A DNA stretch of 64,000 bases from Lysinibacillus sphaericus (GTDB lineage Bacteria; Bacillota; Bacilli; Bacillales_A; Planococcaceae), in the NCBI RefSeq assembly GCF_006864135.1, contig NZ_SADV01000005.1:124001-188000 (forward strand), read 5' to 3'. The notes below the pieces were generated by a model. The model was not told the DNA's origin, did not search any database, and worked only from the letters and a program-made list of their open reading frames with translations. The stretch's first letter is position 1. Every line of letters starts with the position of its first letter. This document shows, piece by piece, positions 1-64,000 of this stretch. The translations under genes were made by a program, and so were the position numbers.

Positions 1-658
1 CTACTTCTTTTTGATACCATCTTTGTAAGAAGAAAACAGAGCAGATAACGATTAAAATGAGTAAACCATTAAAAATAAAGATAAAAAGATTGTCTTTGAT
101 CACTTTTCCCTTGATGCCATTTAATGTGTCTGCACTAATATCAATGCCTATGTATGCAATATTCTTCCCTGCTTTATCTTTGACCGGTGCACCAACAGTT
201 AAGTAAGACCCGTATACAGGATCTGTTATTACTTCTGTTACAAATGTTTCTCCTTTATAAGCTCTTTGCACTTGCATCTCGGGTACTGTACAGTACATTC
301 CGATATTAAAGCCTTTAAATTCAGGTGGTAAACCCATAATCATTGCTTTGGATACCTTTGGATTATCAATCTCTAATGTATAAACAAATAAGGCACCTAT
401 TTTTACTCTTGCATCATTCAAGTAATTTCTTAATTGCCAATAATAATTGTTTTTCACAGGGTTATCTAAAAATTGTTTGTACGCTTCTACATCAATTGAA
501 GATGCAATAGAACTAGCCGCTTCGAGACTTTGGTTAGCTATTGACTCTTCAACTGTCTTTTTCATTTTTATGTAGGATGTAAAGATGTTTAAACTTGTAA
601 ACAATATTAATAAGATAGTTGATAGTAGTAAAATTAGTTTTATTTTTCGTGTTTTCAT
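1..658 (-). CDS. Membrane sensor protein, N-terminal part (likely chemoreceptor or signalling receptor)
   Basis: The reading frame starts at an ATG at 658 and is still open at base 2, so the gene runs off the left edge; 219 residues are visible. It begins with a transmembrane segment (about residues 6-30), then an extracytoplasmic region of about 150 residues, then a second transmembrane segment (about residues 188-212) followed by QRWYQKEV. The stretch DPVYGSYLTVGAPV followed by YIGIDIS resembles the end of Cache-type sensor domains in Bacillus methyl-accepting chemotaxis proteins. The layout TM-sensor-TM fits a chemoreceptor, histidine kinase or diguanylate cyclase; the output domain lies outside the window, so the class cannot be decided. 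A weak GGAAGT lies upstream of the start. Confidence 0.7.
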   Translation of the reverse strand, partial: MKTRKIKLILLLSTILLILFTSLNIFTSYIKMKKTVEESIANQSLEAASSIASSIDVEAYKQFLDNPVKNNYYWQLRNYLNDARVKIGALFVYTLEIDNPKVSKAMIMGLPPEFKGFNIGMYCTVPEMQVQRAYKGETFVTEVITDPVYGSYLTVGAPVKDKAGKNIAYIGIDISADTLNGIKGKVIKDNLFIFIFNGLLILIVICSVFFLQRWYQKEV

Positions 659-1196
659 ACAAACTGGTACTTCCTCATCTATAGACATGAATAATGCCTT
701 AATTTAGTTGGGCTTGGCTTTCGCATCAAATACAAAAATCGTTAGCCGAAGTTAACATCAAGTAAACTTCTTTTTTATAGTTGTTCAATTATACCTCTGC
801 ATAATGACGTCCGGAATTGGCTTTTTGTAAATACATAAGATTCCGGATTTTTCGCCTCTCTAAATAACAATATTCGTTCTTATCTTATCATCCCAAGCAA
901 GTTTTGACTATTCCCAACCCAATTATCGCCACTTACTTTTGGGCTATCTCCTTCCCATATTGATGTTGGAGAAGTCTGTCAGGAACTGATAAAATTCTAA
1001 AACAATTTTTATTTTTCGAGCGAAACACCCTTCTAGTCGCAACCATTAGTTTAATAATCCTTCCCTAGAAAGTAAACTAAAAAGCAGAACAAACTTTTAT
1101 CATGCCCCCTTTATTATATTTTACTTAGTCCATTCCATCTTTGTTGTTTAGATCAATCCCCTTTTAGGAAGCGTTAGCACTTCGTCCAAATACTCT
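659..1196. other. Intergenic region without a recognisable gene
   Basis: About 540 bases between the sensor gene and the decayed C45 gene. No convincing coding frame was found. It holds one short repeat A fragment (785-829). A short open stretch on the minus strand near 870-960 is not recognisable. Confidence 0.5.
785..829 (+). repeat. Dispersed repeat family A, fragment A1
   Basis: This starts with CAATTATACC-TCT-GCATAATG and continues with a CGTCCGGAATTGGCTTT-like segment. The same order of segments is seen in the copies at 4701, 18523, 48828, 51006, 59310 and 63526. Only the first palindromic box and the first conserved segment are kept here. Confidence 0.6.
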
Positions 1197-1830
1197 TTAA
1201 AAGAAATTGTAAACAGTTCTGCGTCCTCTCCTAAGATTGACAGACCCTTGAATATTTTTCTTATTTTTCTCTTTCATACTCGTTGCTTGAATTGTAACAA
1301 TAAGTGCTTCTTCAATATTTTTACATTGTTCTAATAATATTCGGATCAATCGTTGAAGCAATAAAGCCCTCCACCACGATACTCATTGTTGACAAAATGT
1401 AGACCAACAACTAACCCACACTCATTCATCCCATCAAGTCTACCGATAATTTGTTGGCTAAATCCAACACTTGCATATTCATTCATTGGATGAGAAAATA
1501 CAAGTCTTCCATCATATAATGTTGGTCTAAAATCATAGTCTCTAATATAATCTCCGTCTTGTACCAAAGATGTACAGCCCATTTCTGGAAAGGTAATATT
1601 ATAGCCACTATACATATCAATGACTGAATTCGGCGCTAGAGCTAATCCAACGGCCAAGCCTTCCATTTTTTCGTAAAAGACTAGGGGAATGAAATCGTAG
1701 TAGTTGTATTGCCATTTGTTCAGAGATTCATACTATAGTGGATGACAAGTTGACAGTAGTTCTTTACCTTGCCGAAAGCCCAATTTTGATAGTAACTGCC
1801 CCTTAGATTTAAACTTCTAAAAGATCTCAT
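1197..1830 (-). pseudogene. Decayed C45-family (acyltransferase/choloylglycine-hydrolase-like) gene
   Basis: A start codon with a good AAGGAG site lies at 1830 (MRSFRSLNLRGSYYQ). A frameshift then leads to LGFRQGKELL, an in-frame TAG follows, and the frame reopens as a 106-residue stretch from 1666. That stretch has the family pattern: MGCTSLV with the expected nucleophile Cys, IRDYDFRPTLYDGR, and GRLDGMNECGLVVG. After CFND the frame is lost, and the next homologous piece (RILLEQCKNIEEAL) is in another frame. C45 enzymes are N-terminal-nucleophile amidohydrolases of about 330-350 residues that self-process at the Cys. At least two frameshifts, one stop and a missing C-terminal half make this a pseudogene. 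The family assignment comes from motif memory. Confidence 0.72.
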
Positions 1831-1874
1831 TACTTTTCTCTCCTTACCTAATAAAAGGTCAAGTGAAATAAGAC

Positions 1875-1906
1875 ATAAAAAGATCAGGCCTATAAAAGCC
1901 CGATCT
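1875..1906 (-). terminator. Intrinsic terminator after the gerA-type gene
   Basis: AGATCAGGC (1881-1889) pairs with GCCCGATCT (1898-1906), allowing one wobble. On the minus strand it is followed by a T-rich run, 16 bases past the stop codon of the germination gene. Confidence 0.75.
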
Positions 1907-1921
1907 CTACATTTAAAATAT

Positions 1922-3367
1922 TTATTTTTTCCTACTCGATGTCTTTGTCTTATCCTGTACTTTTAAAAATTTAGGTCGCGTACGATAACCTGCTGGAGAT
2001 AAGCGAAATAAAGATCTTTTTATCTCCAGCCAATCTAAATCTGCGCCCATATTTAAGAATGGAACACCTAATACTCGTATATTCGCAGTATAAAGAAGTA
2101 TGAAGAACACCGAAATGAAGAATCCAAATAACCCAAAAAAGGCAGATGCTAAAATGATGATAATCCTGAGAATACTCATTGCTGTTACGATAGACTGATT
2201 GATAAGTGTATAGGCTGCAATACTGGAAGTAGCGATAACTACAATCATGGAGGGGCTCGTAACACCCGATTTAATGGCTGCATCTCCTATAATTAACCCC
2301 CCAACAACACTTATGGAACCACTAATAACATTGGGTAAATGTATATTTGCTTCTCGAAATAATTCAAACATAAAAAGCATCATTAATGTTTCAAGAATTG
2401 TTGGAAATGGGAGACCCGTTCTTGACTCAACAACTGTTGCCAATAGAATGAATGGCAATTGCTCTTGATGGTAGGTTGTAAGTGCAAGCCAAAAACCTGG
2501 TAAAAGTACACTTATTAAAATAGCTATTATTCGTAGTATACGCTCCATAGAACTTATAATAATCGGATACTCATTATCCTCACCGGATTTAAAGAGTAAC
2601 ATTGAATTTGTAGGTGTAATAACGGCATATGATACACCATCAACTATGATGATAATGCGCCCTCTACTTAAAGCTTGCACAGCATAATCAGGGCGTCCAG
2701 TATAATCATGTCTTGGTATAATTTTAGTACTTTGTTCAATTCTTTCCATTAATAAATCCCCACTAAATACAATATCCGTATCAATTTGCTGCAGCTGTAA
2801 TTTCAATTTCTCAAGCATCTTTTGATTGACGACATCTTCAAAATAAAGTACAGCTACAGTTGTTTTGGAGCGTTTACCAAGTTCAAATGTTTCTACATTT
2901 AATGAATTGGTAGGTAATCGTTTTCGTATTAAAGCAATATTAATAAAAACATCCTCAATAAAATCATCTCTCGGACCTCTGACAACTAATTCAAGAGTTG
3001 TTTCTTTAGGCTCCCGATTTGGTTTTTTTGCGATATAACTCGAATACAACAAATTCAGATTTTCAAAATATAGTAAAACATGCCCTTTATAGACTCTAGT
3101 CATCGCATCATCTTTACTTGTTATTCTTTGAAGATGGGGAATGTGTAAATTATTTTGTATATGTTCCTCTAACAATTCTTCCGATTTTCCAGTAAATAAT
3201 GATTGTACTCGTTGTACAATAACAGTCTGGAGTAACCGCTCATCCATCATCCCTTCACATTTTATCAAATGTACTTTATGTTGCTGAAATAAATATTCTT
3301 GGAATATTACATCAGCAGAGCGTTGAAATAGTGACTTCAAAGATTTCAAATTTAATTCTTGTTGCAT
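1922..3367 (-). CDS. GerA-family spore germination protein (A subunit), orphan
   Basis: GerA-type A subunits are inner spore membrane proteins that form nutrient germinant receptors with B and C subunits. The protein has the cytoplasmic N-terminal domain (to about residue 270), then five or so membrane segments beginning near LLPGFWLALTTYHQEQLP, the conserved ETLMMLFMFELFREA stretch, and a basic C-terminal tail. The ATG at 3367 gives 481 residues, the usual family length, and a GGAGG lies 12 bases upstream. The frame is open to 3460, but that extension adds an atypical N-terminal membrane segment and has no ribosome binding site. No B or C subunit gene is adjacent: the next gene downstream is the C45 pseudogene. 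It may be an orphan subunit that works with a receptor encoded elsewhere. Confidence 0.85.
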   Translation of the reverse strand: MQQELNLKSLKSLFQRSADVIFQEYLFQQHKVHLIKCEGMMDERLLQTVIVQRVQSLFTGKSEELLEEHIQNNLHIPHLQRITSKDDAMTRVYKGHVLLYFENLNLLYSSYIAKKPNREPKETTLELVVRGPRDDFIEDVFINIALIRKRLPTNSLNVETFELGKRSKTTVAVLYFEDVVNQKMLEKLKLQLQQIDTDIVFSGDLLMERIEQSTKIIPRHDYTGRPDYAVQALSRGRIIIIVDGVSYAVITPTNSMLLFKSGEDNEYPIIISSMERILRIIAILISVLLPGFWLALTTYHQEQLPFILLATVVESRTGLPFPTILETLMMLFMFELFREANIHLPNVISGSISVVGGLIIGDAAIKSGVTSPSMIVVIATSSIAAYTLINQSIVTAMSILRIIIILASAFFGLFGFFISVFFILLYTANIRVLGVPFLNMGADLDWLEIKRSLFRLSPAGYRTRPKFLKVQDKTKTSSRKK

Positions 3368-3551
3368 TGAAGAAATATCCCTCCATCTCCTACTGAGCCA
3401 GCTCCTAATTAGTACATTTATGAGTAATAACACAAATACACTTACGGCTATTTTCCCCATGGTCTAAAAAAATATTCAAGAAAACTTTAATATTCTAATG
3501 CTTTTTCAGAATAATTCACCTACGAAATTTTCATACTATTATTAGAAAAAC

Positions 3552-4019
3552 TTATCCAATCATCTTCTTTAAATTTGCCATTTCAATAGCAGACATTGCT
3601 GCATCATAGCCTTTATTTCCTGATTTAGTCCCTGCGCGCTCAATCGCTTGTTCAATACTTTCTGTAGTAACAATGCCAAAAATAACAGGTACATTTGTAG
3701 TTAGTGATACATTAGCAATTCCTTTTGCTGATTCATTACATACATAATCATAATGTGTTGTTGAGCCACGGATTACTGTACCTAATCCAATTATTGCATC
3801 ATATTTCTTTGTTTCGGCTAACTGTTTTGCAATGAATGGAACTTCAAATGCACCAGGAACCCATGCTACATCGATAGAATTCTCATCCACACCATGACGC
3901 TTTAAACCATCTAATGCACCGTCTAATAATTTGCTTGTAATAAATTCGTTGAAACGACCAACTACTATTGCTATTTTTAAATCCGTACCAATTAATTGTG
4001 CTTCAAATGTTTTACCCAT
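3552..4019 (-). CDS. ribH: 6,7-dimethyl-8-ribityllumazine synthase
   Basis: It condenses 5-amino-6-ribitylaminouracil with 3,4-dihydroxy-2-butanone 4-phosphate, the penultimate step of riboflavin synthesis, in the cytoplasm. At 155 residues it has the usual family length. Visible motifs are [15 protein letters not shown] near the N-terminus, the substrate loop [28 protein letters not shown] with the catalytic His, and [13 protein letters not shown] clear AAGGAG lies nine bases before the ATG. It is the last gene of ribE-ribB-ribH, 15 bases after ribB, so it should be under the FMN riboswitches upstream of ribE. Confidence 0.97.
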
Positions 4020-4034
4020 TGTTCTATTCTCCTT

Positions 4035-4664
4035 TTATATAGACATTTTATTTTCTTCCATTATTTGTTGACGACGATAAGTGGCCAATGCTTCTATGGA
4101 AATCATTTTTAAATGATGTAGCGCTGCATATTTAACAAGGTCATTAAAGCGTAGCATTTTGCCATTGTCCCCCATAATTTCACAAATAATGCCCGCAGGA
4201 ATACTATGACATAGCTTGGCCAAATCAATTGTAGCTTCTGTATGTCCTCTACGCTCTAATACACCATTTTCCTTTGCAATTAGCGGGAATACATGACCGG
4301 GTCTACGAAAATCCGCAGCTTTCGCTTGTGGTTCTAGCATTTTTTGTATTGTCATTGCCCGTTCAAAGGCACTAATTCCAGTCGTTGTGTCTACATGATC
4401 TATACTAACGGTAAATGCCGTTTGATGATTATCTGTATTAATACTAACCATAGGCTTTAATGCTAATTTTTGTGCAAGCTCCTGTGAAATCGGCGTACAA
4501 ATAAGACCTCTTCCATAGGTCGCCATAAAGTTAATTGTTTCTGGAGTCATAAATTCCGCAAGTGCGAGTAAGTCCCCTTCGTTTTCTCGGTCCTCGTCAT
4601 CTACTACAATGATCATCTTCCCTTGTTTTAAATCCTCTATTGCTTCATCAATTGAATGTAGCAA
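4035..4664 (-). CDS. ribB: 3,4-dihydroxy-2-butanone-4-phosphate synthase, monofunctional
   Basis: It converts ribulose 5-phosphate to the four-carbon unit used by RibH. Motifs are [30 protein letters not shown] and [12 protein letters not shown]. The TTG at 4664 is chosen because GGAGGTG lies six bases upstream, and it gives 209 residues, close to stand-alone RibB. The open frame to 4742 only adds residues encoded by a dispersed repeat. Bacillus normally has a RibBA fusion of about 400 residues; here the protein ends just after the DHBP synthase domain ([13 protein letters not shown]...), so the GTP cyclohydrolase II half is absent. It lies between ribE and ribH. Confidence 0.93.
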
Positions 4665-4700
4665 TATCGCCACCTCCAGTTCGTAAAATGTATTATATCC

Positions 4701-4735
4701 ATTATGCCTCGGCATAATTGCGTCTGGAATCTTTA
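4701..4735 (+). repeat. Dispersed repeat family A, short copy A2
   Basis: ATTATGCC-TC-GGCATAAT followed by TGCGTCTGGAATC matches the first two segments of the longer copies. It lies between the ribE stop and the ribB ribosome binding site. The bases from 4757 to 4797 also resemble the stretch at 18771-18825 next to copy A3 (TCTGTACCT-TCGCTA ... CTGAAAGAAGT). Confidence 0.65.
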
Positions 4736-4797
4736 ACTTCATTAAAGAGATGTTTGGACTTCTGTACCTCTCGCTACAATATAATTACTGAAAGAAG

Positions 4798-5436
4798 TCA
4801 AAATCCGTTTTTTGCTAAGAAGTCTCTTGAAATGGTTGGTGGTTCCTGTCCACGCTTAAGTTGATGCAAAATGTATTTTCCAACTAAATCGGTTTCTATA
4901 TTGACGAGATCACCAATTTTTTTCATACCTAAAATAGTTTCCTTGTATGTGTGAGGTATCAGTGATACGGTGATACCGTTTTTCTCGACATGAAAAAGTG
5001 TTAGACTCGTTCCGTCAATTGTGATGGAGCACTTTGGCATACAGTAGCTCGTTAACTCCTTCGATAGTTCAATATCAATATAGACTGCATTTGCTAATGG
5101 TCGCTTACGCATTATTTTCCCTACCCCGTCTACATGTCCTGATACAAAATGACCACCGAAACGTCCATTAGCTGACATAGCGCGCTCTAAATTTACCGGA
5201 TCTCCAACGGCGAGCTGCTGTAAATTTGTTGCACTCACTGTTTCAGGCATTACATCCATCGTTAGCTCTTGTTCATTAAAATATATCACTGTTAAACAAA
5301 CACCATTGACCGCTATACTGTCTCCGAGCTTTACGTCCTCTACCATTTTCTTTGAAATAACAGTAATTTTCATACTTTGCCGATCGCTTTGCATGGTTTT
5401 TACGGTACCAATATCCTCAACAATTCCTGTAAACAT
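4798..5436 (-). CDS. ribE: Riboflavin synthase, alpha chain
   Basis: It dismutates two 6,7-dimethyl-8-ribityllumazine molecules to riboflavin. The ATG at 5436 gives the standard N-terminus MFTGIVEDIGTV and 212 residues, with AGGTGA five bases upstream; six extra in-frame codons before it are ignored. Two lumazine-binding repeats are visible: first half DSIAVNGVCLTV and RFGGHFVSGHVDGVG, second half CSITIDGTSLTLFHV and IETDLVGKYI. It is the first gene of the rib operon and follows directly after a riboswitch terminator. The bifunctional deaminase/reductase ribD, normally first in the Bacillus operon, is absent here. Confidence 0.96.
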   Translation of the reverse strand: MFTGIVEDIGTVKTMQSDRQSMKITVISKKMVEDVKLGDSIAVNGVCLTVIYFNEQELTMDVMPETVSATNLQQLAVGDPVNLERAMSANGRFGGHFVSGHVDGVGKIMRKRPLANAVYIDIELSKELTSYCMPKCSITIDGTSLTLFHVEKNGITVSLIPHTYKETILGMKKIGDLVNIETDLVGKYILHQLKRGQEPPTISRDFLAKNGF

Positions 5437-5475
5437 TTTTTCACCTGCTTTCATTCATTTAATAATTTCCGTTCA

Positions 5476-5505
5476 AACAAAAAACCCCTTAAATAAAAGG
5501 GGTTT
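5476..5505 (-). terminator. Terminator of the ribE-proximal FMN riboswitch
   Basis: AACCCCTT (5483-5490) pairs with AAGGGGTT (5497-5504) and on the minus strand runs into a T tract. It lies between the aptamer at 5581-5703 and ribE, as expected for an expression platform that stops transcription when FMN is bound. Confidence 0.85.
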
Positions 5506-5580
5506 GGGAGTTTATCTACATAAGACGTTAACAAATAAACCTCATGGATATAATTTTTTTCCATAGGCTGTCATCTCATC

Positions 5581-5703
5581 GTTCTTCTCCCATCCAGACT
5601 GTCACTGTCGGTTTTGGATTCGCACCAAATCAGCTTGCGCTCACGGACTTTGAATTTCTTCATCACCGCCGATTGGGAATTTCACCCTACCCCGAAGAAC
5701 TAC
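5581..5703 (-). ncRNA. FMN riboswitch (RFN element), copy 2, ribE-proximal
   Basis: The minus strand carries the RFN consensus: GGGTAGGGTGAAATTCCC, then CGGCGGTGATGAA, GTCCGTGAGCGCAAGC, TGATTTGGTGCGAATCC, CCGACAGTGACAGTCTGG and ATGGGAGAAG. FMN aptamers control riboflavin synthesis and uptake genes in Bacillus. It is nearly identical to the second aptamer about 250 bases upstream; I count about four or five differences in about 110 bases. Its own terminator follows at 5476-5505. Confidence 0.95.
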
Positions 5704-5729
5704 TGCTATTCAATTTTTTAGCCAAATAA

Positions 5730-5768
5730 AACAAAAACTACTTCCCGACTATAAAATGGGAAGTAGTT
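5730..5768 (-). terminator. Terminator of the distal FMN riboswitch
   Basis: AACTACTTCCC (5736-5746) pairs perfectly with GGGAAGTAGTT (5758-5768) and is followed on the minus strand by TTTTTGTTTT. It separates the two riboswitch copies, so each aptamer has its own terminator. Confidence 0.88.
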
Positions 5769-5833
5769 AACATAAAAGCATACTCAAACAAACCTTATAA
5801 ACTCAAACGAATTTAAAAAGCTCACACTTTTAC

Positions 5834-5953
5834 CCTTCTCCCATCCAGACTATAACTGTCGGTTTTGGATTTGCACCAAATCAGCTTGCGCTCACGGACT
5901 TTGAATTTCTTCATCACCGCCGATTGGGAATTTCACCCTACCCTGAAGGATAT
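5834..5953 (-). ncRNA. FMN riboswitch (RFN element), copy 1, distal
   Basis: A complete second FMN aptamer on the same strand, with the same consensus segments (GGGTAGGGTGAAATTCCC, CGGCGGTGATGAA, TGATTTGGTGCAAATCC, ATGGGAGAAG). No gene lies between the two copies. This copy is transcribed first, then its terminator (5730-5768), then the second aptamer and terminator, then ribE-ribB-ribH. The layout suggests duplication of the whole switch, or loss of a gene that once lay between two switches. Confidence 0.95.
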
Positions 5954-6095
5954 TTTTATTTAGCTATTTCTTACGATAACACTATTTTATTTTATTATCC
6001 AGATAATTCTTAATAAAAATTTTTTCTCTAACTAATTTCGCTTTCGTAAATTTGTACTGACGTTGGGTTTTCTCTTGAAATGAAGATAATACAGC

Positions 6096-6132
6096 CATCA
6101 CCTTTGGTCATTATAAAAGACCAAAGGCGTGA
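6096..6132 (-). terminator. Hairpin after the SDR pseudogene
   Basis: CCTTTGGTC (6101-6109) pairs with GACCAAAGG (6119-6127), with a longer imperfect extension. The T run is poor, so it may be a weak terminator for the decayed SDR gene. Confidence 0.5.
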
Positions 6133-6160
6133 CTGTTTCAAAAGGCAATAAATTATACAG

Positions 6161-6803
6161 TTAACTACCATCAACAGGGGCAACAGTACCAGCCATGAAG
6201 CTTGCTTTATCTGAAGCTAAGAATAGGACCACTTCTGCTACTTCTTCTGGTTCACCATGGCGTCCCATGCGTACACATGACATTTCTTCTGGTACGTATC
6301 CTGTTTTTTCAAGCGTTTCACCAACACTATGGAATAATGGTGTAACGATACCACCTGGACACACAGCATTAACACGAATACTTTTATTTGCATACTCGAT
6401 TGCTGCACCTTTCGTTAAACCAATACCTGCATGTTTACTCGCGGAGTATACAGCAATACTGTGCTCTGGACGAATACCTGCAGATGAAGCAGTATTTATA
6501 ATTGCCCCTTCGCCTTGTTTTTCCATTACTGGAATGACATATTTCATACCTAGGAAAATACCTTTTACATTGATATCCATAAGACGATCGTATTCTTCTA
6601 ATTCAACCGTTGTAAATGGTGCAAACTTTTGAATGATGCCAGCGTTATTGAATAATACATCGATACGGCCATACGTGTTTATAGCTTGCTGTACGTAATT
6701 CTAAACATCCTCTACTTTAGAAACATCCGCTTGAACGAATATCCCTTCAATAGGAACACACCCCAATCTCTTCTGTAATAATGGCAACTTTCCGACATAA
6801 TAT
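6161..6803 (-). pseudogene. Decayed short-chain dehydrogenase/reductase (SDR)
   Basis: The C-terminal 139 residues are intact, with the SDR catalytic set NTASSAG and YSASKHAG, then RVNAVCPGGIVTP and a truncated VDGS ending. Upstream in the same frame, GIFVQADVSKVEDV is interrupted by a TAG and then continues NYVQQAINTYGRIDVLFNNAGIIQ, with the NNAG motif. Near 6790 a KVAIIT-like first strand survives in another frame, and the glycine-rich NAD(P)-binding loop is missing. A stop, a frameshift and an internal deletion make this a pseudogene of a roughly 250-residue oxidoreductase; its substrate cannot be inferred. The terminal VDGS is cut short compared with the usual VDGGY. Confidence 0.8.
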
Positions 6804-7010
6804 TTCTCTATAAGAAATATTCATTTTATATATTGACAATTTAATTTATGATTTTCCCCTTGCATTACTAAACTTACATTAATAAATAACAGTAGTTTAA
6901 TTAAGCAATAACTAACTTAGAATAATAAAAGCCATATTAGAAGCGATTCTATAATTAAGGAACCTCTTGTCATTTAGTACGTTACTGTATAATGGCATTT
7001 TTTTATCTGC

Positions 7011-7039
7011 TTGACATTAAAAAATCATAGTGATATTGT
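7011..7039 (+). promoter_or_regulatory. Sigma-A-type promoter of the YibE/F operon
   Basis: TTGACA (7011-7016) and TATTGT (7034-7039) are separated by 17 bases. They lie about 80 bases before the chosen start codon of the first gene. Confidence 0.72.
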
Positions 7040-7051
7040 GAGTCATTGTTC

Positions 7052-7067
7052 TTGTCAACGTTAACAA
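7052..7067 (+). promoter_or_regulatory. Operator-like inverted repeat next to the YibE/F promoter
   Basis: TTGTCAAC directly joined to GTTAACAA, a 16-base inverted repeat with one mismatch. It begins 12 bases after the -10 box, where a repressor would block transcription. The regulator is unknown. Confidence 0.5.
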
Positions 7068-7117
7068 TGAACGCAACGAATATGATTAGATTCCCTTCTA
7101 CATTGGAGGTTTTATTA

Positions 7118-8245
7118 TTGCAAAACATCTTGAAAAAAAAATCCTTTAACAAAGTTATATTTTATACTTTTATCGCAATTTGCTTTATCGCTTCTGTTTT
7201 TTTCGTTTATCACAACGAAGCATTTTATGACCGTCCAATTGCAGAAGTTATAAAAACGGAATTAAAAGAATCAAACCCTGTAACCGATATGTATGAAAAT
7301 GAAGATCATTTATATATTCAGCAAATTACAGCTGTATTAAAAAATGGTGAAAAAAAAGGTAAGCTTATTCATTTTACCAATGAGTATTCAGCATCTGGAG
7401 CCTTTGATCAAGAGTACCATGTTGGACATAAATTATTTGTTTCTATTAAAGCAAATACAAACAAAAATGGAGATTTAACTGGGGCTATTTTAGACGTGAA
7501 ACGTGATCAGTTTGTCTTGATAGTGGCGTGGATTTTTATTGTTGCTTTGCTGATTGTTGGTAAAAGACAAGGTTTATTTTCAATCATCAGTTTAATTGTA
7601 AATTCTCTTGTATTATCCTACGCTTTAGATTTATATATACATTCCAATATAAATTTGATATTTATTAGCGGGGTATGTGTTCTTTTATTTACGGTCATTT
7701 CTTTAATTCTCATTAACGGCTTGAATGAGAAAACATATGCAGGGATTGTTGCAACACTTATCGGAACATTTATTTCGCTATTGATTAGCGCTTTAGTTCT
7801 GTGGATCACAAACGAGAACGGACTTCGATATGAAGAAATGCAATTTTTAACGCGCCCATATCGAATGATTTTTATGGCTGGGTTATTTATTGGAGCACTA
7901 GGAGCTGTAATGGACGTATCCATCACAATGGCTTCTTCAATGTTCGCTTTATTCGAGCAAAACCAAGATATATCTGACCAAGCACTGAAAATCTCGGGAA
8001 TTGATATCGGGAAAGACATTATGGGAACGATTACAAGTATATTGTTTTTTGTTTATATTTGTGGCTCAATCCCTATGTTGATTTTATATTTGAAAAACTC
8101 TTATCCATTAGGGCAAACACTTTCCATGAACCTTTCATTAGAATTAGCTAGAGCCCTAGCAGGTGGAATCGGTGTTGTCTTAACGATTCCGATTAGTTTA
8201 TACACTTCTATTTTTTTCATTAATCGAAAGAGGGCAAAACAATGA
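7118..8245 (+). CDS. YibE/F family membrane protein, first subunit
   Basis: YibE/F proteins are multi-membrane-spanning proteins of unknown transport function. This one has an N-terminal transmembrane anchor (about residues 10-35), an extracytoplasmic domain of about 90 residues (EVIKTELKESNP ... LDVKRDQF), and about seven membrane segments with the conserved GALGAVMDVSITMASSMFALFE and a second stretch near IGKDIMGTITSILFF. The TTG at 7118 is used because TGGAGG lies seven bases upstream; the frame is open to 7046 without a ribosome site. Length is 375 residues. It overlaps the next gene by four bases (ATGA), so the two are translationally coupled and probably form one complex. Confidence 0.85.
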   Translation: MQNILKKKSFNKVIFYTFIAICFIASVFFVYHNEAFYDRPIAEVIKTELKESNPVTDMYENEDHLYIQQITAVLKNGEKKGKLIHFTNEYSASGAFDQEYHVGHKLFVSIKANTNKNGDLTGAILDVKRDQFVLIVAWIFIVALLIVGKRQGLFSIISLIVNSLVLSYALDLYIHSNINLIFISGVCVLLFTVISLILINGLNEKTYAGIVATLIGTFISLLISALVLWITNENGLRYEEMQFLTRPYRMIFMAGLFIGALGAVMDVSITMASSMFALFEQNQDISDQALKISGIDIGKDIMGTITSILFFVYICGSIPMLILYLKNSYPLGQTLSMNLSLELARALAGGIGVVLTIPISLYTSIFFINRKRAKQ

Positions 8246-9018
8246 ATGTATTAGTATGGTTAACTGCCATTTTATTCATTTTAATGATCGTTATTGGTGG
8301 AAAAAAAGGTGTACGATCTTTTCTATCTTTATTTTTAAACTTTGGAGTGCTCTTTATAACTATCTTTTTAATGACCAGTCAGAAAAATAGTCCGATTTTA
8401 TTAACGCTCATTGCCTGTACCGTCATTAGCTGGATTAGCTTATTTTTTATTAATGAAATGAGCAGTAAAACGGTAACTGCATTCATTTCTACAATGATTA
8501 CGATTGTAATTTTATTACTATTCATTGTTTTTGTAACGGAGAAATCAATGATTCGTGGATTCGGGGAAGAATCCTCTGAGGAAATTAGCATATTTTCCCT
8601 TTATATTGGCGTCAATTTTGTGCAAATTGGCGCTTCCGTTATTATTATGAGTACGATTGGGGCAATTTTGGATGTTGCTATTTCCATTGCTACTTCCATG
8701 CATGAGATTCTTCATCATAATCCTTTCATTAGCAGAAAAAAATTATTTACATCAGGTTTAAGCATTGGAAGGGACATTTTAGGTACAGATACCAATACTT
8801 TATTTTTCGCTTTCTTTGGCGGTTATTTAAGCTTGCTCATATGGTTTAAAGATTTATCTTATTCAATTGGTGAAATCATTAATTCTAAAGTATTTGTCAC
8901 TGAACTTATTATGATATTCTGCGCAGGCATTGGAATCGCACTCATCATTCCTATAACTTCCTCGGTAAATGCATATTATTTAACAAAAAAACGAGATACA
9001 ACACAAGATGTTTCATAA
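8242..9018 (+). CDS. YibE/F family membrane protein, second subunit
   Basis: 258 residues, almost all membrane-spanning (about seven segments), with no large extracytoplasmic domain. The motif GAILDVAISIATSMHEIL parallels GAVMDVSITMASSMFALF of the upstream protein, and SIGRDILGTDTNTLFFAF parallels its IGKDIMGTITSILFF, so the two are paralogues sharing the YibE/F core. The start ATG overlaps the upstream TGA. A terminator follows at 9024-9070. Function is unknown; the pairing and coupled translation suggest a heteromeric membrane complex. Confidence 0.85.
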   Translation: MNVLVWLTAILFILMIVIGGKKGVRSFLSLFLNFGVLFITIFLMTSQKNSPILLTLIACTVISWISLFFINEMSSKTVTAFISTMITIVILLLFIVFVTEKSMIRGFGEESSEEISIFSLYIGVNFVQIGASVIIMSTIGAILDVAISIATSMHEILHHNPFISRKKLFTSGLSIGRDILGTDTNTLFFAFFGGYLSLLIWFKDLSYSIGEIINSKVFVTELIMIFCAGIGIALIIPITSSVNAYYLTKKRDTTQDVS

Positions 9019-9023
9019 TTGTT

Positions 9024-9070
9024 GTACCTGTCACCCAGCTCAATACCAACGGATGGCAGGTACTTTTTTA
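9024..9070 (+). terminator. Terminator of the YibE/F operon
   Basis: GTACCTG (9024-9030) pairs with CAGGTAC (9057-9063), followed by TTTTTTA. From here to 9305 there is only AT-rich DNA with no recognisable feature. Confidence 0.75.
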
Positions 9071-9324
9071 TCCATTCAACTACATAATAATTTAAAAGAT
9101 GATTTCGTTATTGATTTCAACGCATTTTTCGGTACAATATTTACCAAGGAGATACCTTACTCCCTTTCATCAAAAACCCTTTAGTAAAAAAATTATTCAT
9201 CAAGGGTAATTTACAATACGCTGTTTCATATCCTGTATAATCATGTCATTATTTTTTGAATAGGCAGTAACATTTTCAAGAAAAAAACGTCTTTACAACT
9301 AGATTATAAAGGAGAAAATTTGTA

Positions 9325-9942
9325 ATGAAATATATTATCTTTGATTTTGATGGAACACTGGCAGATTCTACAGCAGTGTTTACATCAGCTTGGAATACGA
9401 TTGCACAAAAATATAAATTTAAAGGAATAGAGTTAAAGGAAATCGAATCATTAAAAAAATTATCTATAGCGGAGCGCAGTAAATTATTCGACTTCCCAAT
9501 GTATAAATTGCCCATGATTTTACCACAGTTTTATCGCTTGTATCGTCAGTCATTAAATGATGTTCATCTTTATGATGGCATTAAAGAAGTCCTTTTGGAA
9601 ATTGATAAAAGAGGTTATAAAATCCTTATTATTTCCTCTAATTCACAAGAGAATATTTTAGAATTTCTAAAAATGAACGGCATTCATTGTGTGTCAAATG
9701 TACTTTGTTCAAACCGTATTTTCGGAAAAGATAAAGTGATAAAAAAATTTTTAAAGGACTCAGGCATTACCCCTTCTGAAGTTTTATACATTGGTGATGA
9801 GCAAAGAGATATTATAGCCTGCAAAAAAGTGGGCGTGCCTATTATTTGGGTTGGTTGGGGATATGACGCTATTGAAGTTGTATGCCAAGAAGATCCTGAG
9901 TACAAAGTAGCTACACCACAAGAGATTTTAAATATCATCTAA
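9325..9942 (+). CDS. HAD-family hydrolase (phosphoglycolate-phosphatase-like)
   Basis: 205 residues with all four HAD motifs: FDFDGTLADS (nucleophile Asp) at the N-terminus, ILIISSNS (motif II), the Lys in FGKDKVIKKFL, and YIGDEQRDIIACKKVGVP (motif IV acids). The helical cap between motifs I and II is that of the C1 type. It should be a soluble Mg-dependent phosphatase; the substrate is not predictable. AAAGGAG lies upstream of the ATG. It stands alone, with its own terminator. Confidence 0.9.
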   Translation: MKYIIFDFDGTLADSTAVFTSAWNTIAQKYKFKGIELKEIESLKKLSIAERSKLFDFPMYKLPMILPQFYRLYRQSLNDVHLYDGIKEVLLEIDKRGYKILIISSNSQENILEFLKMNGIHCVSNVLCSNRIFGKDKVIKKFLKDSGITPSEVLYIGDEQRDIIACKKVGVPIIWVGWGYDAIEVVCQEDPEYKVATPQEILNII

Positions 9943-9948
9943 ACGAAT

Positions 9949-9990
9949 AGGATCATAGCGATTAAAAAATGGCTATGATCCTATTATTAT
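9949..9990 (+). terminator. Terminator of the HAD hydrolase gene
   Basis: AGGATCATAGC (9949-9959) pairs perfectly with GCTATGATCCT (9972-9982), followed by a T-rich stretch. Confidence 0.85.
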
Positions 9991-10070
9991 AGTTAAAAAA
10001 GTTTTTGTGCCGCTGAAATGAAGGTGTCCTAATAAATAAAGTAGTAAGGCTTTTCGGCAAAGCGAGGGGG

Positions 10071-10295
10071 TAATTACCGTTCGGACTGGGCACTTTCCTA
10101 GGGACGTTCGATGAGCCGCTTTACTCGCAATGTTCGCTCTAAGATCCCATGCCAGCAGATGTTTTTTGCGCGAATGCGAAGCGGCAGCGGCACCGAAGTT
10201 GGTCACGAAGGCGTTATCATAGGACGTGATGGTTTTAGCCTTCTTTCCCCTATCGCTAATCCCCAAGGGTCGCCCAGTCTTCACTCCAATCAACC
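10071..10295 (+). repeat. Dispersed repeat family B, copy B1, with nested family A sequence
   Basis: The ends match copy B2 (61177-61303): ACCGTTCGGACTGGGC ... GGACGTTCGATGAGCCGC at the left, and TAATCCCCAAGGGTCGCC then CAGTC at the right. ACTGGGC and GCCCAGT form the terminal stem. Between GAGCCGC and TAATCCCC, where B2 is continuous, B1 has about 137 extra bases (10120-10256). These carry the family A segments CAGATGTTTTTTGCGCGAA and GGTCAC-GAAGGC ... GCCTTC. It fills the gap between the HAD and VanW genes. A short related piece (GTCTGTGCGAAAGCAAAGCG) lies near 10363-10382. Confidence 0.7.
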
Positions 10296-10457
10296 ACTCC
10301 ATTTAAAATGTATTTTCAATCTTTCACTCTAATTAAATGGATAATACGAAACTGCAGCAAGTCTGTGCGAAAGCAAAGCGACAACACTAAATACTTATGC
10401 ATGAAGAAATGTCAGCGATATTTCTTTAATATGCACTAACTTTTCTGCAGTTCCAAC

Positions 10458-10483
10458 TAAAAAAAGACACATTGTAAGTGTCT
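10458..10483 (-). terminator. Terminator of the VanW-domain gene
   Basis: AGACAC (10465-10470) pairs with GTGTCT (10478-10483), and a run of seven T follows on the minus strand. Confidence 0.75.
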
Positions 10484-10493
10484 ATGAAAAATA

Positions 10494-11480
10494 CTATGGC
10501 TTTTTCAAGTTTGCTACATATTTTTTTGCTGTTCTTATCTCAATTGTAAGAGAATTTTTACTATAGCTAGCTTTAATTAAAAATGGTACGTTCGTTGTAT
10601 TTTGAAATCTAAAATCTAAACCACCATAGGAAACTGTAGCGTCTCTTCCTTTTGGAACATACCCGACATCCAAAGAATGGTGGTGACGTTCTACAAATTT
10701 CACCGGTATTTGGTCAACCGCGTTAAATAAGGTTGAGGACGTTTGACAGATGCCTCCCCCAATGCCCATCACAACCTTTTTGTTGATGATCTCTGGTGCA
10801 GGCTGATAACCATTTACTTCATCCCTAGGTCCAACAACTGTATTAAAGGAGAAATAATCTCCACTTCCAACGATAACATTATTAATGGCCTTCGCAGAAA
10901 GTTCAATATTTTTATTTCTTCCTACATCATGAGTATTGAAGTAAGTTGTATAGGATCCAACAGCTACGTCTTCTAAATACGGAATGTCTTCAAAATTATA
11001 GCCGCTTTCTGTAACAGATAGGGGCAACTCCACTTTACCACCAGTTGCTGAGGCTTCTAATATTCTCTCTACTAAGTCACTTTCTTTTAAAACAATTAAA
11101 GGGCTACCTTTAATTACTTTTCCTTGATCATCTAGCTTATCGAGTATCATCCGCTTATCATAGCCGGTTGTTTTTTCATTTCCTCGCGCCAAGTCTTTTG
11201 CTAATTGTTTAATTTGTTCTGTATACGATTGTCGATCTCGGTCGTAGTCCATTTCTTTCGGTGCAATTGTTTGGATGATGGCTTTTGTTGCAGGATCTTC
11301 GATTTCAACCACGGCTGGTTCTGCTTGTTGTAAGGTAACAGGCTTTTTTACATCATCCGCTTTTTGCTCTGACGCTTGAATTTGGTGTTCTTGTTTTTTC
11401 TCATCCGCAATTTTCCCCTGACAGCCAATTAGCCCAACTGTACAAATAATACATAATGTGGTTATCCACTTCTTTTTCAA
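10494..11480 (-). CDS. VanW-domain lipoprotein
   Basis: The N-terminus MKKKWITTLCIICTVGLIGCQG is a lipoprotein signal with lipobox LIGC, so the protein should be anchored outside the membrane. A low-complexity linker follows, then a domain of unknown function (about residues 70-165). The VanW domain comes last: YFSFNTVVGPRDEVNGYQ, GIGGGICQTSSTLFNA, ERHHHSLDVGYVPKGRDATV and FRFQNTTNVPFLI. VanW proteins are named from vancomycin-resistance clusters, but their biochemical role is unknown. The TTG at 11480 is chosen because AGGTG lies six bases upstream; the frame is open to a GTG at 11489. Length is 328 residues. A monocistronic gene by its neighbours. Confidence 0.88.
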   Translation of the reverse strand: MKKKWITTLCIICTVGLIGCQGKIADEKKQEHQIQASEQKADDVKKPVTLQQAEPAVVEIEDPATKAIIQTIAPKEMDYDRDRQSYTEQIKQLAKDLARGNEKTTGYDKRMILDKLDDQGKVIKGSPLIVLKESDLVERILEASATGGKVELPLSVTESGYNFEDIPYLEDVAVGSYTTYFNTHDVGRNKNIELSAKAINNVIVGSGDYFSFNTVVGPRDEVNGYQPAPEIINKKVVMGIGGGICQTSSTLFNAVDQIPVKFVERHHHSLDVGYVPKGRDATVSYGGLDFRFQNTTNVPFLIKASYSKNSLTIEIRTAKKYVANLKKP

Positions 11481-11574
11481 ATAAAACACCTACCCTATCG
11501 ATATACTACAGAGACATCTTATTCGTGTATTGCTGATAGTGTGTTTCATTTCATCTTTTTTATTTGTTTATAAA

Positions 11575-11606
11575 ATGAAAACACTCTACAAAGTTGAATT
11601 GTAGAG
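11575..11606 (-). terminator. Terminator of the terpene-cyclase-like gene
   Basis: CTCTACAA (11584-11591) pairs perfectly with TTGTAGAG (11599-11606). A T-rich tail follows on the minus strand, and a T run (TTTTTTA) also on the plus strand. Confidence 0.75.
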
Positions 11607-11643
11607 CGCTATTTTTTATAGGTGATGCCACGGAATCATTTTT

Positions 11644-12267
11644 TTATTTAGCATATTTCACTTTAAACCTAAAGATCAATACTATATAAATCCAATCATA
11701 AATAAAGATTGCAAGCGAAATAATTGTAATCAAAGGTGTTCTAAAATACAAATAAAAACAAACTGCCGCAAACACAGTACCGATCATTTTACAAACAGCT
11801 ATGCCCATCGATTGTCCACTTAAGTTCCCTCTTTGTATGAATAAAGCGATAAAAAGCCCTGACATCATCAGATTTTGGAAAAATGCTGCATATATGCCTG
11901 CCATATCTTTGAATTCATGCATCATCGCTAATATCGTGATAAAGCTTACTACGAGTGTTATAAAAAAAGATGAATAAAATACCTTTCTCGGAATAATTTT
12001 TTTATACTCCTTATAACCATAAAGTAAAAATTGCGTCATAATGAAAATATCCAAAAGAAACCACAGAAAAGTAAGGATCCTTTGCAAGTCATTTAGTGGA
12101 TACATAAATGAAAAAATAAATTCCCATGAAATATTGGCACAAATTGCGGCCATGGGCATCCCATATCTTTTATCCTGTATACCTTGTTTGATGATTAATA
12201 TATATGTAATAATCCAAAATAGCCACATGCCTAATTGGAAGATCAGTATGAATTTTTCTTGCGTCAT
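11644..12267 (-). CDS. Seven-helix membrane protein, putative transmembrane terpene cyclase (Pyr4-type)
   Basis: 207 residues with about seven hydrophobic segments and almost no soluble domain. The stretch ANISWEFIFSFMYP places a Trp-Glu pair in the second helix, and an Asp sits in the last helix (IYDWIYIVLIF). In fungal Pyr4-type meroterpenoid cyclases an acidic pair at similar places is catalytic; bacterial relatives are known but few are characterised. This is a resemblance of layout and short motifs, not a proven assignment. The ATG at 12267 has AAGGAAGGAG nine bases upstream; the frame extends to 12297. No prenyltransferase or other terpene gene is adjacent. If not a cyclase, it is an uncharacterised integral membrane protein. 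Confidence 0.55.
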   Translation of the reverse strand: MTQEKFILIFQLGMWLFWIITYILIIKQGIQDKRYGMPMAAICANISWEFIFSFMYPLNDLQRILTFLWFLLDIFIMTQFLLYGYKEYKKIIPRKVFYSSFFITLVVSFITILAMMHEFKDMAGIYAAFFQNLMMSGLFIALFIQRGNLSGQSMGIAVCKMIGTVFAAVCFYLYFRTPLITIISLAIFIYDWIYIVLIFRFKVKYAK

Positions 12268-12433
12268 ATCTACAAACTCCTTCCTTCTAATTATCATTCT
12301 TCGATACTATATGTGAAGAAATCTATTGTTTATGTCATAGGAATTGTAGAAAATACTTAAGGCTTAAATAATCTTAAGAGTAAGCGCCTATACATTCATT
12401 AACCAATCATATATAGTAAGACGAGGTGATAAT

Positions 12434-13198
12434 ATGAAAACTAAAATTTATTATGATAACGACCAATTTATTGCAGGCACTACCTTAAAGGATGACATCG
12501 AGCTGGAACATAACAATATGGCGCTCCATACATGTGTGAATGAAGCAGATGTGCTAGAAAATCGAAAACAATTAGCAGCTACTTTAGATTGTGACTTAAA
12601 TAATTTTATTTGCACGCAACAAACACATAGTGCTAATTTCCATAAAGTGACGATTTCTGATAAAGGACGAGGCGCAGGGCAAATGGACACTGCCATTAGT
12701 AATACCGATGCACTTTATACATTAGAGCCGAATTTACTTTTATGTAGTTTTACAGCGGATTGCGTACCTGTTATTTTTTATAATAAAGTTAATGGCCTTA
12801 TTGGCGTAGTGCATTCAGGCTGGCAAGGCACCGTCAAGGAAGTCACATCAAAGCTTTTCCAACATTTGATAGAGCATGAGCAATGTCATCCACAACATTT
12901 TCACGTACAGATCGGTATGGCACTTAGTCAGCAGAAATTTGAAGTGGATGCAGATGTTTATGAAAAATTCCACAACCTACGCTATGCTGATGACTTTATG
13001 TACTACAATGCACAAACAAATAAATATCATATCGATAATCAGCAAACTGTCAAAAAACAATGTGAGCTTGCAGGTATTCCTACTGAGCAGATTTTGATTG
13101 ATACAACATGCACATTCCTTAGCCCAGATGGTTTTTCCTACCGTCAAGATAAACAGACTGGCAGACATTTAAGCTTCATTATGCGTAAAGAGCAATAG
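12434..13198 (+). CDS. YlmD/YfiH-type multicopper polyphenol oxidoreductase or purine nucleoside phosphorylase
   Basis: 254 residues. The metal-site signature is visible: CTQQTHSAN (His), FTADCVPVIFYN (Cys) and IGVVHSGWQGTVKEV (His). The C-terminal DTTCTFLSPDGFSYRQD and GRHLSFIM are also typical. The family (YfiH, YlmD, LACC1) was first described as laccase-like; later work showed purine nucleoside phosphorylase and adenosine deaminase activity. It is cytosolic. In Bacillus the gene lies near ftsZ; here it is alone, between a putative cyclase and an amino-acid permease. GAGGTG lies upstream of the ATG. Confidence 0.9.
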   Translation: MKTKIYYDNDQFIAGTTLKDDIELEHNNMALHTCVNEADVLENRKQLAATLDCDLNNFICTQQTHSANFHKVTISDKGRGAGQMDTAISNTDALYTLEPNLLLCSFTADCVPVIFYNKVNGLIGVVHSGWQGTVKEVTSKLFQHLIEHEQCHPQHFHVQIGMALSQQKFEVDADVYEKFHNLRYADDFMYYNAQTNKYHIDNQQTVKKQCELAGIPTEQILIDTTCTFLSPDGFSYRQDKQTGRHLSFIMRKEQ

Positions 13199-13200
13199 TT

Positions 13201-13243
13201 AAAAGGGACACTCCAATTATTTATTAATGGATTGTCCCTTTTG
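13201..13243 (+). terminator. Terminator of the YlmD-type gene
   Basis: AAAAGGGAC (13201-13209) pairs with GTCCCTTTT (13234-13242), immediately after the stop codon. Confidence 0.75.
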
Positions 13244-13331
13244 CAGTAGTGAAAAACAAAATGCTCAAGAAAAGTCGTTTCATTTTATCACTGAAAATTA
13301 GAGTGATATGCAAAGCGAAGCGGCAGCACAA

Positions 13332-13370
13332 AAGCAAAAAGGATGTATCTCATAGTAGAAATACACCCTT
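13332..13370 (-). terminator. Terminator of the amino-acid permease gene
   Basis: AAGGATGTAT (13339-13348) pairs with ATACACCCTT (13361-13370), allowing one mismatch. A T tract follows on the minus strand. Just beside it (13290-13330) is a short GCAAAGCGAAGCGGCAGCA piece like parts of repeat family A. Confidence 0.7.
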
Positions 13371-13382
13371 TTAACATTTCAT

Positions 13383-14747
13383 TTATTTATTAACTGGACG
13401 TTCTTTGCCAATTCTAAAAACATAATAGCTAATGATAACAAGAGCTAAAAAAATAATTCCTACGATAAGAGAAACTCTAGTATCCTCATTAAACCACATA
13501 CCGATTAGCACCATTACTAAAAACGCAATCGTTATATAGTTTGTAAATGGTGCAAATGGCGTTTTGAATGGGTGCTTTGACAGTTGTTCACCTTTTATTT
13601 TTCTAAATCGTATTTGACTTATTAAAATAACAAACCAAGGAATCATCCCCGGTAATACACTTGCACTGTATACATATACAAATAAGTTCTTTGGCGCTAT
13701 ATAGCTCAGAATAACACCGATGACCAAACCAACTAGCACGCCTACTGTGCCGAAAATAGGAACACCATTACTAGAAAGCTTCGCAAAAAATTTAGGTGCC
13801 TGTCCATTCATAGCAAGCGTATACAACATACGTCCCGCACTATAAATGCCACTATTACAGCCTGACATTGCCGCTGTAATGACAACAAAATTAATAATTC
13901 CTGCCGCAGCGGTAATTCCAACCTTTGCAAATGTTGCAACAAACGGGCTACCAATCGTACCTAATTCATCCCACGGATAAACTGTTACAATGACAAAGAT
14001 TGCACCGATATAAAATATTAAGATACGCCAAATAATACTTTGAATTGCATTCGTAATCGTTTTTTGAGGATTTTTCGCTTCTCCTGCTGTAATCCCAATG
14101 AGCTCCACGCCCTGATAAGCTGCAACTACTAATGATAACGCAAAGAAGAAGCCTGTCCAGCCGCCTGTAAAGAAACCTCCGTGATTCCAAAGGTTCGATA
14201 ATCCAAGTGCCACACCGTCGTTACCAATCCCAAAGAAAATAAGACCAAAGCCTGCAACAATCATTAAAACAATCGTCACAATTTTAATCATGGCAAACCA
14301 AAACTCAAATTCTCCAAATGTTTTAACAGAAATAAAGTTGGCTACACCTAAAATCACCATTGCAATTAAACCTGGAATCCATGCTGGTAAATCAGGATAC
14401 CAATATTGCATATACGTTCCTACTGCTATAATCTCTGACATCCCAACAATAACCCACTGAAACCAGTTACTCCACGCCGTTAAATAACCGGCTAATGGGT
14501 GTATATATTTATAGCCAAACGTTGCAAAGGAACCAGTACTTGGCTCCATATAAAGCATTTCTCCCATTGCTCTCATAATGAAAAAAATAAAAATACCCGC
14601 TATACCATATGCAAGGAGCACAGAAGGCCCTGTCCATTGAATGGCGTTAGCAGACCCCATAAACAAGCCCACGCCAATAGTTCCTCCAAGAGCAATCATT
14701 TGGATATGACGTGCATCTAATCCCCTTTTTAATTCTTTATTTGCCAC
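13383..14747 (-). CDS. APC-superfamily amino-acid permease
   Basis: A 12-helix proton- or cation-coupled amino-acid importer of the AAT family. The N-terminus [28 protein letters not shown] is the family signature, followed by [24 protein letters not shown]. The [15 protein letters not shown] segment in the middle is also conserved in GABA, proline and aromatic amino-acid permeases; the substrate cannot be told from sequence alone. The GTG at 14747 is used because an AGAGGCG site lies upstream and it gives 454 residues; the frame extends to 14822. Monocistronic by context. Confidence 0.88.
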
Positions 14748-14882
14748 TAAATTACGCCTCTTTCTAAAGTTCTTTCTACGATGAATTATCTTATAATAAT
14801 AATCAATTCTATTGAAAAACACAATTGTATTTTTAGGAAAAACATGATTATAGCAATATTAAAACAAGGATTCTAAGCATTT

Positions 14883-15136
14883 TGGCGTTCTATCCATCAC
14901 TTTGACGGTTCTTTCGGATGACTTAGGCTGTTCTTTCCTTCGCTTCGGCGGTTCTTTCCGTCGCTTTGACTGTTCTATCCACGACTTCGGCTGTTCTTTC
15001 CACGATTTTGGCGGTTCTATCCACGACTTCGGCTGTTCTATCCACGATTTTGACGGTTCTATCCACGACTTGGACGGTTCTATCCACGATTTTGGCGGTT
15101 CTATCCACGATTTTGGCGGTTCTATCCACCACTTTG
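14883..15136. repeat. Tandem repeat, 12 units of 21 bp
   Basis: The plus-strand unit is close to GGTTCTATCCACGATTTTGG plus C. I count twelve consecutive units without spacers, most divergent at the left (14883-14965) and most uniform at 15060-15125. The period is a multiple of three, so frames stay open on both strands. The minus strand reads a heptapeptide VDRTAKI repeated (14923-15150, TTG start, no good ribosome site), and the plus strand reads GSIHDFG repeated. Differences between units in the minus frame are conservative (K/E/Q, I/V, A/V). It lies between the permease and the pyrimidine operon terminator. It may be a non-coding array or a small repeat protein gene; I cannot decide. Confidence 0.75.
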
Positions 15137-15203
15137 AGAAACATTTTCAACTTGTTTTAGCCATAAACCAACCAACTTTGAGTAAAAACATATTTTATTA
15201 CGT

Positions 15204-15252
15204 AAAAAACTCTATTCCATCATGAAAGGCGTGAATGGAATAGAGTTTTTTT
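15204..15252. terminator. Strong bidirectional terminator after the pyrimidine operon
   Basis: CTCTATTCCAT pairs perfectly with ATGGAATAGAG, flanked by A and T runs on both sides. It ends the minus-strand operon that finishes at 15255. Confidence 0.88.
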
Positions 15253-15254
15253 TG

Positions 15255-15464
15255 TTATTGCAATAACGTCTGTTCTTGGAGCTTTGCTGAGAAGTATTTA
15301 CGTGCATCTGCTGTTAGAATTTGCATCAGAATAACTTCTTCTTGACGGGCAAATTCTACAAACATTCCACTTAGATTTTCATAAACATATTTGATTTTAA
15401 AGCCACTATCTAAATACTGATCTACTTTTTTTATTTCTTCTGTGCTTTGTTGATGTTCTGACAT
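15255..15464 (-). CDS. Small protein of unknown function, last gene of the pyrimidine operon
   Basis: 69 residues, soluble, with mixed charge and no recognisable domain: it begins MSEHQQSTEEIKKVDQYLD and has a hydrophobic-polar alternation around ENLSGMFVEFARQEEVILM. A very good AGGTGAGGTG site lies upstream of the ATG, and it sits 42 bases after the permease gene and just before the operon terminator, so it is likely translated with the operon. I do not recognise the family. A role as an accessory or regulatory peptide of the permease or enzymes is only a guess from position. Confidence 0.7.
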   Translation of the reverse strand: MSEHQQSTEEIKKVDQYLDSGFKIKYVYENLSGMFVEFARQEEVILMQILTADARKYFSAKLQEQTLLQ

Positions 15465-15506
15465 GCAATCACCTCACCTTTTGTGAATATCTTTGGTGGT
15501 TAATTT

Positions 15507-17027
15507 TTATTCAGCACCTTTGATTTCTAACAGCGGATCTGGTTGTTCAACGACATCATTCTCATCTGGAACAACAGTTGGAGCAGGCGTTTGCTGCTGT
15601 CCAAATAGTTCATCCAAATTGTGACCGACTGTAATCCCTAAATATTTTGCATCACTTGGATCTTCTAGCTCAGCTTGAGGGTATTTTTTGAACCACCAAT
15701 ACTTCGCTAATACATAATATACAAGTGCCCCTACAAAGAACCCTACTAATGAAGAATAAGTGGAGAATATATTTGCCACTGCACCACCGATAATCCAAGC
15801 GATTAAACCAGCTAAGTTAAAGCCCCTCAAATATTTAAACTGACCCTCTAAGTCATAAAGTGCTTTTACATGCACACGACGTTTACGGATTAAATAATAA
15901 TCGGCAAATAAAATACCAACGATCGCTGTTAAAATTCCCCCGATAATTAAAAGTGCATGGACTAACACATCAAATAAACTCCATGGTTGTGCTAGAATAC
16001 CAATGATTCCTGCAATAACAACCCCAACCCAAAACGGCACTTTTGGCCCACCGATATTCGAGAAAATTGTTGCAGCCGGGATAACATTTGCAGAGGTGTT
16101 AGTCGACCATTGTGCTAATACAATCATTAACAATAAAATTCCTAAAATAAAGCCACTTGCACTTTGCTGTAGTGCATTGATCGGATCAGCAGAGGCAACA
16201 GCCATATAGCACACAGCACCAATTGCCACTATGAAAGTATTTGTAATCGGCATGACGATTAATGAGCCGACCAGCTGTGTTTTATTGCGTTTGAACCAGC
16301 TGCGTTCATTTTTTGGTGCTTTAAAGAAGCGTGAAAGTGAAGGCATATCGGCTGCTAGCGTCGACCAAAATCCCATATTCGCCATAATCACTACCATAAA
16401 TGCAGTGAAGGCTGAGAATCCTGTTGTTGGCGCTTCCACCCACGTCCAAATATTTTTCCCTTGAGCTACTGCATTATCTGCCAATGTATAATACATCCAG
16501 CAGGAAATTAAAATGATAACTGGTGCTGCTAAATCTGCAAAGCGTTCAATAGATTTAATTCCTAGTGATGTATTAAATAACTGAAGTGCTGCAAAGACAA
16601 TGAAACAGACAAACCAATTATCAACACTAAAAAGTAAATTTAAAATGCCGTTTATCGCTAATGCTCCAAAATAAGTATTCAGACCGAACCAACTGGCGGC
16701 CGTTACACCCCTTACAAGTGACGGAATATGTGTGCCAAATGTACCGAACGGAGCACGCATATATACTGGGAATGATAAGCCATGTTCAATGCCTATATCT
16801 CCAATTAACGTCATAAATACACCAATTAGACAAGAGCCAATCAACGTTGCTAAAATTACCATTGGCAATGGTAAGCTTATGATTGCCGTTCCACCGATTG
16901 CAAAAGCCGCTAATACAATTGCCATCCCTATCCAAATTACGGCAAAACCAAATGTTCCAATATTTCTTTGTTGATGTGTCACTGGAAGTAAATCTGGGGA
17001 TTTTAAATAATTCCCATCACGTTCCAT
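15507..17027 (-). CDS. NCS1-family nucleobase/hydantoin/allantoin permease
   Basis: A 506-residue, 12-helix membrane transporter. NCS1 members (Mhp1, PucI, PbuX-like) are sodium- or proton-coupled symporters for nucleobases, allantoin or hydantoins. Visible features are NIGTFGFAVIWIGMAIVLAAF in helix 1, SFPVYMRAPFGTFGTHIPSLVRG, ASWFGLNTYFGALAI and ANMGFWSTLAADMPSLSRFFK. The C-terminal tail (about 50 residues) is acidic and hydrophilic. It lies downstream of preA with a 197-base gap containing a perfect hairpin. With hydantoinase and PreTA in the same operon, its substrate is most likely uracil/thymine or a hydantoin; which one is inference. Confidence 0.9.
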   Translation of the reverse strand: MERDGNYLKSPDLLPVTHQQRNIGTFGFAVIWIGMAIVLAAFAIGGTAIISLPLPMVILATLIGSCLIGVFMTLIGDIGIEHGLSFPVYMRAPFGTFGTHIPSLVRGVTAASWFGLNTYFGALAINGILNLLFSVDNWFVCFIVFAALQLFNTSLGIKSIERFADLAAPVIILISCWMYYTLADNAVAQGKNIWTWVEAPTTGFSAFTAFMVVIMANMGFWSTLAADMPSLSRFFKAPKNERSWFKRNKTQLVGSLIVMPITNTFIVAIGAVCYMAVASADPINALQQSASGFILGILLLMIVLAQWSTNTSANVIPAATIFSNIGGPKVPFWVGVVIAGIIGILAQPWSLFDVLVHALLIIGGILTAIVGILFADYYLIRKRRVHVKALYDLEGQFKYLRGFNLAGLIAWIIGGAVANIFSTYSSLVGFFVGALVYYVLAKYWWFKKYPQAELEDPSDAKYLGITVGHNLDELFGQQQTPAPTVVPDENDVVEQPDPLLEIKGAE

Positions 17028-17078
17028 ATAATCTCTCCTTTTTTATCAAATTTCCGTGACAACTTACATGAGGTTATT

Positions 17079-17108
17079 CCTTCCTTCAACGAAATTGCTG
17101 AAGGAAGG
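17079..17108 (-). other. Intercistronic perfect hairpin between preA and the NCS1 permease
   Basis: CCTTCCTTCA (17079-17088) and TGAAGGAAGG (17099-17108) are perfectly complementary with a ten-base loop. There is no T tract on the minus strand, so it is not a standard terminator; mRNA processing or stabilisation is possible. Confidence 0.6.
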
Positions 17109-17223
17109 TGGAATTTCAGTTTATCTTCCTTCGACAAAATACTCCCACCTTAGAAGGTAGTGAGACGAATGAAGATTAAGCCCACAACGCAATTAAGCCA
17201 TGGCGAAATTGATTTTAGACTTT

Positions 17224-18486
17224 TTACTTAGATAGACTGCTAATTAAAGATTGACGTTCATTCCAAGTCATTGATGGAACTGTAGATTTGCGTTCAACCA
17301 TTGTGATGGCATCATCTACAGGACAAACGATTGAGCATAAATTACAGCCTACGCAATCCTCCTCCCGTACTTTCAGCATTGGGCGGCCATCTTCTGAATA
17401 TAAGTCGATACATTGATGCGATGTATCCTCACATGCAATATGGCACTTGTTACAGTTAATGCAAACATCATTATTAATTTCCGCCACGATTTTATAATTT
17501 AAATCCAAGTCACCCCAATTAGAATATCTGGAAACTGAGCGACCTACTAAATCCATAACAGAGGCCATGCCTTTATCGTCTAAATAGTTATTGAGTCCAT
17601 CGACCATATCCTCAACAATACTAAAGCCATGATGCATAGCCGCTGTACAAACTTGCACGCCCGTAGCGCCCATTAATATAAACTCGGCAACATCTTGCCA
17701 GTTGGAAATACCACCAATGCCTGAAATAGGAACATTAATTAATGGATTACGAGCACAATCTGCTACCATATTGAGTGCAATTGGTTTAACTGCAGGACCA
17801 CAATAGCCACCATGTGCACCCTTTCCTGCTACATGAGGCACTGTATTCCATGTATCTAAGTCGACACCGGCTAAGCTGTTAATTGTATTAATCATACTAA
17901 TAGCATCTGCTCCACCTCTTGTGGCCGCTTCTGCCGTTACCGTAATATCGGTAATGTTCGGTGTTAATTTCACAATTACTGGAGTTTTCGCTGTCTCTTT
18001 CACCCAGTACGTTTGCTTTTCCACTAATTCAGGTACTTGACCAGAGGCAGACCCCATTCCTCGTTCTGCCATCCCATGTGGACAGCCAAAGTTAAGCTCA
18101 AGACCATCAACACCCACATCTTCTACTCGTTTAACAATCTCATGCCATTTTTCTTGCTTTGGCTCCACCATTAAGGACGCGATAATTGCGTGATGTGGAA
18201 ACCTTTTTTTCGTCTCATAAATTTCTTGTAAATTCACCTCTAACGGACGATCCGTAATCAGTTCAATATTATTGAAGCCAGCTACTCTTTGTCCGTTAAA
18301 GCTAACAGCTGCAAAGCGTGAAGAAACATTTAAAATCGGATCCCCCAATGTCTTCCATACAGCACCACCCCACCCCGCTTCAAATGCACGTTGTACTTGA
18401 TAGCCTGAATTCGTTGGCGGTGCCGACGCAAGCCAAAATGGATTCGGCGATTTGATGCCCGCTAAGTCAATACGTAAGTCTGCCAT
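17224..18486 (-). CDS. preA: NAD-dependent dihydropyrimidine dehydrogenase, subunit PreA
   Basis: With PreT it reduces uracil and thymine to the dihydro forms (or the reverse) in the cytoplasm. The N-terminal part is a dihydroorotate-dehydrogenase-like FMN barrel: NPFWLASAPPTNSGYQVQRA, LELNFGCPHGM with the catalytic Cys, VIVKLTPNITD and GISGIGGISNWQD. The C-terminal part has two 4Fe-4S clusters: CINCNKCHIAC and CVGCNLCSIVCP. Length is 420 residues. The ATG at 18486 is chosen because AAAGGAGG lies seven bases upstream; the frame is open to 18513. A family A repeat fills the gap between preT and this gene. Confidence 0.96.
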   Translation of the reverse strand: MADLRIDLAGIKSPNPFWLASAPPTNSGYQVQRAFEAGWGGAVWKTLGDPILNVSSRFAAVSFNGQRVAGFNNIELITDRPLEVNLQEIYETKKRFPHHAIIASLMVEPKQEKWHEIVKRVEDVGVDGLELNFGCPHGMAERGMGSASGQVPELVEKQTYWVKETAKTPVIVKLTPNITDITVTAEAATRGGADAISMINTINSLAGVDLDTWNTVPHVAGKGAHGGYCGPAVKPIALNMVADCARNPLINVPISGIGGISNWQDVAEFILMGATGVQVCTAAMHHGFSIVEDMVDGLNNYLDDKGMASVMDLVGRSVSRYSNWGDLDLNYKIVAEINNDVCINCNKCHIACEDTSHQCIDLYSEDGRPMLKVREEDCVGCNLCSIVCPVDDAITMVERKSTVPSMTWNERQSLISSLSK

Positions 18487-18522
18487 AGTTGTTCCTCCTT
18501 TATGCAATCTCACTTGGTTTCA

Positions 18523-18712
18523 TCAATTATGCCTCGGCACAATTGCGTCTAGAATCGGCTTTGTGCTTAGGCCAACAGATGTTTTTTGCGCGAAAGCGTA
18601 GTGCTAACGCAGCTCAGCAGCAAGAAGTTGGTCACTCAGTCGTTGCCACAGCACGTGGCGTTCTTAGACTGAGTTCCTCTATTTCAGCGGATGTTTGGAC
18701 AACTGCTGAAAA
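18523..18712 (+). repeat. Dispersed repeat family A, copy A3
   Basis: It begins with CAATTATGCC-TC-GGCACAATTG, then GCGTCTAGAATCGGCTTTGT, GGCCAACAGATGTTTTTTGC and GCGAAAGCGTAGTGCTAACG. A long hairpin follows, with arms ACTCAGTC (18634-18641) and GACTGAGT (18667-18674) around an inner GCCAC/GTGGC stem. It lies exactly between the preT stop region and the preA ribosome binding site, inside an operon. The 3' end of preT itself runs into related sequence (TGTACC-GTCGCTA near 18771). Confidence 0.75.
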
Positions 18713-18782
18713 GTAACTTTAACTTGCATTCACCTCACCACCTATTGAGATGGGAGCTTCTGCAACTCATCTGTACCTGTCG

Positions 18783-20165
18783 CTACGCTTTCGGTACAAT
18801 AGACACTTTGCTGAAAGAAGTTAAACGTTCATGGATCTTTTTTGCTGCGTTTTTACCTTGCTGTACAGCGGTTACAACCATCGCCTCGCCCTGGCCATTT
18901 CCGAAAACGACATCTCCACACGCAAATACTTTGTCATTCGAAGTTTGCATTGTCGTTTCATCAATATCGACAACACCATTTGTATGCTGTAAGCCAAAAG
19001 CTTCAATCAATGACACGAAACGGGTTTGCCCAATTGCCTTAATAACTGCATCCACTTCAATAATAAAATTGGACCCCTTAATCTCCTCAGGTCTTTGACG
19101 ACCATCAGCACCCGCTTCACCGAGCCTCATTTTTACACATTCAATGCCTACGACCTCGCCTGACTCATTACCAATAATTTTTTTCGGTGCTGTTAACCAC
19201 TTAAACTCCACATTATCCTGCTTGGCAAATTCATATTCAAATTTGTACGCCGTCATTTCCTTTTGTGTTCTTCTATAAAGAATTTGAACATTGTCAGCAC
19301 CTAAGCGCACTGCACATGTAGCACCGTCAATCGCGGTATTTCCCGCACCAATGACAGCCACCCGCTTCCCAACAATATCTTTTGTAAGCGGTCCCATTTT
19401 TGTTTTTCTGACAAACTCTATCGCATCATGTACACCGTCTAAATCTTCTCCTTCAATGCCCAGATTCGGCACAGCTCCCATACCCACTGCTAAAATAACA
19501 CTGTCATATTGCTCCAAAATTTCTTCAGCAGAAATCTCTACACCGACAGTTGTGTTCGTTTTGATTTCCACACCAAGCTTTTCGATTTGTTCAATTTCCC
19601 AATCAACGACTTCATTTGGTAAACGGAACGACACTATACCAAAGTTCCCTAAGCCACCAGCTTTCGCTTCAGCTTCATAAATAGTGACCTGATAACCAAT
19701 TCGGCTGAGTTCACGCGCAGCCGATAAACCAGCAGGACCTGCACCAATAATCGCTACCTTCTGTCCATTGCTTTGCCCTTGCTTAAATAGCTGAACACTC
19801 GTTGACATTGCCCAATCTGTTGCATAGCGCTGCAGCTCCCCGATTTTAATTGGCTTTGTTGAGGAATTTAACACACACGCCCCTTCACATAGTTCCTCCG
19901 TTGGACAAACCCTTGCACAACTTGCACCAATTGGATTTGCTTCTAATATAGTCGTAGCAGAGCCCTTCAAATTACCAGAAGCAATTTTTTTTATGAAATT
20001 TGGAATTTGAATACTCGTTGGACAAGCTTTAATACATGGTGCATCGTAGCAATATAGACAACGATTGGATTCCTCTATTGCTTCATTCTTTGTCATCCTG
20101 CTAGTCAATTCCATAAAATTACGTGTTAACAGTTGGGACATTGTATTTTCTTGATTCGGAGCCAT
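18783..20165 (-). CDS. preT: NAD-dependent dihydropyrimidine dehydrogenase, subunit PreT
   Basis: The electron-transfer partner of PreA, passing electrons between NAD(H) and the FMN subunit through FAD and Fe-S clusters. The N-terminal Cys-rich region CLYCYDAPCIKACP and GASCARVCPTEELCEGAC binds 4Fe-4S clusters. FAD-binding GAGPAGLSAARELSRIGYQ follows, then NAD(P)-binding VIGAGNTAIDGATCAVRLG and the FAD-closing FACGDVVFGNGQGEAMVV. The ATG at 20165 has GGGAG eight bases upstream; the alternative GTG at 20171 is too close to it. Length is 460 residues. The last codons (SIVPKA) fall in repeat-like sequence. Confidence 0.95.
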   Translation of the reverse strand: MAPNQENTMSQLLTRNFMELTSRMTKNEAIEESNRCLYCYDAPCIKACPTSIQIPNFIKKIASGNLKGSATTILEANPIGASCARVCPTEELCEGACVLNSSTKPIKIGELQRYATDWAMSTSVQLFKQGQSNGQKVAIIGAGPAGLSAARELSRIGYQVTIYEAEAKAGGLGNFGIVSFRLPNEVVDWEIEQIEKLGVEIKTNTTVGVEISAEEILEQYDSVILAVGMGAVPNLGIEGEDLDGVHDAIEFVRKTKMGPLTKDIVGKRVAVIGAGNTAIDGATCAVRLGADNVQILYRRTQKEMTAYKFEYEFAKQDNVEFKWLTAPKKIIGNESGEVVGIECVKMRLGEAGADGRQRPEEIKGSNFIIEVDAVIKAIGQTRFVSLIEAFGLQHTNGVVDIDETTMQTSNDKVFACGDVVFGNGQGEAMVVTAVQQGKNAAKKIHERLTSFSKVSIVPKA

Positions 20166-20171
20166 TTCCAC

Positions 20172-20459
20172 ATCTCCCTCATGTGTTCATTTTTTCCTTT
20201 TTATTACCCTTTGGCGTAGTTTTCGCTGCTAGAACCATTGAAAAAGAGCACCACCTAGAGAGATAGATAGTCTTCTGCAGCTAATGAAGATATTACGAGA
20301 CCGATTGCTCTGTTCTCCATCCAAAGCAATCGGTCATAAAGTGAAACTTTAACCAGTGGGGTTTTTATTCATCCCCACTGATTATTAGTTGAACGAATCG
20401 GGCTTTTAAGGGCAGTCCTACCTTCTTTGCTGTTGCAAATATCTTGTGGCAGGATAATG
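20172..20459 (-). other. Intercistronic region with two hairpins between hydantoinase gene and preT
   Basis: GACCGATTGCT and AGCAATCGGTC (about 20301-20335) form one perfect stem. CAGTGGGG and CCCCACTG (about 20353-20383) form another. Neither has a strong T tract on the minus strand. They could tune expression between the hydantoinase gene and preT-preA. Confidence 0.5.
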
Positions 20460-21863
20460 CTAAATGTTTAGTGCTTCCGCAGCCGTTGTTTTTAATGCAC
20501 GTTTTATATATTGCCCGCTACCTAGTACACCAACAAATTCTTTATTTTTAATGACATATTCGCCACGTACTAGTACGCTTATTGGTTCACCCGTTACTTC
20601 CCATCCCTCATATGGGTTATAATCTACGTTCATATGATGTGTTTTCGCAGAAATTTCTCGTTTTATCTCTGGATCAAAAATAACGATATCGGCATCAGAA
20701 CCGATTGCAATCGTCCCTTTTTGTGGGAATAAACCAAATATTTTTGCTGCACTTGTGGAAATCATATCGACAAACTCATTGATAGAAATTTTTCCTTTTG
20801 CCACACCTTCTGAATATAAAATACTAAAGCGATCTTCAATAAAAGGCCCACCATTAGGAATTTTAGAAAAATCATTTATTCCTAACTGCTTTTTACCCTT
20901 AAAACTAAATGAACATTGGTCAGAGCCAATTGTTTGTAGTTGTTTTGCTTTTAGAGCATTCCATAAATGATCCTGATGGTATTTCGGTCGAAGTGGTGGG
21001 GACCAAACATATTTTGCACCCTCAAAACCTGGTTGTGCTAAAGCAGATTGATCCAAAGTTAAATATGGTGGACATGTTTCACCATAAACGTCATAGCCTT
21101 TTTCACGCGCAGCAATGATCTCATCTACTGCCTCTTTACAAGTTACGTGCACAACATAAAGGGTAGCGCCAGCAATATGGGCTAACTCAATCGCACGTTT
21201 TGTCGCTTCGCCTTCTAATTCAGCTGGACGAGTGAGCGCATGATAAATCGGCTCCTTATGACCTGCACGTCGCGCCTCTTCTACAAGCTCATCAATAACA
21301 GAACCATTTTCACAGTGCACCATAACAACAGCACCGAGGTTTTTCGCCATTTTAAAAGCTTTAAAAAGGGTGCGATCCGAGGCTTGAAATTCTTTCGCAT
21401 AAGCCATAAATACCTTGACAGAAGTAATACCCTCTTGCTCTAAGATCTGCGGCAATTCGGCTTCTGTTTCAGTGGTTAAATCACCAATCATTAAGTGGAA
21501 TCCATAGTCTATGGCTGATTTCCCCTTCGCCTTGTCATGCCACTTTTCAACTGCAGCTGAAAGTTTATCCTCGCCAGCCGTTAAGCAGAAATCCAAAATA
21601 GTAGTAGTCCCACCGAAAGCCGCTGCAATAGTACCAGATTTCCAATCATCATCAGTCACAGTATGGTTAAATGGCATATCTAAATGTGTGTGTGGATCAA
21701 TTCCTCCTGGCATCACATATTTACCAGTAGCATCAATAACTTCTGCCCCAATGTCAGATAGATTTTTGCCAATTTGTACAATTTTTCCGTTTTCAATTAA
21801 AATATCTGCCTCAAAAACATCTGCAGCTGTCGCCACTCGTCCACCTTTAATAATTTTTTTCAT
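20460..21863 (-). CDS. Dihydropyrimidinase / D-hydantoinase
   Basis: A metal-dependent cyclic amidohydrolase that opens dihydrouracil or 5-substituted hydantoins to N-carbamoyl amino acids. The binuclear metal site is visible: PGGIDPHTHLDMPF (two His), SVKVFMAYAKEFQ (Lys that is carboxylated), VVMVHCENG and TLYVVHVTC (His), and TIGSDQCSF (Asp). Length is 467 residues from the ATG at 21863, which has GTGAGGGG upstream. It follows the M20 amidohydrolase gene by 66 bases. Within the pathway it acts after PreTA and before the N-carbamoyl hydrolase. Members are often annotated hydA or dhT; exact substrate preference is not deducible. Confidence 0.94.
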   Translation of the reverse strand: MKKIIKGGRVATAADVFEADILIENGKIVQIGKNLSDIGAEVIDATGKYVMPGGIDPHTHLDMPFNHTVTDDDWKSGTIAAAFGGTTTILDFCLTAGEDKLSAAVEKWHDKAKGKSAIDYGFHLMIGDLTTETEAELPQILEQEGITSVKVFMAYAKEFQASDRTLFKAFKMAKNLGAVVMVHCENGSVIDELVEEARRAGHKEPIYHALTRPAELEGEATKRAIELAHIAGATLYVVHVTCKEAVDEIIAAREKGYDVYGETCPPYLTLDQSALAQPGFEGAKYVWSPPLRPKYHQDHLWNALKAKQLQTIGSDQCSFSFKGKKQLGINDFSKIPNGGPFIEDRFSILYSEGVAKGKISINEFVDMISTSAAKIFGLFPQKGTIAIGSDADIVIFDPEIKREISAKTHHMNVDYNPYEGWEVTGEPISVLVRGEYVIKNKEFVGVLGSGQYIKRALKTTAAEALNI

Positions 21864-21929
21864 TCTGCCCCTCACCCTTCGTAAAATAATGGAGAAAGCT
21901 CTATCATGACAATGTTAGGAAAATCTACT

Positions 21930-23174
21930 TTAATGTAACGTGTAAGATTCCCCCATACTGAACTTTGTTTGTAGCATTAACACTGTTTCTAGTAATACAT
22001 CTGCTCCTTTCGCACAATCCTCAAATGTTGTTTCCTCTTCCTCGCAATGACTCTTACCATTAATACTTGGTACGAAAATCATCGCTGATGGAACAATGCT
22101 TGCCATGTATTGCGCATCATGTCCTGCCCCGCTAAACATTCGGTGAGCAGTATAACCAAAGCTCTGACAAGCCCTTTCCACTTCATTACAAATATGAGTA
22201 TCAAAATAGACTGTATCTCTACCCCATAGCTTAACTGGCTTAATGCTACAGCCCATATCCTCTGTAGGAAGATTATTCAGTATGGCCTCTACCTTTTGCA
22301 TGACCTCTGGTTTTTGATGACGTGAATCTATCGTAAATGTCACATTGTTCGGTATCACGGTATGAATATTTGGTGAAACATTCATTCGTCCAAATGTAAA
22401 CACTAACTGTTCATCGATTTTTCCGAGCTCTTCATGTAAATACGAAATGATTTTTGAAGTTACGATCATCGGATCTTGACGCATTGTCATCGGTGTCGTT
22501 CCAGCATGATTGGACTGCCCTGTAACCGTAATCTCATAGCACACCATACCTAATACACCTTCAACAACGCCAATTTCCAACTGCTTTGCCTCTAGAACAG
22601 GTCCTTGTTCGATATGCAATTCAATATAAGCAAGTGCTTCCTTTAAGCGATTTTCTTGATCTCCTTCATAGCCACTTGCTTGCAGTGCTTCTTTGAAACT
22701 AGTGCCGTTTTTGTCGATAGATTGCAGCATTTTTTCTTTATCAAATTTCGCTGAAATAACTCCAGAGCTCATCATGGCTGGATCAAAACGAGCACCTTCT
22801 TCATTCGTGAAATTCACAATCATTATCGGGATATCTAGCTCAATCTCGTTTTCTTTTAATGTTCTAATGGCCTCAATAGCCGTTAAAACGCCTAATACAC
22901 CATCAAATTTCCCACCCTTTTCAACGGAATCTAAATGCGACCCCATAACAATTGGAGGAACATCCTTTTTCCCAGGTAAAATAGCATAAACATTACCCAT
23001 ATCATCGATTTTGATGTCCATCCCTAATTCATCACAACACTCACAAAAATAGTTTCTTGCTAATACATCCTCATTCGAAAGAGACAAACGAGTTACGCCA
23101 CCATTTTCAGTAGCTCCAAATTGGCTAAATTGTGCAATTAACTCTTGCAATCGTCTACTATTACACTTATACAT
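21930..23174 (-). CDS. M20-family N-carbamoyl amino acid amidohydrolase / beta-ureidopropionase type
   Basis: The enzyme hydrolyses N-carbamoyl compounds (N-carbamoyl-beta-alanine, N-carbamoyl-L-amino acids or allantoate) to the amino acid, CO2 and ammonia. Metal ligands are visible in VMGSHLDSVEKGGKFDGVLG, TNEEGARF and ELHIEQGPVLE, and the dimerisation-domain signature in GQSNHAGTTPMTMRQDP. Near the C-terminus is SGAGHDAQYMA. Length is 414 residues from the ATG at 23174 (GAGAGGA upstream); the frame is open to 23207. It is the first gene of the minus-strand operon, transcribed away from the pucR-type gene. In this context a beta-ureidopropionase role is the most likely, giving beta-alanine; allantoate amidohydrolase cannot be excluded. 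Confidence 0.92.
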   Translation of the reverse strand: MYKCNSRRLQELIAQFSQFGATENGGVTRLSLSNEDVLARNYFCECCDELGMDIKIDDMGNVYAILPGKKDVPPIVMGSHLDSVEKGGKFDGVLGVLTAIEAIRTLKENEIELDIPIMIVNFTNEEGARFDPAMMSSGVISAKFDKEKMLQSIDKNGTSFKEALQASGYEGDQENRLKEALAYIELHIEQGPVLEAKQLEIGVVEGVLGMVCYEITVTGQSNHAGTTPMTMRQDPMIVTSKIISYLHEELGKIDEQLVFTFGRMNVSPNIHTVIPNNVTFTIDSRHQKPEVMQKVEAILNNLPTEDMGCSIKPVKLWGRDTVYFDTHICNEVERACQSFGYTAHRMFSGAGHDAQYMASIVPSAMIFVPSINGKSHCEEEETTFEDCAKGADVLLETVLMLQTKFSMGESYTLH

Positions 23175-23256
23175 ATGCAAGTCCTCTCTTTCACAGTAGT
23201 TATACACATTCTATAAAAGATAAAAATTATGAGATATAGATAGCAAACTAAAAAAA

Positions 23257-23274
23257 TATGTGCATCTGCACATA
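23257..23274. promoter_or_regulatory. Palindromic operator candidate between the pyrimidine operon and pucR-type gene
   Basis: TATGTGCA-TC-TGCACATA is a perfect palindrome in the 138-base divergent intergenic region. It is well placed to control both directions. PucR of Bacillus acts on purine-degradation genes; that this site binds the local regulator is inference. Confidence 0.6.
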
Positions 23275-23312
23275 ATATATGGTAAGTTATGTTCATAATA
23301 AGGGGGGAGAAA

Positions 23313-24482
23313 ATGGGGACAATTCGCAAAATTGTAGAGGGAGTTCAATTCCCAATGCTAACATTAGTAGCTGGACATAACGGAACGTATCGAAGAGTTA
23401 CAGGGATTAACGTAGTAGAAAGCATCGATTTAATTATGTTTTGTAGACCTAATGAATTAGTCGTGACTACAGGTATTAATTTATCTTCTGATGGAGATTC
23501 CTTAGAGCAACTCGTAAAACTAGCTTTCACTAAAAAAGTAGCTGGTTTCATTTTTAATACTGGCCCATATATTCCAAATATACCAGAATCAGTCATCTCT
23601 TTTGCCAATGAACATGATTTCCCTATTTTTCATATGCCATGGAATTATCGAATAGCCGATCTATTAAAAACAACATTTCAATTTATCGCCAATCACCATC
23701 AAGAGCTTTCTATCGAAGAAAAGGTTCTTTATAACTTACTTTTTCACTACAAACAAAACGCCAACTATATTAAAGATCAATTAGCACTACTAGGTTTTCC
23801 ACAAGGTAAGGAACTAGCCATTATTTCATGTACAACAAATGGTGCACAAGCTAATATTGACCGTTACGAGGTCATGATCCAATTTGCATTTCAAAATAGA
23901 TATAAACGCTTCTTAAAACTTAAACATAAAAATCACCTCATCTTTTTAATCGACAGAGCACAAATCAATACACCAAATACTCCCTTCTCAAAAGTTGTTG
24001 AAGAAATTTACGACAAAATTACGCAAAAAAATGGTTACTTGGATATTATCATAGGTAAAGGAAATTATCATAAAGAGCTTGAAAATGTCCGCAAAAGCTA
24101 TAATGAGTCATTAACAGTTATCCAATTAGCAAAGCTTCATAACAATCGCTTCCTATATAAATATAAAGAAATTGGTGCCTACAAAATTATCATGGCCGTG
24201 CAAAATCAAACATTAATCAAATCATATAGCCAAGACATTTTAGGTCAGCTTTATCGCTATGATGAATTGCATAACTCAGATTATGTACAATTTCTACGCA
24301 TTTATCTCGATGAAAATGGAAGTACCCGTAGGATTAGTGAGCGTCTATTTATTCATCGCAACACAGTACTTTATAAAATAAAAAAAGTAGAAACGCTATT
24401 AGATATGGACTTAAGCAACCCATTTACAAAAACAAATCTCTATATTGCATTTTTGATTGAGGATGTGTTGACGCACCAATAA
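23313..24482 (+). CDS. PucR-family transcriptional regulator of pyrimidine/hydantoin catabolism
   Basis: 389 residues. The N-terminal PucR domain (about residues 1-120) begins MGTIRKIVEGVQFPMLTLVAG and includes FCRPNELVVTTGINL and EHDFPIFHMPWN. A central region of GGDEF-like fold follows. The C-terminal helix-turn-helix has RISERLFIHRNTVLYKIKK. PucR proteins are activators or repressors of purine and related catabolic operons and respond to pathway intermediates. The ATG at 23313 follows AGGGGGGAG; the frame is open to 23289. Divergent orientation from the catabolic operon, with a perfect palindrome between them, supports local control. Confidence 0.9.
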   Translation: MGTIRKIVEGVQFPMLTLVAGHNGTYRRVTGINVVESIDLIMFCRPNELVVTTGINLSSDGDSLEQLVKLAFTKKVAGFIFNTGPYIPNIPESVISFANEHDFPIFHMPWNYRIADLLKTTFQFIANHHQELSIEEKVLYNLLFHYKQNANYIKDQLALLGFPQGKELAIISCTTNGAQANIDRYEVMIQFAFQNRYKRFLKLKHKNHLIFLIDRAQINTPNTPFSKVVEEIYDKITQKNGYLDIIIGKGNYHKELENVRKSYNESLTVIQLAKLHNNRFLYKYKEIGAYKIIMAVQNQTLIKSYSQDILGQLYRYDELHNSDYVQFLRIYLDENGSTRRISERLFIHRNTVLYKIKKVETLLDMDLSNPFTKTNLYIAFLIEDVLTHQ

Positions 24483-24646
24483 ATTTTATCACCATAAGAT
24501 TTCCGTTCTAAACTCCCAAAATCTAGTTTGTTGGTGTCCATATACTATTTCTAAGTGATTGCGGCTAATGAAGGGCTTCTAGAACCGCTTCGTCATCACG
24601 GTGCCAATCCCTTATATCTTTGCGGATTTTTATCTTAGCTATAACG

Positions 24647-24683
24647 AAAAAACTGACGCACCAAATGGTCATCAGTTTTTTTT
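24647..24683. terminator. Bidirectional terminator between pucR-type and DUF378 genes
   Basis: AAAAAACTGA and TCAGTTTTTT are perfectly complementary (24647-24656 and 24672 on). It ends the pucR-type gene on the plus strand and the DUF378 gene on the minus strand. The 24483-24646 gap holds nothing else recognisable. Confidence 0.75.
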
Positions 24684-24700
24684 GAGGAATAAACTCGAGG

Positions 24701-25081
24701 TTATTTTTTGTTTTTATTTTTATTTTTACTATGTGAATCTTTTTTTTCTTCTTTTAGCACATTAGTTGTTTTTAAAGCAGTAAAATCTGCTTCATCACCA
24801 AACTCCATACCATAGTTTGGATTTCTGTCTATGCGAGTATGATGGTCATGGTCATGATTTAAATCAGGAACAAGATCTTCGTCCTCATCAAATCGCATAA
24901 TAAGAACAGGTAAGGATATTAGTCCTGCTAATCCAACGAATGCATAAATCCATCGTGACAATACTGCTGTCTGTCCACCGAACAAATAGGCAACTAAATC
25001 AAATCTAAAGAATCCTATAAGTCCCCAGTTGATTGCGCCTATGATGACTAACACTAAAGCGATTCTATAAACTACGCTCAC
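24701..25081 (-). CDS. DUF378 (YuzA-like) small membrane protein
   Basis: 126 residues from the GTG at 25081, which has GGAGG seven bases upstream; the frame extends to 25135. The N-terminal 65 residues form the DUF378 domain with two transmembrane helices: YRIALVLVIIGAINWGLIG and a second around WIYAFVGLAGLISLPVLI. The C-terminal tail is hydrophilic, with an acidic stretch (DEDEDLVPD), a His/Asp run (DHDHHT) and a Lys/Asn-rich end. DUF378 proteins have no known function. The His/Asp tail could bind metal, but that is a guess. The usual YuzA protein is shorter, so the tail is an extension. Confidence 0.82.
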   Translation of the reverse strand: MSVVYRIALVLVIIGAINWGLIGFFRFDLVAYLFGGQTAVLSRWIYAFVGLAGLISLPVLIMRFDEDEDLVPDLNHDHDHHTRIDRNPNYGMEFGDEADFTALKTTNVLKEEKKDSHSKNKNKNKK

Positions 25082-25135
25082 GTTTACACCTCCTTCACTT
25101 GTAAATACGAAGCCAGTAATATACCGGAAGTTCAT

Positions 25136-25719
25136 TCTTCACATGTATAATAAGCGTCGATATTGCAAAAAAAAATGTCATAACAAGTGGTAAAATTACA
25201 AATACTTATTGTGTAAATTAACTCGCTCATTTGACGGTCTTATTTTTAGCAGTAACCGCTTATTTATACAAAGGCATTCCTGGCTAAGTTATATTACAAA
25301 CAAAGGGAACGTTAAAAGTTGAAGACAATAAACCGCTTTTTAAAATGCTGCTTATTACTACATCTGAAAAATCCAACTCACCTTCTGCATTCTCCTTACT
25401 GGTTTACAGCCATCATATTATAAGGAAATATCCATTTACTTCGTCCTTATTCTTGTTCTTATGGTCTTTGAAAAAATCGAAGAAATCCTAACCAAATCAT
25501 CTACCAATTGGCTATTTAAATAGAACAGCAATTTGTTGACCGCTGATCGGAAAAGCCACCAAGATTGTGATGAACTAAATATCTAAAATAGTACTTAACG
25601 CTAACTTATTTAGTTTCAAAATCAAAATAATTACCAAACATAAATATTACATATAATAAATGTGAATAGTCTATAAAAAATTTTCAATACCAATATTCTA
25701 CAAAAAGAAAGGGAGTATT
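25136..25719. other. Intergenic region with possible decayed coding sequence
   Basis: About 580 bases with no intact gene. On the plus strand, short open stretches read LAHLTVLFLAVTAYLYKG (about 25220-25283) and, in another frame, ISIYFVLILVLMVFEKIEE (about 25430-25490, ending in TAG near 25520). These are hydrophobic and could be the remains of a small membrane protein gene, but I do not recognise a family. Confidence 0.35.
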
Positions 25720-25896
25720 ATGAAAAAACTGATAATCATTAGGATTTTAGCATTTTTAGCCGTATCACTAATCCTTTTTGCAGATGGTGTCCAAACAGCT
25801 GATTTTCTTTTTTGTCTTCTATTGTCACTATTCTTTATTGGTAATCCTTGGTACGAACTTTTTAAACATAAATTTAGGATTAGGAGAAATCTGTAA
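25720..25896 (+). CDS. Small membrane protein, 58 residues, unknown
   Basis: The start ATG follows GAAAGGGAG by four bases. The protein begins MKKLIIIRILAFLAVSLILF, has a short polar break (ADGVQTAD), then a second hydrophobic segment FLFCLLLSLFFIG, and ends with a basic tail KHKFRIRRNL. This predicts two membrane helices with the tail in the cytoplasm. A bidirectional terminator follows about 50 bases after the stop codon. I do not know the family. The gene is supported by its ribosome site, membrane pattern and terminator rather than by homology. Confidence 0.6.
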   Translation: MKKLIIIRILAFLAVSLILFADGVQTADFLFCLLLSLFFIGNPWYELFKHKFRIRRNL

Positions 25897-25947
25897 AAGG
25901 TACTTTATCTATGGGCAAACTAATAAAATTTTCACATCAAAAAAGCA

Positions 25948-25987
25948 TGAGAAATCAACTTTTTACATTGATTTCTCACACTTTTTA
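25948..25987. terminator. Bidirectional terminator between the 58-aa gene and dinG
   Basis: TGAGAAATCA (25948-25957) pairs perfectly with TGATTTCTCA (25969-25978). T-rich tails are present on both strands, so it can end both convergent genes. Confidence 0.8.
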
Positions 25988-26014
25988 AAGTTTTGACCAG
26001 AAAAGGGATTTCAA

Positions 26015-28849
26015 CTATTTCTGCCAATTATTAAGTTCCTTTAACAACTCAGGTAGTTGTAATTTTTTAACATCAATCGGTGGTAACGCCTTGATAAATT
26101 CCTTACCATACGACTTTGTTGAAATGCGGCGGTCTAAAACGATAAAGGCTCCTTTATCCTGCGATGAACGGATTAAACGACCAAAGCCTTGTTTAAAACG
26201 CATAATGGCTTCTGGTAGTGATAGCTCATTGAAGGAATTGCGACCTTGTGCAGTAATATGCTTTGCGCGCGCCTTAAATACAGGCTCTTCTGGTGAGGAG
26301 AACGGCAGGCGTACAACAATAACCGATGCAAGTGCGTCACCCGGAACGTCTACACCTTCCCAGAAGCTGTTTGTACCAAAAAGAACGGCATGGCTAAATT
26401 TTTGGAATGATTTCAGGATTCGCATACGGCTACCACCCGTTACACCTTGTGCAAAGAGCATATAGTCATCAAGGAGTTCACTATCTTGAATAAGCTCCAC
26501 TGTTTTTCGAAGCATGTCTTGTGCGGTAAATAGGACAAAACAACGTCCTTCCGTCATCCGTACTGTACGTGTAATCGCCTGGGCGACCGCTTCAATATAT
26601 TCATCCTGTGACACATGTTGAATATCGGGCATATCTGTGACAATAAATGCCTTCGCTCCTGCATAATAAGATGGGGGCGCTTGTAGCTTTCTGACTGGCA
26701 CACTATCAGAAATACCGAGTTGGCGCGTCACAAAACGCTCATTGCCTGGTACAGTCAAAGTACCAGAAGTCCATACTATGCTTGCCTGCTTACGAAGCGG
26801 TGCCAGTACTTTTTCAATGATTGGCGTGACATTCACAGGCTTTTTAAAGACTTGTAAGCTACCTGGAACGCTCCGTAAATCGAATTCTAACCACACTGAA
26901 TTATCATCCTGTGACGCTAGGAAAATTTCCTCCCATTCAGCGATTTTCACTTTTAATTCACGGATCCAATAATGCCATTCCGATAATATATAGAGCTCAT
27001 TTTTATCTAATTGCTCAATATTATTTTTAAAAGCCTGTCCTACTTCTGTTGCAAGATCAAGCCACTGCTGTGTAATCTTACTTACTTGTAAAAGAGGTTC
27101 TTTTGCTAGCGTTACATCCTCTAAAAACAAAGTACATTTACTACTAGCTTGTTTCCCTTTTATTTGTTGCTGCATTTTTTGAACAGCTCGCTGAATAGTG
27201 TCATCGAATGTCCGTTGTAGACGTATAAATTGTGCATCTAGTCGCTGCAAGCTTTGCATAGAAACACGTTGTTTTTTCTTAGCGGCCTGACTAAATTGCT
27301 GGAACAAAGCAGTTTCCTCCATCGTTCCTACTTGACCGAAAATATACTTCCACTGCGTATAGGAGAAGACAACTTCGTCCTGCTGCATGGCAGATTGTAT
27401 AAATTGATGTGCTTCGTCAATGATCCATCCGTCAATTTGTGTAAAAATTGGTGTTTGACGGACTAAATCACTGAGTACCATAGAATGATTGGTTACAATA
27501 CAATCAGCAAATTCACTATTTTTTAATGCTTGTTCATAGAAATCAAAACCCTTTGAAGGTTTTTCATCAGGCATTTTGCGGATTTTTTCTAAAAATAGTT
27601 GGCCACCACCAGATACATTGAGCTCACTTAACACACCTGTTTCTGTTTTAGTCAGCCAAACGAGAATTTGCAAAATCGTAAAGGTATCATCATAAGTTTC
27701 ATCAGCATAAGCCATACATTGCTCAAAGCGTGCAACGTCAATATAGTGCTGCATGCCCTTAAGAACAGCAATATTTACTTTAGTGCCAACGATTTTTTCA
27801 ATCTTCGGTAGCTCTTCTTCAACAAGCTGCTCCTGCAAATGTGACGTATATGTGCTAATCGCAATTTTTTTATCGACTGCTCGAGCATATAAAATCGCAG
27901 GAAGTAGATAGCCCGCTGTTTTACCAATGCCTGTTGAAGCCTCTATAACGCATTCCCTTTTGTCATTGAGCGCTTGCCAAATAGTGTCCATCATCTCAAA
28001 TTGCGCCGGTCGTTGCTCAAAATTCGACATAGCCTTTGTCATTAATGCTGTTTTGTCAGCTGCTGATTGTGGATATGATACAATCTCCTCATGATTTGTA
28101 TACTTTTTTCTTCCATCACAAATAGCCAAATTGCGATAGTAGGAGACATTCTCATTAGCAGTTACATGCTGTCGTTTAATTTGAAGAGCTTCAAAGAAAA
28201 GTTGGGATAAATTTGATTTCAATCTGAATGAACGTTTATGCATTTGTTCAAGAGTTAGCTGAGGGAGACCGAGTAACTCCTTCCAGCAATGTTTAAAAAG
28301 CTCAGCAGTTGCTCGGGCATCGTCATCTGCTCGGTGTGCATTTGTTAGCTCTATATTTAAATCTGCCGCTAAATCACCTAGCTTAAAGCTAAGTGACATT
28401 GGAAATAAAATTTTGGCAAGCTCAACCGTGTCCATCTTTTTACCTTGCCATTTCGGTAAACCTGCTCGCTTAAATTCTGCTTGTAAAAAGGATAAGTCAA
28501 AATCCGCATTATGCGCGACAAATACACAATCAGCAAGCAGTTCGTATATGTAGTCGGCATGTGCCTCAAACGGCAAGGCATCCTTTACATCCTCATCCGT
28601 AATATGCGTTAAATCCTGAATGAACGTTGGAATAGCTTTACCTGGATAAATAAACTTCGTAAAGGTACGCTCAATTTCCCAATCTCTCATAATAACAATT
28701 GCTATTTGAATCATTCGGTCCCCATTTGCCGGTGAATGACCAGTCGTCTCCAAATCAACAATTGCATACTTTTGACTTTCCACCATACATCTCAACTCAC
28801 AGTTCACATTAGATAGATGAATTTTATCACATATTTCGCTCAACGGCAT
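26015..28849 (-). CDS. dinG: DinG-type ATP-dependent helicase with N-terminal DnaQ-like exonuclease
   Basis: A 944-residue fusion typical of Firmicutes. Residues about 28-190 are a DEDD 3'-5' exonuclease: AIVDLETTGHSPANGDR, FVAHNADFDLSFL and NAHRADDDARATAEL. From about residue 270 an XPD/DinG-type helicase follows: Walker A EASTGIGKTAGYLLPA, DEAH box WIIDEAHQF, and C-terminal FGTNSFWEGVDVPGDAL and FKQGFGRLIRSSQDKG. In S. aureus the homologue is an exonuclease with helicase-derived ATP binding. The ATG at 28849 is kept because AGGAG lies five bases upstream, although the fold could start at 28786 (MVESQKYAIVDL). It lies after panD, as in B. subtilis. Confidence 0.93.
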   Translation of the reverse strand: MPLSEICDKIHLSNVNCELRCMVESQKYAIVDLETTGHSPANGDRMIQIAIVIMRDWEIERTFTKFIYPGKAIPTFIQDLTHITDEDVKDALPFEAHADYIYELLADCVFVAHNADFDLSFLQAEFKRAGLPKWQGKKMDTVELAKILFPMSLSFKLGDLAADLNIELTNAHRADDDARATAELFKHCWKELLGLPQLTLEQMHKRSFRLKSNLSQLFFEALQIKRQHVTANENVSYYRNLAICDGRKKYTNHEEIVSYPQSAADKTALMTKAMSNFEQRPAQFEMMDTIWQALNDKRECVIEASTGIGKTAGYLLPAILYARAVDKKIAISTYTSHLQEQLVEEELPKIEKIVGTKVNIAVLKGMQHYIDVARFEQCMAYADETYDDTFTILQILVWLTKTETGVLSELNVSGGGQLFLEKIRKMPDEKPSKGFDFYEQALKNSEFADCIVTNHSMVLSDLVRQTPIFTQIDGWIIDEAHQFIQSAMQQDEVVFSYTQWKYIFGQVGTMEETALFQQFSQAAKKKQRVSMQSLQRLDAQFIRLQRTFDDTIQRAVQKMQQQIKGKQASSKCTLFLEDVTLAKEPLLQVSKITQQWLDLATEVGQAFKNNIEQLDKNELYILSEWHYWIRELKVKIAEWEEIFLASQDDNSVWLEFDLRSVPGSLQVFKKPVNVTPIIEKVLAPLRKQASIVWTSGTLTVPGNERFVTRQLGISDSVPVRKLQAPPSYYAGAKAFIVTDMPDIQHVSQDEYIEAVAQAITRTVRMTEGRCFVLFTAQDMLRKTVELIQDSELLDDYMLFAQGVTGGSRMRILKSFQKFSHAVLFGTNSFWEGVDVPGDALASVIVVRLPFSSPEEPVFKARAKHITAQGRNSFNELSLPEAIMRFKQGFGRLIRSSQDKGAFIVLDRRISTKSYGKEFIKALPPIDVKKLQLPELLKELNNWQK

Positions 28850-28873
28850 CCCTTCTCCTCTTTAGATTAAACA

Positions 28874-28906
28874 CAAAAAGAAGCATGTACAATTTGTACA
28901 TGCTTC
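28874..28906 (-). terminator. Terminator between panD and dinG
   Basis: GAAGCATGTACAA and TTGTACATGCTTC form a perfect stem with almost no loop, and TTTTTG follows on the minus strand. It separates panBCD from dinG. Confidence 0.85.
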
Positions 28907-28913
28907 CTCTCTA

Positions 28914-29297
28914 TTACATCACCGTTGCTTCTGGCTCATAGGCAATCATTTCTTTAATTATATTACCCTCGCCCATAATAGCTACTGTTGGCTTATGATC
29001 TTTTGCCTCTGCATTATCTACGTAAACATAAGAAATAATGATCACAATATCTCCACGTTGCACTAGGCGAGCTGCTGCACCGTTCACACAAATAACGCCT
29101 GATCCACGTTCCCCTGCAATAATATATGTTTCAAAACGTGCGCCATTATTGTTATTAACGATATGCACTTTTTCGTTTGGTAGCATCCCTACTGCATCTA
29201 AAATATCCTCATCAATCGTAATAGATCCAACATAGTTTAAATCTGCTTGTGTCACTGTAGCACGGTGGATTTTACTATTCATCATCATTCGTAACAT
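28914..29297 (-). CDS. panD: Aspartate 1-decarboxylase (pyruvoyl type)
   Basis: It converts L-aspartate to beta-alanine for pantothenate synthesis. The proenzyme is cleaved between Gly and Ser in YVGSITID to form the pyruvoyl group. Other conserved parts are [29 protein letters not shown] and [15 protein letters not shown] (here [15 protein letters not shown]). At 127 residues it has the usual family length. It follows panC by one base, in the order panB-panC-panD. Beta-alanine could also come from the pyrimidine operon at 15-23 kb, so two sources may exist in this organism. Confidence 0.97.
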
Positions 29298-29298
29298 A

Positions 29299-30153
29299 TT
29301 ACAGTCCTTCTTTCACATTAAAGATACAATTATCAATTAATCGAGTTTTACCAATATAGACGGCTGCAGCTACAAGCACTTGCTCCGTCTCAGCAGTCGC
29401 AGGTATTAAATCTGGATATGCTAATAGTTCAATATAGTCGATGTGACCGTGTGTGCGTGCTGCAATGTGTGCCTTTGCTTTTGCAAGCGCATTTGCACCA
29501 TCACCATTCGTTAAAAAGCTATCACGAGCAAGCTGTAGCGCTTCATTAATTGCTGGCGCCTCAAGACGATCCGCTTCACTTAAATACACATTACGAGAGG
29601 ATTTCGCTAAACCGTCCTTCTCCCGTACAATAGGTACTACTCGCATTTCCAAAGGGAAATTAAAATCGCGTACCATCGTAGCAATAATAGCAACCTGCTG
29701 TGCATCTTTTTGTCCAAAATAAACGCGAGTCGGCTGTGCTAGGTGAAATAATTTCGATACAACCTGTAAAACGCCATCAAAATGGCCTGGACGGCTCGCT
29801 CCACAAAGAATAGTTGCCTGTTCACCCGCATGAATACGAATACCGCCATCATGCGGATACATTTCTTCAATACTCGGTACGAAAATAATATCTACACCGA
29901 CAGACTCTGCTAAAGCAGTATCCCTCGGCAAATCACGTGGATAGCTTTCAAAGTCTTCGTCTGGCCCAAATTGTGTTGGGTTGACAAAAATACTCATCAC
30001 GACTAAATCATTTTCGGCACGAGCTGTTTTTGCTAGCGTTAAATGACCCTCATGTAAATAACCCATTGTTGGAACGAGTCCAATTGTTTTTTGAGCTTGC
30101 TTAGCTGCTTGGATTTCTACGGTTAATGCTTGGACTGTAGTGACGACTTTCAT
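29299..30153 (-). CDS. panC: Pantothenate synthetase (pantoate-beta-alanine ligase)
   Basis: It ligates pantoate and beta-alanine with ATP. The adenylate-forming motifs are present: [17 protein letters not shown] with the HxGH-type signature, [43 protein letters not shown] and the KMSKS-like [12 protein letters not shown]. Length is 284 residues, as usual. The ATG at 30153 overlaps the last base of the panB stop codon, so translation is coupled. It is the middle gene of panBCD. Confidence 0.97.
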
Positions 30154-30989
30154 TACTTTATGCCCCCATATAGCTGATCTAGTGCTTCCTCTTTCATCGT
30201 GAAGGAATGCTTCGGCGCAGGGAATGTACCTGCCTTGACCGCTTCTACGTAACTAGCAATGCCACGGCTCGCTTCTTGACCCATATTAGCAAACTGTTCC
30301 ACAAATTTTGGTACATGATGTGAACCGTAGCTTAACATGTCATGATAAACCAACACTTGTCCATCAGCCTCAACACCAGCCCCAATGCCGATTGTTGGAA
30401 TAATAAGATTAGCGGATACCATCTCTGTTAGCTGATGCGGAATACATTCTAAGACGACTGCACATGCTCCAGCCTCTTGACATTTTTTTGCATCTTCAAT
30501 GAGTTTCTTAGCCTGTTCAGCTGTTTTACCCTGAACTTTGTAACCACCAAGCACTCCTGCTGATTGAGGTAGTAAACCTAAATGAGCTACCACCGGAATG
30601 CCAGCTGACGTTAATTTACGAATTGCTGGTAGAACATCGTCTGCTCCCTCTAACTTTAGTGCATCTGCACCTGTTTCCTGCATCATGGATACGGCCGTTT
30701 TCAACGTCTCGTGTACATCACCGTGGTATGAACCAAATGGCATATCCACAACAACAAACGTATCCTTTGCCCCTCGGCGCACCGCTTTTGCATGGTGAAC
30801 CATATCGGCCACGGTTACTGGCATTGTAGAATCATAGCCTAGTACTACCATACCTAGTGAATCTCCCACTAGAATCATATCGACGCTTGCTTCCTCGGCA
30901 AATTTTGCAGCAGGATAATCGTATGCAGTGAGCATAACGATTTTCTCACCTGCTGCCTTCATCTTTAAAAAATCTGAAGTCGTTTTCAT
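30153..30989 (-). CDS. panB: 3-methyl-2-oxobutanoate hydroxymethyltransferase (ketopantoate hydroxymethyltransferase)
   Basis: It makes ketopantoate from 2-oxoisovalerate and methylene-tetrahydrofolate. Conserved parts are [54 protein letters not shown] and [14 protein letters not shown]. The start at 30989 gives [11 protein letters not shown] and 278 residues, matching the B. subtilis protein; AGGAGG lies eight bases upstream. The frame runs on, without stops, to 31106 through a structured leader; that extension is probably not translated. First gene of panBCD. Confidence 0.96.
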
Positions 30990-31021
30990 CATGTAGTCCT
31001 CCTTTTTTAAGGAAAGAAAAC

Positions 31022-31056
31022 AGAAAAACCCTCTGTTCCTAAAATGGACAGAAGGG
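31022..31056 (-). terminator. Terminator-like hairpin in the panB leader
   Basis: On the minus strand CCCTTCTGTCC pairs with GGAACAGAGGG (with bulges) and is followed by TTTTTC. It lies just upstream of the panB ribosome site, so it may act as an attenuator. The ligand or protein is unknown. Confidence 0.5.
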
Positions 31057-31070
31057 TAGTGTCGTTCGTT

Positions 31071-31096
31071 ATCAAAAATCACCTCTCGTTTTTGAT
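31071..31096 (-). promoter_or_regulatory. Second hairpin in the panB leader
   Basis: ATCAAAAA (31071-31078) and TTTTTGAT (31089-31096) are perfectly complementary, 15 bases upstream of the terminator-like hairpin. Together they make a two-hairpin leader. From 31097 to 31363 nothing else was recognised. Confidence 0.45.
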
Positions 31097-31363
31097 TAGA
31101 GGCCATAACTTAATAAAGGGATAGGGAAATAAATCTCTTTGAGAAAATTGCCCATTCCATTGTATAAAGTTATATTTTTGAACGCTTGTTTTCTTCCGTC
31201 CCTGTCATTAAAAGATCAAGGCAGATATTTTTGTAAATTGTACTTGCGTTTTGAAGGTGCCGTTCACAAAAGGATACTGCCCTTCGCACATACTATAACA
31301 GATTCTCCTAGTAATCTTCAAATATTATTTTCTAATAATTACGATCAATAACTATGACCAAAC

Positions 31364-32125
31364 TCAAACCATTCGTTTCTGAAAGTTTGATTTTCGATAA
31401 ACTTCAAACATTGTAAATAGCAACAGAGCAAATAAAAATGTGAATAAACCAGACGTTACATTTGTAGCTGGTACAAAGACATCCCAAAATGCATTAATGA
31501 AAGCGTGGAAAATAATACAGAGAAAAATACTTTTAGTAGAGAGGTAAATGATTGTTAATAAAAAGGACAGCGCTAAAGCTGTTAGGGAAAACCATAGAAA
31601 ATTCATGTTTATTTGATTTGATCCAAGGACAAACCATAATGGCAAATGCCAGACTGCCCAAATAACACCCACAATCATTGTACTCGTGAAGGGAGACCAT
31701 CTTTTTTGTAATGTAGGCTGTAAAAAACCACGCCAGCCAATTTCCTCTAATCCTCCACCAATAATCATGATTGGTAATTCAAGTAACGCCAAATACATTG
31801 GATTCTCCATAGTTGCTCCGCCCCATAACGTTGGTAAAAAACAAGCCATAAATGCCAATCCGATTGCAAATATGTACCAAGATACAGGTTGCTTAGGATT
31901 TTTCACATTATGGATAAATGATTTGAACTCTTCTTTAGTCGAATATTTCTTTTTCAACCAAATCTCACAAATTGCAGGAGTAATTCCGCCGAGAATAAAT
32001 AACAGCATTGATATTGCATTACCAAACTTCAGCAAATTTAGCTGTGTTAATAAGGCTAAACTGCCCCATATGATCCAAGACGTTGCAAAGGTATAAAATA
32101 GAAATCTTCTTACCTCTATTCCCAA
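31364..32125 (-). CDS. CPBP (CAAX-type) intramembrane metalloprotease
   Basis: 253 residues with about seven or eight hydrophobic segments. The Abi/CPBP motifs are clear: GGLEEIGWRGFLQP (the EExxxR motif), VIWAVWHLPLW (motif with HxxxW) and CIIFHAFINAFWD (the FHxxxN motif). Members cleave membrane peptides; some protect against self-made bacteriocins, most are uncharacterised. The TTG at 32125 is used because GGAGAGG lies seven bases upstream and it directly follows the tetR stop (two bases). The pair is one operon, so the TetR repressor probably controls this protease. Confidence 0.88.
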   Translation of the reverse strand: MGIEVRRFLFYTFATSWIIWGSLALLTQLNLLKFGNAISMLLFILGGITPAICEIWLKKKYSTKEEFKSFIHNVKNPKQPVSWYIFAIGLAFMACFLPTLWGGATMENPMYLALLELPIMIIGGGLEEIGWRGFLQPTLQKRWSPFTSTMIVGVIWAVWHLPLWFVLGSNQINMNFLWFSLTALALSFLLTIIYLSTKSIFLCIIFHAFINAFWDVFVPATNVTSGLFTFLFALLLFTMFEVYRKSNFQKRMV

Positions 32126-32127
32126 CT

Positions 32128-32799
32128 TTAATCCTCTCCTTCTTTCGAACCCAATAGTAATAATACGGATTTGCAAAGTGTATTCATCAATCGAATCTCA
32201 TCAAACTGCACTTGATCATTTGAGAACACCCCGTAACATTTTTGCAAGACAACGTCTCTCACAATGCCATCAATGGATGTCATTATAAAGGTAGATAAAT
32301 CCTCTATCGAAATCTCAAGCTGAAAGCATCCTGAAGAAATACCCTCATGGATTGAATGAAAAATTTGTTGCGTAAAATATTGCCCACTTTCTTTCTCATA
32401 AATGCCAGATAAAATTTTCTTTTCTCTATCTGGATTATTAGCAAATAAAATCGTAAGCTCAAATTGGATTTTGCCCACTGTTGATACGTTTTCCTTCATG
32501 TACTCTCCGAGAAAATTAAATAATTTAATGATTGCTTTTGTGGGAGAATTACTCGTATCCGTAACTTCATCGATAATATGTTTATAGTCTGCATTAACAT
32601 TTACTTGATTAATAACCTCAATAAGTATTTCATCCAAGTCTGAATAATAACGATAAATCCCACCCTGACTTACTCCTGACGCTTTAATAATATCCCTCAT
32701 CGTAATTTCATAAAGTGGCTTGACTTTACATACTGCTATAGCTGCTTCTAAAATGCTGTTTTTCTTTTCCTGTACATATTCATGACTTACCTTTGGCAT
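32128..32799 (-). CDS. TetR/AcrR-family regulator
   Basis: 223 residues from the ATG at 32799, which has GGAGGT seven bases upstream; the frame is open to 32838. The N-terminal helix-turn-helix is ITMRDIIKASGVSQGGIYRYYSDLDEIL. The C-terminal ligand-binding domain is not close to a known specialist. It is followed two bases later by the CPBP protease gene. A perfect 9+9 palindrome lies in the 5' region, suggesting autoregulation of this two-gene operon. Confidence 0.9.
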   Translation of the reverse strand: MPKVSHEYVQEKKNSILEAAIAVCKVKPLYEITMRDIIKASGVSQGGIYRYYSDLDEILIEVINQVNVNADYKHIIDEVTDTSNSPTKAIIKLFNFLGEYMKENVSTVGKIQFELTILFANNPDREKKILSGIYEKESGQYFTQQIFHSIHEGISSGCFQLEISIEDLSTFIMTSIDGIVRDVVLQKCYGVFSNDQVQFDEIRLMNTLCKSVLLLLGSKEGED

Positions 32800-32819
32800 T
32801 ATTTCTACCTCCAAACATA

Positions 32820-32841
32820 AAAATGACACTATTGTCATTTT
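32820..32841. promoter_or_regulatory. TetR operator candidate upstream of the TetR-CPBP pair
   Basis: AAAATGACA-CTAT-TGTCATTTT is a perfect palindrome, 21 bases before the start codon. A second, weaker inverted repeat of the same half-site (TGTCA ... TGACA) lies at 32865-32882. Confidence 0.65.
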
Positions 32842-32957
32842 ATCGTAATCAAATTACCTTTTATTGTCAACAATATGTGACACTACTATTTTTTTATTTT
32901 TCTCTTGAGTTTTTTTATGAAAATTGACAATTAATGATATATGTAATATACTTCCAC

Positions 32958-32980
32958 CATACTATATGACGTATAATATG
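32958..32980. promoter_or_regulatory. PadR operator candidate
   Basis: An imperfect palindrome (CATACTATATG with GTATAATATG) about 40 bases upstream of the padR-type gene. PadR regulators usually bind AT-rich dyads in their own promoters. The match is loose. Confidence 0.35.
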
Positions 32981-33018
32981 AAACCTTGTATAGGTCTTAC
33001 ATTGTGAGGTGAGAAAAG

Positions 33019-33339
33019 ATGACATTTCAACTTGGCTCAGCTTTACTTGACGCTTGTGTACTCGCCATCGTCGATAAAGAGGATGCTTATGGTTACTCAT
33101 TAACACAGCAAATACAATCCGTGATGGTTATATCAGAATCTACGCTGTACCCAGTATTACGTCGTTTACAAAAAGCAAATTGCTTAACAACCTACGATCA
33201 GCCCTATCAAGGCAGAAATAGACGGTATTACCAAATTACCGAGCAAGGTCGAATACGATTACTAGAGCTATTAAAAGAATGGCAACAGTATAAAGAAATG
33301 GTTGATTATGTACTTTTAGGAGGGAAATATGATGAATAG
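33019..33339 (+). CDS. PadR-family transcriptional regulator
   Basis: 106 residues, the short PadR type with only the winged helix and a C-terminal dimerisation helix. Motifs are AYGYSLTQQIQ, ISESTLYPVLRRLQKANCL and RRYYQITEQGRIRLLEL. These are usually repressors of their own operon. GAGGTG lies upstream. The gene overlaps the next one by about ten bases. The PadR-DUF1700-DUF4097 trio is a recurring Firmicute module; in several cases it is linked to cell-envelope stress, but its mechanism is not settled. Confidence 0.92.
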   Translation: MTFQLGSALLDACVLAIVDKEDAYGYSLTQQIQSVMVISESTLYPVLRRLQKANCLTTYDQPYQGRNRRYYQITEQGRIRLLELLKEWQQYKEMVDYVLLGGKYDE

Positions 33340-33931
33340 AGCAAGCTATTTGAAAAAGCTTCGGGGGAAATTACAACGTCTTCCAGCGCATGAGATTGAT
33401 GCTGCGCTTGCCTATTATGAGGAATTTTTCGATGAAGCAGGAGAGGAAAACGAACAGCGGGTCATTCAACAACTAGGCTCCCCTTCCCATGTTGCATCAC
33501 AAATAATGGCGGACTATGCATTAAAGGATTTAGAGGCAACCTCAACTTCAACTAAGAAGAATGTGTCTGCGATGTGGCTTATCATTCTAGCAATATTATC
33601 TGCCCCACTTTCATTACCGTTACTTGTAGTAGCTATAGCACTTATTTTTTCATTTGGGGCAGTTATATTCAGCGTTATTATTGCCATTATCGCAACTGTA
33701 CTTAGTATCTTTTTCGGTGGAATCGCTGCACTTATTTCAGGCTTCTTCATTTTAACTCAGGACTGGCCAACAGCATTACTCTTTATGGGTGTTGGCTTTA
33801 TCGTAACAGGTTTGGGCATTCTACTTTTCCCAATCGTTGCTCGTTTGATCAAAACAATCGTTATTGTTTGTGTTGAAGCATTAAGTAAACTATTCCATAA
33901 AATAACGAAGAAACGGAAGGAGGGTTACTAA
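33329..33931 (+). CDS. DUF1700 (HAAS-domain) membrane protein
   Basis: 200 residues. The N-terminal region (about 1-65) is soluble and matches the HAAS/DUF1700 pattern: YLKKLRGKLQRLPAHEIDAALAYYEEFFDEAG followed by LGSPSHVASQI. Three or four membrane helices follow, then a basic tail. GGAGG lies five or eight bases before two possible ATG codons (33329 or 33332). It overlaps the padR-type gene and its stop overlaps the start of the DUF4097 gene, so all three are coupled. No enzymatic function is known. Confidence 0.88.
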   Translation: MMNRASYLKKLRGKLQRLPAHEIDAALAYYEEFFDEAGEENEQRVIQQLGSPSHVASQIMADYALKDLEATSTSTKKNVSAMWLIILAILSAPLSLPLLVVAIALIFSFGAVIFSVIIAIIATVLSIFFGGIAALISGFFILTQDWPTALLFMGVGFIVTGLGILLFPIVARLIKTIVIVCVEALSKLFHKITKKRKEGY

Positions 33932-34764
33932 TGACTTCCCGATATACCCATATTGCCATTACTATGATCGCTTTAGGCGTACTGTTAGCTTTAGTTGGAT
34001 ATTTCTCTGGTGGAAAATGGAGTTTTGAGATAAACGATGAAGGTATCCAACTGCCCGAGAACAATAAACTAGTAAACAATTCCTATCAACTAAATGATTT
34101 CACTAATCTCAATATTATTAATCACTATGGAGATGTTGAAATTGTTACTAGTGATCGTTATGCATTAGAAACAAATGTTATTAATGATGATGATGTGACG
34201 TACAGTATTAAAGATAAGACATTAACTGTTGAAACAAAGAGTAAGAAGAAGAATCGTTTTCAATTCGGATTTGCTAACTTTAGAACTCCTTCCATTAAAA
34301 TCTATGTTCCTGCAGATGTAAAACTGAAAACCGTGGTCCTTGATAGTAATTTTGGAGATACAACCATTCGTGGTTTGAAATATCAGGAGTTAAATCTAAT
34401 TGAAGATTTTGGAGACATACTTTTGAAAGACACTACTGGTGATAAAACAGAGATTACACAATCATTTGGTGATATGAAGCTACAACAATTTTCAAGTAAT
34501 GGCTTTGTTGCCGAAAGTGAACATGGTGATATGGACATTGATGGAACATTAAATGGTCAATCCACTATTACGTCTGACTTTGGAGATGCTACACTGCATT
34601 TGCAAAATAAAAAAAGTGAATTTGGCTATGAATTACAAACTGACTTTGGGGACCTTACTGTTGATGACGAGGATCAAAACAGCAAGGTATCGAAACCTTA
34701 TAACGGTGATAACCAACTAAAAGCAACTATTTCACATGGTGATTTACAATTAAGGTTGAAATAA
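33931..34764 (+). CDS. DUF4097 beta-repeat membrane-anchored protein
   Basis: 277 residues. One N-terminal transmembrane helix (HIAITMIALGVLLALVGYFSGG) is followed by a predicted extracytoplasmic beta-strand-repeat domain with recurring FGD/HGD motifs (NFGDTTIRGL, DFGDILLKDT, SFGDMKL, EHGDMDIDG, DFGDATL, DFGDLTVDD, SHGDLQL). DUF4097 domains form right-handed beta helices; LiaX of Enterococcus is a characterised relative that senses envelope damage. The start ATG overlaps the upstream TAA. A terminator follows at 34799. Confidence 0.88.
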   Translation: MTSRYTHIAITMIALGVLLALVGYFSGGKWSFEINDEGIQLPENNKLVNNSYQLNDFTNLNIINHYGDVEIVTSDRYALETNVINDDDVTYSIKDKTLTVETKSKKKNRFQFGFANFRTPSIKIYVPADVKLKTVVLDSNFGDTTIRGLKYQELNLIEDFGDILLKDTTGDKTEITQSFGDMKLQQFSSNGFVAESEHGDMDIDGTLNGQSTITSDFGDATLHLQNKKSEFGYELQTDFGDLTVDDEDQNSKVSKPYNGDNQLKATISHGDLQLRLK

Positions 34765-34798
34765 AGTAGGCTACCGATTCAATTTTCTTCACTGATAA

Positions 34799-34832
34799 GG
34801 CAGAATTACATTTTTGTGATTCTGTCTTTTTA
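34799..34832 (+). terminator. Terminator of the PadR-DUF1700-DUF4097 operon
   Basis: GCAGAATTACA (34800-34810) pairs with TGTGATTCTGT (34815-34825), with G-T pairs, followed by CTTTTTAATT. Confidence 0.7.
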
Positions 34833-34902
34833 ATTAAGATTATTATATGATTAAGTTCCTTCCTTTAATAGTAGTAAGAATTTTCCATTTATTATATAAT
34901 AT

Positions 34903-34918
34903 TCATATGCGCATATGA
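34903..34918. promoter_or_regulatory. Perfect palindrome upstream of the GNAT gene
   Basis: TCATATGC-GCATATGA is a 16-base perfect palindrome about 100 bases before the acetyltransferase start. A smaller hairpin (ACCTGA ... TCAGGT, about 34953-34970) follows. No regulator gene is adjacent. Confidence 0.4.
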
Positions 34919-35020
34919 GTATATTAGTACGGTTCTTGTATGTGAAGGCAGAACCTGAGGTGAATCAGGTCAGTTACGTCATCATCTTTGATAGAAAATA
35001 CGATTATTGAGGTGAGTAAT

Positions 35021-35545
35021 ATGAAAATTAGACAAGCAAACATTGAAGATGCCCAAGGAATCGGAAAAGTACATGTTGATAGTTGGCGAACAACATATAA
35101 AGGCATTCTTCCAGTTGATTTTTTGAATAACTTATCTTACGAGCAGCGAACAGAACTTTGGAAGAAGACTATTTCAGACGCTTCGAACTATGTACTGGTG
35201 GCGGAAAATGAACAAGATGAAATAATCGGCTTTGCAACCGGTGGCACAAGAAAAACTAATTCAGTACCGAATGCAACTGATTTAACTTCTATCTATCTTT
35301 TAGAAGAATATCAAGGAAAGGGGATCGGAAAGCAACTACTCAAAGAAGTATTCGCTTATTTTAAACTAAAAGGATACGAAAAAGTATTTGTCGAAGTACT
35401 AGCAGAAAATAAAACACGTGATTTCTATGAATATTATGGTGCACAATATGTCAATAACATAGAAATAAATATTGGCGAAAAAATAGTAGAAGAGCTCATT
35501 TACGTATGGAATGATATTAATAAGGTTATAGAAAAAATAAAATAG
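35021..35545 (+). CDS. GNAT-family N-acetyltransferase
   Basis: 174 residues from the ATG at 35021, with GAGGTG six bases upstream; the frame is open to 34988. The acetyl-CoA-binding signature is visible as EEYQGKGIGKQLLKEVFAYF (the R/QxxGxG/A motif), preceded by the strand LTSIYLLEE and followed by VEVLAENKTRDFYEYYGAQYV. The N-terminus MKIRQANIEDAQGIGKVHVDSWRTTYKGILP is common to a large group of uncharacterised GNATs. The substrate is unknown. It stands alone, convergent with birA. Confidence 0.9.
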   Translation: MKIRQANIEDAQGIGKVHVDSWRTTYKGILPVDFLNNLSYEQRTELWKKTISDASNYVLVAENEQDEIIGFATGGTRKTNSVPNATDLTSIYLLEEYQGKGIGKQLLKEVFAYFKLKGYEKVFVEVLAENKTRDFYEYYGAQYVNNIEINIGEKIVEELIYVWNDINKVIEKIK

Positions 35546-35555
35546 AAAAAATATA

Positions 35556-35594
35556 AAAGAACGTATATTCTCAAATCGATAATATACGTTCTTG
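35556..35594. terminator. Bidirectional terminator between GNAT and birA
   Basis: AGAACGTATATT (35559-35570) pairs with AATATACGTTCT (35581-35592), flanked by A and T runs. Confidence 0.8.
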
Positions 35595-35634
35595 TTTAAT
35601 TAAAACAGGTAAGAGTATGCTTGTAGTTCATGTT

Positions 35635-36618
35635 CTATAAAATTTTTATATCTCCAGAATAAATTGTTCGCACTGTGCCATCACCCTCTGTTAGCTGTAG
35701 TACACCTTCATCCGTAATCCCACTGGCAATGCCTTCAAAGCGTCCACGTAGAGTCGTGACTTCAATACGTTGTCCAATAGTACACGACATTTGTTCCCAT
35801 AGCTTTTTAATGCTAGCAAAGCCTTCCTTCACGTATAAATCCGTGAATTGTTCTAAATATTGAAGAATAGATGCAACAAGGGCTGCACGATTAATTTCCT
35901 CACCTGCTTCTAAACGTAAAGACGTAGCTATATTGGCAATTTCTAGGGAGAAATCTGATTCAACTTGGTTTGCATTAATACCAATGCCTACTAGCAGTGC
36001 TTGTACACAGTCTGCCTCAGCCTGCATTTCTGTTAATATACCGGTACATTTTTTACCGTTAATGAGCAAATCATTTGGCCATTTAATGGCTGGTTCAATT
36101 TGTTTATATAATGTTTTTATCGCCATCGTAACTGCAACTGCTACGACAAGCGTAAACGATGAAGCTTGCTGAGGGGTAACATCCGGTCTCACAATAACGG
36201 TCATCCAAATACCTGTGCCATTTGCAGATTCCCATGGACGTGCCATACGTCCACGACCAGCAGTTTGCTCCTCCCCGATTATAATTGTGCCATGTGGAGC
36301 GCCTTCCTGTGCAAGCTTATGAGCGATTATTTGTGTCGAATCTACAACATCAAAATAATGAATTTCACGTCCAAAACGTTCTGTATTTAAAAATAGTTCA
36401 ATTTGTGTTGGACTTAAGCTATTAGGCACACCAATCAATATATAGCCCTTTTTCTTTACCGTTTCAAATGTGTAGCCTTCCTCCTGTAGCGATTGCATAT
36501 GCTTCCATACAGCTGTACGGGATACTCCAAGGGAATCTGCTAGCTCTTGACCCGAAACAGCTTCACCATTAGCAGCTAATATTCTTTTTAAAATTTCATC
36601 CTTCATGGAAATACTCAT
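35635..36618 (-). CDS. birA: Biotin-[acetyl-CoA-carboxylase] ligase and biotin-operon repressor
   Basis: It attaches biotin to carboxylases and, when saturated with biotinyl-AMP, represses biotin genes. The N-terminal winged helix (about 1-65) contains SGQELADSLGVSRTAVWKHMQSLQEEGY. The ligase domain has the biotin-binding GEEQTAGRGRMARPWES, KWPNDLLINGKKCTGILTEM and VGIGINANQ; a C-terminal SH3-like domain ends with TIYSGDIKIL. Length is 327 residues. In B. subtilis it directly follows cca; here about 2.8 kb of accessory DNA separates the two. Confidence 0.96.
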   Translation of the reverse strand: MSISMKDEILKRILAANGEAVSGQELADSLGVSRTAVWKHMQSLQEEGYTFETVKKKGYILIGVPNSLSPTQIELFLNTERFGREIHYFDVVDSTQIIAHKLAQEGAPHGTIIIGEEQTAGRGRMARPWESANGTGIWMTVIVRPDVTPQQASSFTLVVAVAVTMAIKTLYKQIEPAIKWPNDLLINGKKCTGILTEMQAEADCVQALLVGIGINANQVESDFSLEIANIATSLRLEAGEEINRAALVASILQYLEQFTDLYVKEGFASIKKLWEQMSCTIGQRIEVTTLRGRFEGIASGITDEGVLQLTEGDGTVRTIYSGDIKIL

Positions 36619-36903
36619 GCTTAAATCAATCCTTTATTAAAATATACTATCACTTATTTTTTATTAAATAAGACTTACCTTAAGAATCTTGATCCACATC
36701 AGTGAATTCTTGATATTGAATTTCTGGAACCATGTATTAACGTTGTTTTCTCATTTTTCTCCAAACGTTCCTTCTAAAGGGCGATGACGAAAAAGATAAA
36801 GCAAAAGCAAGCGACCTTATTTTAGATGACGTATGGTAATTGGTCACTTTTTGGTCACTTGCTATATTTTCATGAGTTCAAAACTCTTTTAATTCAAGGC
36901 TAC

Positions 36904-36945
36904 TCATTTTTCATGGACATACCCACGTTCAAATCATTTCTTTAA
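36904..36945 (-). pseudogene. Decayed duplicate of the cca 3' end
   Basis: The minus strand reads LKK-stop-FERGYVHEK-stop, beside LKAWFEREYVRKHENT-stop at the end of cca (39456-39503). The DNA also matches closely (GGACATACCCACGTTCAAA against GGACATACTCACGCTCAAA). The fragment sits where the original cca end would be expected, next to birA. Confidence 0.65.
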
Positions 36946-36981
36946 ACGAATAGCTGACACTTATTTTTCTATTTTGAATAA

Positions 36982-36996
36982 TAATAATTATTATCA
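36982..36996. promoter_or_regulatory. Fur-box-like palindrome, orphan
   Basis: TAATAAT-T-ATTATCA differs from the Fur core (TGATAATNATTATCA) in one position on the left half. No iron-uptake gene is next to it, so it may be a remnant or chance AT-rich dyad. Confidence 0.3.
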
Positions 36997-37484
36997 TACT
37001 GCATATAGTCACATTTGACCACAATCAATTTTTTAACTAGCTTTTTATAATTTTGAGGGTTTCACCTTATTATACTGTAACATTTTCTTATCAAATATAA
37101 AATCGTATAAAGCTAAAACTGAAAAACATCAGTATCATGGGATTATCCATAGACAAAACATTACTATGAGAACCTTTTATAAAACATGGGCTTTTTTTTC
37201 GTCTGCACTTCTTTGTGTGTACAAATTCAAGAAAAATTTACACAAACGTATTAGAAATTATTCAAAATTTTATAATGCAGAACGAGCACAAAGTGTGTCA
37301 TTTTCAATACTATTTACTTAGTTCATTAAACTGAAACTCTATGGGTTTTTCTTTTGATTCATATTGTAGTTTCTCCATTACTTGACGATAAGAGAACGCA
37401 ATTTAAAAGAATAACAACAGCAGAAATTGCCTGTTTTCACATAAAAATTTATCCTATATAGTCATTTCTTTATATAGGTTTCTT

Positions 37485-38120
37485 TTATTTTTGGCAAACA
37501 AATTTTATCCAATTCCCATCTTCATGAACAATAACACTACTAAACCCTATAGATTTTAGTAATTCTTTTAATTCATTACTTTTTTTATAGTTATCCATGT
37601 GATATTCAATCTTATCTTTTTCGCAAGTTACTAGAAATACACCGTCCGATTTTAATATCCTATGTATTTCACTAAACCCTTCTTCAAGATTACTCCAGTA
37701 AAAATGAGTTTGAATGGCTGTTATTTTATCCATGGTATTATCTTCAAATGGTAGTGAAGCTACATCTGCCTCAAAAATTTCAGCACGATTTTGCTCTACC
37801 CATACCTGATTTTTTTCTATAGATGATTTAACTGCTTCAGATGAAATATCTATTCCATATACTTTTCCTTGTGTAGTTTTATTTGCCAATCTATGAATTG
37901 TTTCACCACCACCACATCCAACATCTAAAATATGATCATCTTTTTGTATTTCAATATTCTGTAATCCCCAGTCTGTCATATTAACAAAGGTTTTGTTCCA
38001 AATTTTTGTCAATATATATCCAATAGCTCCCTTTGGGTGTGAAACCTGTCCAATTAAATAATTCATTGTTGGTTTATACAAAATCAATCCCAAAATCACA
38101 AATAAAAAAATTTTCTTCAT
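37485..38120 (-). CDS. Class I SAM-dependent methyltransferase with N-terminal membrane anchor
   Basis: 211 residues from the ATG at 38120. Residues 1-20 form a hydrophobic anchor (KKIFLFVILGLILYKPT). The SAM-binding motif I is HILDVGCGGGETIHRLA, with motif II acid KVYGIDISSEAVKSS, then EADVASLPFEDNTMDKITAIQ and FLVTCEKD. It resembles methyltransferase-11-type enzymes; the target is unknown. Its ATG overlaps the stop of an upstream 40-codon ORF (ATGA), which is a truncated copy of the same gene. Two identical inverted repeats lie in the promoter region, matching one near the neighbouring TetR gene. Confidence 0.85.
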   Translation of the reverse strand: MKKIFLFVILGLILYKPTMNYLIGQVSHPKGAIGYILTKIWNKTFVNMTDWGLQNIEIQKDDHILDVGCGGGETIHRLANKTTQGKVYGIDISSEAVKSSIEKNQVWVEQNRAEIFEADVASLPFEDNTMDKITAIQTHFYWSNLEEGFSEIHRILKSDGVFLVTCEKDKIEYHMDNYKKSNELKELLKSIGFSSVIVHEDGNWIKFVCQK

Positions 38121-38239
38121 TCCAACCAGCCCTTTTGACAGCCACACCCAACATTCAATACATAATCAATTTGCTGAAAATCAATATTTTGAAATCCCCC
38201 ATCTGTACTTTTTAAATTATATTTTTGTTCGAACAACAC
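38117..38239 (-). pseudogene. Truncated methyltransferase paralogue, 40-codon leader ORF
   Basis: A GTG start at 38239 with AGGAGGG upstream opens a frame of 40 codons that reads KSTDGGFQNIDFQQIDYVLNVGCG. This matches VNMTDWGLQNIEIQKDDHILDVGCG of the intact methyltransferase, then breaks off right after motif I and ends in a TGA that overlaps the next ATG. It has a better ribosome site than the intact gene and may still be translated, feeding ribosomes to it. Confidence 0.7.
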
Positions 38240-38254
38240 TTTTCCCTCCTACTA

Positions 38255-38284
38255 TTTTGAAATTTACCTAACGATATTTCAAAA
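38255..38284. promoter_or_regulatory. TetR operator candidate O1, methyltransferase promoter
   Basis: TTTTGAAAT (38255-38263), a 12-base spacer, ATTTCAAAA (38276-38284). Perfect inverted repeat. Confidence 0.65.
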
Positions 38285-38319
38285 CAATAGTATAACGACT
38301 TGCAAAAGATGTCAATAAC

Positions 38320-38349
38320 TTTTGAAATACAAACGATTTTATTTCAAAA
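38320..38349. promoter_or_regulatory. TetR operator candidate O2, methyltransferase promoter
   Basis: TTTTGAAAT (38320-38328), a 12-base spacer, ATTTCAAAA (38341-38349). Same half-sites and spacer length as O1, 65 bases away. Confidence 0.65.
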
Positions 38350-38413
38350 CTTTATGCTAGCATAAAATGAACTCAATCCAAGAAACGCATACAGGAGGAA
38401 AGTGACATTAATT

Positions 38414-38452
38414 AAAATAAAAAGAAGCCATTCGAGATGAATGGCTTGGCTT
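38414..38452 (-). terminator. Terminator of the TetR-type gene
   Basis: GAAGCCATTC (38424-38433) pairs with GAATGGCTT (38439-38447). TTTTTATTTT follows on the minus strand. Confidence 0.75.
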
Positions 38453-38471
38453 CTAAAAAACTTCAAATAAA

Positions 38472-39047
38472 TTATTTACTTTTTCCGATGATTCCATATA
38501 AAAATAGTTTGTGTAATTCTTGTTGTTTTATTTTTATTTTATCTGATTCAATTTCAATACTATTAATAGCTTCCATAAAATCTAAAATTGTAGCAGTTGA
38601 GATTGAATGATCTATCACATTTTCTTGTTTTCCCAATTCTATATAACTTTTATAAATATCTTTTTTTATTTTATTAATGTTTTCAACTAAGAATTTCAGC
38701 AATACTGTATCTTCCAATGCCGAATGTGAAAAATATTCATGTAATGATTGATTGATTTGATTAGAACAGATGGAGAGAGCTTTATATAGTTTTTCCTTAA
38801 ATTCCATTTCTTCAGTAAGTAAATTTTGTGCAATTTGCATAGTATCTTTCATTACAACGGTCACACACTCTTGTACTAATGCCTCTTTATTTCCAAAATA
38901 ATTATAGATGGAGACTTGTGAAACATTAGCCAATGCAGCAATATCTTTTATACTAACTGCGGTAAATCCTTTATCGCTAAATAATTCTAAAGAAGCATTA
39001 ATGATCGCAGATTTCTTTTTTTGCGATCTGATTTCATACTTATTCAT
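38472..39047 (-). CDS. TetR/AcrR-family regulator of the methyltransferase locus
   Basis: 191 residues from the ATG at 39047, preceded by GGAGGT; a TTG at 39059 is less likely. The helix-turn-helix region reads FTAVSIKDIAALANVSQVSIYNYFGNKEAL, and the N-terminus is basic. The C-terminal domain is rich in Lys and Glu and is not specific. It is upstream of the methyltransferase on the same strand but has its own terminator. Three inverted repeats with the same half-site and 12-base spacer lie in front of this gene and the methyltransferase, which fits autoregulation plus target control. Confidence 0.88.
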   Translation of the reverse strand: MNKYEIRSQKKKSAIINASLELFSDKGFTAVSIKDIAALANVSQVSIYNYFGNKEALVQECVTVVMKDTMQIAQNLLTEEMEFKEKLYKALSICSNQINQSLHEYFSHSALEDTVLLKFLVENINKIKKDIYKSYIELGKQENVIDHSISTATILDFMEAINSIEIESDKIKIKQQELHKLFLYGIIGKSK

Positions 39048-39053
39048 GTTTAC

Positions 39054-39312
39054 CTCCAACTTCCTATAATTAGAAATATATCAAAAATGAATTCTTCCGT
39101 TTTGAAATAGCGAGTATTTTTTTGACATCCAATATATTATGATTATATCATAGATTTGAAATTCAGAATTGGATATTTCATATTTAGAAATACCATATAA
39201 AGCGTCCATCCCTGAAAAAATACTCAGTTAAAAGACCTGTTGAAGCACGTAAGCACGAATTAAACAGCTCGACAATGGAATTAGGAAAATTTCTAAGGCA
39301 CAATAATAAGGC
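39054..39312. promoter_or_regulatory. TetR-type promoter region with operator candidate O3
   Basis: ATTTGAAAT (39154-39162), a 12-base spacer, then ATTTCATAT (39175-39183) repeats the O1/O2 layout with mismatches in the second arm. A further half-site, TTTTGAAAT, lies at about 39110-39118. Confidence 0.5.
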
Positions 39313-39366
39313 ATGAGTCCGATTCAATATCGAAACTCATGCCCCAACCGCAGCCTAATGAAATAA
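39310..39366 (+). mobile_element. Scar of an IS3-family transposase 3' end
   Basis: The plus strand reads MSPIQYRNSCPNRSLMK-stop, like the KGMSPxxYR end of IS3-family OrfB transposases, and TGTCTAAC follows shortly after, as often seen near their ends. Stops directly upstream show it is not a gene. GGCATGAGT and ACTCATGCC also form a hairpin here that could serve as a terminator for cca. Confidence 0.45.
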
Positions 39367-39455
39367 CTATGTCTAACAACTTCAATAACCGAATTCTTTT
39401 AGTTATTTTTTGGTAACTCTTAACTACATTTCAATTTGTAATAATTATAGTAAAA

Positions 39456-40643
39456 TTAAGTGTTTTCATGCTTACGGACATACTCACGCTCAAACCAAGC
39501 CTTTAGTTGATGGTGCTCATTAGCACATTCGCCATTCACAACTGCTTCAAGCATCGCCTGCAACGCTTCTTTTACCCATGGCCCACCTTTTATTCCAGAC
39601 CATTTTAACAAATCTGTACCTTTTACAATAAGCTCCTGTTTATGTCTAATAGGAAGAGCTGTCTGTATTTCAAGTATACTTTGTTGTGGCATTTCAACAT
39701 CAAGCTGTCTCAACTCCGCAAAATAACAAGCTGCTTCAAGTTCCTGTTGAGTATATAAAAAGTAATCCATTTTCGTCCAGCCATTTTTTAAAGCTTTTAA
39801 AGCTTCTAACACAGCTTTTACAAATGCCATCTCCTTATTCGATAAACGATAGTCACCTAGCACTTCTCGCCAATGATCACCCTGTAATACCGCGAAATAT
39901 GCCCAGCCTAATAACTTGTCCTGCGTGTTAAATTCAGACCAGTCATTCGCTTGAAAAGTACCATTCAAATAATTCACTAAGCTACTTTCCTTAAGCTTTT
40001 TTATACCGTTAAAAACATCTTTCCCTACCCATAGCTTATCGAGCTCTGCCTTTATACGCTCTTTCGCAATCCAAGAAATATTATCAGCCTTGTCCTGCAT
40101 TGCTTTCAAGGTTTCTGATTCAATTAGAAAACCGAGCTGTGCTGAAAAACGTATGGCCCGTAGCATTCGTAATGCATCTTCCGAAAAACGTTTCTGTGCA
40201 TCACCAACAGCTCGAATTACACCAGCCTCAATATCTTGGCGTCCTCCATAAAAATCAACAAAAGAACCATCACGGCGCATCGCTATGGCATTCATCGTAA
40301 AGTCTCGGCGCTGTAGATCTTCTTTTAACGAACGTACAAATTGCACTTCCTCGGGTCTACGGTGATCCGTATATTCACCATCTGTGCGATATGTCGTTAC
40401 CTCCACCGATCCAGCTGGCACGATAACAAGTACCGTCCCATGCTGAATCCCTATATCAACTGTGCGATCAAAGATAGACTTTACTTCGTCTGGCATGGCA
40501 TTTGTCGCAACATCTACATCGTGGGCTGGACGACCGAGTATAGCATCTCGTACTGCACCACCGACGATCACTGCCTCAAAGCCTGCGTATTCTAGTTGTT
40601 CAATAACTGAATAGGCTGCTTGCCATTCTTTATTGTTTTGCAT
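39456..40643 (-). CDS. cca: CCA tRNA nucleotidyltransferase
   Basis: It adds or repairs the 3' CCA of tRNA. The nucleotidyltransferase head is clear: EAVIVGGAVRDAILGRPAHDVDVAT with the GGxxR and DxD motifs, TYRTDGEYTDHRRPEEV, RRDFTMNAIAM and RFSEDALRMLRAIRFSAQLGF. The C-terminal body is more variable. The ATG at 40643 overlaps the end of bshA by 14 bases; the open frame goes on to 40679. Length is 395 residues. Gene order mgsA-bshA-cca is as in Bacillus, but birA is displaced by accessory DNA. Confidence 0.95.
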   Translation of the reverse strand: MQNNKEWQAAYSVIEQLEYAGFEAVIVGGAVRDAILGRPAHDVDVATNAMPDEVKSIFDRTVDIGIQHGTVLVIVPAGSVEVTTYRTDGEYTDHRRPEEVQFVRSLKEDLQRRDFTMNAIAMRRDGSFVDFYGGRQDIEAGVIRAVGDAQKRFSEDALRMLRAIRFSAQLGFLIESETLKAMQDKADNISWIAKERIKAELDKLWVGKDVFNGIKKLKESSLVNYLNGTFQANDWSEFNTQDKLLGWAYFAVLQGDHWREVLGDYRLSNKEMAFVKAVLEALKALKNGWTKMDYFLYTQQELEAACYFAELRQLDVEMPQQSILEIQTALPIRHKQELIVKGTDLLKWSGIKGGPWVKEALQAMLEAVVNGECANEHHQLKAWFEREYVRKHENT

Positions 40644-41775
40644 GATTTCTTTCAGCAACCTTTTCGTACAATTTTTCATATTGTTCTACAATTTTAGATG
40701 AATGGAATTTTTCATCAACAGCACGGATAGCTGCTTCTCGGAAATGTTGTAATTTCTCTTCATCCTTCAATAGGTTTACAGCATACTCTTTCACTGCATC
40801 CGTATCACCTAATTCCACTATATAGCCATCTACCCCATGTTCAATGACTTCTGGAATACCGCCTACAGCTGATCCAATACAAGGTACACCACAAGCCATT
40901 GCTTCAAGTAAAACTAGCCCGAATGATTCCTGCTGTGATAGTAATAATTTAAGGTCACTTATCGCATACAATTCAGCTAAATTTTCTTGTTTGCCTAAAA
41001 ATAAAACATCCTCCATATAAGGACTTTCCTTTACTTGATCCATTACACGATGCTTTTCTGGACCATCTCCTACAAGCAATAGCTTTGCCTTCATGTTCGC
41101 ACGAATTTTCATAAAGGCGTCTATAATATGCGGAAGATTTTTAATTTTACGGAAGTTAGATACATGAATAATAACTTTTTCATCTTCTTCAATTCCAAAC
41201 TGTTCCTTTAAGTTTCCTGGATTGCGTGGGAAGTATTCACGTTCATCAACAAAGTTGTAAATCGTGTTAATCGGCTTTACTGTATCAATAAGCTCGTATG
41301 TTTGTTGCTTTAATGCCTCTGACACTGTCGTTACGATATCAGATTTGTCAATGCCATACTTAATTGCCTGTGAAAGAGTGGAATCCTGCCCAAGCACAGA
41401 AATATCTGTACCGTGTAACGTTGTAACAATCCCAATGTCACGACCACTCATTTCACGTGCCAAAACAGCACAGACAGCATGTGGTATTGCATAATGCACA
41501 TGAAGCACATCTAGTTCTTCATCCTTAATCACGTCCGCCATTTTACTCGCTAATGCTATATCATATGGCGAATATTGAAATACTGAATAATTGCTAACTT
41601 CTACTTCATGGAAAAAGACGGTTGGATAAATTTTATTCAATCGAAATGGTACGCTTGAGGTGATGAAATGAATCTCGTGCCCTCTCTCTGCAAGCATTTT
41701 TCCTAATTCTGTTGCGATAACACCAGAGCCTCCAACTGTTGGATAACAGGTAATGCCAATTTTAAGCTTTTTCAT
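40630..41775 (-). CDS. bshA: N-acetyl-alpha-D-glucosaminyl L-malate synthase (bacillithiol synthesis)
   Basis: A GT4-family glycosyltransferase that joins GlcNAc from UDP-GlcNAc to L-malate, the first step of bacillithiol synthesis. N-terminal KIGITCYPTVGGSGVIATELGKMLAERGHEIHFI is typical, with VHYAIPHAV, TTLHGTDISVLGQD and the GT4 nucleotide-binding QESFGLVLLEAMACGVP and GGIPEVI. Length is 381 residues. It follows mgsA by 33 bases. The deacetylase bshB1, between mgsA and bshA in B. subtilis, is absent here. Confidence 0.95.
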   Translation of the reverse strand: MKKLKIGITCYPTVGGSGVIATELGKMLAERGHEIHFITSSVPFRLNKIYPTVFFHEVEVSNYSVFQYSPYDIALASKMADVIKDEELDVLHVHYAIPHAVCAVLAREMSGRDIGIVTTLHGTDISVLGQDSTLSQAIKYGIDKSDIVTTVSEALKQQTYELIDTVKPINTIYNFVDEREYFPRNPGNLKEQFGIEEDEKVIIHVSNFRKIKNLPHIIDAFMKIRANMKAKLLLVGDGPEKHRVMDQVKESPYMEDVLFLGKQENLAELYAISDLKLLLSQQESFGLVLLEAMACGVPCIGSAVGGIPEVIEHGVDGYIVELGDTDAVKEYAVNLLKDEEKLQHFREAAIRAVDEKFHSSKIVEQYEKLYEKVAERNHAKQ

Positions 41776-41808
41776 TCGATTATCATCCTTTCTAAATCAC
41801 GTCTTTTT

Positions 41809-42213
41809 TTAATTTCTTCTTTCTTGAATCAGTCTCCAATCCACAAAGCCTTCTTGTAGGCCTTTTAGTAATATTTCTGCTGTTCCCATATTTGTAGCCA
41901 GTGGCACTTGGTAAACATCACAAAGACGAATAAGTGCAGAAACATCTGGCTCATGTGGTTGTGCTGTTAATGGATCACGGAAAAAAATGACCATGTCCAT
42001 ATCATTATTGGCAATCATAGCACCAATTTGTTGATCGCCACCGAGTGGTCCTGAACGAAAACGTGTTACCTCTAAGCCTGTAGCTTCCATAACACGCTGT
42101 CCTGTTGTACCTGTAGCAAACAATATATGCTCATTTAAAATATTTCGATAAGCAATAGCAAACTGTACTAAATTATCTTTTTTACGATCATGTGCAATTA
42201 ATGCGATTTTCAT
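41809..42213 (-). CDS. mgsA: Methylglyoxal synthase
   Basis: It converts dihydroxyacetone phosphate to methylglyoxal and phosphate, a bypass of lower glycolysis. Conserved features are [57 protein letters not shown] with the catalytic Asp region, and the C-terminal [12 protein letters not shown]. Length is 134 residues, as usual. Located between dapB and bshA, as in Bacillus. Confidence 0.96.
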
Positions 42214-42232
42214 AATGCTTCCATCCCAATCT

Positions 42233-43030
42233 TTAGATGATGTTTTCTAAACCATATACAAGTTGATCCATTTTCATGACCTCTTCTACGCAAAATGCTA
42301 CACCAGACATAAAAGAATTACGGTTTAATGAATCATGACGAATTGTTAATAGCTGCCCATCTCCGCCAAATAACACTTGCTGGTGTGCTACTAAACCTGG
42401 TAATCGAACAGAGTGAATACGCATGCCATCAAATTCTCCACCCCTTGCACCTTCGATCGTTTCTTTTTCCTCTGGATGTCCTTGGATCTTTTGTGTTCGC
42501 ACCTCTTGAATCAATTGTGCCGTTTTAACAGCTGTTCCTGATGGAGCATCCAGCTTTTGATCATGATGCATTTCAATAATTTCAATATCAGGTAAATATT
42601 TTGCCGCTTCCTTAGCAAATTTCATCATAAGGATAGCCCCTATCGCAAAGTTAGGAGCAATAATACAGCCTAGCTCTTTCTCTTTAGCCATTGCTGATAA
42701 TTCCACTAGTTGTTCATCTGTAAAGCCTGTTGTTCCAATTACAGGTCGTACATTTAAATTCAAGGCCTCTTTAGTATGTTTGTATACTGCATGCGGGCTT
42801 GTTAAATCTACTAATACGTCTGGTGCAGTCGCCTCAACAAGGTCAGACATATCTGTAAAGATTGGAGTCGTATAACTTGCGGGAAACATTTCCAAATCAG
42901 CTAATGTTTTTCCTACATCTTTATAATCAAGTACAGCTACTAATTCCATTTTGTCATGCTTCATGACCGTATGTACAGCCTCAGCCCCCATTTTTCCTCT
43001 AGGTCCTGCTATTGCTACACGAATTGACAT
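42233..43030 (-). CDS. dapB: 4-hydroxy-tetrahydrodipicolinate reductase
   Basis: An NAD(P)H-dependent step of lysine/diaminopimelate synthesis. The nucleotide-binding site is [15 protein letters not shown]; the catalytic region is [18 protein letters not shown] with His and Lys; VVIGTTGF appears as [13 protein letters not shown]. Length is 265 residues. The ATG overlaps the last base of the ypjD stop, so the two are coupled. GGAG lies upstream. Confidence 0.96.
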
Positions 43031-43365
43031 TATTCTCCATCCTTTCTAGTCCAGCGATCTTTATCCCTTGTTTCAAATTTATGTATAACGCGTAAAAGTG
43101 CTTCATCTAATTTAATGCCCTGCGCATTTGCAAAGCATACTAAAACAAAGAAAAAGTCACCTAATTCTTCTTCAATACTGTTCGTTTCCTCAGTACTCTT
43201 TTTCTTCTTTTGCCCGTATACATCCTGTACCTCACGAGACAATTCACCAAGTTCCTCGGTTAGACGTGCCAGTAACTCAAATGGCGGGAAATAGCCTTCC
43301 TTAAATTGTCCTATATAATCATCTACACGCTGCTGTAAAGCTTGCATTGTCACTTGTTCAGTCAT
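43030..43365 (-). CDS. ypjD: MazG-like nucleotide pyrophosphohydrolase
   Basis: 111 residues of the all-alpha NTP pyrophosphatase fold. The metal-binding acids are in LTEELGELSREV and EEELGDFFFVLVCFANAQ. Members hydrolyse non-canonical dNTPs or dUTP; the B. subtilis YpjD substrate is not firmly established. GGAG upstream of the ATG. First gene of the ypjD-dapB-mgsA-bshA-cca string, divergent from the YitT-type gene. Confidence 0.9.
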   Translation of the reverse strand: MTEQVTMQALQQRVDDYIGQFKEGYFPPFELLARLTEELGELSREVQDVYGQKKKKSTEETNSIEEELGDFFFVLVCFANAQGIKLDEALLRVIHKFETRDKDRWTRKDGE

Positions 43366-43480
43366 CTAAATCACACTCCTACTTACCATCGTATAAAATT
43401 TACACCATTGTTGTCAAAAACAATAAAATGTCAGATAATAGATAGCACTACTTCAATTGTTAGGAACTTCAGGAGGTCAT

Positions 43481-44350
43481 ATGCTAAAACAGATCAAAAT
43501 CAGCAATATTATCGCAATAATGCTCGGGGCTGCAATTTTTAGCTTCGGCTTCGTCCACTTCAACATGCAAAATCAACTTGGTGAAGGTGGCCTAAGTGGG
43601 ATTACACTTATACTTTATTTTACACTTGGCTGGGACCCTGCTTTAATGAATTTACTATTAAACATTCCTATGTTTATTATTGGTTATCGTTTACTTGGGA
43701 AAAAATCATTTATTTATACGCTTGTTGGAACTTTATCTGTTTCAGTTTTCCTAAAAGTTTTCCAAAAGTATCAATTTACTATTCATTTAGAGGACGATCT
43801 GTTACTTGTTGCTCTTTTTGCAGGGGTTTTTGTTGGACTAGGGCTCGGTATCGTCTTTCGCTTCGGTGGTACAACTGGCGGTGTAGATATTTTGGCTCGC
43901 CTTGGGCATAAATATTTTGGCTGGAGTATGGGTAAAACGATGTTCATCTTTGACGCAATTGTCATTATCCTATCATGGCTAACGTTTTTAGATGCACGCT
44001 CTATGATGTATACCCTTGTTGCGGTATTTGTTGGTGCGCGCGTCATTGATTTTGTTCAAGAAGGAGCATATGCTGCACGTGGAGCACTTATTATTTCTGA
44101 AAAATCTAGCGCCATTGCTGAGATGATCGCATTACGAATGGAACGTGGTATTACTATACTTGAAGGTCATGGCCATTTTACTAAGCAACAAAAAGAAGTG
44201 ATTTATTGTGTCATTGGCCGTAATGAGGTTGTACGTTTAAAATCTATTGTACATGAGGTTGATCCACACGCATTCGTATCTATAATAGAAGTACGAGATG
44301 TAGCAGGAGAAGGCTTCACGCTAGACGACGAAAAACAACCGCTCCAATAA
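43481..44350 (+). CDS. YitT-family membrane protein with DUF2179 domain
   Basis: 289 residues from the ATG at 43481 (AGGAGGT three bases upstream). Five or six membrane helices include LGAAIFSFGFVHFNMQNQLGEGGLSGITLIL and the conserved FRFGGTTGGVDILARL. The C-terminal soluble DUF2179 domain ends KSIVHEVDPHAFVSIIEVRDVAGEGF. It corresponds in position to B. subtilis ypjC. The family is uncharacterised; transport of a small molecule is often assumed. Divergent from ypjD. Confidence 0.88.
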   Translation: MLKQIKISNIIAIMLGAAIFSFGFVHFNMQNQLGEGGLSGITLILYFTLGWDPALMNLLLNIPMFIIGYRLLGKKSFIYTLVGTLSVSVFLKVFQKYQFTIHLEDDLLLVALFAGVFVGLGLGIVFRFGGTTGGVDILARLGHKYFGWSMGKTMFIFDAIVIILSWLTFLDARSMMYTLVAVFVGARVIDFVQEGAYAARGALIISEKSSAIAEMIALRMERGITILEGHGHFTKQQKEVIYCVIGRNEVVRLKSIVHEVDPHAFVSIIEVRDVAGEGFTLDDEKQPLQ

Positions 44351-44434
44351 CATTATATTTGCCTGCTCTCCTCGAATAAAACATTTTACTTTTTCGTTGA
44401 AGGTAGGCTTTTTTTACATAGTAAATTAACGGAT

Positions 44435-44477
44435 TAAAAAACTTGCTATAGTGAATTACCACTACAACAAGTTTTTT
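44435..44477. terminator. Bidirectional terminator between YitT-type and YugP-type genes
   Basis: AAAAAACTTG pairs with CAAGTTTTTT, with an inner TAGTG/CACTA stem. Both genes converge here. Confidence 0.75.
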
Positions 44478-44478
44478 A

Positions 44479-45165
44479 TTAGTCGTCACTTCGCATATTT
44501 GTAAAGATTAATACTAAACGTAATAATTCTAATACAGCTACTGCTGCCGCGGCAACATATGTTAATGCTGCAGCACTTAACACTTTTCGTGCTGGGCGCT
44601 CTTCTTCATTTGTAATAATTCCTAGAGAATTCATTTGCACTAATGCACGCTTTGATGCATCAAACTCTACTGGTAACGTTACTAATTGGAAAACTACACC
44701 TGCTGCTAACAATACGATACCTAGTAATAACATATTGGTTAGGTGGGAAAAAATACCAATCATTACAAATATCCAAGACATATTTGATGAAATATTTGCA
44801 ATTGGCACTAGCTTACTACGTAATGTCAGCATTGAATAAGCTTCTTTATGCTGAATGGCATGGCCAACCTCGTGGGCAGCAACTGCAGCACCAGCAATAC
44901 TCGCCTCGTAGAAGTTACTTTCTGATAAAGCAACTGTTTTTGTTGCTGGATTATAGTGATCAGACAACACACCTTGTGTTGGAACAACTCGTACATCATA
45001 TAAGCCGTTTGCATCTAAAATCGCACGCGCTACCTCTGCACCTGTTTGTCCCTTCATTGTACGTTCTTTTGCAAACTTATTATACGTGCCCTTTACTTTC
45101 ATCTGTGCGTAAAGTGGTAGTAGCATTATGATTGCAAAATAAACAATATACATACTTGTTGACAA
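44479..45165 (-). CDS. YugP-type zinc metallopeptidase
   Basis: 228 residues with the zinc motif HEVGHAIQHKEAYSML, an N-terminal membrane helix (MYIVYFAIIMLLPLYAQ), and two or three more helices (WIFVMIGIFSHL, LLLGIVLLAAGVVFQL and one near the C-terminus). It is the PF04298-type neutral zinc peptidase of Firmicutes; targets are unknown. The TTG at 45165 has AAGGGG eight bases upstream, with an alternative ATG at 45153. Followed by a terminator. Confidence 0.9.
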   Translation of the reverse strand: MSTSMYIVYFAIIMLLPLYAQMKVKGTYNKFAKERTMKGQTGAEVARAILDANGLYDVRVVPTQGVLSDHYNPATKTVALSESNFYEASIAGAAVAAHEVGHAIQHKEAYSMLTLRSKLVPIANISSNMSWIFVMIGIFSHLTNMLLLGIVLLAAGVVFQLVTLPVEFDASKRALVQMNSLGIITNEEERPARKVLSAAALTYVAAAAVAVLELLRLVLIFTNMRSDD

Positions 45166-45213
45166 TTTTCTAACCCCTTTCTACTTGGATACTATAATTC
45201 TATAATCATTTAC

Positions 45214-45810
45214 CTAATTCGGCAAATATTTGCGCCATCTAATTGAGAAGATGGCTAAAAAAATACATGTAACTGATAACCAAAAAGTAAAATAGCCGAT
45301 ATAGCTTGTATAATCTGCTAAATCACGATACATCGGCATTTGGCCGAATACATAATCAATCACATCGTTATGCAATGTCCATACCGCTGCTACAGCAATA
45401 TGCCAATATGAAAAAACATATTTACCGAGATACAAAATTACTTGGACAGCCATTGCAAAATGCGAGCCTACAAGCATCCAGCCTTGCCAACCTATAGATC
45501 CAGTTTCAATCAGGGTCCAAATATTCATTACATCAGCCCAAATTCCATATTTCACCGATGTAACAAGTGCTAGCACTTCCATAAGTGGCCATTTTTTATC
45601 CATAATCCAAGCTAGCAATACAAAGCAAAAGAATAAGCTAGCTGTTGGGCTATCCGGCACAAAAATATAAAAAATGGGCTTCGTGATGGCAAGCTGCCAT
45701 CCATACCAATAGTAACCGTAAATAGTACCTAATAGATTAATAATAAGTAATAGTATTAAAAATGATTTATGTGTAAGGAGAAACCAAATATTTGCACGTG
45801 TAATTTGCAT
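45214..45810 (-). CDS. ypjA: DUF1405 membrane protein (YpjA-like)
   Basis: 198 residues, about five or six transmembrane helices, with the family pattern NLLGTIYGYYWYGWQL, KPIFYIFVPDSPTASLFF, SVKYGIWADVMNIW and TLHNDVIDYV. The ATG at 45810 follows AAAGGAG by eight bases; the frame is open to 45885. Function unknown. In B. subtilis ypjA lies directly downstream of qcrC; here a terminator and about 310 bases come between, so it may have its own promoter. Confidence 0.88.
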   Translation of the reverse strand: MQITRANIWFLLTHKSFLILLLIINLLGTIYGYYWYGWQLAITKPIFYIFVPDSPTASLFFCFVLLAWIMDKKWPLMEVLALVTSVKYGIWADVMNIWTLIETGSIGWQGWMLVGSHFAMAVQVILYLGKYVFSYWHIAVAAVWTLHNDVIDYVFGQMPMYRDLADYTSYIGYFTFWLSVTCIFLAIFSIRWRKYLPN

Positions 45811-46122
45811 AATTAAAACTCCTTTATCTTCTGTCTTTACTAAGATGCCTTTTTTAATTGTTATTATGTATTTAATTTGCCACAAACTATTATCCTTAAC
45901 GTGAGGTTGATTTCATTTTAACCAATGTCATCCCTATCTTTTGTTGATGAGCTTTTTTCTAACATTTCCCTTAATCAAATGGTTGAGTATTGCACACGGT
46001 TAGTACTACGTAAATTCCAGTGACTGCCCAGCCACTTTCGAATACTTAAATTTATTCTCGTAGATATTATAATTTTGCGGGAACTTTTTTGAAGTTGTAA
46101 CAGTCACATTATTATACTAGAA
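45811..46122. other. Intergenic region between ypjA and qcrC
   Basis: About 310 bases of AT-rich DNA. No coding frame, repeat or clear promoter was recognised. Confidence 0.5.
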
Positions 46123-46151
46123 GAAAAAAAGAGCCAGTTTCCTGACTCTTT
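46123..46151 (-). terminator. Terminator of qcrABC
   Basis: AGAGCCAG (46130-46137) pairs with CTGACTCT (46142-46149) with one mismatch. A run of seven T follows on the minus strand. Confidence 0.75.
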
Positions 46152-46161
46152 TAAACTATAC

Positions 46162-46956
46162 TTATTTATCTTCTTTTAAGCTCGCAACAAATTCAGCTAT
46201 TTGCTTCGCTTCTTCATCTGTACCTTTGAATACACCAGGTGGCATTTTGCCTCGACCGTTATGGATAATATCTTCAACTTCGTCAGCTGTTAGTGTATTA
46301 CCAAGTAATTTTGGAGCAGCTGGGCCACCTTTTAAGTCAGCCGCATGACAGCCGATACAAGATTGAGCTGCGTCACTTGTTTCACCAGTCCAAATTTTAT
46401 AACCTGGTAGTGATTCATCAATAGTAACTTTAACTTCTTGTTCAATTGCGCCCATTGCTTTTTGAGCTTCCCAGTCATGGTTAGCAACTGCTTCCCATGT
46501 TAAGTAAAACATAGCTGCCAGAGTCAATAACATAAACGCTGTTGGTAACGGACGTTTAGATGGACGACGTTCTGGACTTTTATCTAAAAATGGCATTAAT
46601 AATAGCGCTCCAAATGCAAGACCTGGAATTATAACAGTTCCAATAACATTATATGGACCTGAAGCATATGAGTATTTTAATAATTGATACAAGAATAAGA
46701 AGTACCAGTCCGGTAATGGAATGTACGCTCTTGTCGGATCAGCTGGTCCTTCAAGTGGTGATGGATGTGCAACTGTTAATATTAAATAAGCAATTAAAAA
46801 TACAGCACCAACCATCCATTCTTTTAGTAAGAAGTTCGGCCAGAAAGCTTCCGTCTTACCTGGATATTCGGAATAATCCTTTGGAACGTTCGGCATTCTG
46901 TGATTCGCTTTAATACGAGAATCACCAACAAATTTCATTCCTTTTCCGCGATGCAT
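46162..46956 (-). CDS. qcrC: Menaquinol:cytochrome c reductase, cytochrome b/c subunit
   Basis: Part of the Bacillus-type bc complex that passes electrons from menaquinol to cytochrome c. The N-terminal half is the C-terminal part of cytochrome b (subunit IV-like, three helices): FWPNFLLKEWMVGAVFLIAYLIL and PDWYFLFLYQLLKY. The C-terminal half is a c-type cytochrome domain with CIGCH (heme) and a Met ligand in GKMPPGVF. MHRGKGMKFVGDSRI is nearly the same as in B. subtilis. Length is 264 residues. Last gene of qcrA-qcrB-qcrC. Confidence 0.97.
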   Translation of the reverse strand: MHRGKGMKFVGDSRIKANHRMPNVPKDYSEYPGKTEAFWPNFLLKEWMVGAVFLIAYLILTVAHPSPLEGPADPTRAYIPLPDWYFLFLYQLLKYSYASGPYNVIGTVIIPGLAFGALLLMPFLDKSPERRPSKRPLPTAFMLLTLAAMFYLTWEAVANHDWEAQKAMGAIEQEVKVTIDESLPGYKIWTGETSDAAQSCIGCHAADLKGGPAAPKLLGNTLTADEVEDIIHNGRGKMPPGVFKGTDEEAKQIAEFVASLKEDK

Positions 46957-46998
46957 TATGTCCCCTCCTTTAAAAAATCATCGAACCGTCAAGAACTA

Positions 46999-47673
46999 TT
47001 ACAACGGCCCTGAAATTCCTTGACGACGAATCATGATAAAGTGTGCTGCAAGTAATGCAAATAATACTGCAGGTAAGAAGAATACATGAATCGCAAAGAA
47101 TCGTGTTAACGTTTGAGCACCAAGAATAGTTGAGTCACCCGCTAATAAGATTTTAATCCATTCACCGATAAACGGTACGGATGCAGCAATTTGGATACCT
47201 ACTTTTGTAGCGAATAATGCTTTCATATCCCAAGGCAATAAGTATCCTGTAAAACCAAGACCCATCATTACACCAAAAATACCTACACCAACCATCCAGT
47301 TTAATTCACGAGGTTTCTTATAAGAACCTGTAAAGAATACACGAAGTGTATGTAAGAACATCATAACGATTACTAATGAAGCTCCCCAGTGGTGCATACC
47401 GCGTACGATTTCACCAAATGCTACTTCGTTTTGTAAATAATAAACTGATTTCCAAGCATTCACTACGTCTGGTACATAGTACATTGTTAAGAACATACCT
47501 GATAGAATTTGGATTACCGTGATGAAGAAAGTTAATCCACCGAAACAGTAAACGAATGCTGAAAAATGATGTGCAGGGTTCACGTGCTCTGGCACTTCGT
47601 GGTCGGCAATATCACGCCAAATCGGTGTAATATCTAAGCGTTCATCGACCCAATCATAAATTTTATTTAGCAC
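46999..47673 (-). CDS. qcrB: Menaquinol:cytochrome c reductase, cytochrome b subunit
   Basis: The membrane cytochrome b of the bc complex, four helices with paired His ligands: RGMHHWGASLVIVMMFLHTLRVF and FFAIHVFFLPAVLFALLAAHFIMIR. The Cys in VYCFGGLTFF is the covalent heme attachment site known for the b6-type proteins. GLGFTGYLLPWD is typical of the Qo region. The start is a GTG at 47673 with AAGGGG upstream. Length is 224 residues, the same as in Bacillus. Confidence 0.97.
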   Translation of the reverse strand: MLNKIYDWVDERLDITPIWRDIADHEVPEHVNPAHHFSAFVYCFGGLTFFITVIQILSGMFLTMYYVPDVVNAWKSVYYLQNEVAFGEIVRGMHHWGASLVIVMMFLHTLRVFFTGSYKKPRELNWMVGVGIFGVMMGLGFTGYLLPWDMKALFATKVGIQIAASVPFIGEWIKILLAGDSTILGAQTLTRFFAIHVFFLPAVLFALLAAHFIMIRRQGISGPL

Positions 47674-47687
47674 TGTTTTGTACCCCC

Positions 47688-48194
47688 TTACTTAACTAGA
47701 GTATTTGGATGAATTGGCCCAAGCGATAAGTAACCATCATCTTCTTTAACTTCATATTCATCCAATGGACCTAATGGTGGTGTTCCTGCTACGTTATTAC
47801 CATTCTTCTCATAGCGTCCACCATGACAAGCACAGAAGAATTGATCTGGGTGTGTTGAATCTGTTCCCCAGTCCACCATACATCCTAAATGCTTACAAAC
47901 AGGAGATAATGCAACGATTTGATCGCCTTGTTTGAAAACCCATGCTACGTTTGTTACGTCTGATTTGTACCATGCATCAACTTGTTCAAATGTTAAGTCA
48001 ACTTTAACAGGTTTGTCAGTAATATCAGCGATTTTATGCTCTGTTTTTACAAAGTTACCACCAGCATGACTTTGTAGTACTGGGTCAATCGCAAAACGAA
48101 GCATTGGCATCAGCATACCTGCCGCCATAAAGCCACCTACACCAGTTAGTGTATAGCTTAGGAATTGACGACGTGAAACTCGATTATTACTCAT
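47688..48194 (-). CDS. qcrA: Menaquinol:cytochrome c reductase, Rieske iron-sulfur subunit
   Basis: 168 residues. The N-terminus RVSRRQFLSYTLTGVGGFMAAG is a twin-arginine signal-anchor. The 2Fe-2S Rieske ligands are in CKHLGCMVDW and CACHGGRYEK. First gene of the qcr operon; the next gene starts 14 bases later. A plausible promoter lies about 75 bases upstream. Confidence 0.97.
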   Translation of the reverse strand: MSNNRVSRRQFLSYTLTGVGGFMAAGMLMPMLRFAIDPVLQSHAGGNFVKTEHKIADITDKPVKVDLTFEQVDAWYKSDVTNVAWVFKQGDQIVALSPVCKHLGCMVDWGTDSTHPDQFFCACHGGRYEKNGNNVAGTPPLGPLDEYEVKEDDGYLSLGPIHPNTLVK

Positions 48195-48267
48195 TTTTTT
48201 CCCCCCTCTAACTTAAAGGTCAGTCCAACGGACATTCATTTACAAATAGTAATACTAGGACATATCT

Positions 48268-48296
48268 ATGATATATCAACTCCATAGCTTGGTCAA
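48268..48296 (-). promoter_or_regulatory. Sigma-A-type promoter of qcrA
   Basis: On the minus strand TTGACC and TATCAT are separated by 17 bases. The -10 end is about 73 bases from the qcrA start codon. Confidence 0.6.
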
Positions 48297-48348
48297 TATA
48301 GCATTCTGTGGAAAGCTGGAGAATGTGAACAATTATTGAAACTAATTG

Positions 48349-48798
48349 TTAAATCTGTGTCCATTTGGTCGAAAAAATCGGAATCACTTGTCGCAATTGA
48401 TCTTCGAGAATGGAGTTTTTCACGCCTTTATCCATGCTTTCTAGCGGAATAGCTGGTAGCCAAATAACATTTACTTCATCTCCAATATTTGTCCAAAAAT
48501 GGTCACAAGTAATGAAGAACACATGCTTAAAACCAGCATTATGTAATTGTGCCTCTAATTGCTTCGGCATATCTTCGTTTTTTAATGTTGCACTATACGT
48601 AAATGGTGGCATCAGTAATAAACGACCTTTAAACTGCTGTTCGATAAAAGATGTAAGCGATAACAAAAAATCCACCTCTGTACCGCTCTGTTTCATTTTT
48701 TCAGGAGTTAAATCTACAGTTACGAGTGGAACAATTGCTGTATCGATAAATTCCTTCTGTGCCATAAACAATGTCACATCACTTGCATTAAAATACAT
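48349..48798 (-). CDS. ypiF: DUF2487 protein (YpiF-like)
   Basis: 149 residues, soluble, unknown function. The ATG at 48798 follows GGAGGT by seven bases and gives MYFNASDVTLFMAQKEFIDTAIVPLVTVDL. The open frame continues to 48924 only through a family A repeat and should not be included. In Bacillus the gene lies between ypiB and qcrA, as here. No catalytic motif is evident. Confidence 0.85.
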   Translation of the reverse strand: MYFNASDVTLFMAQKEFIDTAIVPLVTVDLTPEKMKQSGTEVDFLLSLTSFIEQQFKGRLLLMPPFTYSATLKNEDMPKQLEAQLHNAGFKHVFFITCDHFWTNIGDEVNVIWLPAIPLESMDKGVKNSILEDQLRQVIPIFSTKWTQI

Positions 48799-48827
48799 CT
48801 CACAAACCTCCTCTAGTTGCATAAATC

Positions 48828-48955
48828 CATTTCGCCTTGGCGTAATTCCGTCCGGATTTTGAATTGTGCCTGCACAAATCCTTCCTTTCAAAATCTGTGA
48901 CATCCGCCGGGGCTTTATCTTCATGCAGTTGGGTTTGGTACCCCACTACATGAAG
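48828..48955 (+). repeat. Dispersed repeat family A, copy A4
   Basis: ATTTCGCC-TT-GGCGTAAT opens the copy, followed by TCCGTCCGGATTTTGAATTG and CATCCGCCGGGGCTT. Compared with A7 the palindrome changes an A-T/T-A pair to C-G/G-C on both arms, so pairing is kept. It lies between ypiB and the ypiF ribosome site. Confidence 0.65.
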
Positions 48956-49074
48956 ATAAAAAAATGCCCTTCTCCACTCTTCAAATAGGATAGCCAATAA
49001 AAAGTGAAAACAATCATTCACTTGTTATGTTATCATATTGAGGTAGATAAAGGACATTCCATTTTTACTTATAA

Positions 49075-49632
49075 CTAACGTAAATTAGCCGTTTCCTTTA
49101 AAGCTTGTAACAAATTAGACAATTCATAAAAGCGCTCTTCATTTCCCTGATCGAGGGCTTCATCAATTTGCGCGAGTAATTTTTCTTCTTGGAATACGAG
49201 TAAGCTGTTGGAAAGCAGCTCTTCTGCCAGTAAGCGATCTTTTTCACTAACAATCAGTGCTTCTGGCATATAAGGGTTTTCTTCAAGAACTGCTAAGTAT
49301 TGTGCACTTGGTGGTACATTTGGAAAATTCAATTGTATATACATATCTTCATGCTCGTGTAAACGTAAATCATGGAAGGATTTCTCAGCATCTGCTGTCA
49401 TTACATTGCCTTTGTAAAAACGAAACGGCACTCCTGTTGAATCGACCGTTGACATTACCATTGCTCTAGGGCAATAGTGAGCTTCTTCAACAAATCGAAT
49501 TCGTTTTAATAACTCATCGTTACTTAATAAGTAATTCAAAATCCATACACACTCACGACGTTTCAATTGATAATTTTTTAAAAACCATCTAACAAATGCT
49601 TTTTTATCGACAACTGATACAGAAGCAGTCAT
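49075..49632 (-). CDS. ypiB: UPF0302 protein YpiB
   Basis: 185 residues from the ATG at 49632, with GGAGG eight bases upstream. The N-terminal domain begins VDKKAFVRWFLKNYQLKRRECVWILNYLLSND; a short C-terminal domain rich in Glu/Leu ends with DEALDQGNEERFYELSNLLQ. Structure-based work on homologues suggests an RNA- or protein-binding role, but no function is established. Fifteen bases separate it from ypiA. Confidence 0.88.
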   Translation of the reverse strand: MTASVSVVDKKAFVRWFLKNYQLKRRECVWILNYLLSNDELLKRIRFVEEAHYCPRAMVMSTVDSTGVPFRFYKGNVMTADAEKSFHDLRLHEHEDMYIQLNFPNVPPSAQYLAVLEENPYMPEALIVSEKDRLLAEELLSNSLLVFQEEKLLAQIDEALDQGNEERFYELSNLLQALKETANLR

Positions 49633-49646
49633 ACCCACTCCCTCCT

Positions 49647-50909
49647 TTACTCAAAATCTAAGGTTTCTAACTTCTCTTGCCACTCCAGTTCACCCGGCTG
49701 AATAGTTATTAATTGACCGAGCACTTCTTTAGCTTCTGAACGTTTTCCTTCCTCTAACAAGAAATAAACATACTTTTCTAAAAATGCTGCGTCTTCCTTA
49801 AAATCATTATATGCCAAACGGTAAAATTCGTATGCACGGTCGTACAATTCTAAATTTTCATATGCAACCGCAGCAAATGGGTATAAGGTGCTCCATTCAA
49901 AATCATTTTTTTGCAACGTTTCAAATAATTCTATTACATCCTCATGGCGCTCTTGCTGTGCCAACACGGAGATTAATGCTAATACTGCCTCCATGTATTC
50001 AGGATCTAAGGCAATGGCTTCACGTAGATGCTGCTCGCCCTCAGCTGGTAAACCAGTTTTTAAAGCCATTTTACCGGCGAATAAAAATAAGGATTTATCG
50101 TATTCGTCACGCTTTAATCCTTCCAGAATGGCAGCGTATGCTTTTTTATTGTCCTCCGTCATGGCATAGCTTTCAGCAAGCAATAAATAGGCTGAAAAAT
50201 AATCCGGGTCTAATTCTTTTAATTCCTCTAATTGTTTAATGGCCATTTCATATTTTTGTGATTGAAAGGCTGAATACGCTGCACCAAATAAAACATCTGG
50301 CTTTACTTCATCTTCCAGTGCTTTTAAATAGTAATCTAAGGCCGTTTCATAGGCAGCTCCTGCACGATACACCTCAGCAAGTCGTTCAGTAAGACTAACC
50401 CCAGCAAATTCAACTTGTTGTTCATATAATTCTTCATATAGTCTCGCAGCCTCTAAGAAGCGACCAGTTTCAAATAAAAGCTCCGCTTTAGCAAATTGTA
50501 ATAATGGCTCATCAGGTAATATAGATAGTGCCTCATTGATGCGCATTTCTGCTACTTCAAACAATCCTTGCATTTGATAATAATCCGCTAATACTAATAA
50601 TGCTTGAGGATATTCTGGAGCTGCCTCCTCTACTTCTAATAAAAAATCTAACGCTTCATCTTCATCGCCAAGTTCCATTAAGACGTTTGCACGATCAATT
50701 TTCAACTGTGCCTCTTCTGGGAATAAAAATTGTAAATGCTCCAGTACACGGTCAGCTTCCTTCATATATCCATACTGCATAAAAATTTCAGCTAGCGCAT
50801 AAATGTCCTCAGGTAGCTCTTTCGTTAAAAATGTTTCAAGTAGCTGTTCAATTAATGCTAAGTCCCCTTGTTCAAGTGCTTGCATCATTTCAGTCATCGC
50901 ATTGTTCAC
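49647..50909 (-). CDS. ypiA: Tetratricopeptide-repeat protein YpiA
   Basis: About 420 residues made almost wholly of helical TPR-like repeats. Examples are YALAEIFMQYGYMKEADRVLEHLQFLFPEE and PEYPQALLVLADYYQMQGLFEVAEMRI. No signal peptide or membrane segment. It is likely a cytoplasmic scaffold; partners are unknown. The GTG at 50909 is preferred because AGGTGA lies six bases upstream, whereas the ATG at 50915 touches that site. Confidence 0.9.
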   Translation of the reverse strand: MNNAMTEMMQALEQGDLALIEQLLETFLTKELPEDIYALAEIFMQYGYMKEADRVLEHLQFLFPEEAQLKIDRANVLMELGDEDEALDFLLEVEEAAPEYPQALLVLADYYQMQGLFEVAEMRINEALSILPDEPLLQFAKAELLFETGRFLEAARLYEELYEQQVEFAGVSLTERLAEVYRAGAAYETALDYYLKALEDEVKPDVLFGAAYSAFQSQKYEMAIKQLEELKELDPDYFSAYLLLAESYAMTEDNKKAYAAILEGLKRDEYDKSLFLFAGKMALKTGLPAEGEQHLREAIALDPEYMEAVLALISVLAQQERHEDVIELFETLQKNDFEWSTLYPFAAVAYENLELYDRAYEFYRLAYNDFKEDAAFLEKYVYFLLEEGKRSEAKEVLGQLITIQPGELEWQEKLETLDFE

Positions 50910-50971
50910 AGTCATTCACCTATTCTTTCATTAATACCTTTATGCTACAAAACATTTTCTCTCGAAACAAG

Positions 50972-51000
50972 AAAAAACTCCCCAAAAGACTTGGAGAGTC
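50972..51000 (-). terminator. Terminator between the aro cluster and ypiA
   Basis: ACTCCCC and TTGGAGAGT form an imperfect stem, and TTTTTTC follows on the minus strand. Confidence 0.65.
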
Positions 51001-51005
51001 AAATA

Positions 51006-51415
51006 TCAATTTCGCCTTGGCGTAATTGTAGCTGACGCTTTGCTTTCGCTACAGATAAACAATGCTTCCGGATTTTGAATTATGCCCAGGCCTGCACGAG
51101 GGCCCGTCACGATGTCAGTCATTTCGGTAATGCCACAGAACTTGGCTTTTTACCGATCCAGGTCAATTAGCCTTTTTCGCAGGATGCAAAGGTTTTAGGC
51201 TAACTGACTTTATTCATTATTTGAAAATCCGTGACATCCGCCGGTGGCTTTAGGCCAACAGATGTTTTTTGCGCGAATGCGTAGTGCCCGTAGACCAGCA
51301 GCGCGATGTTGGTCACCCAGTCGTATGTTGTTGTTGTTGTTGTCGCTTTCGCACAGATAAATTGCCACAGGACGTGACGTTTTAAACTGGGTTCCTCTAT
51401 TTCAGTAGGTGCTTG
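51006..51415 (+). repeat. Dispersed repeat family A, long copy A5
   Basis: It begins CAATTTCGCC-TT-GGCGTAATTG, followed by TAGCTGACGCTTTGCTTTCG and CTTCCGGATTTTGAATTATG. A hairpin with arms TCGGTA/TACCGA spans 51115-51150, then one with TTAGCC/GGCTAA near 51169-51205. A second block follows: GGCCAACAGATGTTTTTTGC and an ACCCAGT/ACTGGGT hairpin (about 51315-51393). Its loop has five GTT triplets (51326-51343). It fills the whole aroA-ypiA gap. Confidence 0.75.
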
Positions 51416-51475
51416 CAGCAGCATTCATCATACTACCTTTAGAGGTGGATTCTTCTACTGAATGAAGATATGACA

Positions 51476-52762
51476 TTATTTTACTTCCTCTATATGCTCG
51501 AAAAACGATGGATAAGAAACAGCAATACATTCTGCGTCATCTAAAGTTACAGCACCATCTGTTATTAGTGCTGCAACAGCACCCATCATTCCTATACGAT
51601 GATCACCATAGGTTTTAAGGCTAGCACCACATAATGGAGTTGGTCCTTCAATAATCATTCCATCCTCAGTAGCTTCAATAGTAGCACCTAGTTTTTTCAA
51701 TTCATCCACAACAGCCGTTATCCGGTCTGTTTCCTTCACTTTTAACTCCTCGGCATCCTTAATAATAGTTTTACCGTTTGCCTGCGTTGCTAATAAAGCC
51801 AGGATCGGGATTTCATCGATAAGACGAGGAATAATATCTCCCTCAATTGTAGTGCCTCTTAAAGTCGACGTTTCAATTGTAATTGTTGCCGTCGGCTCTG
51901 ATTGGCTATCTTCATTTGGCATAAGTGTTATAGATGCGCCCATATTATGAAGCACTTCGATGATACCATCCCGTGTTGGATTAATTCCGACATTTTCTAG
52001 CGTTATTTTACTATCCTCACAGATGGCCCCTGCTACTAAGAAAAAGGCCGCAGATGAAATATCACCTGGCACATTCACATGTGTCCCTGTTAAAGTTTGT
52101 CCTCCTTTTAATGAAATAACACCATCCACTTCATCAACCTGTGCACCAAACTGACGTAGCATTCTCTCCGTATGGTCTCGAGATACTTCCATTTCTCGTA
52201 CAATTGTAGTACCTTCAGCGCGTAAACCAGCAAGTAAAACAGCTGACTTCACCTGCGCACTTGCAACAGGCATGTGGTAATCAATAGCTTGTAAGGCTGT
52301 ACCTTGAATGGCTAATGGCGTATATTGTCCATTTGCCCTTCCAGTAATGTGTGCACCCATTTGACGTAACGGATCAATAACACGGCGCATTGGTCGTTTT
52401 CCTATGGACGCATCCCCTGTCATTACTGAATGTACAGTAGATCCGGCTAGAATCCCTAGCATTAAGCGTGTCGTTGTACCAGAATTCCCTGTATATAGTA
52501 CTTCTGTAGGTTCTTGCCACCCCTCTATACCCGGGCTGTCGATGGATACATTGGTTCCTTCTACGTCAATTTTCACACCGAGCTTGCGGAAGCAATCAAT
52601 TGTACTTAAACAATCCTCACCTAATAAAAAGCCGTCAACTGTTGTTTTACCCGTTGCAATGGCTCCAAACATAACGGAACGGTGTGAGATAGATTTATCA
52701 CCTGGAATCGTTAAAGTCCCTTGTAAGGAAGGTTTATCATATTGTAATACTTTTTCACTCAT
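51476..52762 (-). CDS. aroA: 3-phosphoshikimate 1-carboxyvinyltransferase (EPSP synthase)
   Basis: It joins phosphoenolpyruvate and shikimate 3-phosphate, the sixth step of the shikimate pathway (called aroE in B. subtilis). Active-site motifs are [34 protein letters not shown] (the TGNSGT type with Ala/Gly typical of class II), [17 protein letters not shown] and [12 protein letters not shown]. The ATG at 52762 follows GGAGG by nine bases and gives 428 residues, the family norm; the frame remains open to 53002 inside the tyrA end and should be ignored. Confidence 0.96.
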
Positions 52763-52791
52763 CGTTTTCTTCCCTCCAATATTATGAAGAT

Positions 52792-52848
52792 AGAAAGCGC
52801 CGTAATGCCGACGCTTTCTTTTAAATAGGCATTTCCTAGGATGCCTAT
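52792..52848 (-). other. Double hairpin between tyrA and aroA
   Basis: AGAAAGCG (52792-52799) pairs with CGCTTTCT (52812-52819), and ATAGGCAT (52825-52832) with ATGCCTAT (52841-52848). The second overlaps the tyrA stop. On the minus strand there is no T run, so it is not a plain terminator. Confidence 0.6.
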
Positions 52849-53942
52849 GAAATATATGTTTCGTAATTAGCACGCTTTTGTATACACGCTGCCGCACGTT
52901 CACGATCACTTTCACTTTGTAAGCTAATAACAAGAATCCCGAAAACGTCTTCTCGTGACTCGACGATACGTAAATTTGTAATACTAATCGCTTCGTCTGC
53001 AAGTAAGCCTGTCACCTCAGAAATAACCCCCGGATAGTCAGGAACATCCACATATAAGTCAAATGATGTGAACATTGCTCCAGCACTAATCGGTAATTCA
53101 TCTCTTAGCTCTTTAGCAACAGCAAAGTATGTTTCTATGTCATCTGAGCTACCATTGAAAAGCAGCTCCTTCACACGACTCATTTCCTTTTCCCAGCCTT
53201 CTAGCTGTGCAATTAACTCTTCTCGATTTTGTAATGTAATATCTCGCCATAAAACTGGATTGGACGAGGCAATACGCGTTACATCACGGAAGCCACCTGC
53301 AGCAAGTGAGCGTGTCATCGGATATTCCCCGTTTTCTCCGCCCAATTGATGCACAAGAGAAGCAGCAACGACATGCGGAAAATGACTTACTACAGCTGTC
53401 ATATGATCATGCTCACGAGCAGATACACTAACAACCTTTGCATGTGTAAATTTTAAGAGACTTTCAAGCTGTGCCATATTGACAATTTCTTCACCGGCGA
53501 GCGGTGTTAGCATATAATACGCATTTTCAAAAAGGTGAGCCTTTGCAGCTAAAACACCGCTTTTATGTGAGCCTGCCATTGGATGTCCTCCAATAAAGGT
53601 AATACCTAACTCACGTAGTTCCCCAGCCTTTTGCATAATCTTCTTTTTTGTACTCCCTGTATCTGTTACGATGACTTTATTTTTTAACGGCCATGTTTTT
53701 AATTGTTCCATCCATTCAAGCGTTGCGTTGACAGGAGTTCCAAAAATGATTACATCCACGTCGGCCACCACTTCTTTTGGATCTGTCACAATATCATGAA
53801 CAATATTTAATGTTTTCGCATGTTCACGAGTTTTCGGATCCATATCATAGCCAATAATTTTTGTTTCTGGTGCCTTTTGCAATGCCAATGCAATCGAGCC
53901 TCCAATTAGGCCTAGCCCAATAACAAGCACGTTGCGTATCAT
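52845..53942 (-). CDS. tyrA: Prephenate dehydrogenase with ACT domain
   Basis: It converts prephenate to 4-hydroxyphenylpyruvate with NAD for tyrosine synthesis. NAD-binding site is [18 protein letters not shown]; catalytic parts are [25 protein letters not shown] and [19 protein letters not shown]-terminal ACT domain (about residues 290-365, [25 protein letters not shown]) probably senses tyrosine. Length is 365 residues. The start ATG overlaps the hisC stop (ATGA). Confidence 0.96.
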
Positions 53943-55039
53943 GCGAAAACTCCTTGCTCTTTTAGGACGTTTTCAAGGTGGCGTAACAACGCTGCATTTT
54001 GATCCTCTGTTCCGATTGTCACGCGGATAAACCCAGGTAATCCTAAAGCATTTCCACTGCGGACTATAAAACCTCGTTTCATTAGCTCATTGAAAACAAC
54101 ATCACTATCAGTATTCGTATTAAAGAAAATAAAGTTCGTATCAGAAGGGAAGTATTTTAAATTATGTTTCTCACAAAATTCAATATATTGTTTTTTACCT
54201 TTTTCATTTGCTTCACGGCAAGCATTTATATATTCTTGATCACTTAAAGCTATTGCCGCAACTGCTTGACTTAAAATTGTATTATTAAATGGCGCTCTTA
54301 CTGGATCAAGCTTTGCAATTACTTCTGGTTGCCCAATTGCATAACCAACTCGGAAAGAAGCAAGACCATATGCTTTTGAGAATGTACGCATTAATAGTAC
54401 ATTTGGAAACTCTTCTATTAAAGGTAGAGTATCTTTATGACCAGGATGCGTTACGTATTCGATATATGCCTCATCTAAAACTACTAGCACATCATTTGGA
54501 ACCTTAGCTAAAAATGCTCGCAACTCAACATCAGGTATCACCACACCTGTTGGATTATTTGGACTACAAATCCAAACGATCGATGTATTACCATCAATTG
54601 CTTCTGCCATTGCATCTAGATCATGTGCACCTTCGATACAAGGAACTTTACGTACCTCTGCGCCTTCTATTTCAGCATTGTGCCGGTATTGGGAGAAGGA
54701 TGGGTCTGCCATCACTGTGTTTACACCTGGATACAACAATGCACGAGTAATAATTGCAATAATATCGTCAGAGCCGTTACCAAAAAGAAGCTGTGTTTCT
54801 TTGACACCTAGATGATTTGCAACAGCTGTACGTAAATTTTGCGCATAGCCGTCTGGATAGATCGCATGATTTACTGAATTATTTTGTAAATAAGCAGTTA
54901 CCTTAGGTGAGCACCCAAATGGGTTTTCATTAGATGCTAATTTTACGACTTCTTGTAAGCCATATTCACGTTGTACTTCTTCAATTGGTTTGCCAGGCTT
55001 ATATGCTTGCATACCGTCCAATTGTTGTTTCCATTTCAT
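53939..55039 (-). CDS. hisC: Histidinol-phosphate / aromatic aminotransferase
   Basis: A PLP-dependent fold-type I aminotransferase. In Bacillus the enzyme acts both in histidine synthesis and on phenylpyruvate/4-hydroxyphenylpyruvate, which fits its place beside tyrA. Motifs are VVKLASNENPFGCSP, WICSPNNPTGVVIP, VLDEAYIEYV and the PLP lysine in RTFSKAYGLASFRVGY. The ATG at 55039 has GAGGAG at nine bases and gives MKWKQQLDGMQAYKPGKP; the ATG at 55048 is too close to it. Confidence 0.94.
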   Translation of the reverse strand: MKWKQQLDGMQAYKPGKPIEEVQREYGLQEVVKLASNENPFGCSPKVTAYLQNNSVNHAIYPDGYAQNLRTAVANHLGVKETQLLFGNGSDDIIAIITRALLYPGVNTVMADPSFSQYRHNAEIEGAEVRKVPCIEGAHDLDAMAEAIDGNTSIVWICSPNNPTGVVIPDVELRAFLAKVPNDVLVVLDEAYIEYVTHPGHKDTLPLIEEFPNVLLMRTFSKAYGLASFRVGYAIGQPEVIAKLDPVRAPFNNTILSQAVAAIALSDQEYINACREANEKGKKQYIEFCEKHNLKYFPSDTNFIFFNTNTDSDVVFNELMKRGFIVRSGNALGLPGFIRVTIGTEDQNAALLRHLENVLKEQGVFA

Positions 55040-55056
55040 CTCAAACATCTCCTCTA

Positions 55057-55425
55057 TTATTTAGCTTGGGCTAAATCTGGTCTTAATTTCACTGCATCAT
55101 TGAGATACAAGTGTTTTACATCCTTTTGTGCTACTTCCACATTTGCATGGATTAATACACGAATACAAAGTGGTAATGCGTTTGGCACGTCCATTTCATG
55201 CGTACACATGACAGGCACATATTGCCATCCGTCCATTAACCGTACAGCACGTGCCGGAAATGCTGACGTAATATCAGGTGTTGTAGATATTAATATGGAA
55301 GCAATATCATCTATTTCTACATTATTGGTTGCTACAACTTCACGCACTAATCTTGCTGTCTCATTCCATACAAGCTCTGGCTTGTCAGATTCAATTGTAA
55401 TTGCTCCTCTAAGTCCACGAATCAT
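55057..55425 (-). CDS. aroH: Chorismate mutase, AroH type
   Basis: 122 residues of the trimeric Bacillus-type chorismate mutase that makes prephenate. Conserved parts are MIRGLRGAITIESD with the active Arg, ISTTPDITSAFPARAVR, and VPVMCTHEMDVPNALPLCIRVL. The ATG overlaps the aroB stop (ATGA). In B. subtilis trpEDCFBA follow aroH; here hisC follows after 17 bases. Confidence 0.96.
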   Translation of the reverse strand: MIRGLRGAITIESDKPELVWNETARLVREVVATNNVEIDDIASILISTTPDITSAFPARAVRLMDGWQYVPVMCTHEMDVPNALPLCIRVLIHANVEVAQKDVKHLYLNDAVKLRPDLAQAK

Positions 55426-56513
55426 ACAAGCACCTCCGCTAATAGTTGTCGGAATTCGGCATCTACTTCTCTACACTCCGCTAAATCAATTGGTTGCACG
55501 AACGGTTTACCAATTTTCTCCAACAACACAAATTGTAAAATACCATACTCCGCTTTTTTATCTTTCATTAAATACTCTGTTAACTGTTCAAATGAATATT
55601 CTTTTACAGCTTCAAATGGATAGCCATTCTTCACTGCAAACTGCAAAAATGCTGTAGTGAAGTTACGATCTAATTCACCGTATCGTTCACTTAATAATAA
55701 ACAATATACTAGACCAATCATGACAGCCTCGCCATGTGCTACTTTTCCATAACCAGCGGCCGCTTCAATGGCATGCCCATAAGTATGGCCTAGATTTAAA
55801 AATTTTCGCACAGATTGCTCAGTCTCGTCCTCTGCTACTATTTGCGCCTTCACTTCAATACCTTTTCTAAGCTGTTTCGCTAATTCTTCGGTCGTGAAAT
55901 GAATAACTGTCTCAGCAGCCATTAATTCCTCTAACCACGCTGCATTAGAAATCATCGCATGCTTGATCACTTCTGCTGTTCCTGAACGTACCTCGCGTTC
56001 AGGTAAGCTTTCGATAAAGACAGTATCGTAAATAACTCCCTCAGGTTGATAAAACGCACCAATCATATTCTTACCTAGCGGATGGTTAATAGCTGTTTTA
56101 CCACCTACTGCTGAGTCATGTGCCAAAATCGTCGTTGGGATTTGAATAAACGGCACCCCTCGCATATAAGTAGCTGCAACAAAGCCTGTTAAATCACCTA
56201 CAGCTCCCCCACCAAATGCAAAAACAAATGATTTACGCGAGCATTTTTGTTCAAGTAAAAATGTTTGCGCTGCATTGTATTGTTCAAAGGTTTTACATGC
56301 CTCACCACCTGGTAAGACAAAGACCTCAAAATGATAAGGGAAATTAGCCTTGAAATAATCTCCTTGTGCTGCCCACACATTAGCATCCGTAAAAACAATG
56401 AGCTTATCCGCTTTTTGAAGCTTATCATCAAATGATTTTACTGCTTCTACTAAAAATTTATGACCAAGGACAACCTCATATTGATGCGATTTCGTCGCTA
56501 CTGGTACTCGCAT
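55422..56513 (-). CDS. aroB: 3-dehydroquinate synthase
   Basis: Second enzyme of the shikimate pathway; NAD- and metal-dependent. Motifs are FAFGGGAVGDLTGFVAATYMRG, PTTILAHDSAVGGKTAINHPLGKN, and the metal-ligand His in NLGHTYGHAIEAA and AHGEAVMIGLVY. Length is 363 residues. One base separates it from aroC. Confidence 0.97.
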   Translation of the reverse strand: MRVPVATKSHQYEVVLGHKFLVEAVKSFDDKLQKADKLIVFTDANVWAAQGDYFKANFPYHFEVFVLPGGEACKTFEQYNAAQTFLLEQKCSRKSFVFAFGGGAVGDLTGFVAATYMRGVPFIQIPTTILAHDSAVGGKTAINHPLGKNMIGAFYQPEGVIYDTVFIESLPEREVRSGTAEVIKHAMISNAAWLEELMAAETVIHFTTEELAKQLRKGIEVKAQIVAEDETEQSVRKFLNLGHTYGHAIEAAAGYGKVAHGEAVMIGLVYCLLLSERYGELDRNFTTAFLQFAVKNGYPFEAVKEYSFEQLTEYLMKDKKAEYGILQFVLLEKIGKPFVQPIDLAECREVDAEFRQLLAEVLV

Positions 56514-56514
56514 A

Positions 56515-57696
56515 TTAGAACCCCTTTGTATAACGACGGTGTTCGTCGATTTGAGCTTTTAGTTGAGGTAATTGATCGCTATGGAATTGTTCTAATATTG
56601 CATTCGCTATTTCCCAGGCAATAACATGCTCTGCAACAACTGATGCTGCAGGTACTGCACAGCTATCCGAGCGCTCTACACTTGCTTTAAATGGCTCTTT
56701 CGTTTCAATATCTACACTTTGCAACGGTTTATATAAAGTAGGAATTGGTTTCATGACACCACGTACGACAATTGGCATTCCAGTAGACATTCCCCCTTCT
56801 AAACCACCAAGTCGGTTGGTTGCACGTGTATAGCCTTCTTCCTCTGACCAAATGATTTCATCATGAACTTCAGAGCCTTTACGGCGCGCCATTTCAAAGC
56901 CAATTCCAAATTCAACACCTTTAAATGCATTGATAGATAACATGGCAGCTGCTAATTTTGCATCTAACTTACGGTCATAATGAACGTATGAACCGACACC
57001 AGCTGGCATTCCTTCAACGATGACTTCAACAACACCACCAATTGAGTCACCCGCTTTTTTCGCTTCATCAATTGCCTCCACCATTTTTGCCGAAGCCTCT
57101 GGATCAACGCAATAGCAAGGATCTGCTTCAACAATGGCACGAATTTCATCTGCAGATTTTCCTTCCACTACGGAAGTATCTGCCTTAATACCAACGATTT
57201 CTGTTACATGTGCCACAATGGAAATGCCTAATTCATTTAATAGCGCTTTAGCAACAGAACCTACTGCTACACGAACAGTTGTCTCACGCGCCGAAGAACG
57301 CTCTAGTACATTACGTAAATCACGGTGTCCGTATTTCATGCCTCCTACTAAATCTGCATGCCCTGGTCGAGGACGTGAAATTTGACGTTTGATATCTTCA
57401 GGATTCACATCTTCTGCTAAAGGTTCTGCTCCCATAATTTTTGTCCAGTGCTTCCAGTCATCATTTGTGACTACGAGTGCTACAGGAGAACCAAGTGTTT
57501 GTCCATGACGAACACCAGCGACCACTTCCACTGTATCTGTTTCGATTTGCATACGGCGGCCGCGTCCATGTCCTCCTTGACGACGTTTTAAATCGTGGTT
57601 AATTTTTTCTGCTGAAATTGGTAAGAGCGACGGTAGGCCCTCAATAATTGTTGTTAATTGGGGTCCGTGTGACTCTCCCGCTGTTAAGTAACGCAT
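56515..57696 (-). CDS. aroC: Chorismate synthase
   Basis: Last enzyme of the shikimate pathway, FMN-dependent (aroF in B. subtilis). Motifs are [64 protein letters not shown], and [13 protein letters not shown]. Length is 393 residues. First gene of the minus-strand aroC-aroB-aroH-hisC-tyrA-aroA block. Confidence 0.97.
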
Positions 57697-58011
57697 AAAC
57701 GCTTTCTCCCTTCAACTCGCTAAAGTATGTATTTTTCACTATAACATATATTCTCTAAAAAAACAGTCCTTTTGCAATTGTCTTTTAACACTCATTTTAA
57801 TGATTCGCAAATTCCGAATCATTGAAAGCAACTCCTATCGTTTTCGAAGTTAGTTTAGATGTAATGTTAAATTTGAATATTCTGAACGATTTGTTCGAAA
57901 AAAATTTCATCATCTCCACTAATTGTTAGTCTTCACCAATCAGTTAATCCCCTACCTAAGCTTTCGTTAAATTTTGTGGTTGGAGTCTTACTGCCTGAGA
58001 TGCGAGATAAC
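57697..58011. other. aroC upstream region with a palindrome
   Basis: About 315 bases. AATGATTCG (57799-57807) and CGAATCATT (57815-57823) form a perfect inverted repeat with a seven-base centre, about 100 bases before aroC. It may be an operator or leader hairpin. No gene, T-box or known riboswitch pattern was recognised. Confidence 0.45.
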
Positions 58012-58052
58012 TAAAAAAATACGCTTTTTGCTTATATCAAGCGAAAAGCGCA
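58012..58052 (-). terminator. Terminator after cheR
   Basis: GCTTTTTGCTT pairs with AAGCGAAAAGC, with one mismatch. A run of seven T follows on the minus strand, about 85 bases past the cheR stop. Confidence 0.7.
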
Positions 58053-58135
58053 CGATTCATCTATGTCTAAAACTTCGGAAATATGTACATGACATTCATA
58101 TTGTCTCTGTACGAATGCTTTTCTCATATTATTAA

Positions 58136-58939
<804 letters not shown>

Positions 58940-58990
58940 TTATAGCGGAAAAGTGCCATTTCTGAAATAGTCTTTCACATGTAATCCAAG

Positions 58991-59218
58991 TTACTTAGTT
59001 GAGTTTTGTTTTTCCTCTAACAATAACACTTTGGATTGCTCTAATTCTAGACGTAATTTTTCTGTCTCCATCGTATACGTTTCTAATCTTAGCTTCTCTA
59101 GCTCTACTTCCTTTTCAATTGCCTTCAATTTAATATTTTGTTTTTTTGTATGTGTATCTGTAAAAATACCTGCTAAACAAATAACTACTCCTGCAATAAT
59201 CCCCATCTCCGCTATCAA
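58991..59218 (-). CDS. Small protein with membrane helix and coiled coil
   Basis: 75 residues from the TTG at 59218 (78 from the GTG at 59227). One N-terminal membrane helix (GIIAGVVICLAGIFTD) is followed by a long charged helix with leucine/isoleucine heptads, KAIEKEVELEKLRLETY and EKLRLELEQSKVLLLEEK, typical of a coiled coil. AAAGGA lies upstream. I do not recognise the family. It might anchor or oligomerise beside cheR, but nothing shows a chemotaxis role. Confidence 0.65.
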   Translation of the reverse strand: MIAEMGIIAGVVICLAGIFTDTHTKKQNIKLKAIEKEVELEKLRLETYTMETEKLRLELEQSKVLLLEEKQNSTK

Positions 59219-59309
59219 TACGTCCACATCCTTTCATTAATAATGATTATACGGCAAAATGGAAAAAAAGCTAAAATATTCTCTTTACCATGTGTTAAAC
59301 GTAGCTAGA

Positions 59310-59375
59310 TCAATTATGTCTCGGCATAATAGCGTATAGACTTTGTGCTAGTACAAAGCCGGAACCCCACGTTAT
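59310..59375 (+). repeat. Dispersed repeat family A, short copy A6
   Basis: CAATTATGTC-TC-GGCATAAT is followed by AGCGTATAGACTTTGTGC and a CTTTGTGC/GTACAAAG inverted repeat. Only the 5' part of the family is present. Confidence 0.6.
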
Positions 59376-59409
59376 GGGTATAAGCCTATATCCCTTATAT
59401 TTTTACGTA

Positions 59410-59446
59410 AAAAATGAAGGTAGTTAGTCACCACCTTCATTTTTTA
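59410..59446. terminator. Strong bidirectional terminator after the acyl-CoA synthetase gene
   Basis: AAAAAATGAAGGT (59410-59422) pairs perfectly with ACCTTCATTTTTT (59434-59446). Confidence 0.85.
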
Positions 59447-59453
59447 TAGTCTC

Positions 59454-61079
59454 CTAAACCTCTACACGATAATCCCTTAAATCATCTCGCAATTTCACCT
59501 TCATGAATTTTCCTACAGAAGTTTTCGGTATTTCATTTAAAAATACTACATCATCAGGAATCCATGTTTTATGGAATTGCGATCGTAAAACTTCTAGTAG
59601 CTCGGATTTCGTAATGGAATCCTTATATTCAGGCTTTGGTACAACACATGCTAAAGGTCGTTCAATCCATTTTTCGTGGGGAATGGCTATTACAGCAGCC
59701 TCAAACACTTTAGGATGTGACATCAAAGCATTTTCAAGCTCTACTGAAGAAATCCATTCTCCACCGCTTTTAATTAAATCTTTTGTACGATCTGTAATTT
59801 TAATATAACCATCTACTGTCACTACAGCAATATCACCAGTGTAAAGCCAGCCATCTTTAAAGGCTTCCTTTGTTCGTTCATCGTTATAATACTCGGCTGC
59901 AATCCACGGGCCCCTAATTGTCAATTCGCCCATTGTTTTGCCATCCCAAGGGACTTCACCGTTTTCATTGACTACGCGTGTTTCAATAAGCGGTACTGTT
60001 ATTCCTTGCGTAATACGAACATCCATTTTTTCATCCATCGTATAATCTTGCATATGTGTTAAATACGTCGATATACTAACAAGTGGCGATGTCTCGGTCA
60101 TACCGTAGCCCGTCATGTAAGGAATTTTAAGTTCCTCCTCAAAGCCACGAGTTAGACCGAGCGGCGATGCTGAGCCTCCACATACAATCAACCGTATCGA
60201 AGACAAATTACGAGGATTTTTGCGTTGCTCCTGCAATACCCCAAGCCAAATTGTCGGTACTCCTGCAGTCAGTGTTACCTTATATGTTTCGATTAAATCA
60301 AGTAATAGCTGTGGAGTAAACATTGGCCCTGGTAGTACCTGGGTAGCACCAAATAATACACCAGCAAACGGAAATCCCCACGCATTCGCATGAAACATCG
60401 GTACAACAGGTAGTAAAACATCAGCCTCGCCTATTGCAATACTATCGGAGAGTCCTGCTGCCATAGTATGGAGAACAATACTACGATGCGTATACACTAC
60501 ACCCTTTGGCATTCCTGTAGTGGCACTTGTGTAGCACATGCCAGCAGGTGTATTTTCATCTAAATCATCTGGGAATCTAAAATTCTCATTCGCTTCTTCG
60601 AGTAATGCCTCATAAGATAGAGCATTCGGTAATGGGATGTTTTCTAGCACAACAGCATCTCCCATTACGATAAAACACTTTACCGATTTAAGCTGTGAGA
60701 CAATCGGTGCAAGAAGTGGAACTAAGTTATCATCAATTAGTAATATTTCATCTTCTGCATGGTTTATAACATAAGCAATGTGCTCAGGTGCTAATCGAAT
60801 ATTTATCATATGCAAGACAGCTCCCGCGCATGGGACTGCAAAATATGCTTCTAAATGACGGTGGTGATTCCAAGCAAAGGTACCTACCTTCATACCTCGC
60901 TCCATTCCTAGCTTTGTAAGGGCATCTGCTAGCATACGAGTTCGTTTTACATATTCTTTATATGTAAACTCGTGAATTGATGTAGAGCTTGTCCGCGAAT
61001 ATATTTTTTTCGCATAAAAAAATCGTTCTGCTCGATCCAAAAAACTTGTTAATAATAAAGGTGTATCCATCATATGCAT
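59454..61079 (-). CDS. Long- or medium-chain fatty acid-CoA ligase
   Basis: A 541-residue AMP-forming acyl-CoA synthetase that activates fatty acids. Motifs are YTSATTGMPKGVVYTHRS (ATP loop), GYGMTETSPLVS, WLYTGDIAVVTVDGYIKITDRTKDLIKSGGEWIS and PKTSVGKFMKVKLR with the catalytic Lys. No membrane segment. GGGGAG lies seven bases before the ATG. With the SDR and thiolase downstream in position but transcribed before it, it makes a lipid-degradation group; a family B repeat lies between. Confidence 0.92.
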   Translation of the reverse strand: MHMMDTPLLLTSFLDRAERFFYAKKIYSRTSSTSIHEFTYKEYVKRTRMLADALTKLGMERGMKVGTFAWNHHRHLEAYFAVPCAGAVLHMINIRLAPEHIAYVINHAEDEILLIDDNLVPLLAPIVSQLKSVKCFIVMGDAVVLENIPLPNALSYEALLEEANENFRFPDDLDENTPAGMCYTSATTGMPKGVVYTHRSIVLHTMAAGLSDSIAIGEADVLLPVVPMFHANAWGFPFAGVLFGATQVLPGPMFTPQLLLDLIETYKVTLTAGVPTIWLGVLQEQRKNPRNLSSIRLIVCGGSASPLGLTRGFEEELKIPYMTGYGMTETSPLVSISTYLTHMQDYTMDEKMDVRITQGITVPLIETRVVNENGEVPWDGKTMGELTIRGPWIAAEYYNDERTKEAFKDGWLYTGDIAVVTVDGYIKITDRTKDLIKSGGEWISSVELENALMSHPKVFEAAVIAIPHEKWIERPLACVVPKPEYKDSITKSELLEVLRSQFHKTWIPDDVVFLNEIPKTSVGKFMKVKLRDDLRDYRVEV

Positions 61080-61509
61080 AGAAACGCTCCCCTTTGTTTA
61101 TATAAATTTTTGAATCGTCCAAGGCTAACTGCTACTACCAATAATTACATATAAAAGGATCATCACCAAAACGTGTAGTTGATTTCCGTTCCGGCTGGGC
61201 GCTTTTTTGCTGATGCTTCGCTTTCGCGCAGAGCAAAGCTACCTGGGGGCGTCCGATGAACCGCTAATCCCCAAGGAGTCGCCCAGCCCCCACTCCACTC
61301 AACTTATTTACATAGTAGACGTTTTAACAAAAGTCATCTACAACTCTTGGTGTGAACCATATAAAACAAGTTATTTTTTCGCTCGCTGCCGCAGACAAAT
61401 ACCTTTTAACTTCCGTGCTTCACAAATGCGTAATCACAGGAGCCTTTCTCTCTTTGCTCTATGAACAGCCAAGCTTATTTAGTTTGAGGCGAGCACCTTG
61501 AAGTTCCCC
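61080..61509. other. Intergenic region between acyl-CoA synthetase and SDR genes
   Basis: About 430 bases. It holds repeat copy B2 and, right of it, AT-rich DNA with short pieces (CGCTCGCTGCCGCAGACAAA near 61380) like repeat family A. No coding frame was recognised. Confidence 0.55.
61177..61303 (+). repeat. Dispersed repeat family B, copy B2
   Basis: GTTGATTTCCGTTCCGGCTG at the left and GCCCCCACTCCACTCAAC at the right give terminal GTTGA/TCAAC, and GGCTGGGC pairs with GCCCAGCC inside. The middle has GCTTCGCTTTCGCGCAGAG and CCTGGGGGCGTCCGATGAAC. Compared with B1 the stem pair G-C is changed to A-T on both sides. Confidence 0.7.
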
Positions 61510-62271
61510 CTATTTTGGCTGCATACGAATCGCGCCGTCCAAGCGGATTACTTCACCATTTAATAAACCATTTTTGATAATACTTTCGACTAATAGCGCG
61601 TATTCTGATGGCTTCCCAAGTCGTTTAGGGAACGGTGTCATTTGGGCAAGTGCTGTTCTTGCTGGCTCTGCTAACGATGCAAACATTGGTGTCTCTACTA
61701 ACCCTGGAGCAATAGTCATAACACGTACCCCAATTTCAGCAAGCTCCCTAGCAATCGGCAAGGTCATCGCTGCCACACCACCCTTTGACGCGCTATATGC
61801 TGCTTGTCCTATTTGTCCATCAAATGCTGCCACAGATGCAGTATTGATAATAACGCCACGCTGACCATCCTCGTTTGGTTCATTATGTTGCATCTTCTCA
61901 GCTGCTAGGCGAATAACATTGAAAGTACCAATTAAATTTACAGAAATCACTTTTTCGAATAAATCAAGGGCATGTACACCACGCTTTGAAAGTACTTTAC
62001 TTGCATCAGCAATTCCAGCACAATTCACTGTGACATTAATGGCCCCAAACCTTGCAACTGCTTGCTCAAGACCTGCTGCTACATCAGCTTCTTTTGTGAC
62101 ATTTACACGTGCATATTGGACATTCTTCCCTAACTCCTCTACTAGTGCATGTCCTCGTTCGTCATTAAGATCAAAAATTACTGCTTTGCCACCCTCCGCA
62201 ACAATTTTACGAACCGTCGCCTCTCCTAAACCAGATGCTCCCCCTGTTACAACTGCTATTACTTCATTCAT
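61510..62271 (-). CDS. SDR oxidoreductase, 3-hydroxyacyl-CoA dehydrogenase (HSD10-like)
   Basis: 253 residues. NAD-binding [28 protein letters not shown], the catalytic [26 protein letters not shown], and [10 protein letters not shown]. The insert and the [23 protein letters not shown] end match HSD10-type 3-hydroxyacyl-CoA dehydrogenases more than fatty-acid-synthesis FabG. The ATG at 62271 follows AGGGG; a TTG at 62280 is too close. Fifteen bases after the thiolase gene, so it probably forms an operon with it. Confidence 0.9.
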
Positions 62272-62286
62272 CAAACACAACCCCTT

Positions 62287-63435
62287 TTACATTTTTTCAA
62301 TAATAGTGGCATTCGCCATTCCCATACCTTCACAAATTGCTAGTAAGCCATAACGTAAATTTTCTCGTTCCATTCTGTATAGCATCGTTGTTAACAGTTT
62401 TGTACCTGACGCTCCTAATGGATGCCCTAAGGCAATTGCTCCTCCATATGGATTTAATTTATTTGGATCTGCTCCAATTTCATGTAACCAAACAAGTGGT
62501 ACTGGCGCAAAAGCCTCATTCACTTCATACGTATCAATTTCCTCTATCTTAAGACCTGAACGTTTTAGCGCTTGTCTAGTTGCTTCAATTGGACCAGTTA
62601 GCATTAACGTCGGATCTGAGCCAACAACAACTCTTGAAACAATTTTAGCAAGCGGTTGGATGCCAAGCTCTTGTGCCTTTTCTAAAGACATTATAACTAC
62701 CGCTGAGGCACCATCACTCATTTGACTAGCATTACCGGCTGTAATCACGCCATCTTCCTGGAATACTGTTTTAAGACCATTCAATTTATCAACTGTCGTT
62801 TCTGCCCGAGGACCCTCATCAACAGAAAACGTTGTAACTACGCCGTCTTCTTGCGTAACTTGGACAGGCAATATTTCCTTTTTAAAATGGCCCGCCTCAA
62901 TTGCAGCTAATGCTCGTCTATGACTATTGTAAGCATAGTTATTTAGCTGTTCTTTTGATAAGTTCCATTTTTCCGCTATTTTCTCGGCTGATAACCCTTG
63001 ATGTATAATTGTGTAGTTGTCTTGTAATCGTTTACCTGTATGGGCACCCTTCATGTTAGAACCCATTGACACCCTCGTCATGCTTTCAACCCCACCAGCA
63101 ATAACAATGTCCATATCCCCTGCTAAAATAGCCTGTGCTGCAAAATGTACAGCCTGCTGACTTGAGCCACATTGACGATCGATTGTCACACCAGGGACAC
63201 TATCCGGAAAGCCTGCCATTAACAATGCAGTACGCGCTATATTTGCTCCCTGTTCAGCAGTTTGCGTTACACAGCCAAAGATTACATCTTCCACCTGATC
63301 CTTATTGATACCTGCTCGTTGCACTACTTCCTGCAGAACATCTGCAGCTAAGTCATCTGCTCGAACATCGCTTAATGCCCCTTTACTCCTGCCAACCGCT
63401 GTACGAACAGCTGATACAATCACAACTTCTCTCAT
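62287..63435 (-). CDS. Acetyl-CoA C-acyltransferase (thiolase)
   Basis: 382 residues of the degradative thiolase type. The nucleophile Cys is in TIDRQCGSSQQAVHFAAQAI, the His in GGAIALGHPLGASGTKLL and the second Cys in AICEGMGMANATII. GGVESMTRV and NEAFAPVPL are also conserved. It cleaves 3-ketoacyl-CoA or forms acetoacetyl-CoA. First gene of a thiolase-SDR pair followed by an acyl-CoA synthetase, which fits a fatty-acid beta-oxidation role. Confidence 0.94.
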   Translation of the reverse strand: MREVVIVSAVRTAVGRSKGALSDVRADDLAADVLQEVVQRAGINKDQVEDVIFGCVTQTAEQGANIARTALLMAGFPDSVPGVTIDRQCGSSQQAVHFAAQAILAGDMDIVIAGGVESMTRVSMGSNMKGAHTGKRLQDNYTIIHQGLSAEKIAEKWNLSKEQLNNYAYNSHRRALAAIEAGHFKKEILPVQVTQEDGVVTTFSVDEGPRAETTVDKLNGLKTVFQEDGVITAGNASQMSDGASAVVIMSLEKAQELGIQPLAKIVSRVVVGSDPTLMLTGPIEATRQALKRSGLKIEEIDTYEVNEAFAPVPLVWLHEIGADPNKLNPYGGAIALGHPLGASGTKLLTTMLYRMERENLRYGLLAICEGMGMANATIIEKM

Positions 63436-63525
63436 AAAAAAATCCCCTTTGTACTGTCATCTCTCATTTCCTATCATCCAATGTATTTAGATGTTATGAA
63501 ATATATTCTTGATTATTAAGTTAAT

Positions 63526-63835
63526 CAATTATGCCGAGGCATAATTGTAGCTGACGCTTTGCTTTCGCTACAGCAAACATTTACCGCTGTCGTGCAGATA
63601 AACAATGCGTCCGGAATCGGCTTTGTGCTTTGGCCTGCAGATGTTTTTTGTACAAAAGCGCAGTGCTAACGTAGCGGCAGCAACATATGTTTTTTGTGCG
63701 AAAGCGTAGCGACAGCAGCATAAGAGCCTACACGATGTCGGTCATTTTGGAAATGCCACAGGACGTGGCGTTTTTACCGATGCAGGTCAGTTAGCCGTTA
63801 TCGCATGAATGCGATGATTTTAGGCTAACAGATCT
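63526..63835 (+). repeat. Dispersed repeat family A, long copy A7
   Basis: CAATTATGCC-GA-GGCATAATTG is a perfect ten-base inverted repeat at the start. TAGCTGACGCTTTGCTTTCG, GCGTCCGGAATCGGCTTTGT and GGCCTGCAGATGTTTTTTGT follow, and the last block is then repeated (CAACATATGTTTTTTGTGCG). A hairpin with arms TCGGT/ACCGA encloses a GCCAC/GTGGC stem, and GTTAGCC/GGCTAAC closes the copy, with an ATCGCAT/ATGCGAT inner stem. It lies upstream of the thiolase gene. The remaining bases to 64000 show no gene. Confidence 0.78.
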
Positions 63836-64000
63836 TTATTTCTCCTTTCCGATTCCAAGACATCTGCATTAATTATCAGAATATTTTATCTTTTATTTTA
63901 CATGACTAAGAAGTATTTAACAATTCTATATATGTATCTATGAATTTATGAATCTAGAAAATTATATCCACTGTTTTATTTTTAATTCATGGATTCTATC

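Follow-up and report, generated by a model that had tools for sequence, protein, structure and literature searches.

Repeat elements in the window

The analysed stretch of Lysinibacillus DNA (64,000 nucleotides, in the following referred to as the window) contains copies of two repeat scaffolds, alpha and beta, as well as a short unit designated M:

784..860, minus strand: degenerate beta copy
4697..4799, minus strand: short beta, absent in G189
10050..10305 (ends approximate), minus strand: alpha (ISL3-type MITE) copy with M unit; RF01690 core at 10190-10254, arms GAAGGC/GCCTTC; 450-bp gap vs 3 bp in G133
10156..10190, plus strand: M unit (about 37 nt); it lies in the second hairpin of the core, within the apical loop
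17125..17222, plus strand: short beta in opposite orientation, absent in G093; in G133 the site is occupied by an oppositely oriented beta element
18521..18820, minus strand: beta 'A3', with left hairpin CAATTATGCC/GGCACAATTG, CGTCTAGAATCGG, M unit in a hairpin loop, RF01690 core and end hairpin (..GCTGAAAGAAGTTAAA)
18617..18683, minus strand: RF01690 core of A3, arms ACTCAGTC/GACTGAGT; 64.0 bits with the Rfam model, 80.1 bits with our own model
48824..48949, minus strand: beta without RF01690 core; empty in G200 and G189
51003..51471, minus strand: beta 'A5', three hairpin modules and M units
51153..51214, minus strand: RF01690-like core in A5, arms AGTTAGCC/GGCTAATT; 36.2 bits Rfam (51158-51214), 45.3 bits own model
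51298..51401, minus strand: RF01690-like core in A5, arms ACCCAGT/ACTGGGT, interrupted by an insert (104 nt vs the usual 67); 34.3 bits own model
59309..59365, minus strand: degenerate beta copy
61152..61357, minus strand: alpha lacking an RF01690 core; its ends are GGATCATCACC and GGTGTGAACC, and ATATAAAA is present on both sides; filled in the window and G189, empty in the other six relatives compared
63524..63840, minus strand: beta 'A7', core at 63777-63841; 37.1 bits own model
about 18576-18626, 51259-51305 and 63638-63710: further M units

Beta corresponds to family A of the first-pass annotation, which had postulated at least seven copies with shared ordered segments between positions 18523 and 63835. 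Copies starting with the palindrome CAATTATGCC or its variants were indeed located at 784, 4697, 18522, 48825, 51005, 59309 and 63524, and an eighth copy in the opposite orientation at 17125-17222. The repeats are present within the proposed extent, but also outside of it (784, 4697, 10050 and 17125). The shared segment CAGATGTTTTTTGCGCGAA occurs three times exactly and twice more with 2-3 mismatches in the window (0.03 expected), and for CGTCCGGAATCGG there are three occurrences with at most 2 mismatches (0.30 expected). However, CAGATGTTTTTTGCGCGAA is not an independent landmark but part of the unit of about 37 nt, which three of the window copies carry in the apical loop of their second hairpin, and the palindromic 10-mer is by itself only weakly enriched (16 vs 7.3 expected).

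Most of the proposed arm pairs are real as well. The pairs ACTCAGTC/GACTGAGT, ACCCAGT/ACTGGGT, TCGGTA/TACCGA and GAAGGC/GCCTTC are all present in the sequence, and recurrence in other copies was found for the first, third and fourth of these types. Two details of the arms needed correction. The pair TCGGT/ACCGA assigned to A7 joined the wrong partners, as TCGGT belongs to a neighbouring hairpin; in the homologous 5' arm (about 63735-63780) TTTTGGAAATG stands against TTTTTACCGATGC, and the pairing is broken. Of the two positions that differ in the reported paired change (TATGCC/GGCATA to TTCGCC/GGCGTA), one changed in a compensatory manner (T-A to C-G), whereas at the other most members of the subfamily have mismatched T·T; 18 of 19 left-hairpin rows with a TT loop are not fully paired.

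Hairpin modules shared by two scaffolds

According to its covariance-model score, the hairpin block is a member of the Rfam family RF01690, "Bacillaceae-1 RNA" (gathering cut-off 35 bits). Three matches in the window exceeded this value (64.0, 43.8 and 36.2 bits), and at least 136 blocks above the Rfam cut-off occur genome-wide (136 of the 138 genome matches listed; 150 of 716 candidates scored). On the Lysinibacillus chromosome there are hundreds of short, non-coding mobile elements of DNA, which consist of swappable hairpin modules; a 463-kb sample of the host genome contained 67 element clusters. At the family level 152 of 200 genomes, and at the class level 67 of 299, had RF01690 matches. 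The RTCCT loop and the stretches TAA, AAC and GACC are strongly conserved across genera.

The RF01690 core is a module common to several scaffolds, alpha and beta among them. Copies of these two main scaffolds, alpha being the ISL3-type MITE, are found in many intergenic regions; whether a site is occupied, and by which modules, varies between species, even at one and the same orthologous site. The A3 site is cleanly empty in G166, G189 and G133 and holds other modules in G156 and G093 (G200 and G178 were not anchored). The A5 site is empty in G156, G093 and G178, has other content in G166, G189 and G200, and holds nothing but tandem M units in G133, while the A7 site is filled in G166 and G133 and empty in G156, G189, G200 and G178. 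Variable internal modules between fixed ends were observed in A3, A5 and L060/L061, and nesting of modules at L060/L061. In this composite build the elements resemble BOX of Streptococcus pneumoniae, which is described as a composite intergenic repeat with fixed ends, variable internal modules, IS-like ends and predicted hairpins (PMC3049150).

The M unit (about 37 nt), which contains GCGAAAGC and GCGAAGC, often sits in the loop of the second RF01690 hairpin. In the host-genome sample it did so in 6 of the 14 cases that could be resolved; cases with 'no 5p arm' (28 and 53) were left out, as they were judged mostly chance motif matches. The M unit was also considered as the strand-biased part of the elements and rejected, because it shows little bias of its own (27 vs 18 clusters in the host-genome sample, with 4 mixed; 9:7 and 5:7 in G133).

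RF01690 is filed in Rfam as an sRNA gene, and Bacillaceae-1 is counted among the most abundant small RNAs in one report (PMC9029176); here, in contrast, mobile scaffolds carry it as a high-copy module, and the G·U signature of an RNA is missing. The accessible text of the literature on 'Bacillaceae-1' yielded no description as a repeat, and no print report of RF01690 as a mobile-DNA module was found in the literature on these subjects. Likewise, none was found on miniature inverted-repeat elements of Lysinibacillus, and the single hit for ISL3 MITEs with 8-bp duplications was unrelated by title. If the present assignment is correct, the Rfam entry would represent a mobile DNA module, and sRNA counts would be affected.

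Mobility of the alpha scaffold

The first-pass annotation had suggested a MITE whose transposase is absent, and the properties of alpha support this. Among 25 candidate end pairs, a set that includes false pairs, 10 had an 8-bp target duplication (0.58 expected; maximum of 5 in 1000 shuffles). The terminal inverted repeats of alpha are common to ISL3-family IS of sister species; in four compared (G093, G156, G200 and G102), 23-25 of 30 and 25-27 of 30 end positions were identical. Of seven loci at which ISL3-family IS of relatives have alpha-like ends, five showed perfect 8-bp duplications (L233, L235, L237, L243 and L244), and two did not show any (L232 and L246). The possibility that the copies are fragments of a known IS, which would count against the first-pass interpretation, is partly borne out, since the alpha ends are ISL3-type IS ends. 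Alpha thus shares ISL3-type ends and 8-bp duplications with ISL3-family IS and MITEs, as known from full-length IS of the sister species, but, unlike ISL3-family MITEs, it carries nested hairpin modules including RF01690, and an intact IS with such ends was not found in the host genome.

The ISL3-family matches of the host genome (three stretches at two places) were considered as helper and rejected, because they are broken or partial and possess other ends. Among 77 exact end matches in this genome, no inverted pair 0.5-3 kb apart was detected that would represent an autonomous alpha (mismatched ends would escape). Alpha was probably spread in trans by a transposase such as the relatives carry, a member of the ISL3 family, and this partner makes its mobility open to testing.

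Mobility and orientation of the beta scaffold

Insertions of beta are polymorphic, with empty and filled orthologous sites, and in this respect the suggested mobility applies also to this scaffold. However, beta is not a standard MITE, because it has no terminal inverted repeats, its ends being different, and because no target duplication was evident in the filled/empty pairs compared. No helper for beta was found in the search, which covered the classes Y1 and ISL3.

The elements are preferentially oriented with replication. In the host-genome sample, with ORFs on both flanks of 64 of the 67 clusters, the ratio was 55:9 overall and 20:2 between convergent or divergent genes; in the G133 sample 28:10 and 10:3 were obtained. 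Among the matches listed, the chromosomes of G195 (23:2), G133 (29:8) and G202 (41:18) showed the same tendency, and one of the four chromosomes, that of G192, had no bias (15:12). This tally comprises 148 of 150 matches listed, with two tandem G192 copies left out and three chromosome sizes rounded. The core motif GAGGAAC[TG] followed the leading strand in the host-genome sample (38:6), but not in the G133 stretches (9:14). Pneumococcal repeats are reported to lie on the leading strand in 61-63% of cases, mirroring the coding bias (PMC3049150); here, the strand bias persists between convergent and divergent genes. Beta was probably spread by a replication-linked mechanism.

As an alternative to the explanation favoured below, the hairpins might be preserved for a structure-specific transposition system of DNA which recognises a folded single strand on the lagging-strand template (IS200/IS605- or REP-like), and the covariation of the arms would then reflect selection for transposition. 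The end hairpins of beta, together with the missing terminal inverted repeats and target duplications, are consistent with this, as is an orientation that tends to follow replication, a property described for IS608/ISDra2 (PMC5371812). In addition, the M unit contains GCGAAAGC and GCGAAGC, and d(GCGAAGC) with its kin forms very stable DNA mini-hairpins according to PMC4686876. Nevertheless, the search of the host genome for a Y1 (RAYT) transposase, as proposed in the first-pass annotation, gave 0 matches (5 of 14 control genomes were positive). Y1 transposases occur in 21 of 32 genomes of the genus, but are missing from five of the eight genomes compared in detail, and the left hairpin of beta was present in 0 of 30 Y1 loci of the genus examined; among these, L269 contained beta right-part motifs at two places and L280 a weak one. 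This explanation therefore appears unlikely. REP/REPIN sequences, which are scattered palindromes presumably mobilised in trans by RAYT (PMC3733652), differ in that the host genome has no RAYT/Y1 match and the Lysinibacillus elements are larger and modular. A 2-kb insertion with a long ORF was observed in G133; the ORF presumably encodes an IS1182-like transposase.

Covariation of the hairpin arms

In 26 diverse copies, hand-picked for diversity from the 53 RF01690 matches then at hand, 96.8% of the cells pair (78.7% in shuffles), and 81 double changes (21.3 in shuffles) were observed beside 2 single-side standard changes. The predicted covariation is hence present in a larger alignment, as judged by this shuffle comparison. 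Its assumed cause, selection for a structure in RNA, received no support. In 82 distinct copies (from 110 matches at E up to 0.01, including rows from which our own model was built), 33 G·U and 36 A·C were counted, with no preference for G·U on either strand, whereas the single RNA family used as control, the FMN riboswitch, showed 60 G·U vs 3 A·C (25 of 30 loci and the window copy; L184, L186, L194, L199 and L201 were left out). The 26 diverse copies gave 2 vs 6, which are small numbers. The balance of G·U and A·C partly reflects neutral decay, because many copies are decayed. Overall, the sequence comparisons support mobility of the repeats and do not support selection at the RNA level.

A functional structured RNA that was dispersed later, as the Rfam entry implies, perhaps a CsrA-binding decoy formed from the reverse-complement strand, with its hairpins kept by RNA selection, would be in line with the conservation of loops and joining segments across genera, with the wide distribution in family and class (152 of 200 and 67 of 299 genomes), and with the mostly sense orientation between co-directional genes (37 sense, 5 antisense). 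Moreover, a match between the reverse complement and the CsrA-binding motif is reported by the authors of RMfam (PMC4333381). Besides the G·U counts, it is contradicted by eight listed genomes of the genus without any match (others have at least 24), by the coming and going of copies between sister species, and by the second hairpin, which in many host-genome copies reads ATCGT instead of ATCCT, so that GGA is lost on the other strand. An RNA function is accordingly considered improbable.

The covariation could also be due to shared subfamily ancestry in ordinary decayed MITE families. Few arm types dominate, as would be expected in this case: the 82 copies have 44 distinct arm pairs, and three types account for 37 of the copies. 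However, within subfamilies compensatory double changes outnumber non-compensatory ones by 27 to 1 (35 copies) and 36 to 1 (27 copies), in counts that ignore kinship, and paired changes were found across many genera. Furthermore, the loop of the A7 left hairpin (window 63524) is inverted in place, with GA in the window vs TC in the orthologous copies of G166 and G133. Shared ancestry alone is thus very unlikely.

Besides this inversion, a loop inversion together with arm homogenisation occurs at L036:5850, and homogenised arms at L076:4826. Clear loop inversions are rare, with two in about 54 left hairpins of correct orientation (four GA rows of 58 had been discounted, being identical hairpins in reverse reading), but they and the homogenised arms point to template switching during DNA replication. 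The most probable explanation, with moderate confidence, is that the repeats are mosaic non-coding mobile elements whose arm pairing is kept at the DNA level by template switching and not by RNA selection. At the replication fork, a switch between hairpin arms would rewrite one arm from the other in a single event; complementarity would be maintained mainly in this way, selection for an RNA fold would not be needed, and the orientation of the elements would tend to follow the fork. The claims of the first-pass annotation are supported in part. The conserved RTCCT loop, TAA, AAC and GACC suggest sequence-specific recognition, which template switching leaves unexplained; together with the RMfam match to the CsrA-binding motif, the decayed copies, the small numbers in the 26 diverse copies, the single control family, the few loop inversions, G192, the core motif in G133, and L232 and L246, this conservation counts against the explanation.

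For RNA genes, upkeep of hairpins by template switching has been described, with paired changes in one event and loop inversions (PMC8794818, accessible part); the same signs are seen here, but the process is inferred in mobile DNA repeats. If this is true, the elements would provide a natural many-copy data set in which covariation arises from template switching instead of RNA selection, a test bed for this idea and a reason for caution in covariation-based RNA discovery.

Template switching at the fork might even insert a copy of one hairpin into a second one, in its loop or arm, so that the modules themselves would spread without a dedicated transposase and elements would grow as nested hairpins. 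The catalogued 'RNA family' would then be a family of single-stranded-DNA structures shaped by template switching. Taken jointly, these two assumptions are rather doubtful.

Identity and anatomy of the repeats

The dispersed repeats that the first-pass annotation had described as family A, here termed beta, are real; their segments lie at the positions originally assigned and exceed chance expectation. Their hairpin block was identified as Rfam RF01690 (Bacillaceae-1 RNA), which occurs at three sites in the window:

10190-10254, minus strand, RF01690 core (Rfam match)
18617-18683, minus strand, RF01690 core (Rfam match)
51158-51214, minus strand, RF01690 core (Rfam match)

Cores with differing arms were found in beta (eight copies in the window) and also in a second scaffold, the ISL3-type MITE alpha (two copies). 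Genome-wide, 138 RF01690 matches were listed, at least 136 of them over the cut-off (150 of 716 candidates scored). In 463 kb of the source genome (the window and 20 further stretches) 67 alpha or beta clusters were detected; straight extrapolation gives about 740 per genome, which may be high because a contig picked for its known matches supplied 8 of the 20 stretches. Of 200 genomes from the host's family 152 have RF01690, as do 67 of 299 from its class. RF01690 as a mobile-element module, the ISL3 partner of alpha and covariation of a DNA type were not found described in the literature searched and are considered new.

Alpha starts with GGTTCATCACCAAAAGTTGTGG, ends with GGTGATGAGCC and contains the nested inverted repeats GTTGATT/AATCAAC and GGCTGGGCG/CGCCCAGCC. 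The latter pair covaries (20 copies: A-T type 10, G-C type 5, ACAGGG type with one mismatch 1, mismatched 4). Beta starts at AT|CAATTATGCC..GGCATAATTG with a hairpin and ends with a hairpin closed by GAAGTTAAA or GAAGATAA. The loop of the second core hairpin can harbour a further unit of about 37 nt, termed M unit; among the cases that could be resolved, this holds for 6 of 14 in the 463-kb sample and for 2 of 9 in relatives. The sequences GCGAAAGC/GCGAAGC, which PMC4686876 describes as DNA mini-hairpins of exceptional stability, or close variants of them are found in M units (e.g. window 18576-18626). For GCGAAAGCR, 157 occurrences were counted in 1.26 Mb, against an expectation of about 19 if all bases were used equally.

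Mobility of alpha and beta

The mobility that the first-pass annotation had suggested (a MITE moved by an absent transposase) proved right in outline. Alpha is flanked by 8-bp target duplications, at least seven of eight positions matching in 10 of 25 candidate pairs (0.58 expected by shuffling). Relatives carry an ISL3-family IS with alpha-like ends (identity to alpha 23-25/30 and 25-27/30 in the four IS compared); it is about 1.3 kb long, or 935 bp at locus L237. Perfect 8-bp duplications surround this IS at five of seven loci (L233, L235, L237, L243, L244) and were not found at L232 and L246. The source genome holds 77 exact alpha-end matches (reversed-pattern control 0), among which no inverted pair 0.5-3 kb apart was found; its ISL3-family matches are all broken or partial, and their ends differ from those of alpha. 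A second ISL3-family IS group, with ends GGCTCAACACCAAAATC/GGCTCTTCACCAAAACATG and 8-bp duplications, was detected at L231, L242 (genome G202) and L245 (G156).

For beta, orthologous sites were compared in seven sister genomes. The site of element A3 (18521..18820), anchored in five of the seven, is empty in three and holds other modules in two; that of A5 (51003..51471) is empty in three; in another three it holds other modules, and in the seventh M units alone. Comparison of filled and empty sites gave no evident target duplication, and terminal inverted repeats were absent. In an orthologous pair from two species (L060/L061), one locus carries an extra core module in place of the 5' arm of a small hairpin that is intact in the other. 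The intergenic site 17125-17222 and its G133 ortholog (L083) hold beta elements in opposite orientations.

An IS with ends GAGGGCACTGAAAAA, presumably IS1182-like, was observed in the G133 stretch L084 (ortholog of window 44428). Since it sits inside a related GATTGGAGCG..CGGAAATCAGCC repeat, its position hints that IS may target hairpin repeats of this kind.

Covariation, probably at the DNA level

In 26 diverse cores 96.8% of cells are paired; 81 double changes stand against 2 single-side standard changes. Within subfamilies, compensatory double changes outnumber non-compensatory ones by 27 to 1 and 36 to 1, counts which ignore shared ancestry. The first-pass annotation had also considered selection for a structure in RNA. 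Such selection would favour G·U on one strand; the 82 distinct core copies (90.1% Watson-Crick) contain 33 G·U, 36 A·C and 72 other cells, unlike the FMN riboswitch control from the same bacterial family (60 G·U vs 3 A·C), and the RNA reading is therefore not supported. Much of this balance reflects decay of inserted copies; the diverse set alone gives, in small numbers, 2 G·U vs 6 A·C.

The hairpin at L036:5850 is CAATTACGCC-AA-GGCGTAATTG, and the subfamily form is CAATTTCGCC-TT-GGCGTAATTG; the change is an inversion of the loop with equalised arms. At window 63524 the loop is GA, and TC at the orthologous site in G166 and G133. Both changes fit the expectation from template switching (PMC8794818).

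The window itself contains two FMN aptamers in tandem, 96% alike; tandem matches are present in other genomes of the host's family too:

5578-5703, minus strand, FMN riboswitch aptamer
5829-5954, minus strand, FMN riboswitch aptamer

Orientation and replication

In 55 of 64 clusters the RF01690 strand points the same way as leading-strand genes, and between convergent or divergent genes the ratio is 20:2; the leading strand was taken to be that of the gene majority, with genes called by a simple longest-ORF rule. An independent G133 sample gave 28:10 (10:3 between convergent or divergent genes); there the short core motif GAGGAAC[TG] gave 9:14, opposed to this bias. Among the matches listed for whole chromosomes, the tallies were 23:2 (G195), 29:8 (G133), 41:18 (G202) and 15:12 (G192), assuming a terminus half-way round from dnaA. 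On these counts the bias appears to be set by replication and not by transcription, although G192 speaks against this. Several transposons are known whose orientation is tied to replication (PMC5371812).

Other repeats

A second structured repeat is built of 20/21-nt units (TTCTATCCGTCACTTTGACGG) arrayed in tandem; its small arms seem to vary with pairing kept in places (CCGTCA/TGACGG, CCATCA/TGATGG):

14881-15136 (window), 20/21-nt unit array
L033:13-322, 20/21-nt unit array
L034:56-272, 20/21-nt unit array
L042:3414-3615, 20/21-nt unit array
L044:7674-7962, 20/21-nt unit array

Another conserved insertion (CCACTGATTATTAGTTGAACGAATCGGGC...GGGCAGT; window 20340-20453) is missing from some relatives, and a similar sequence at L054 contains an RF01690 core, located at an internal junction.
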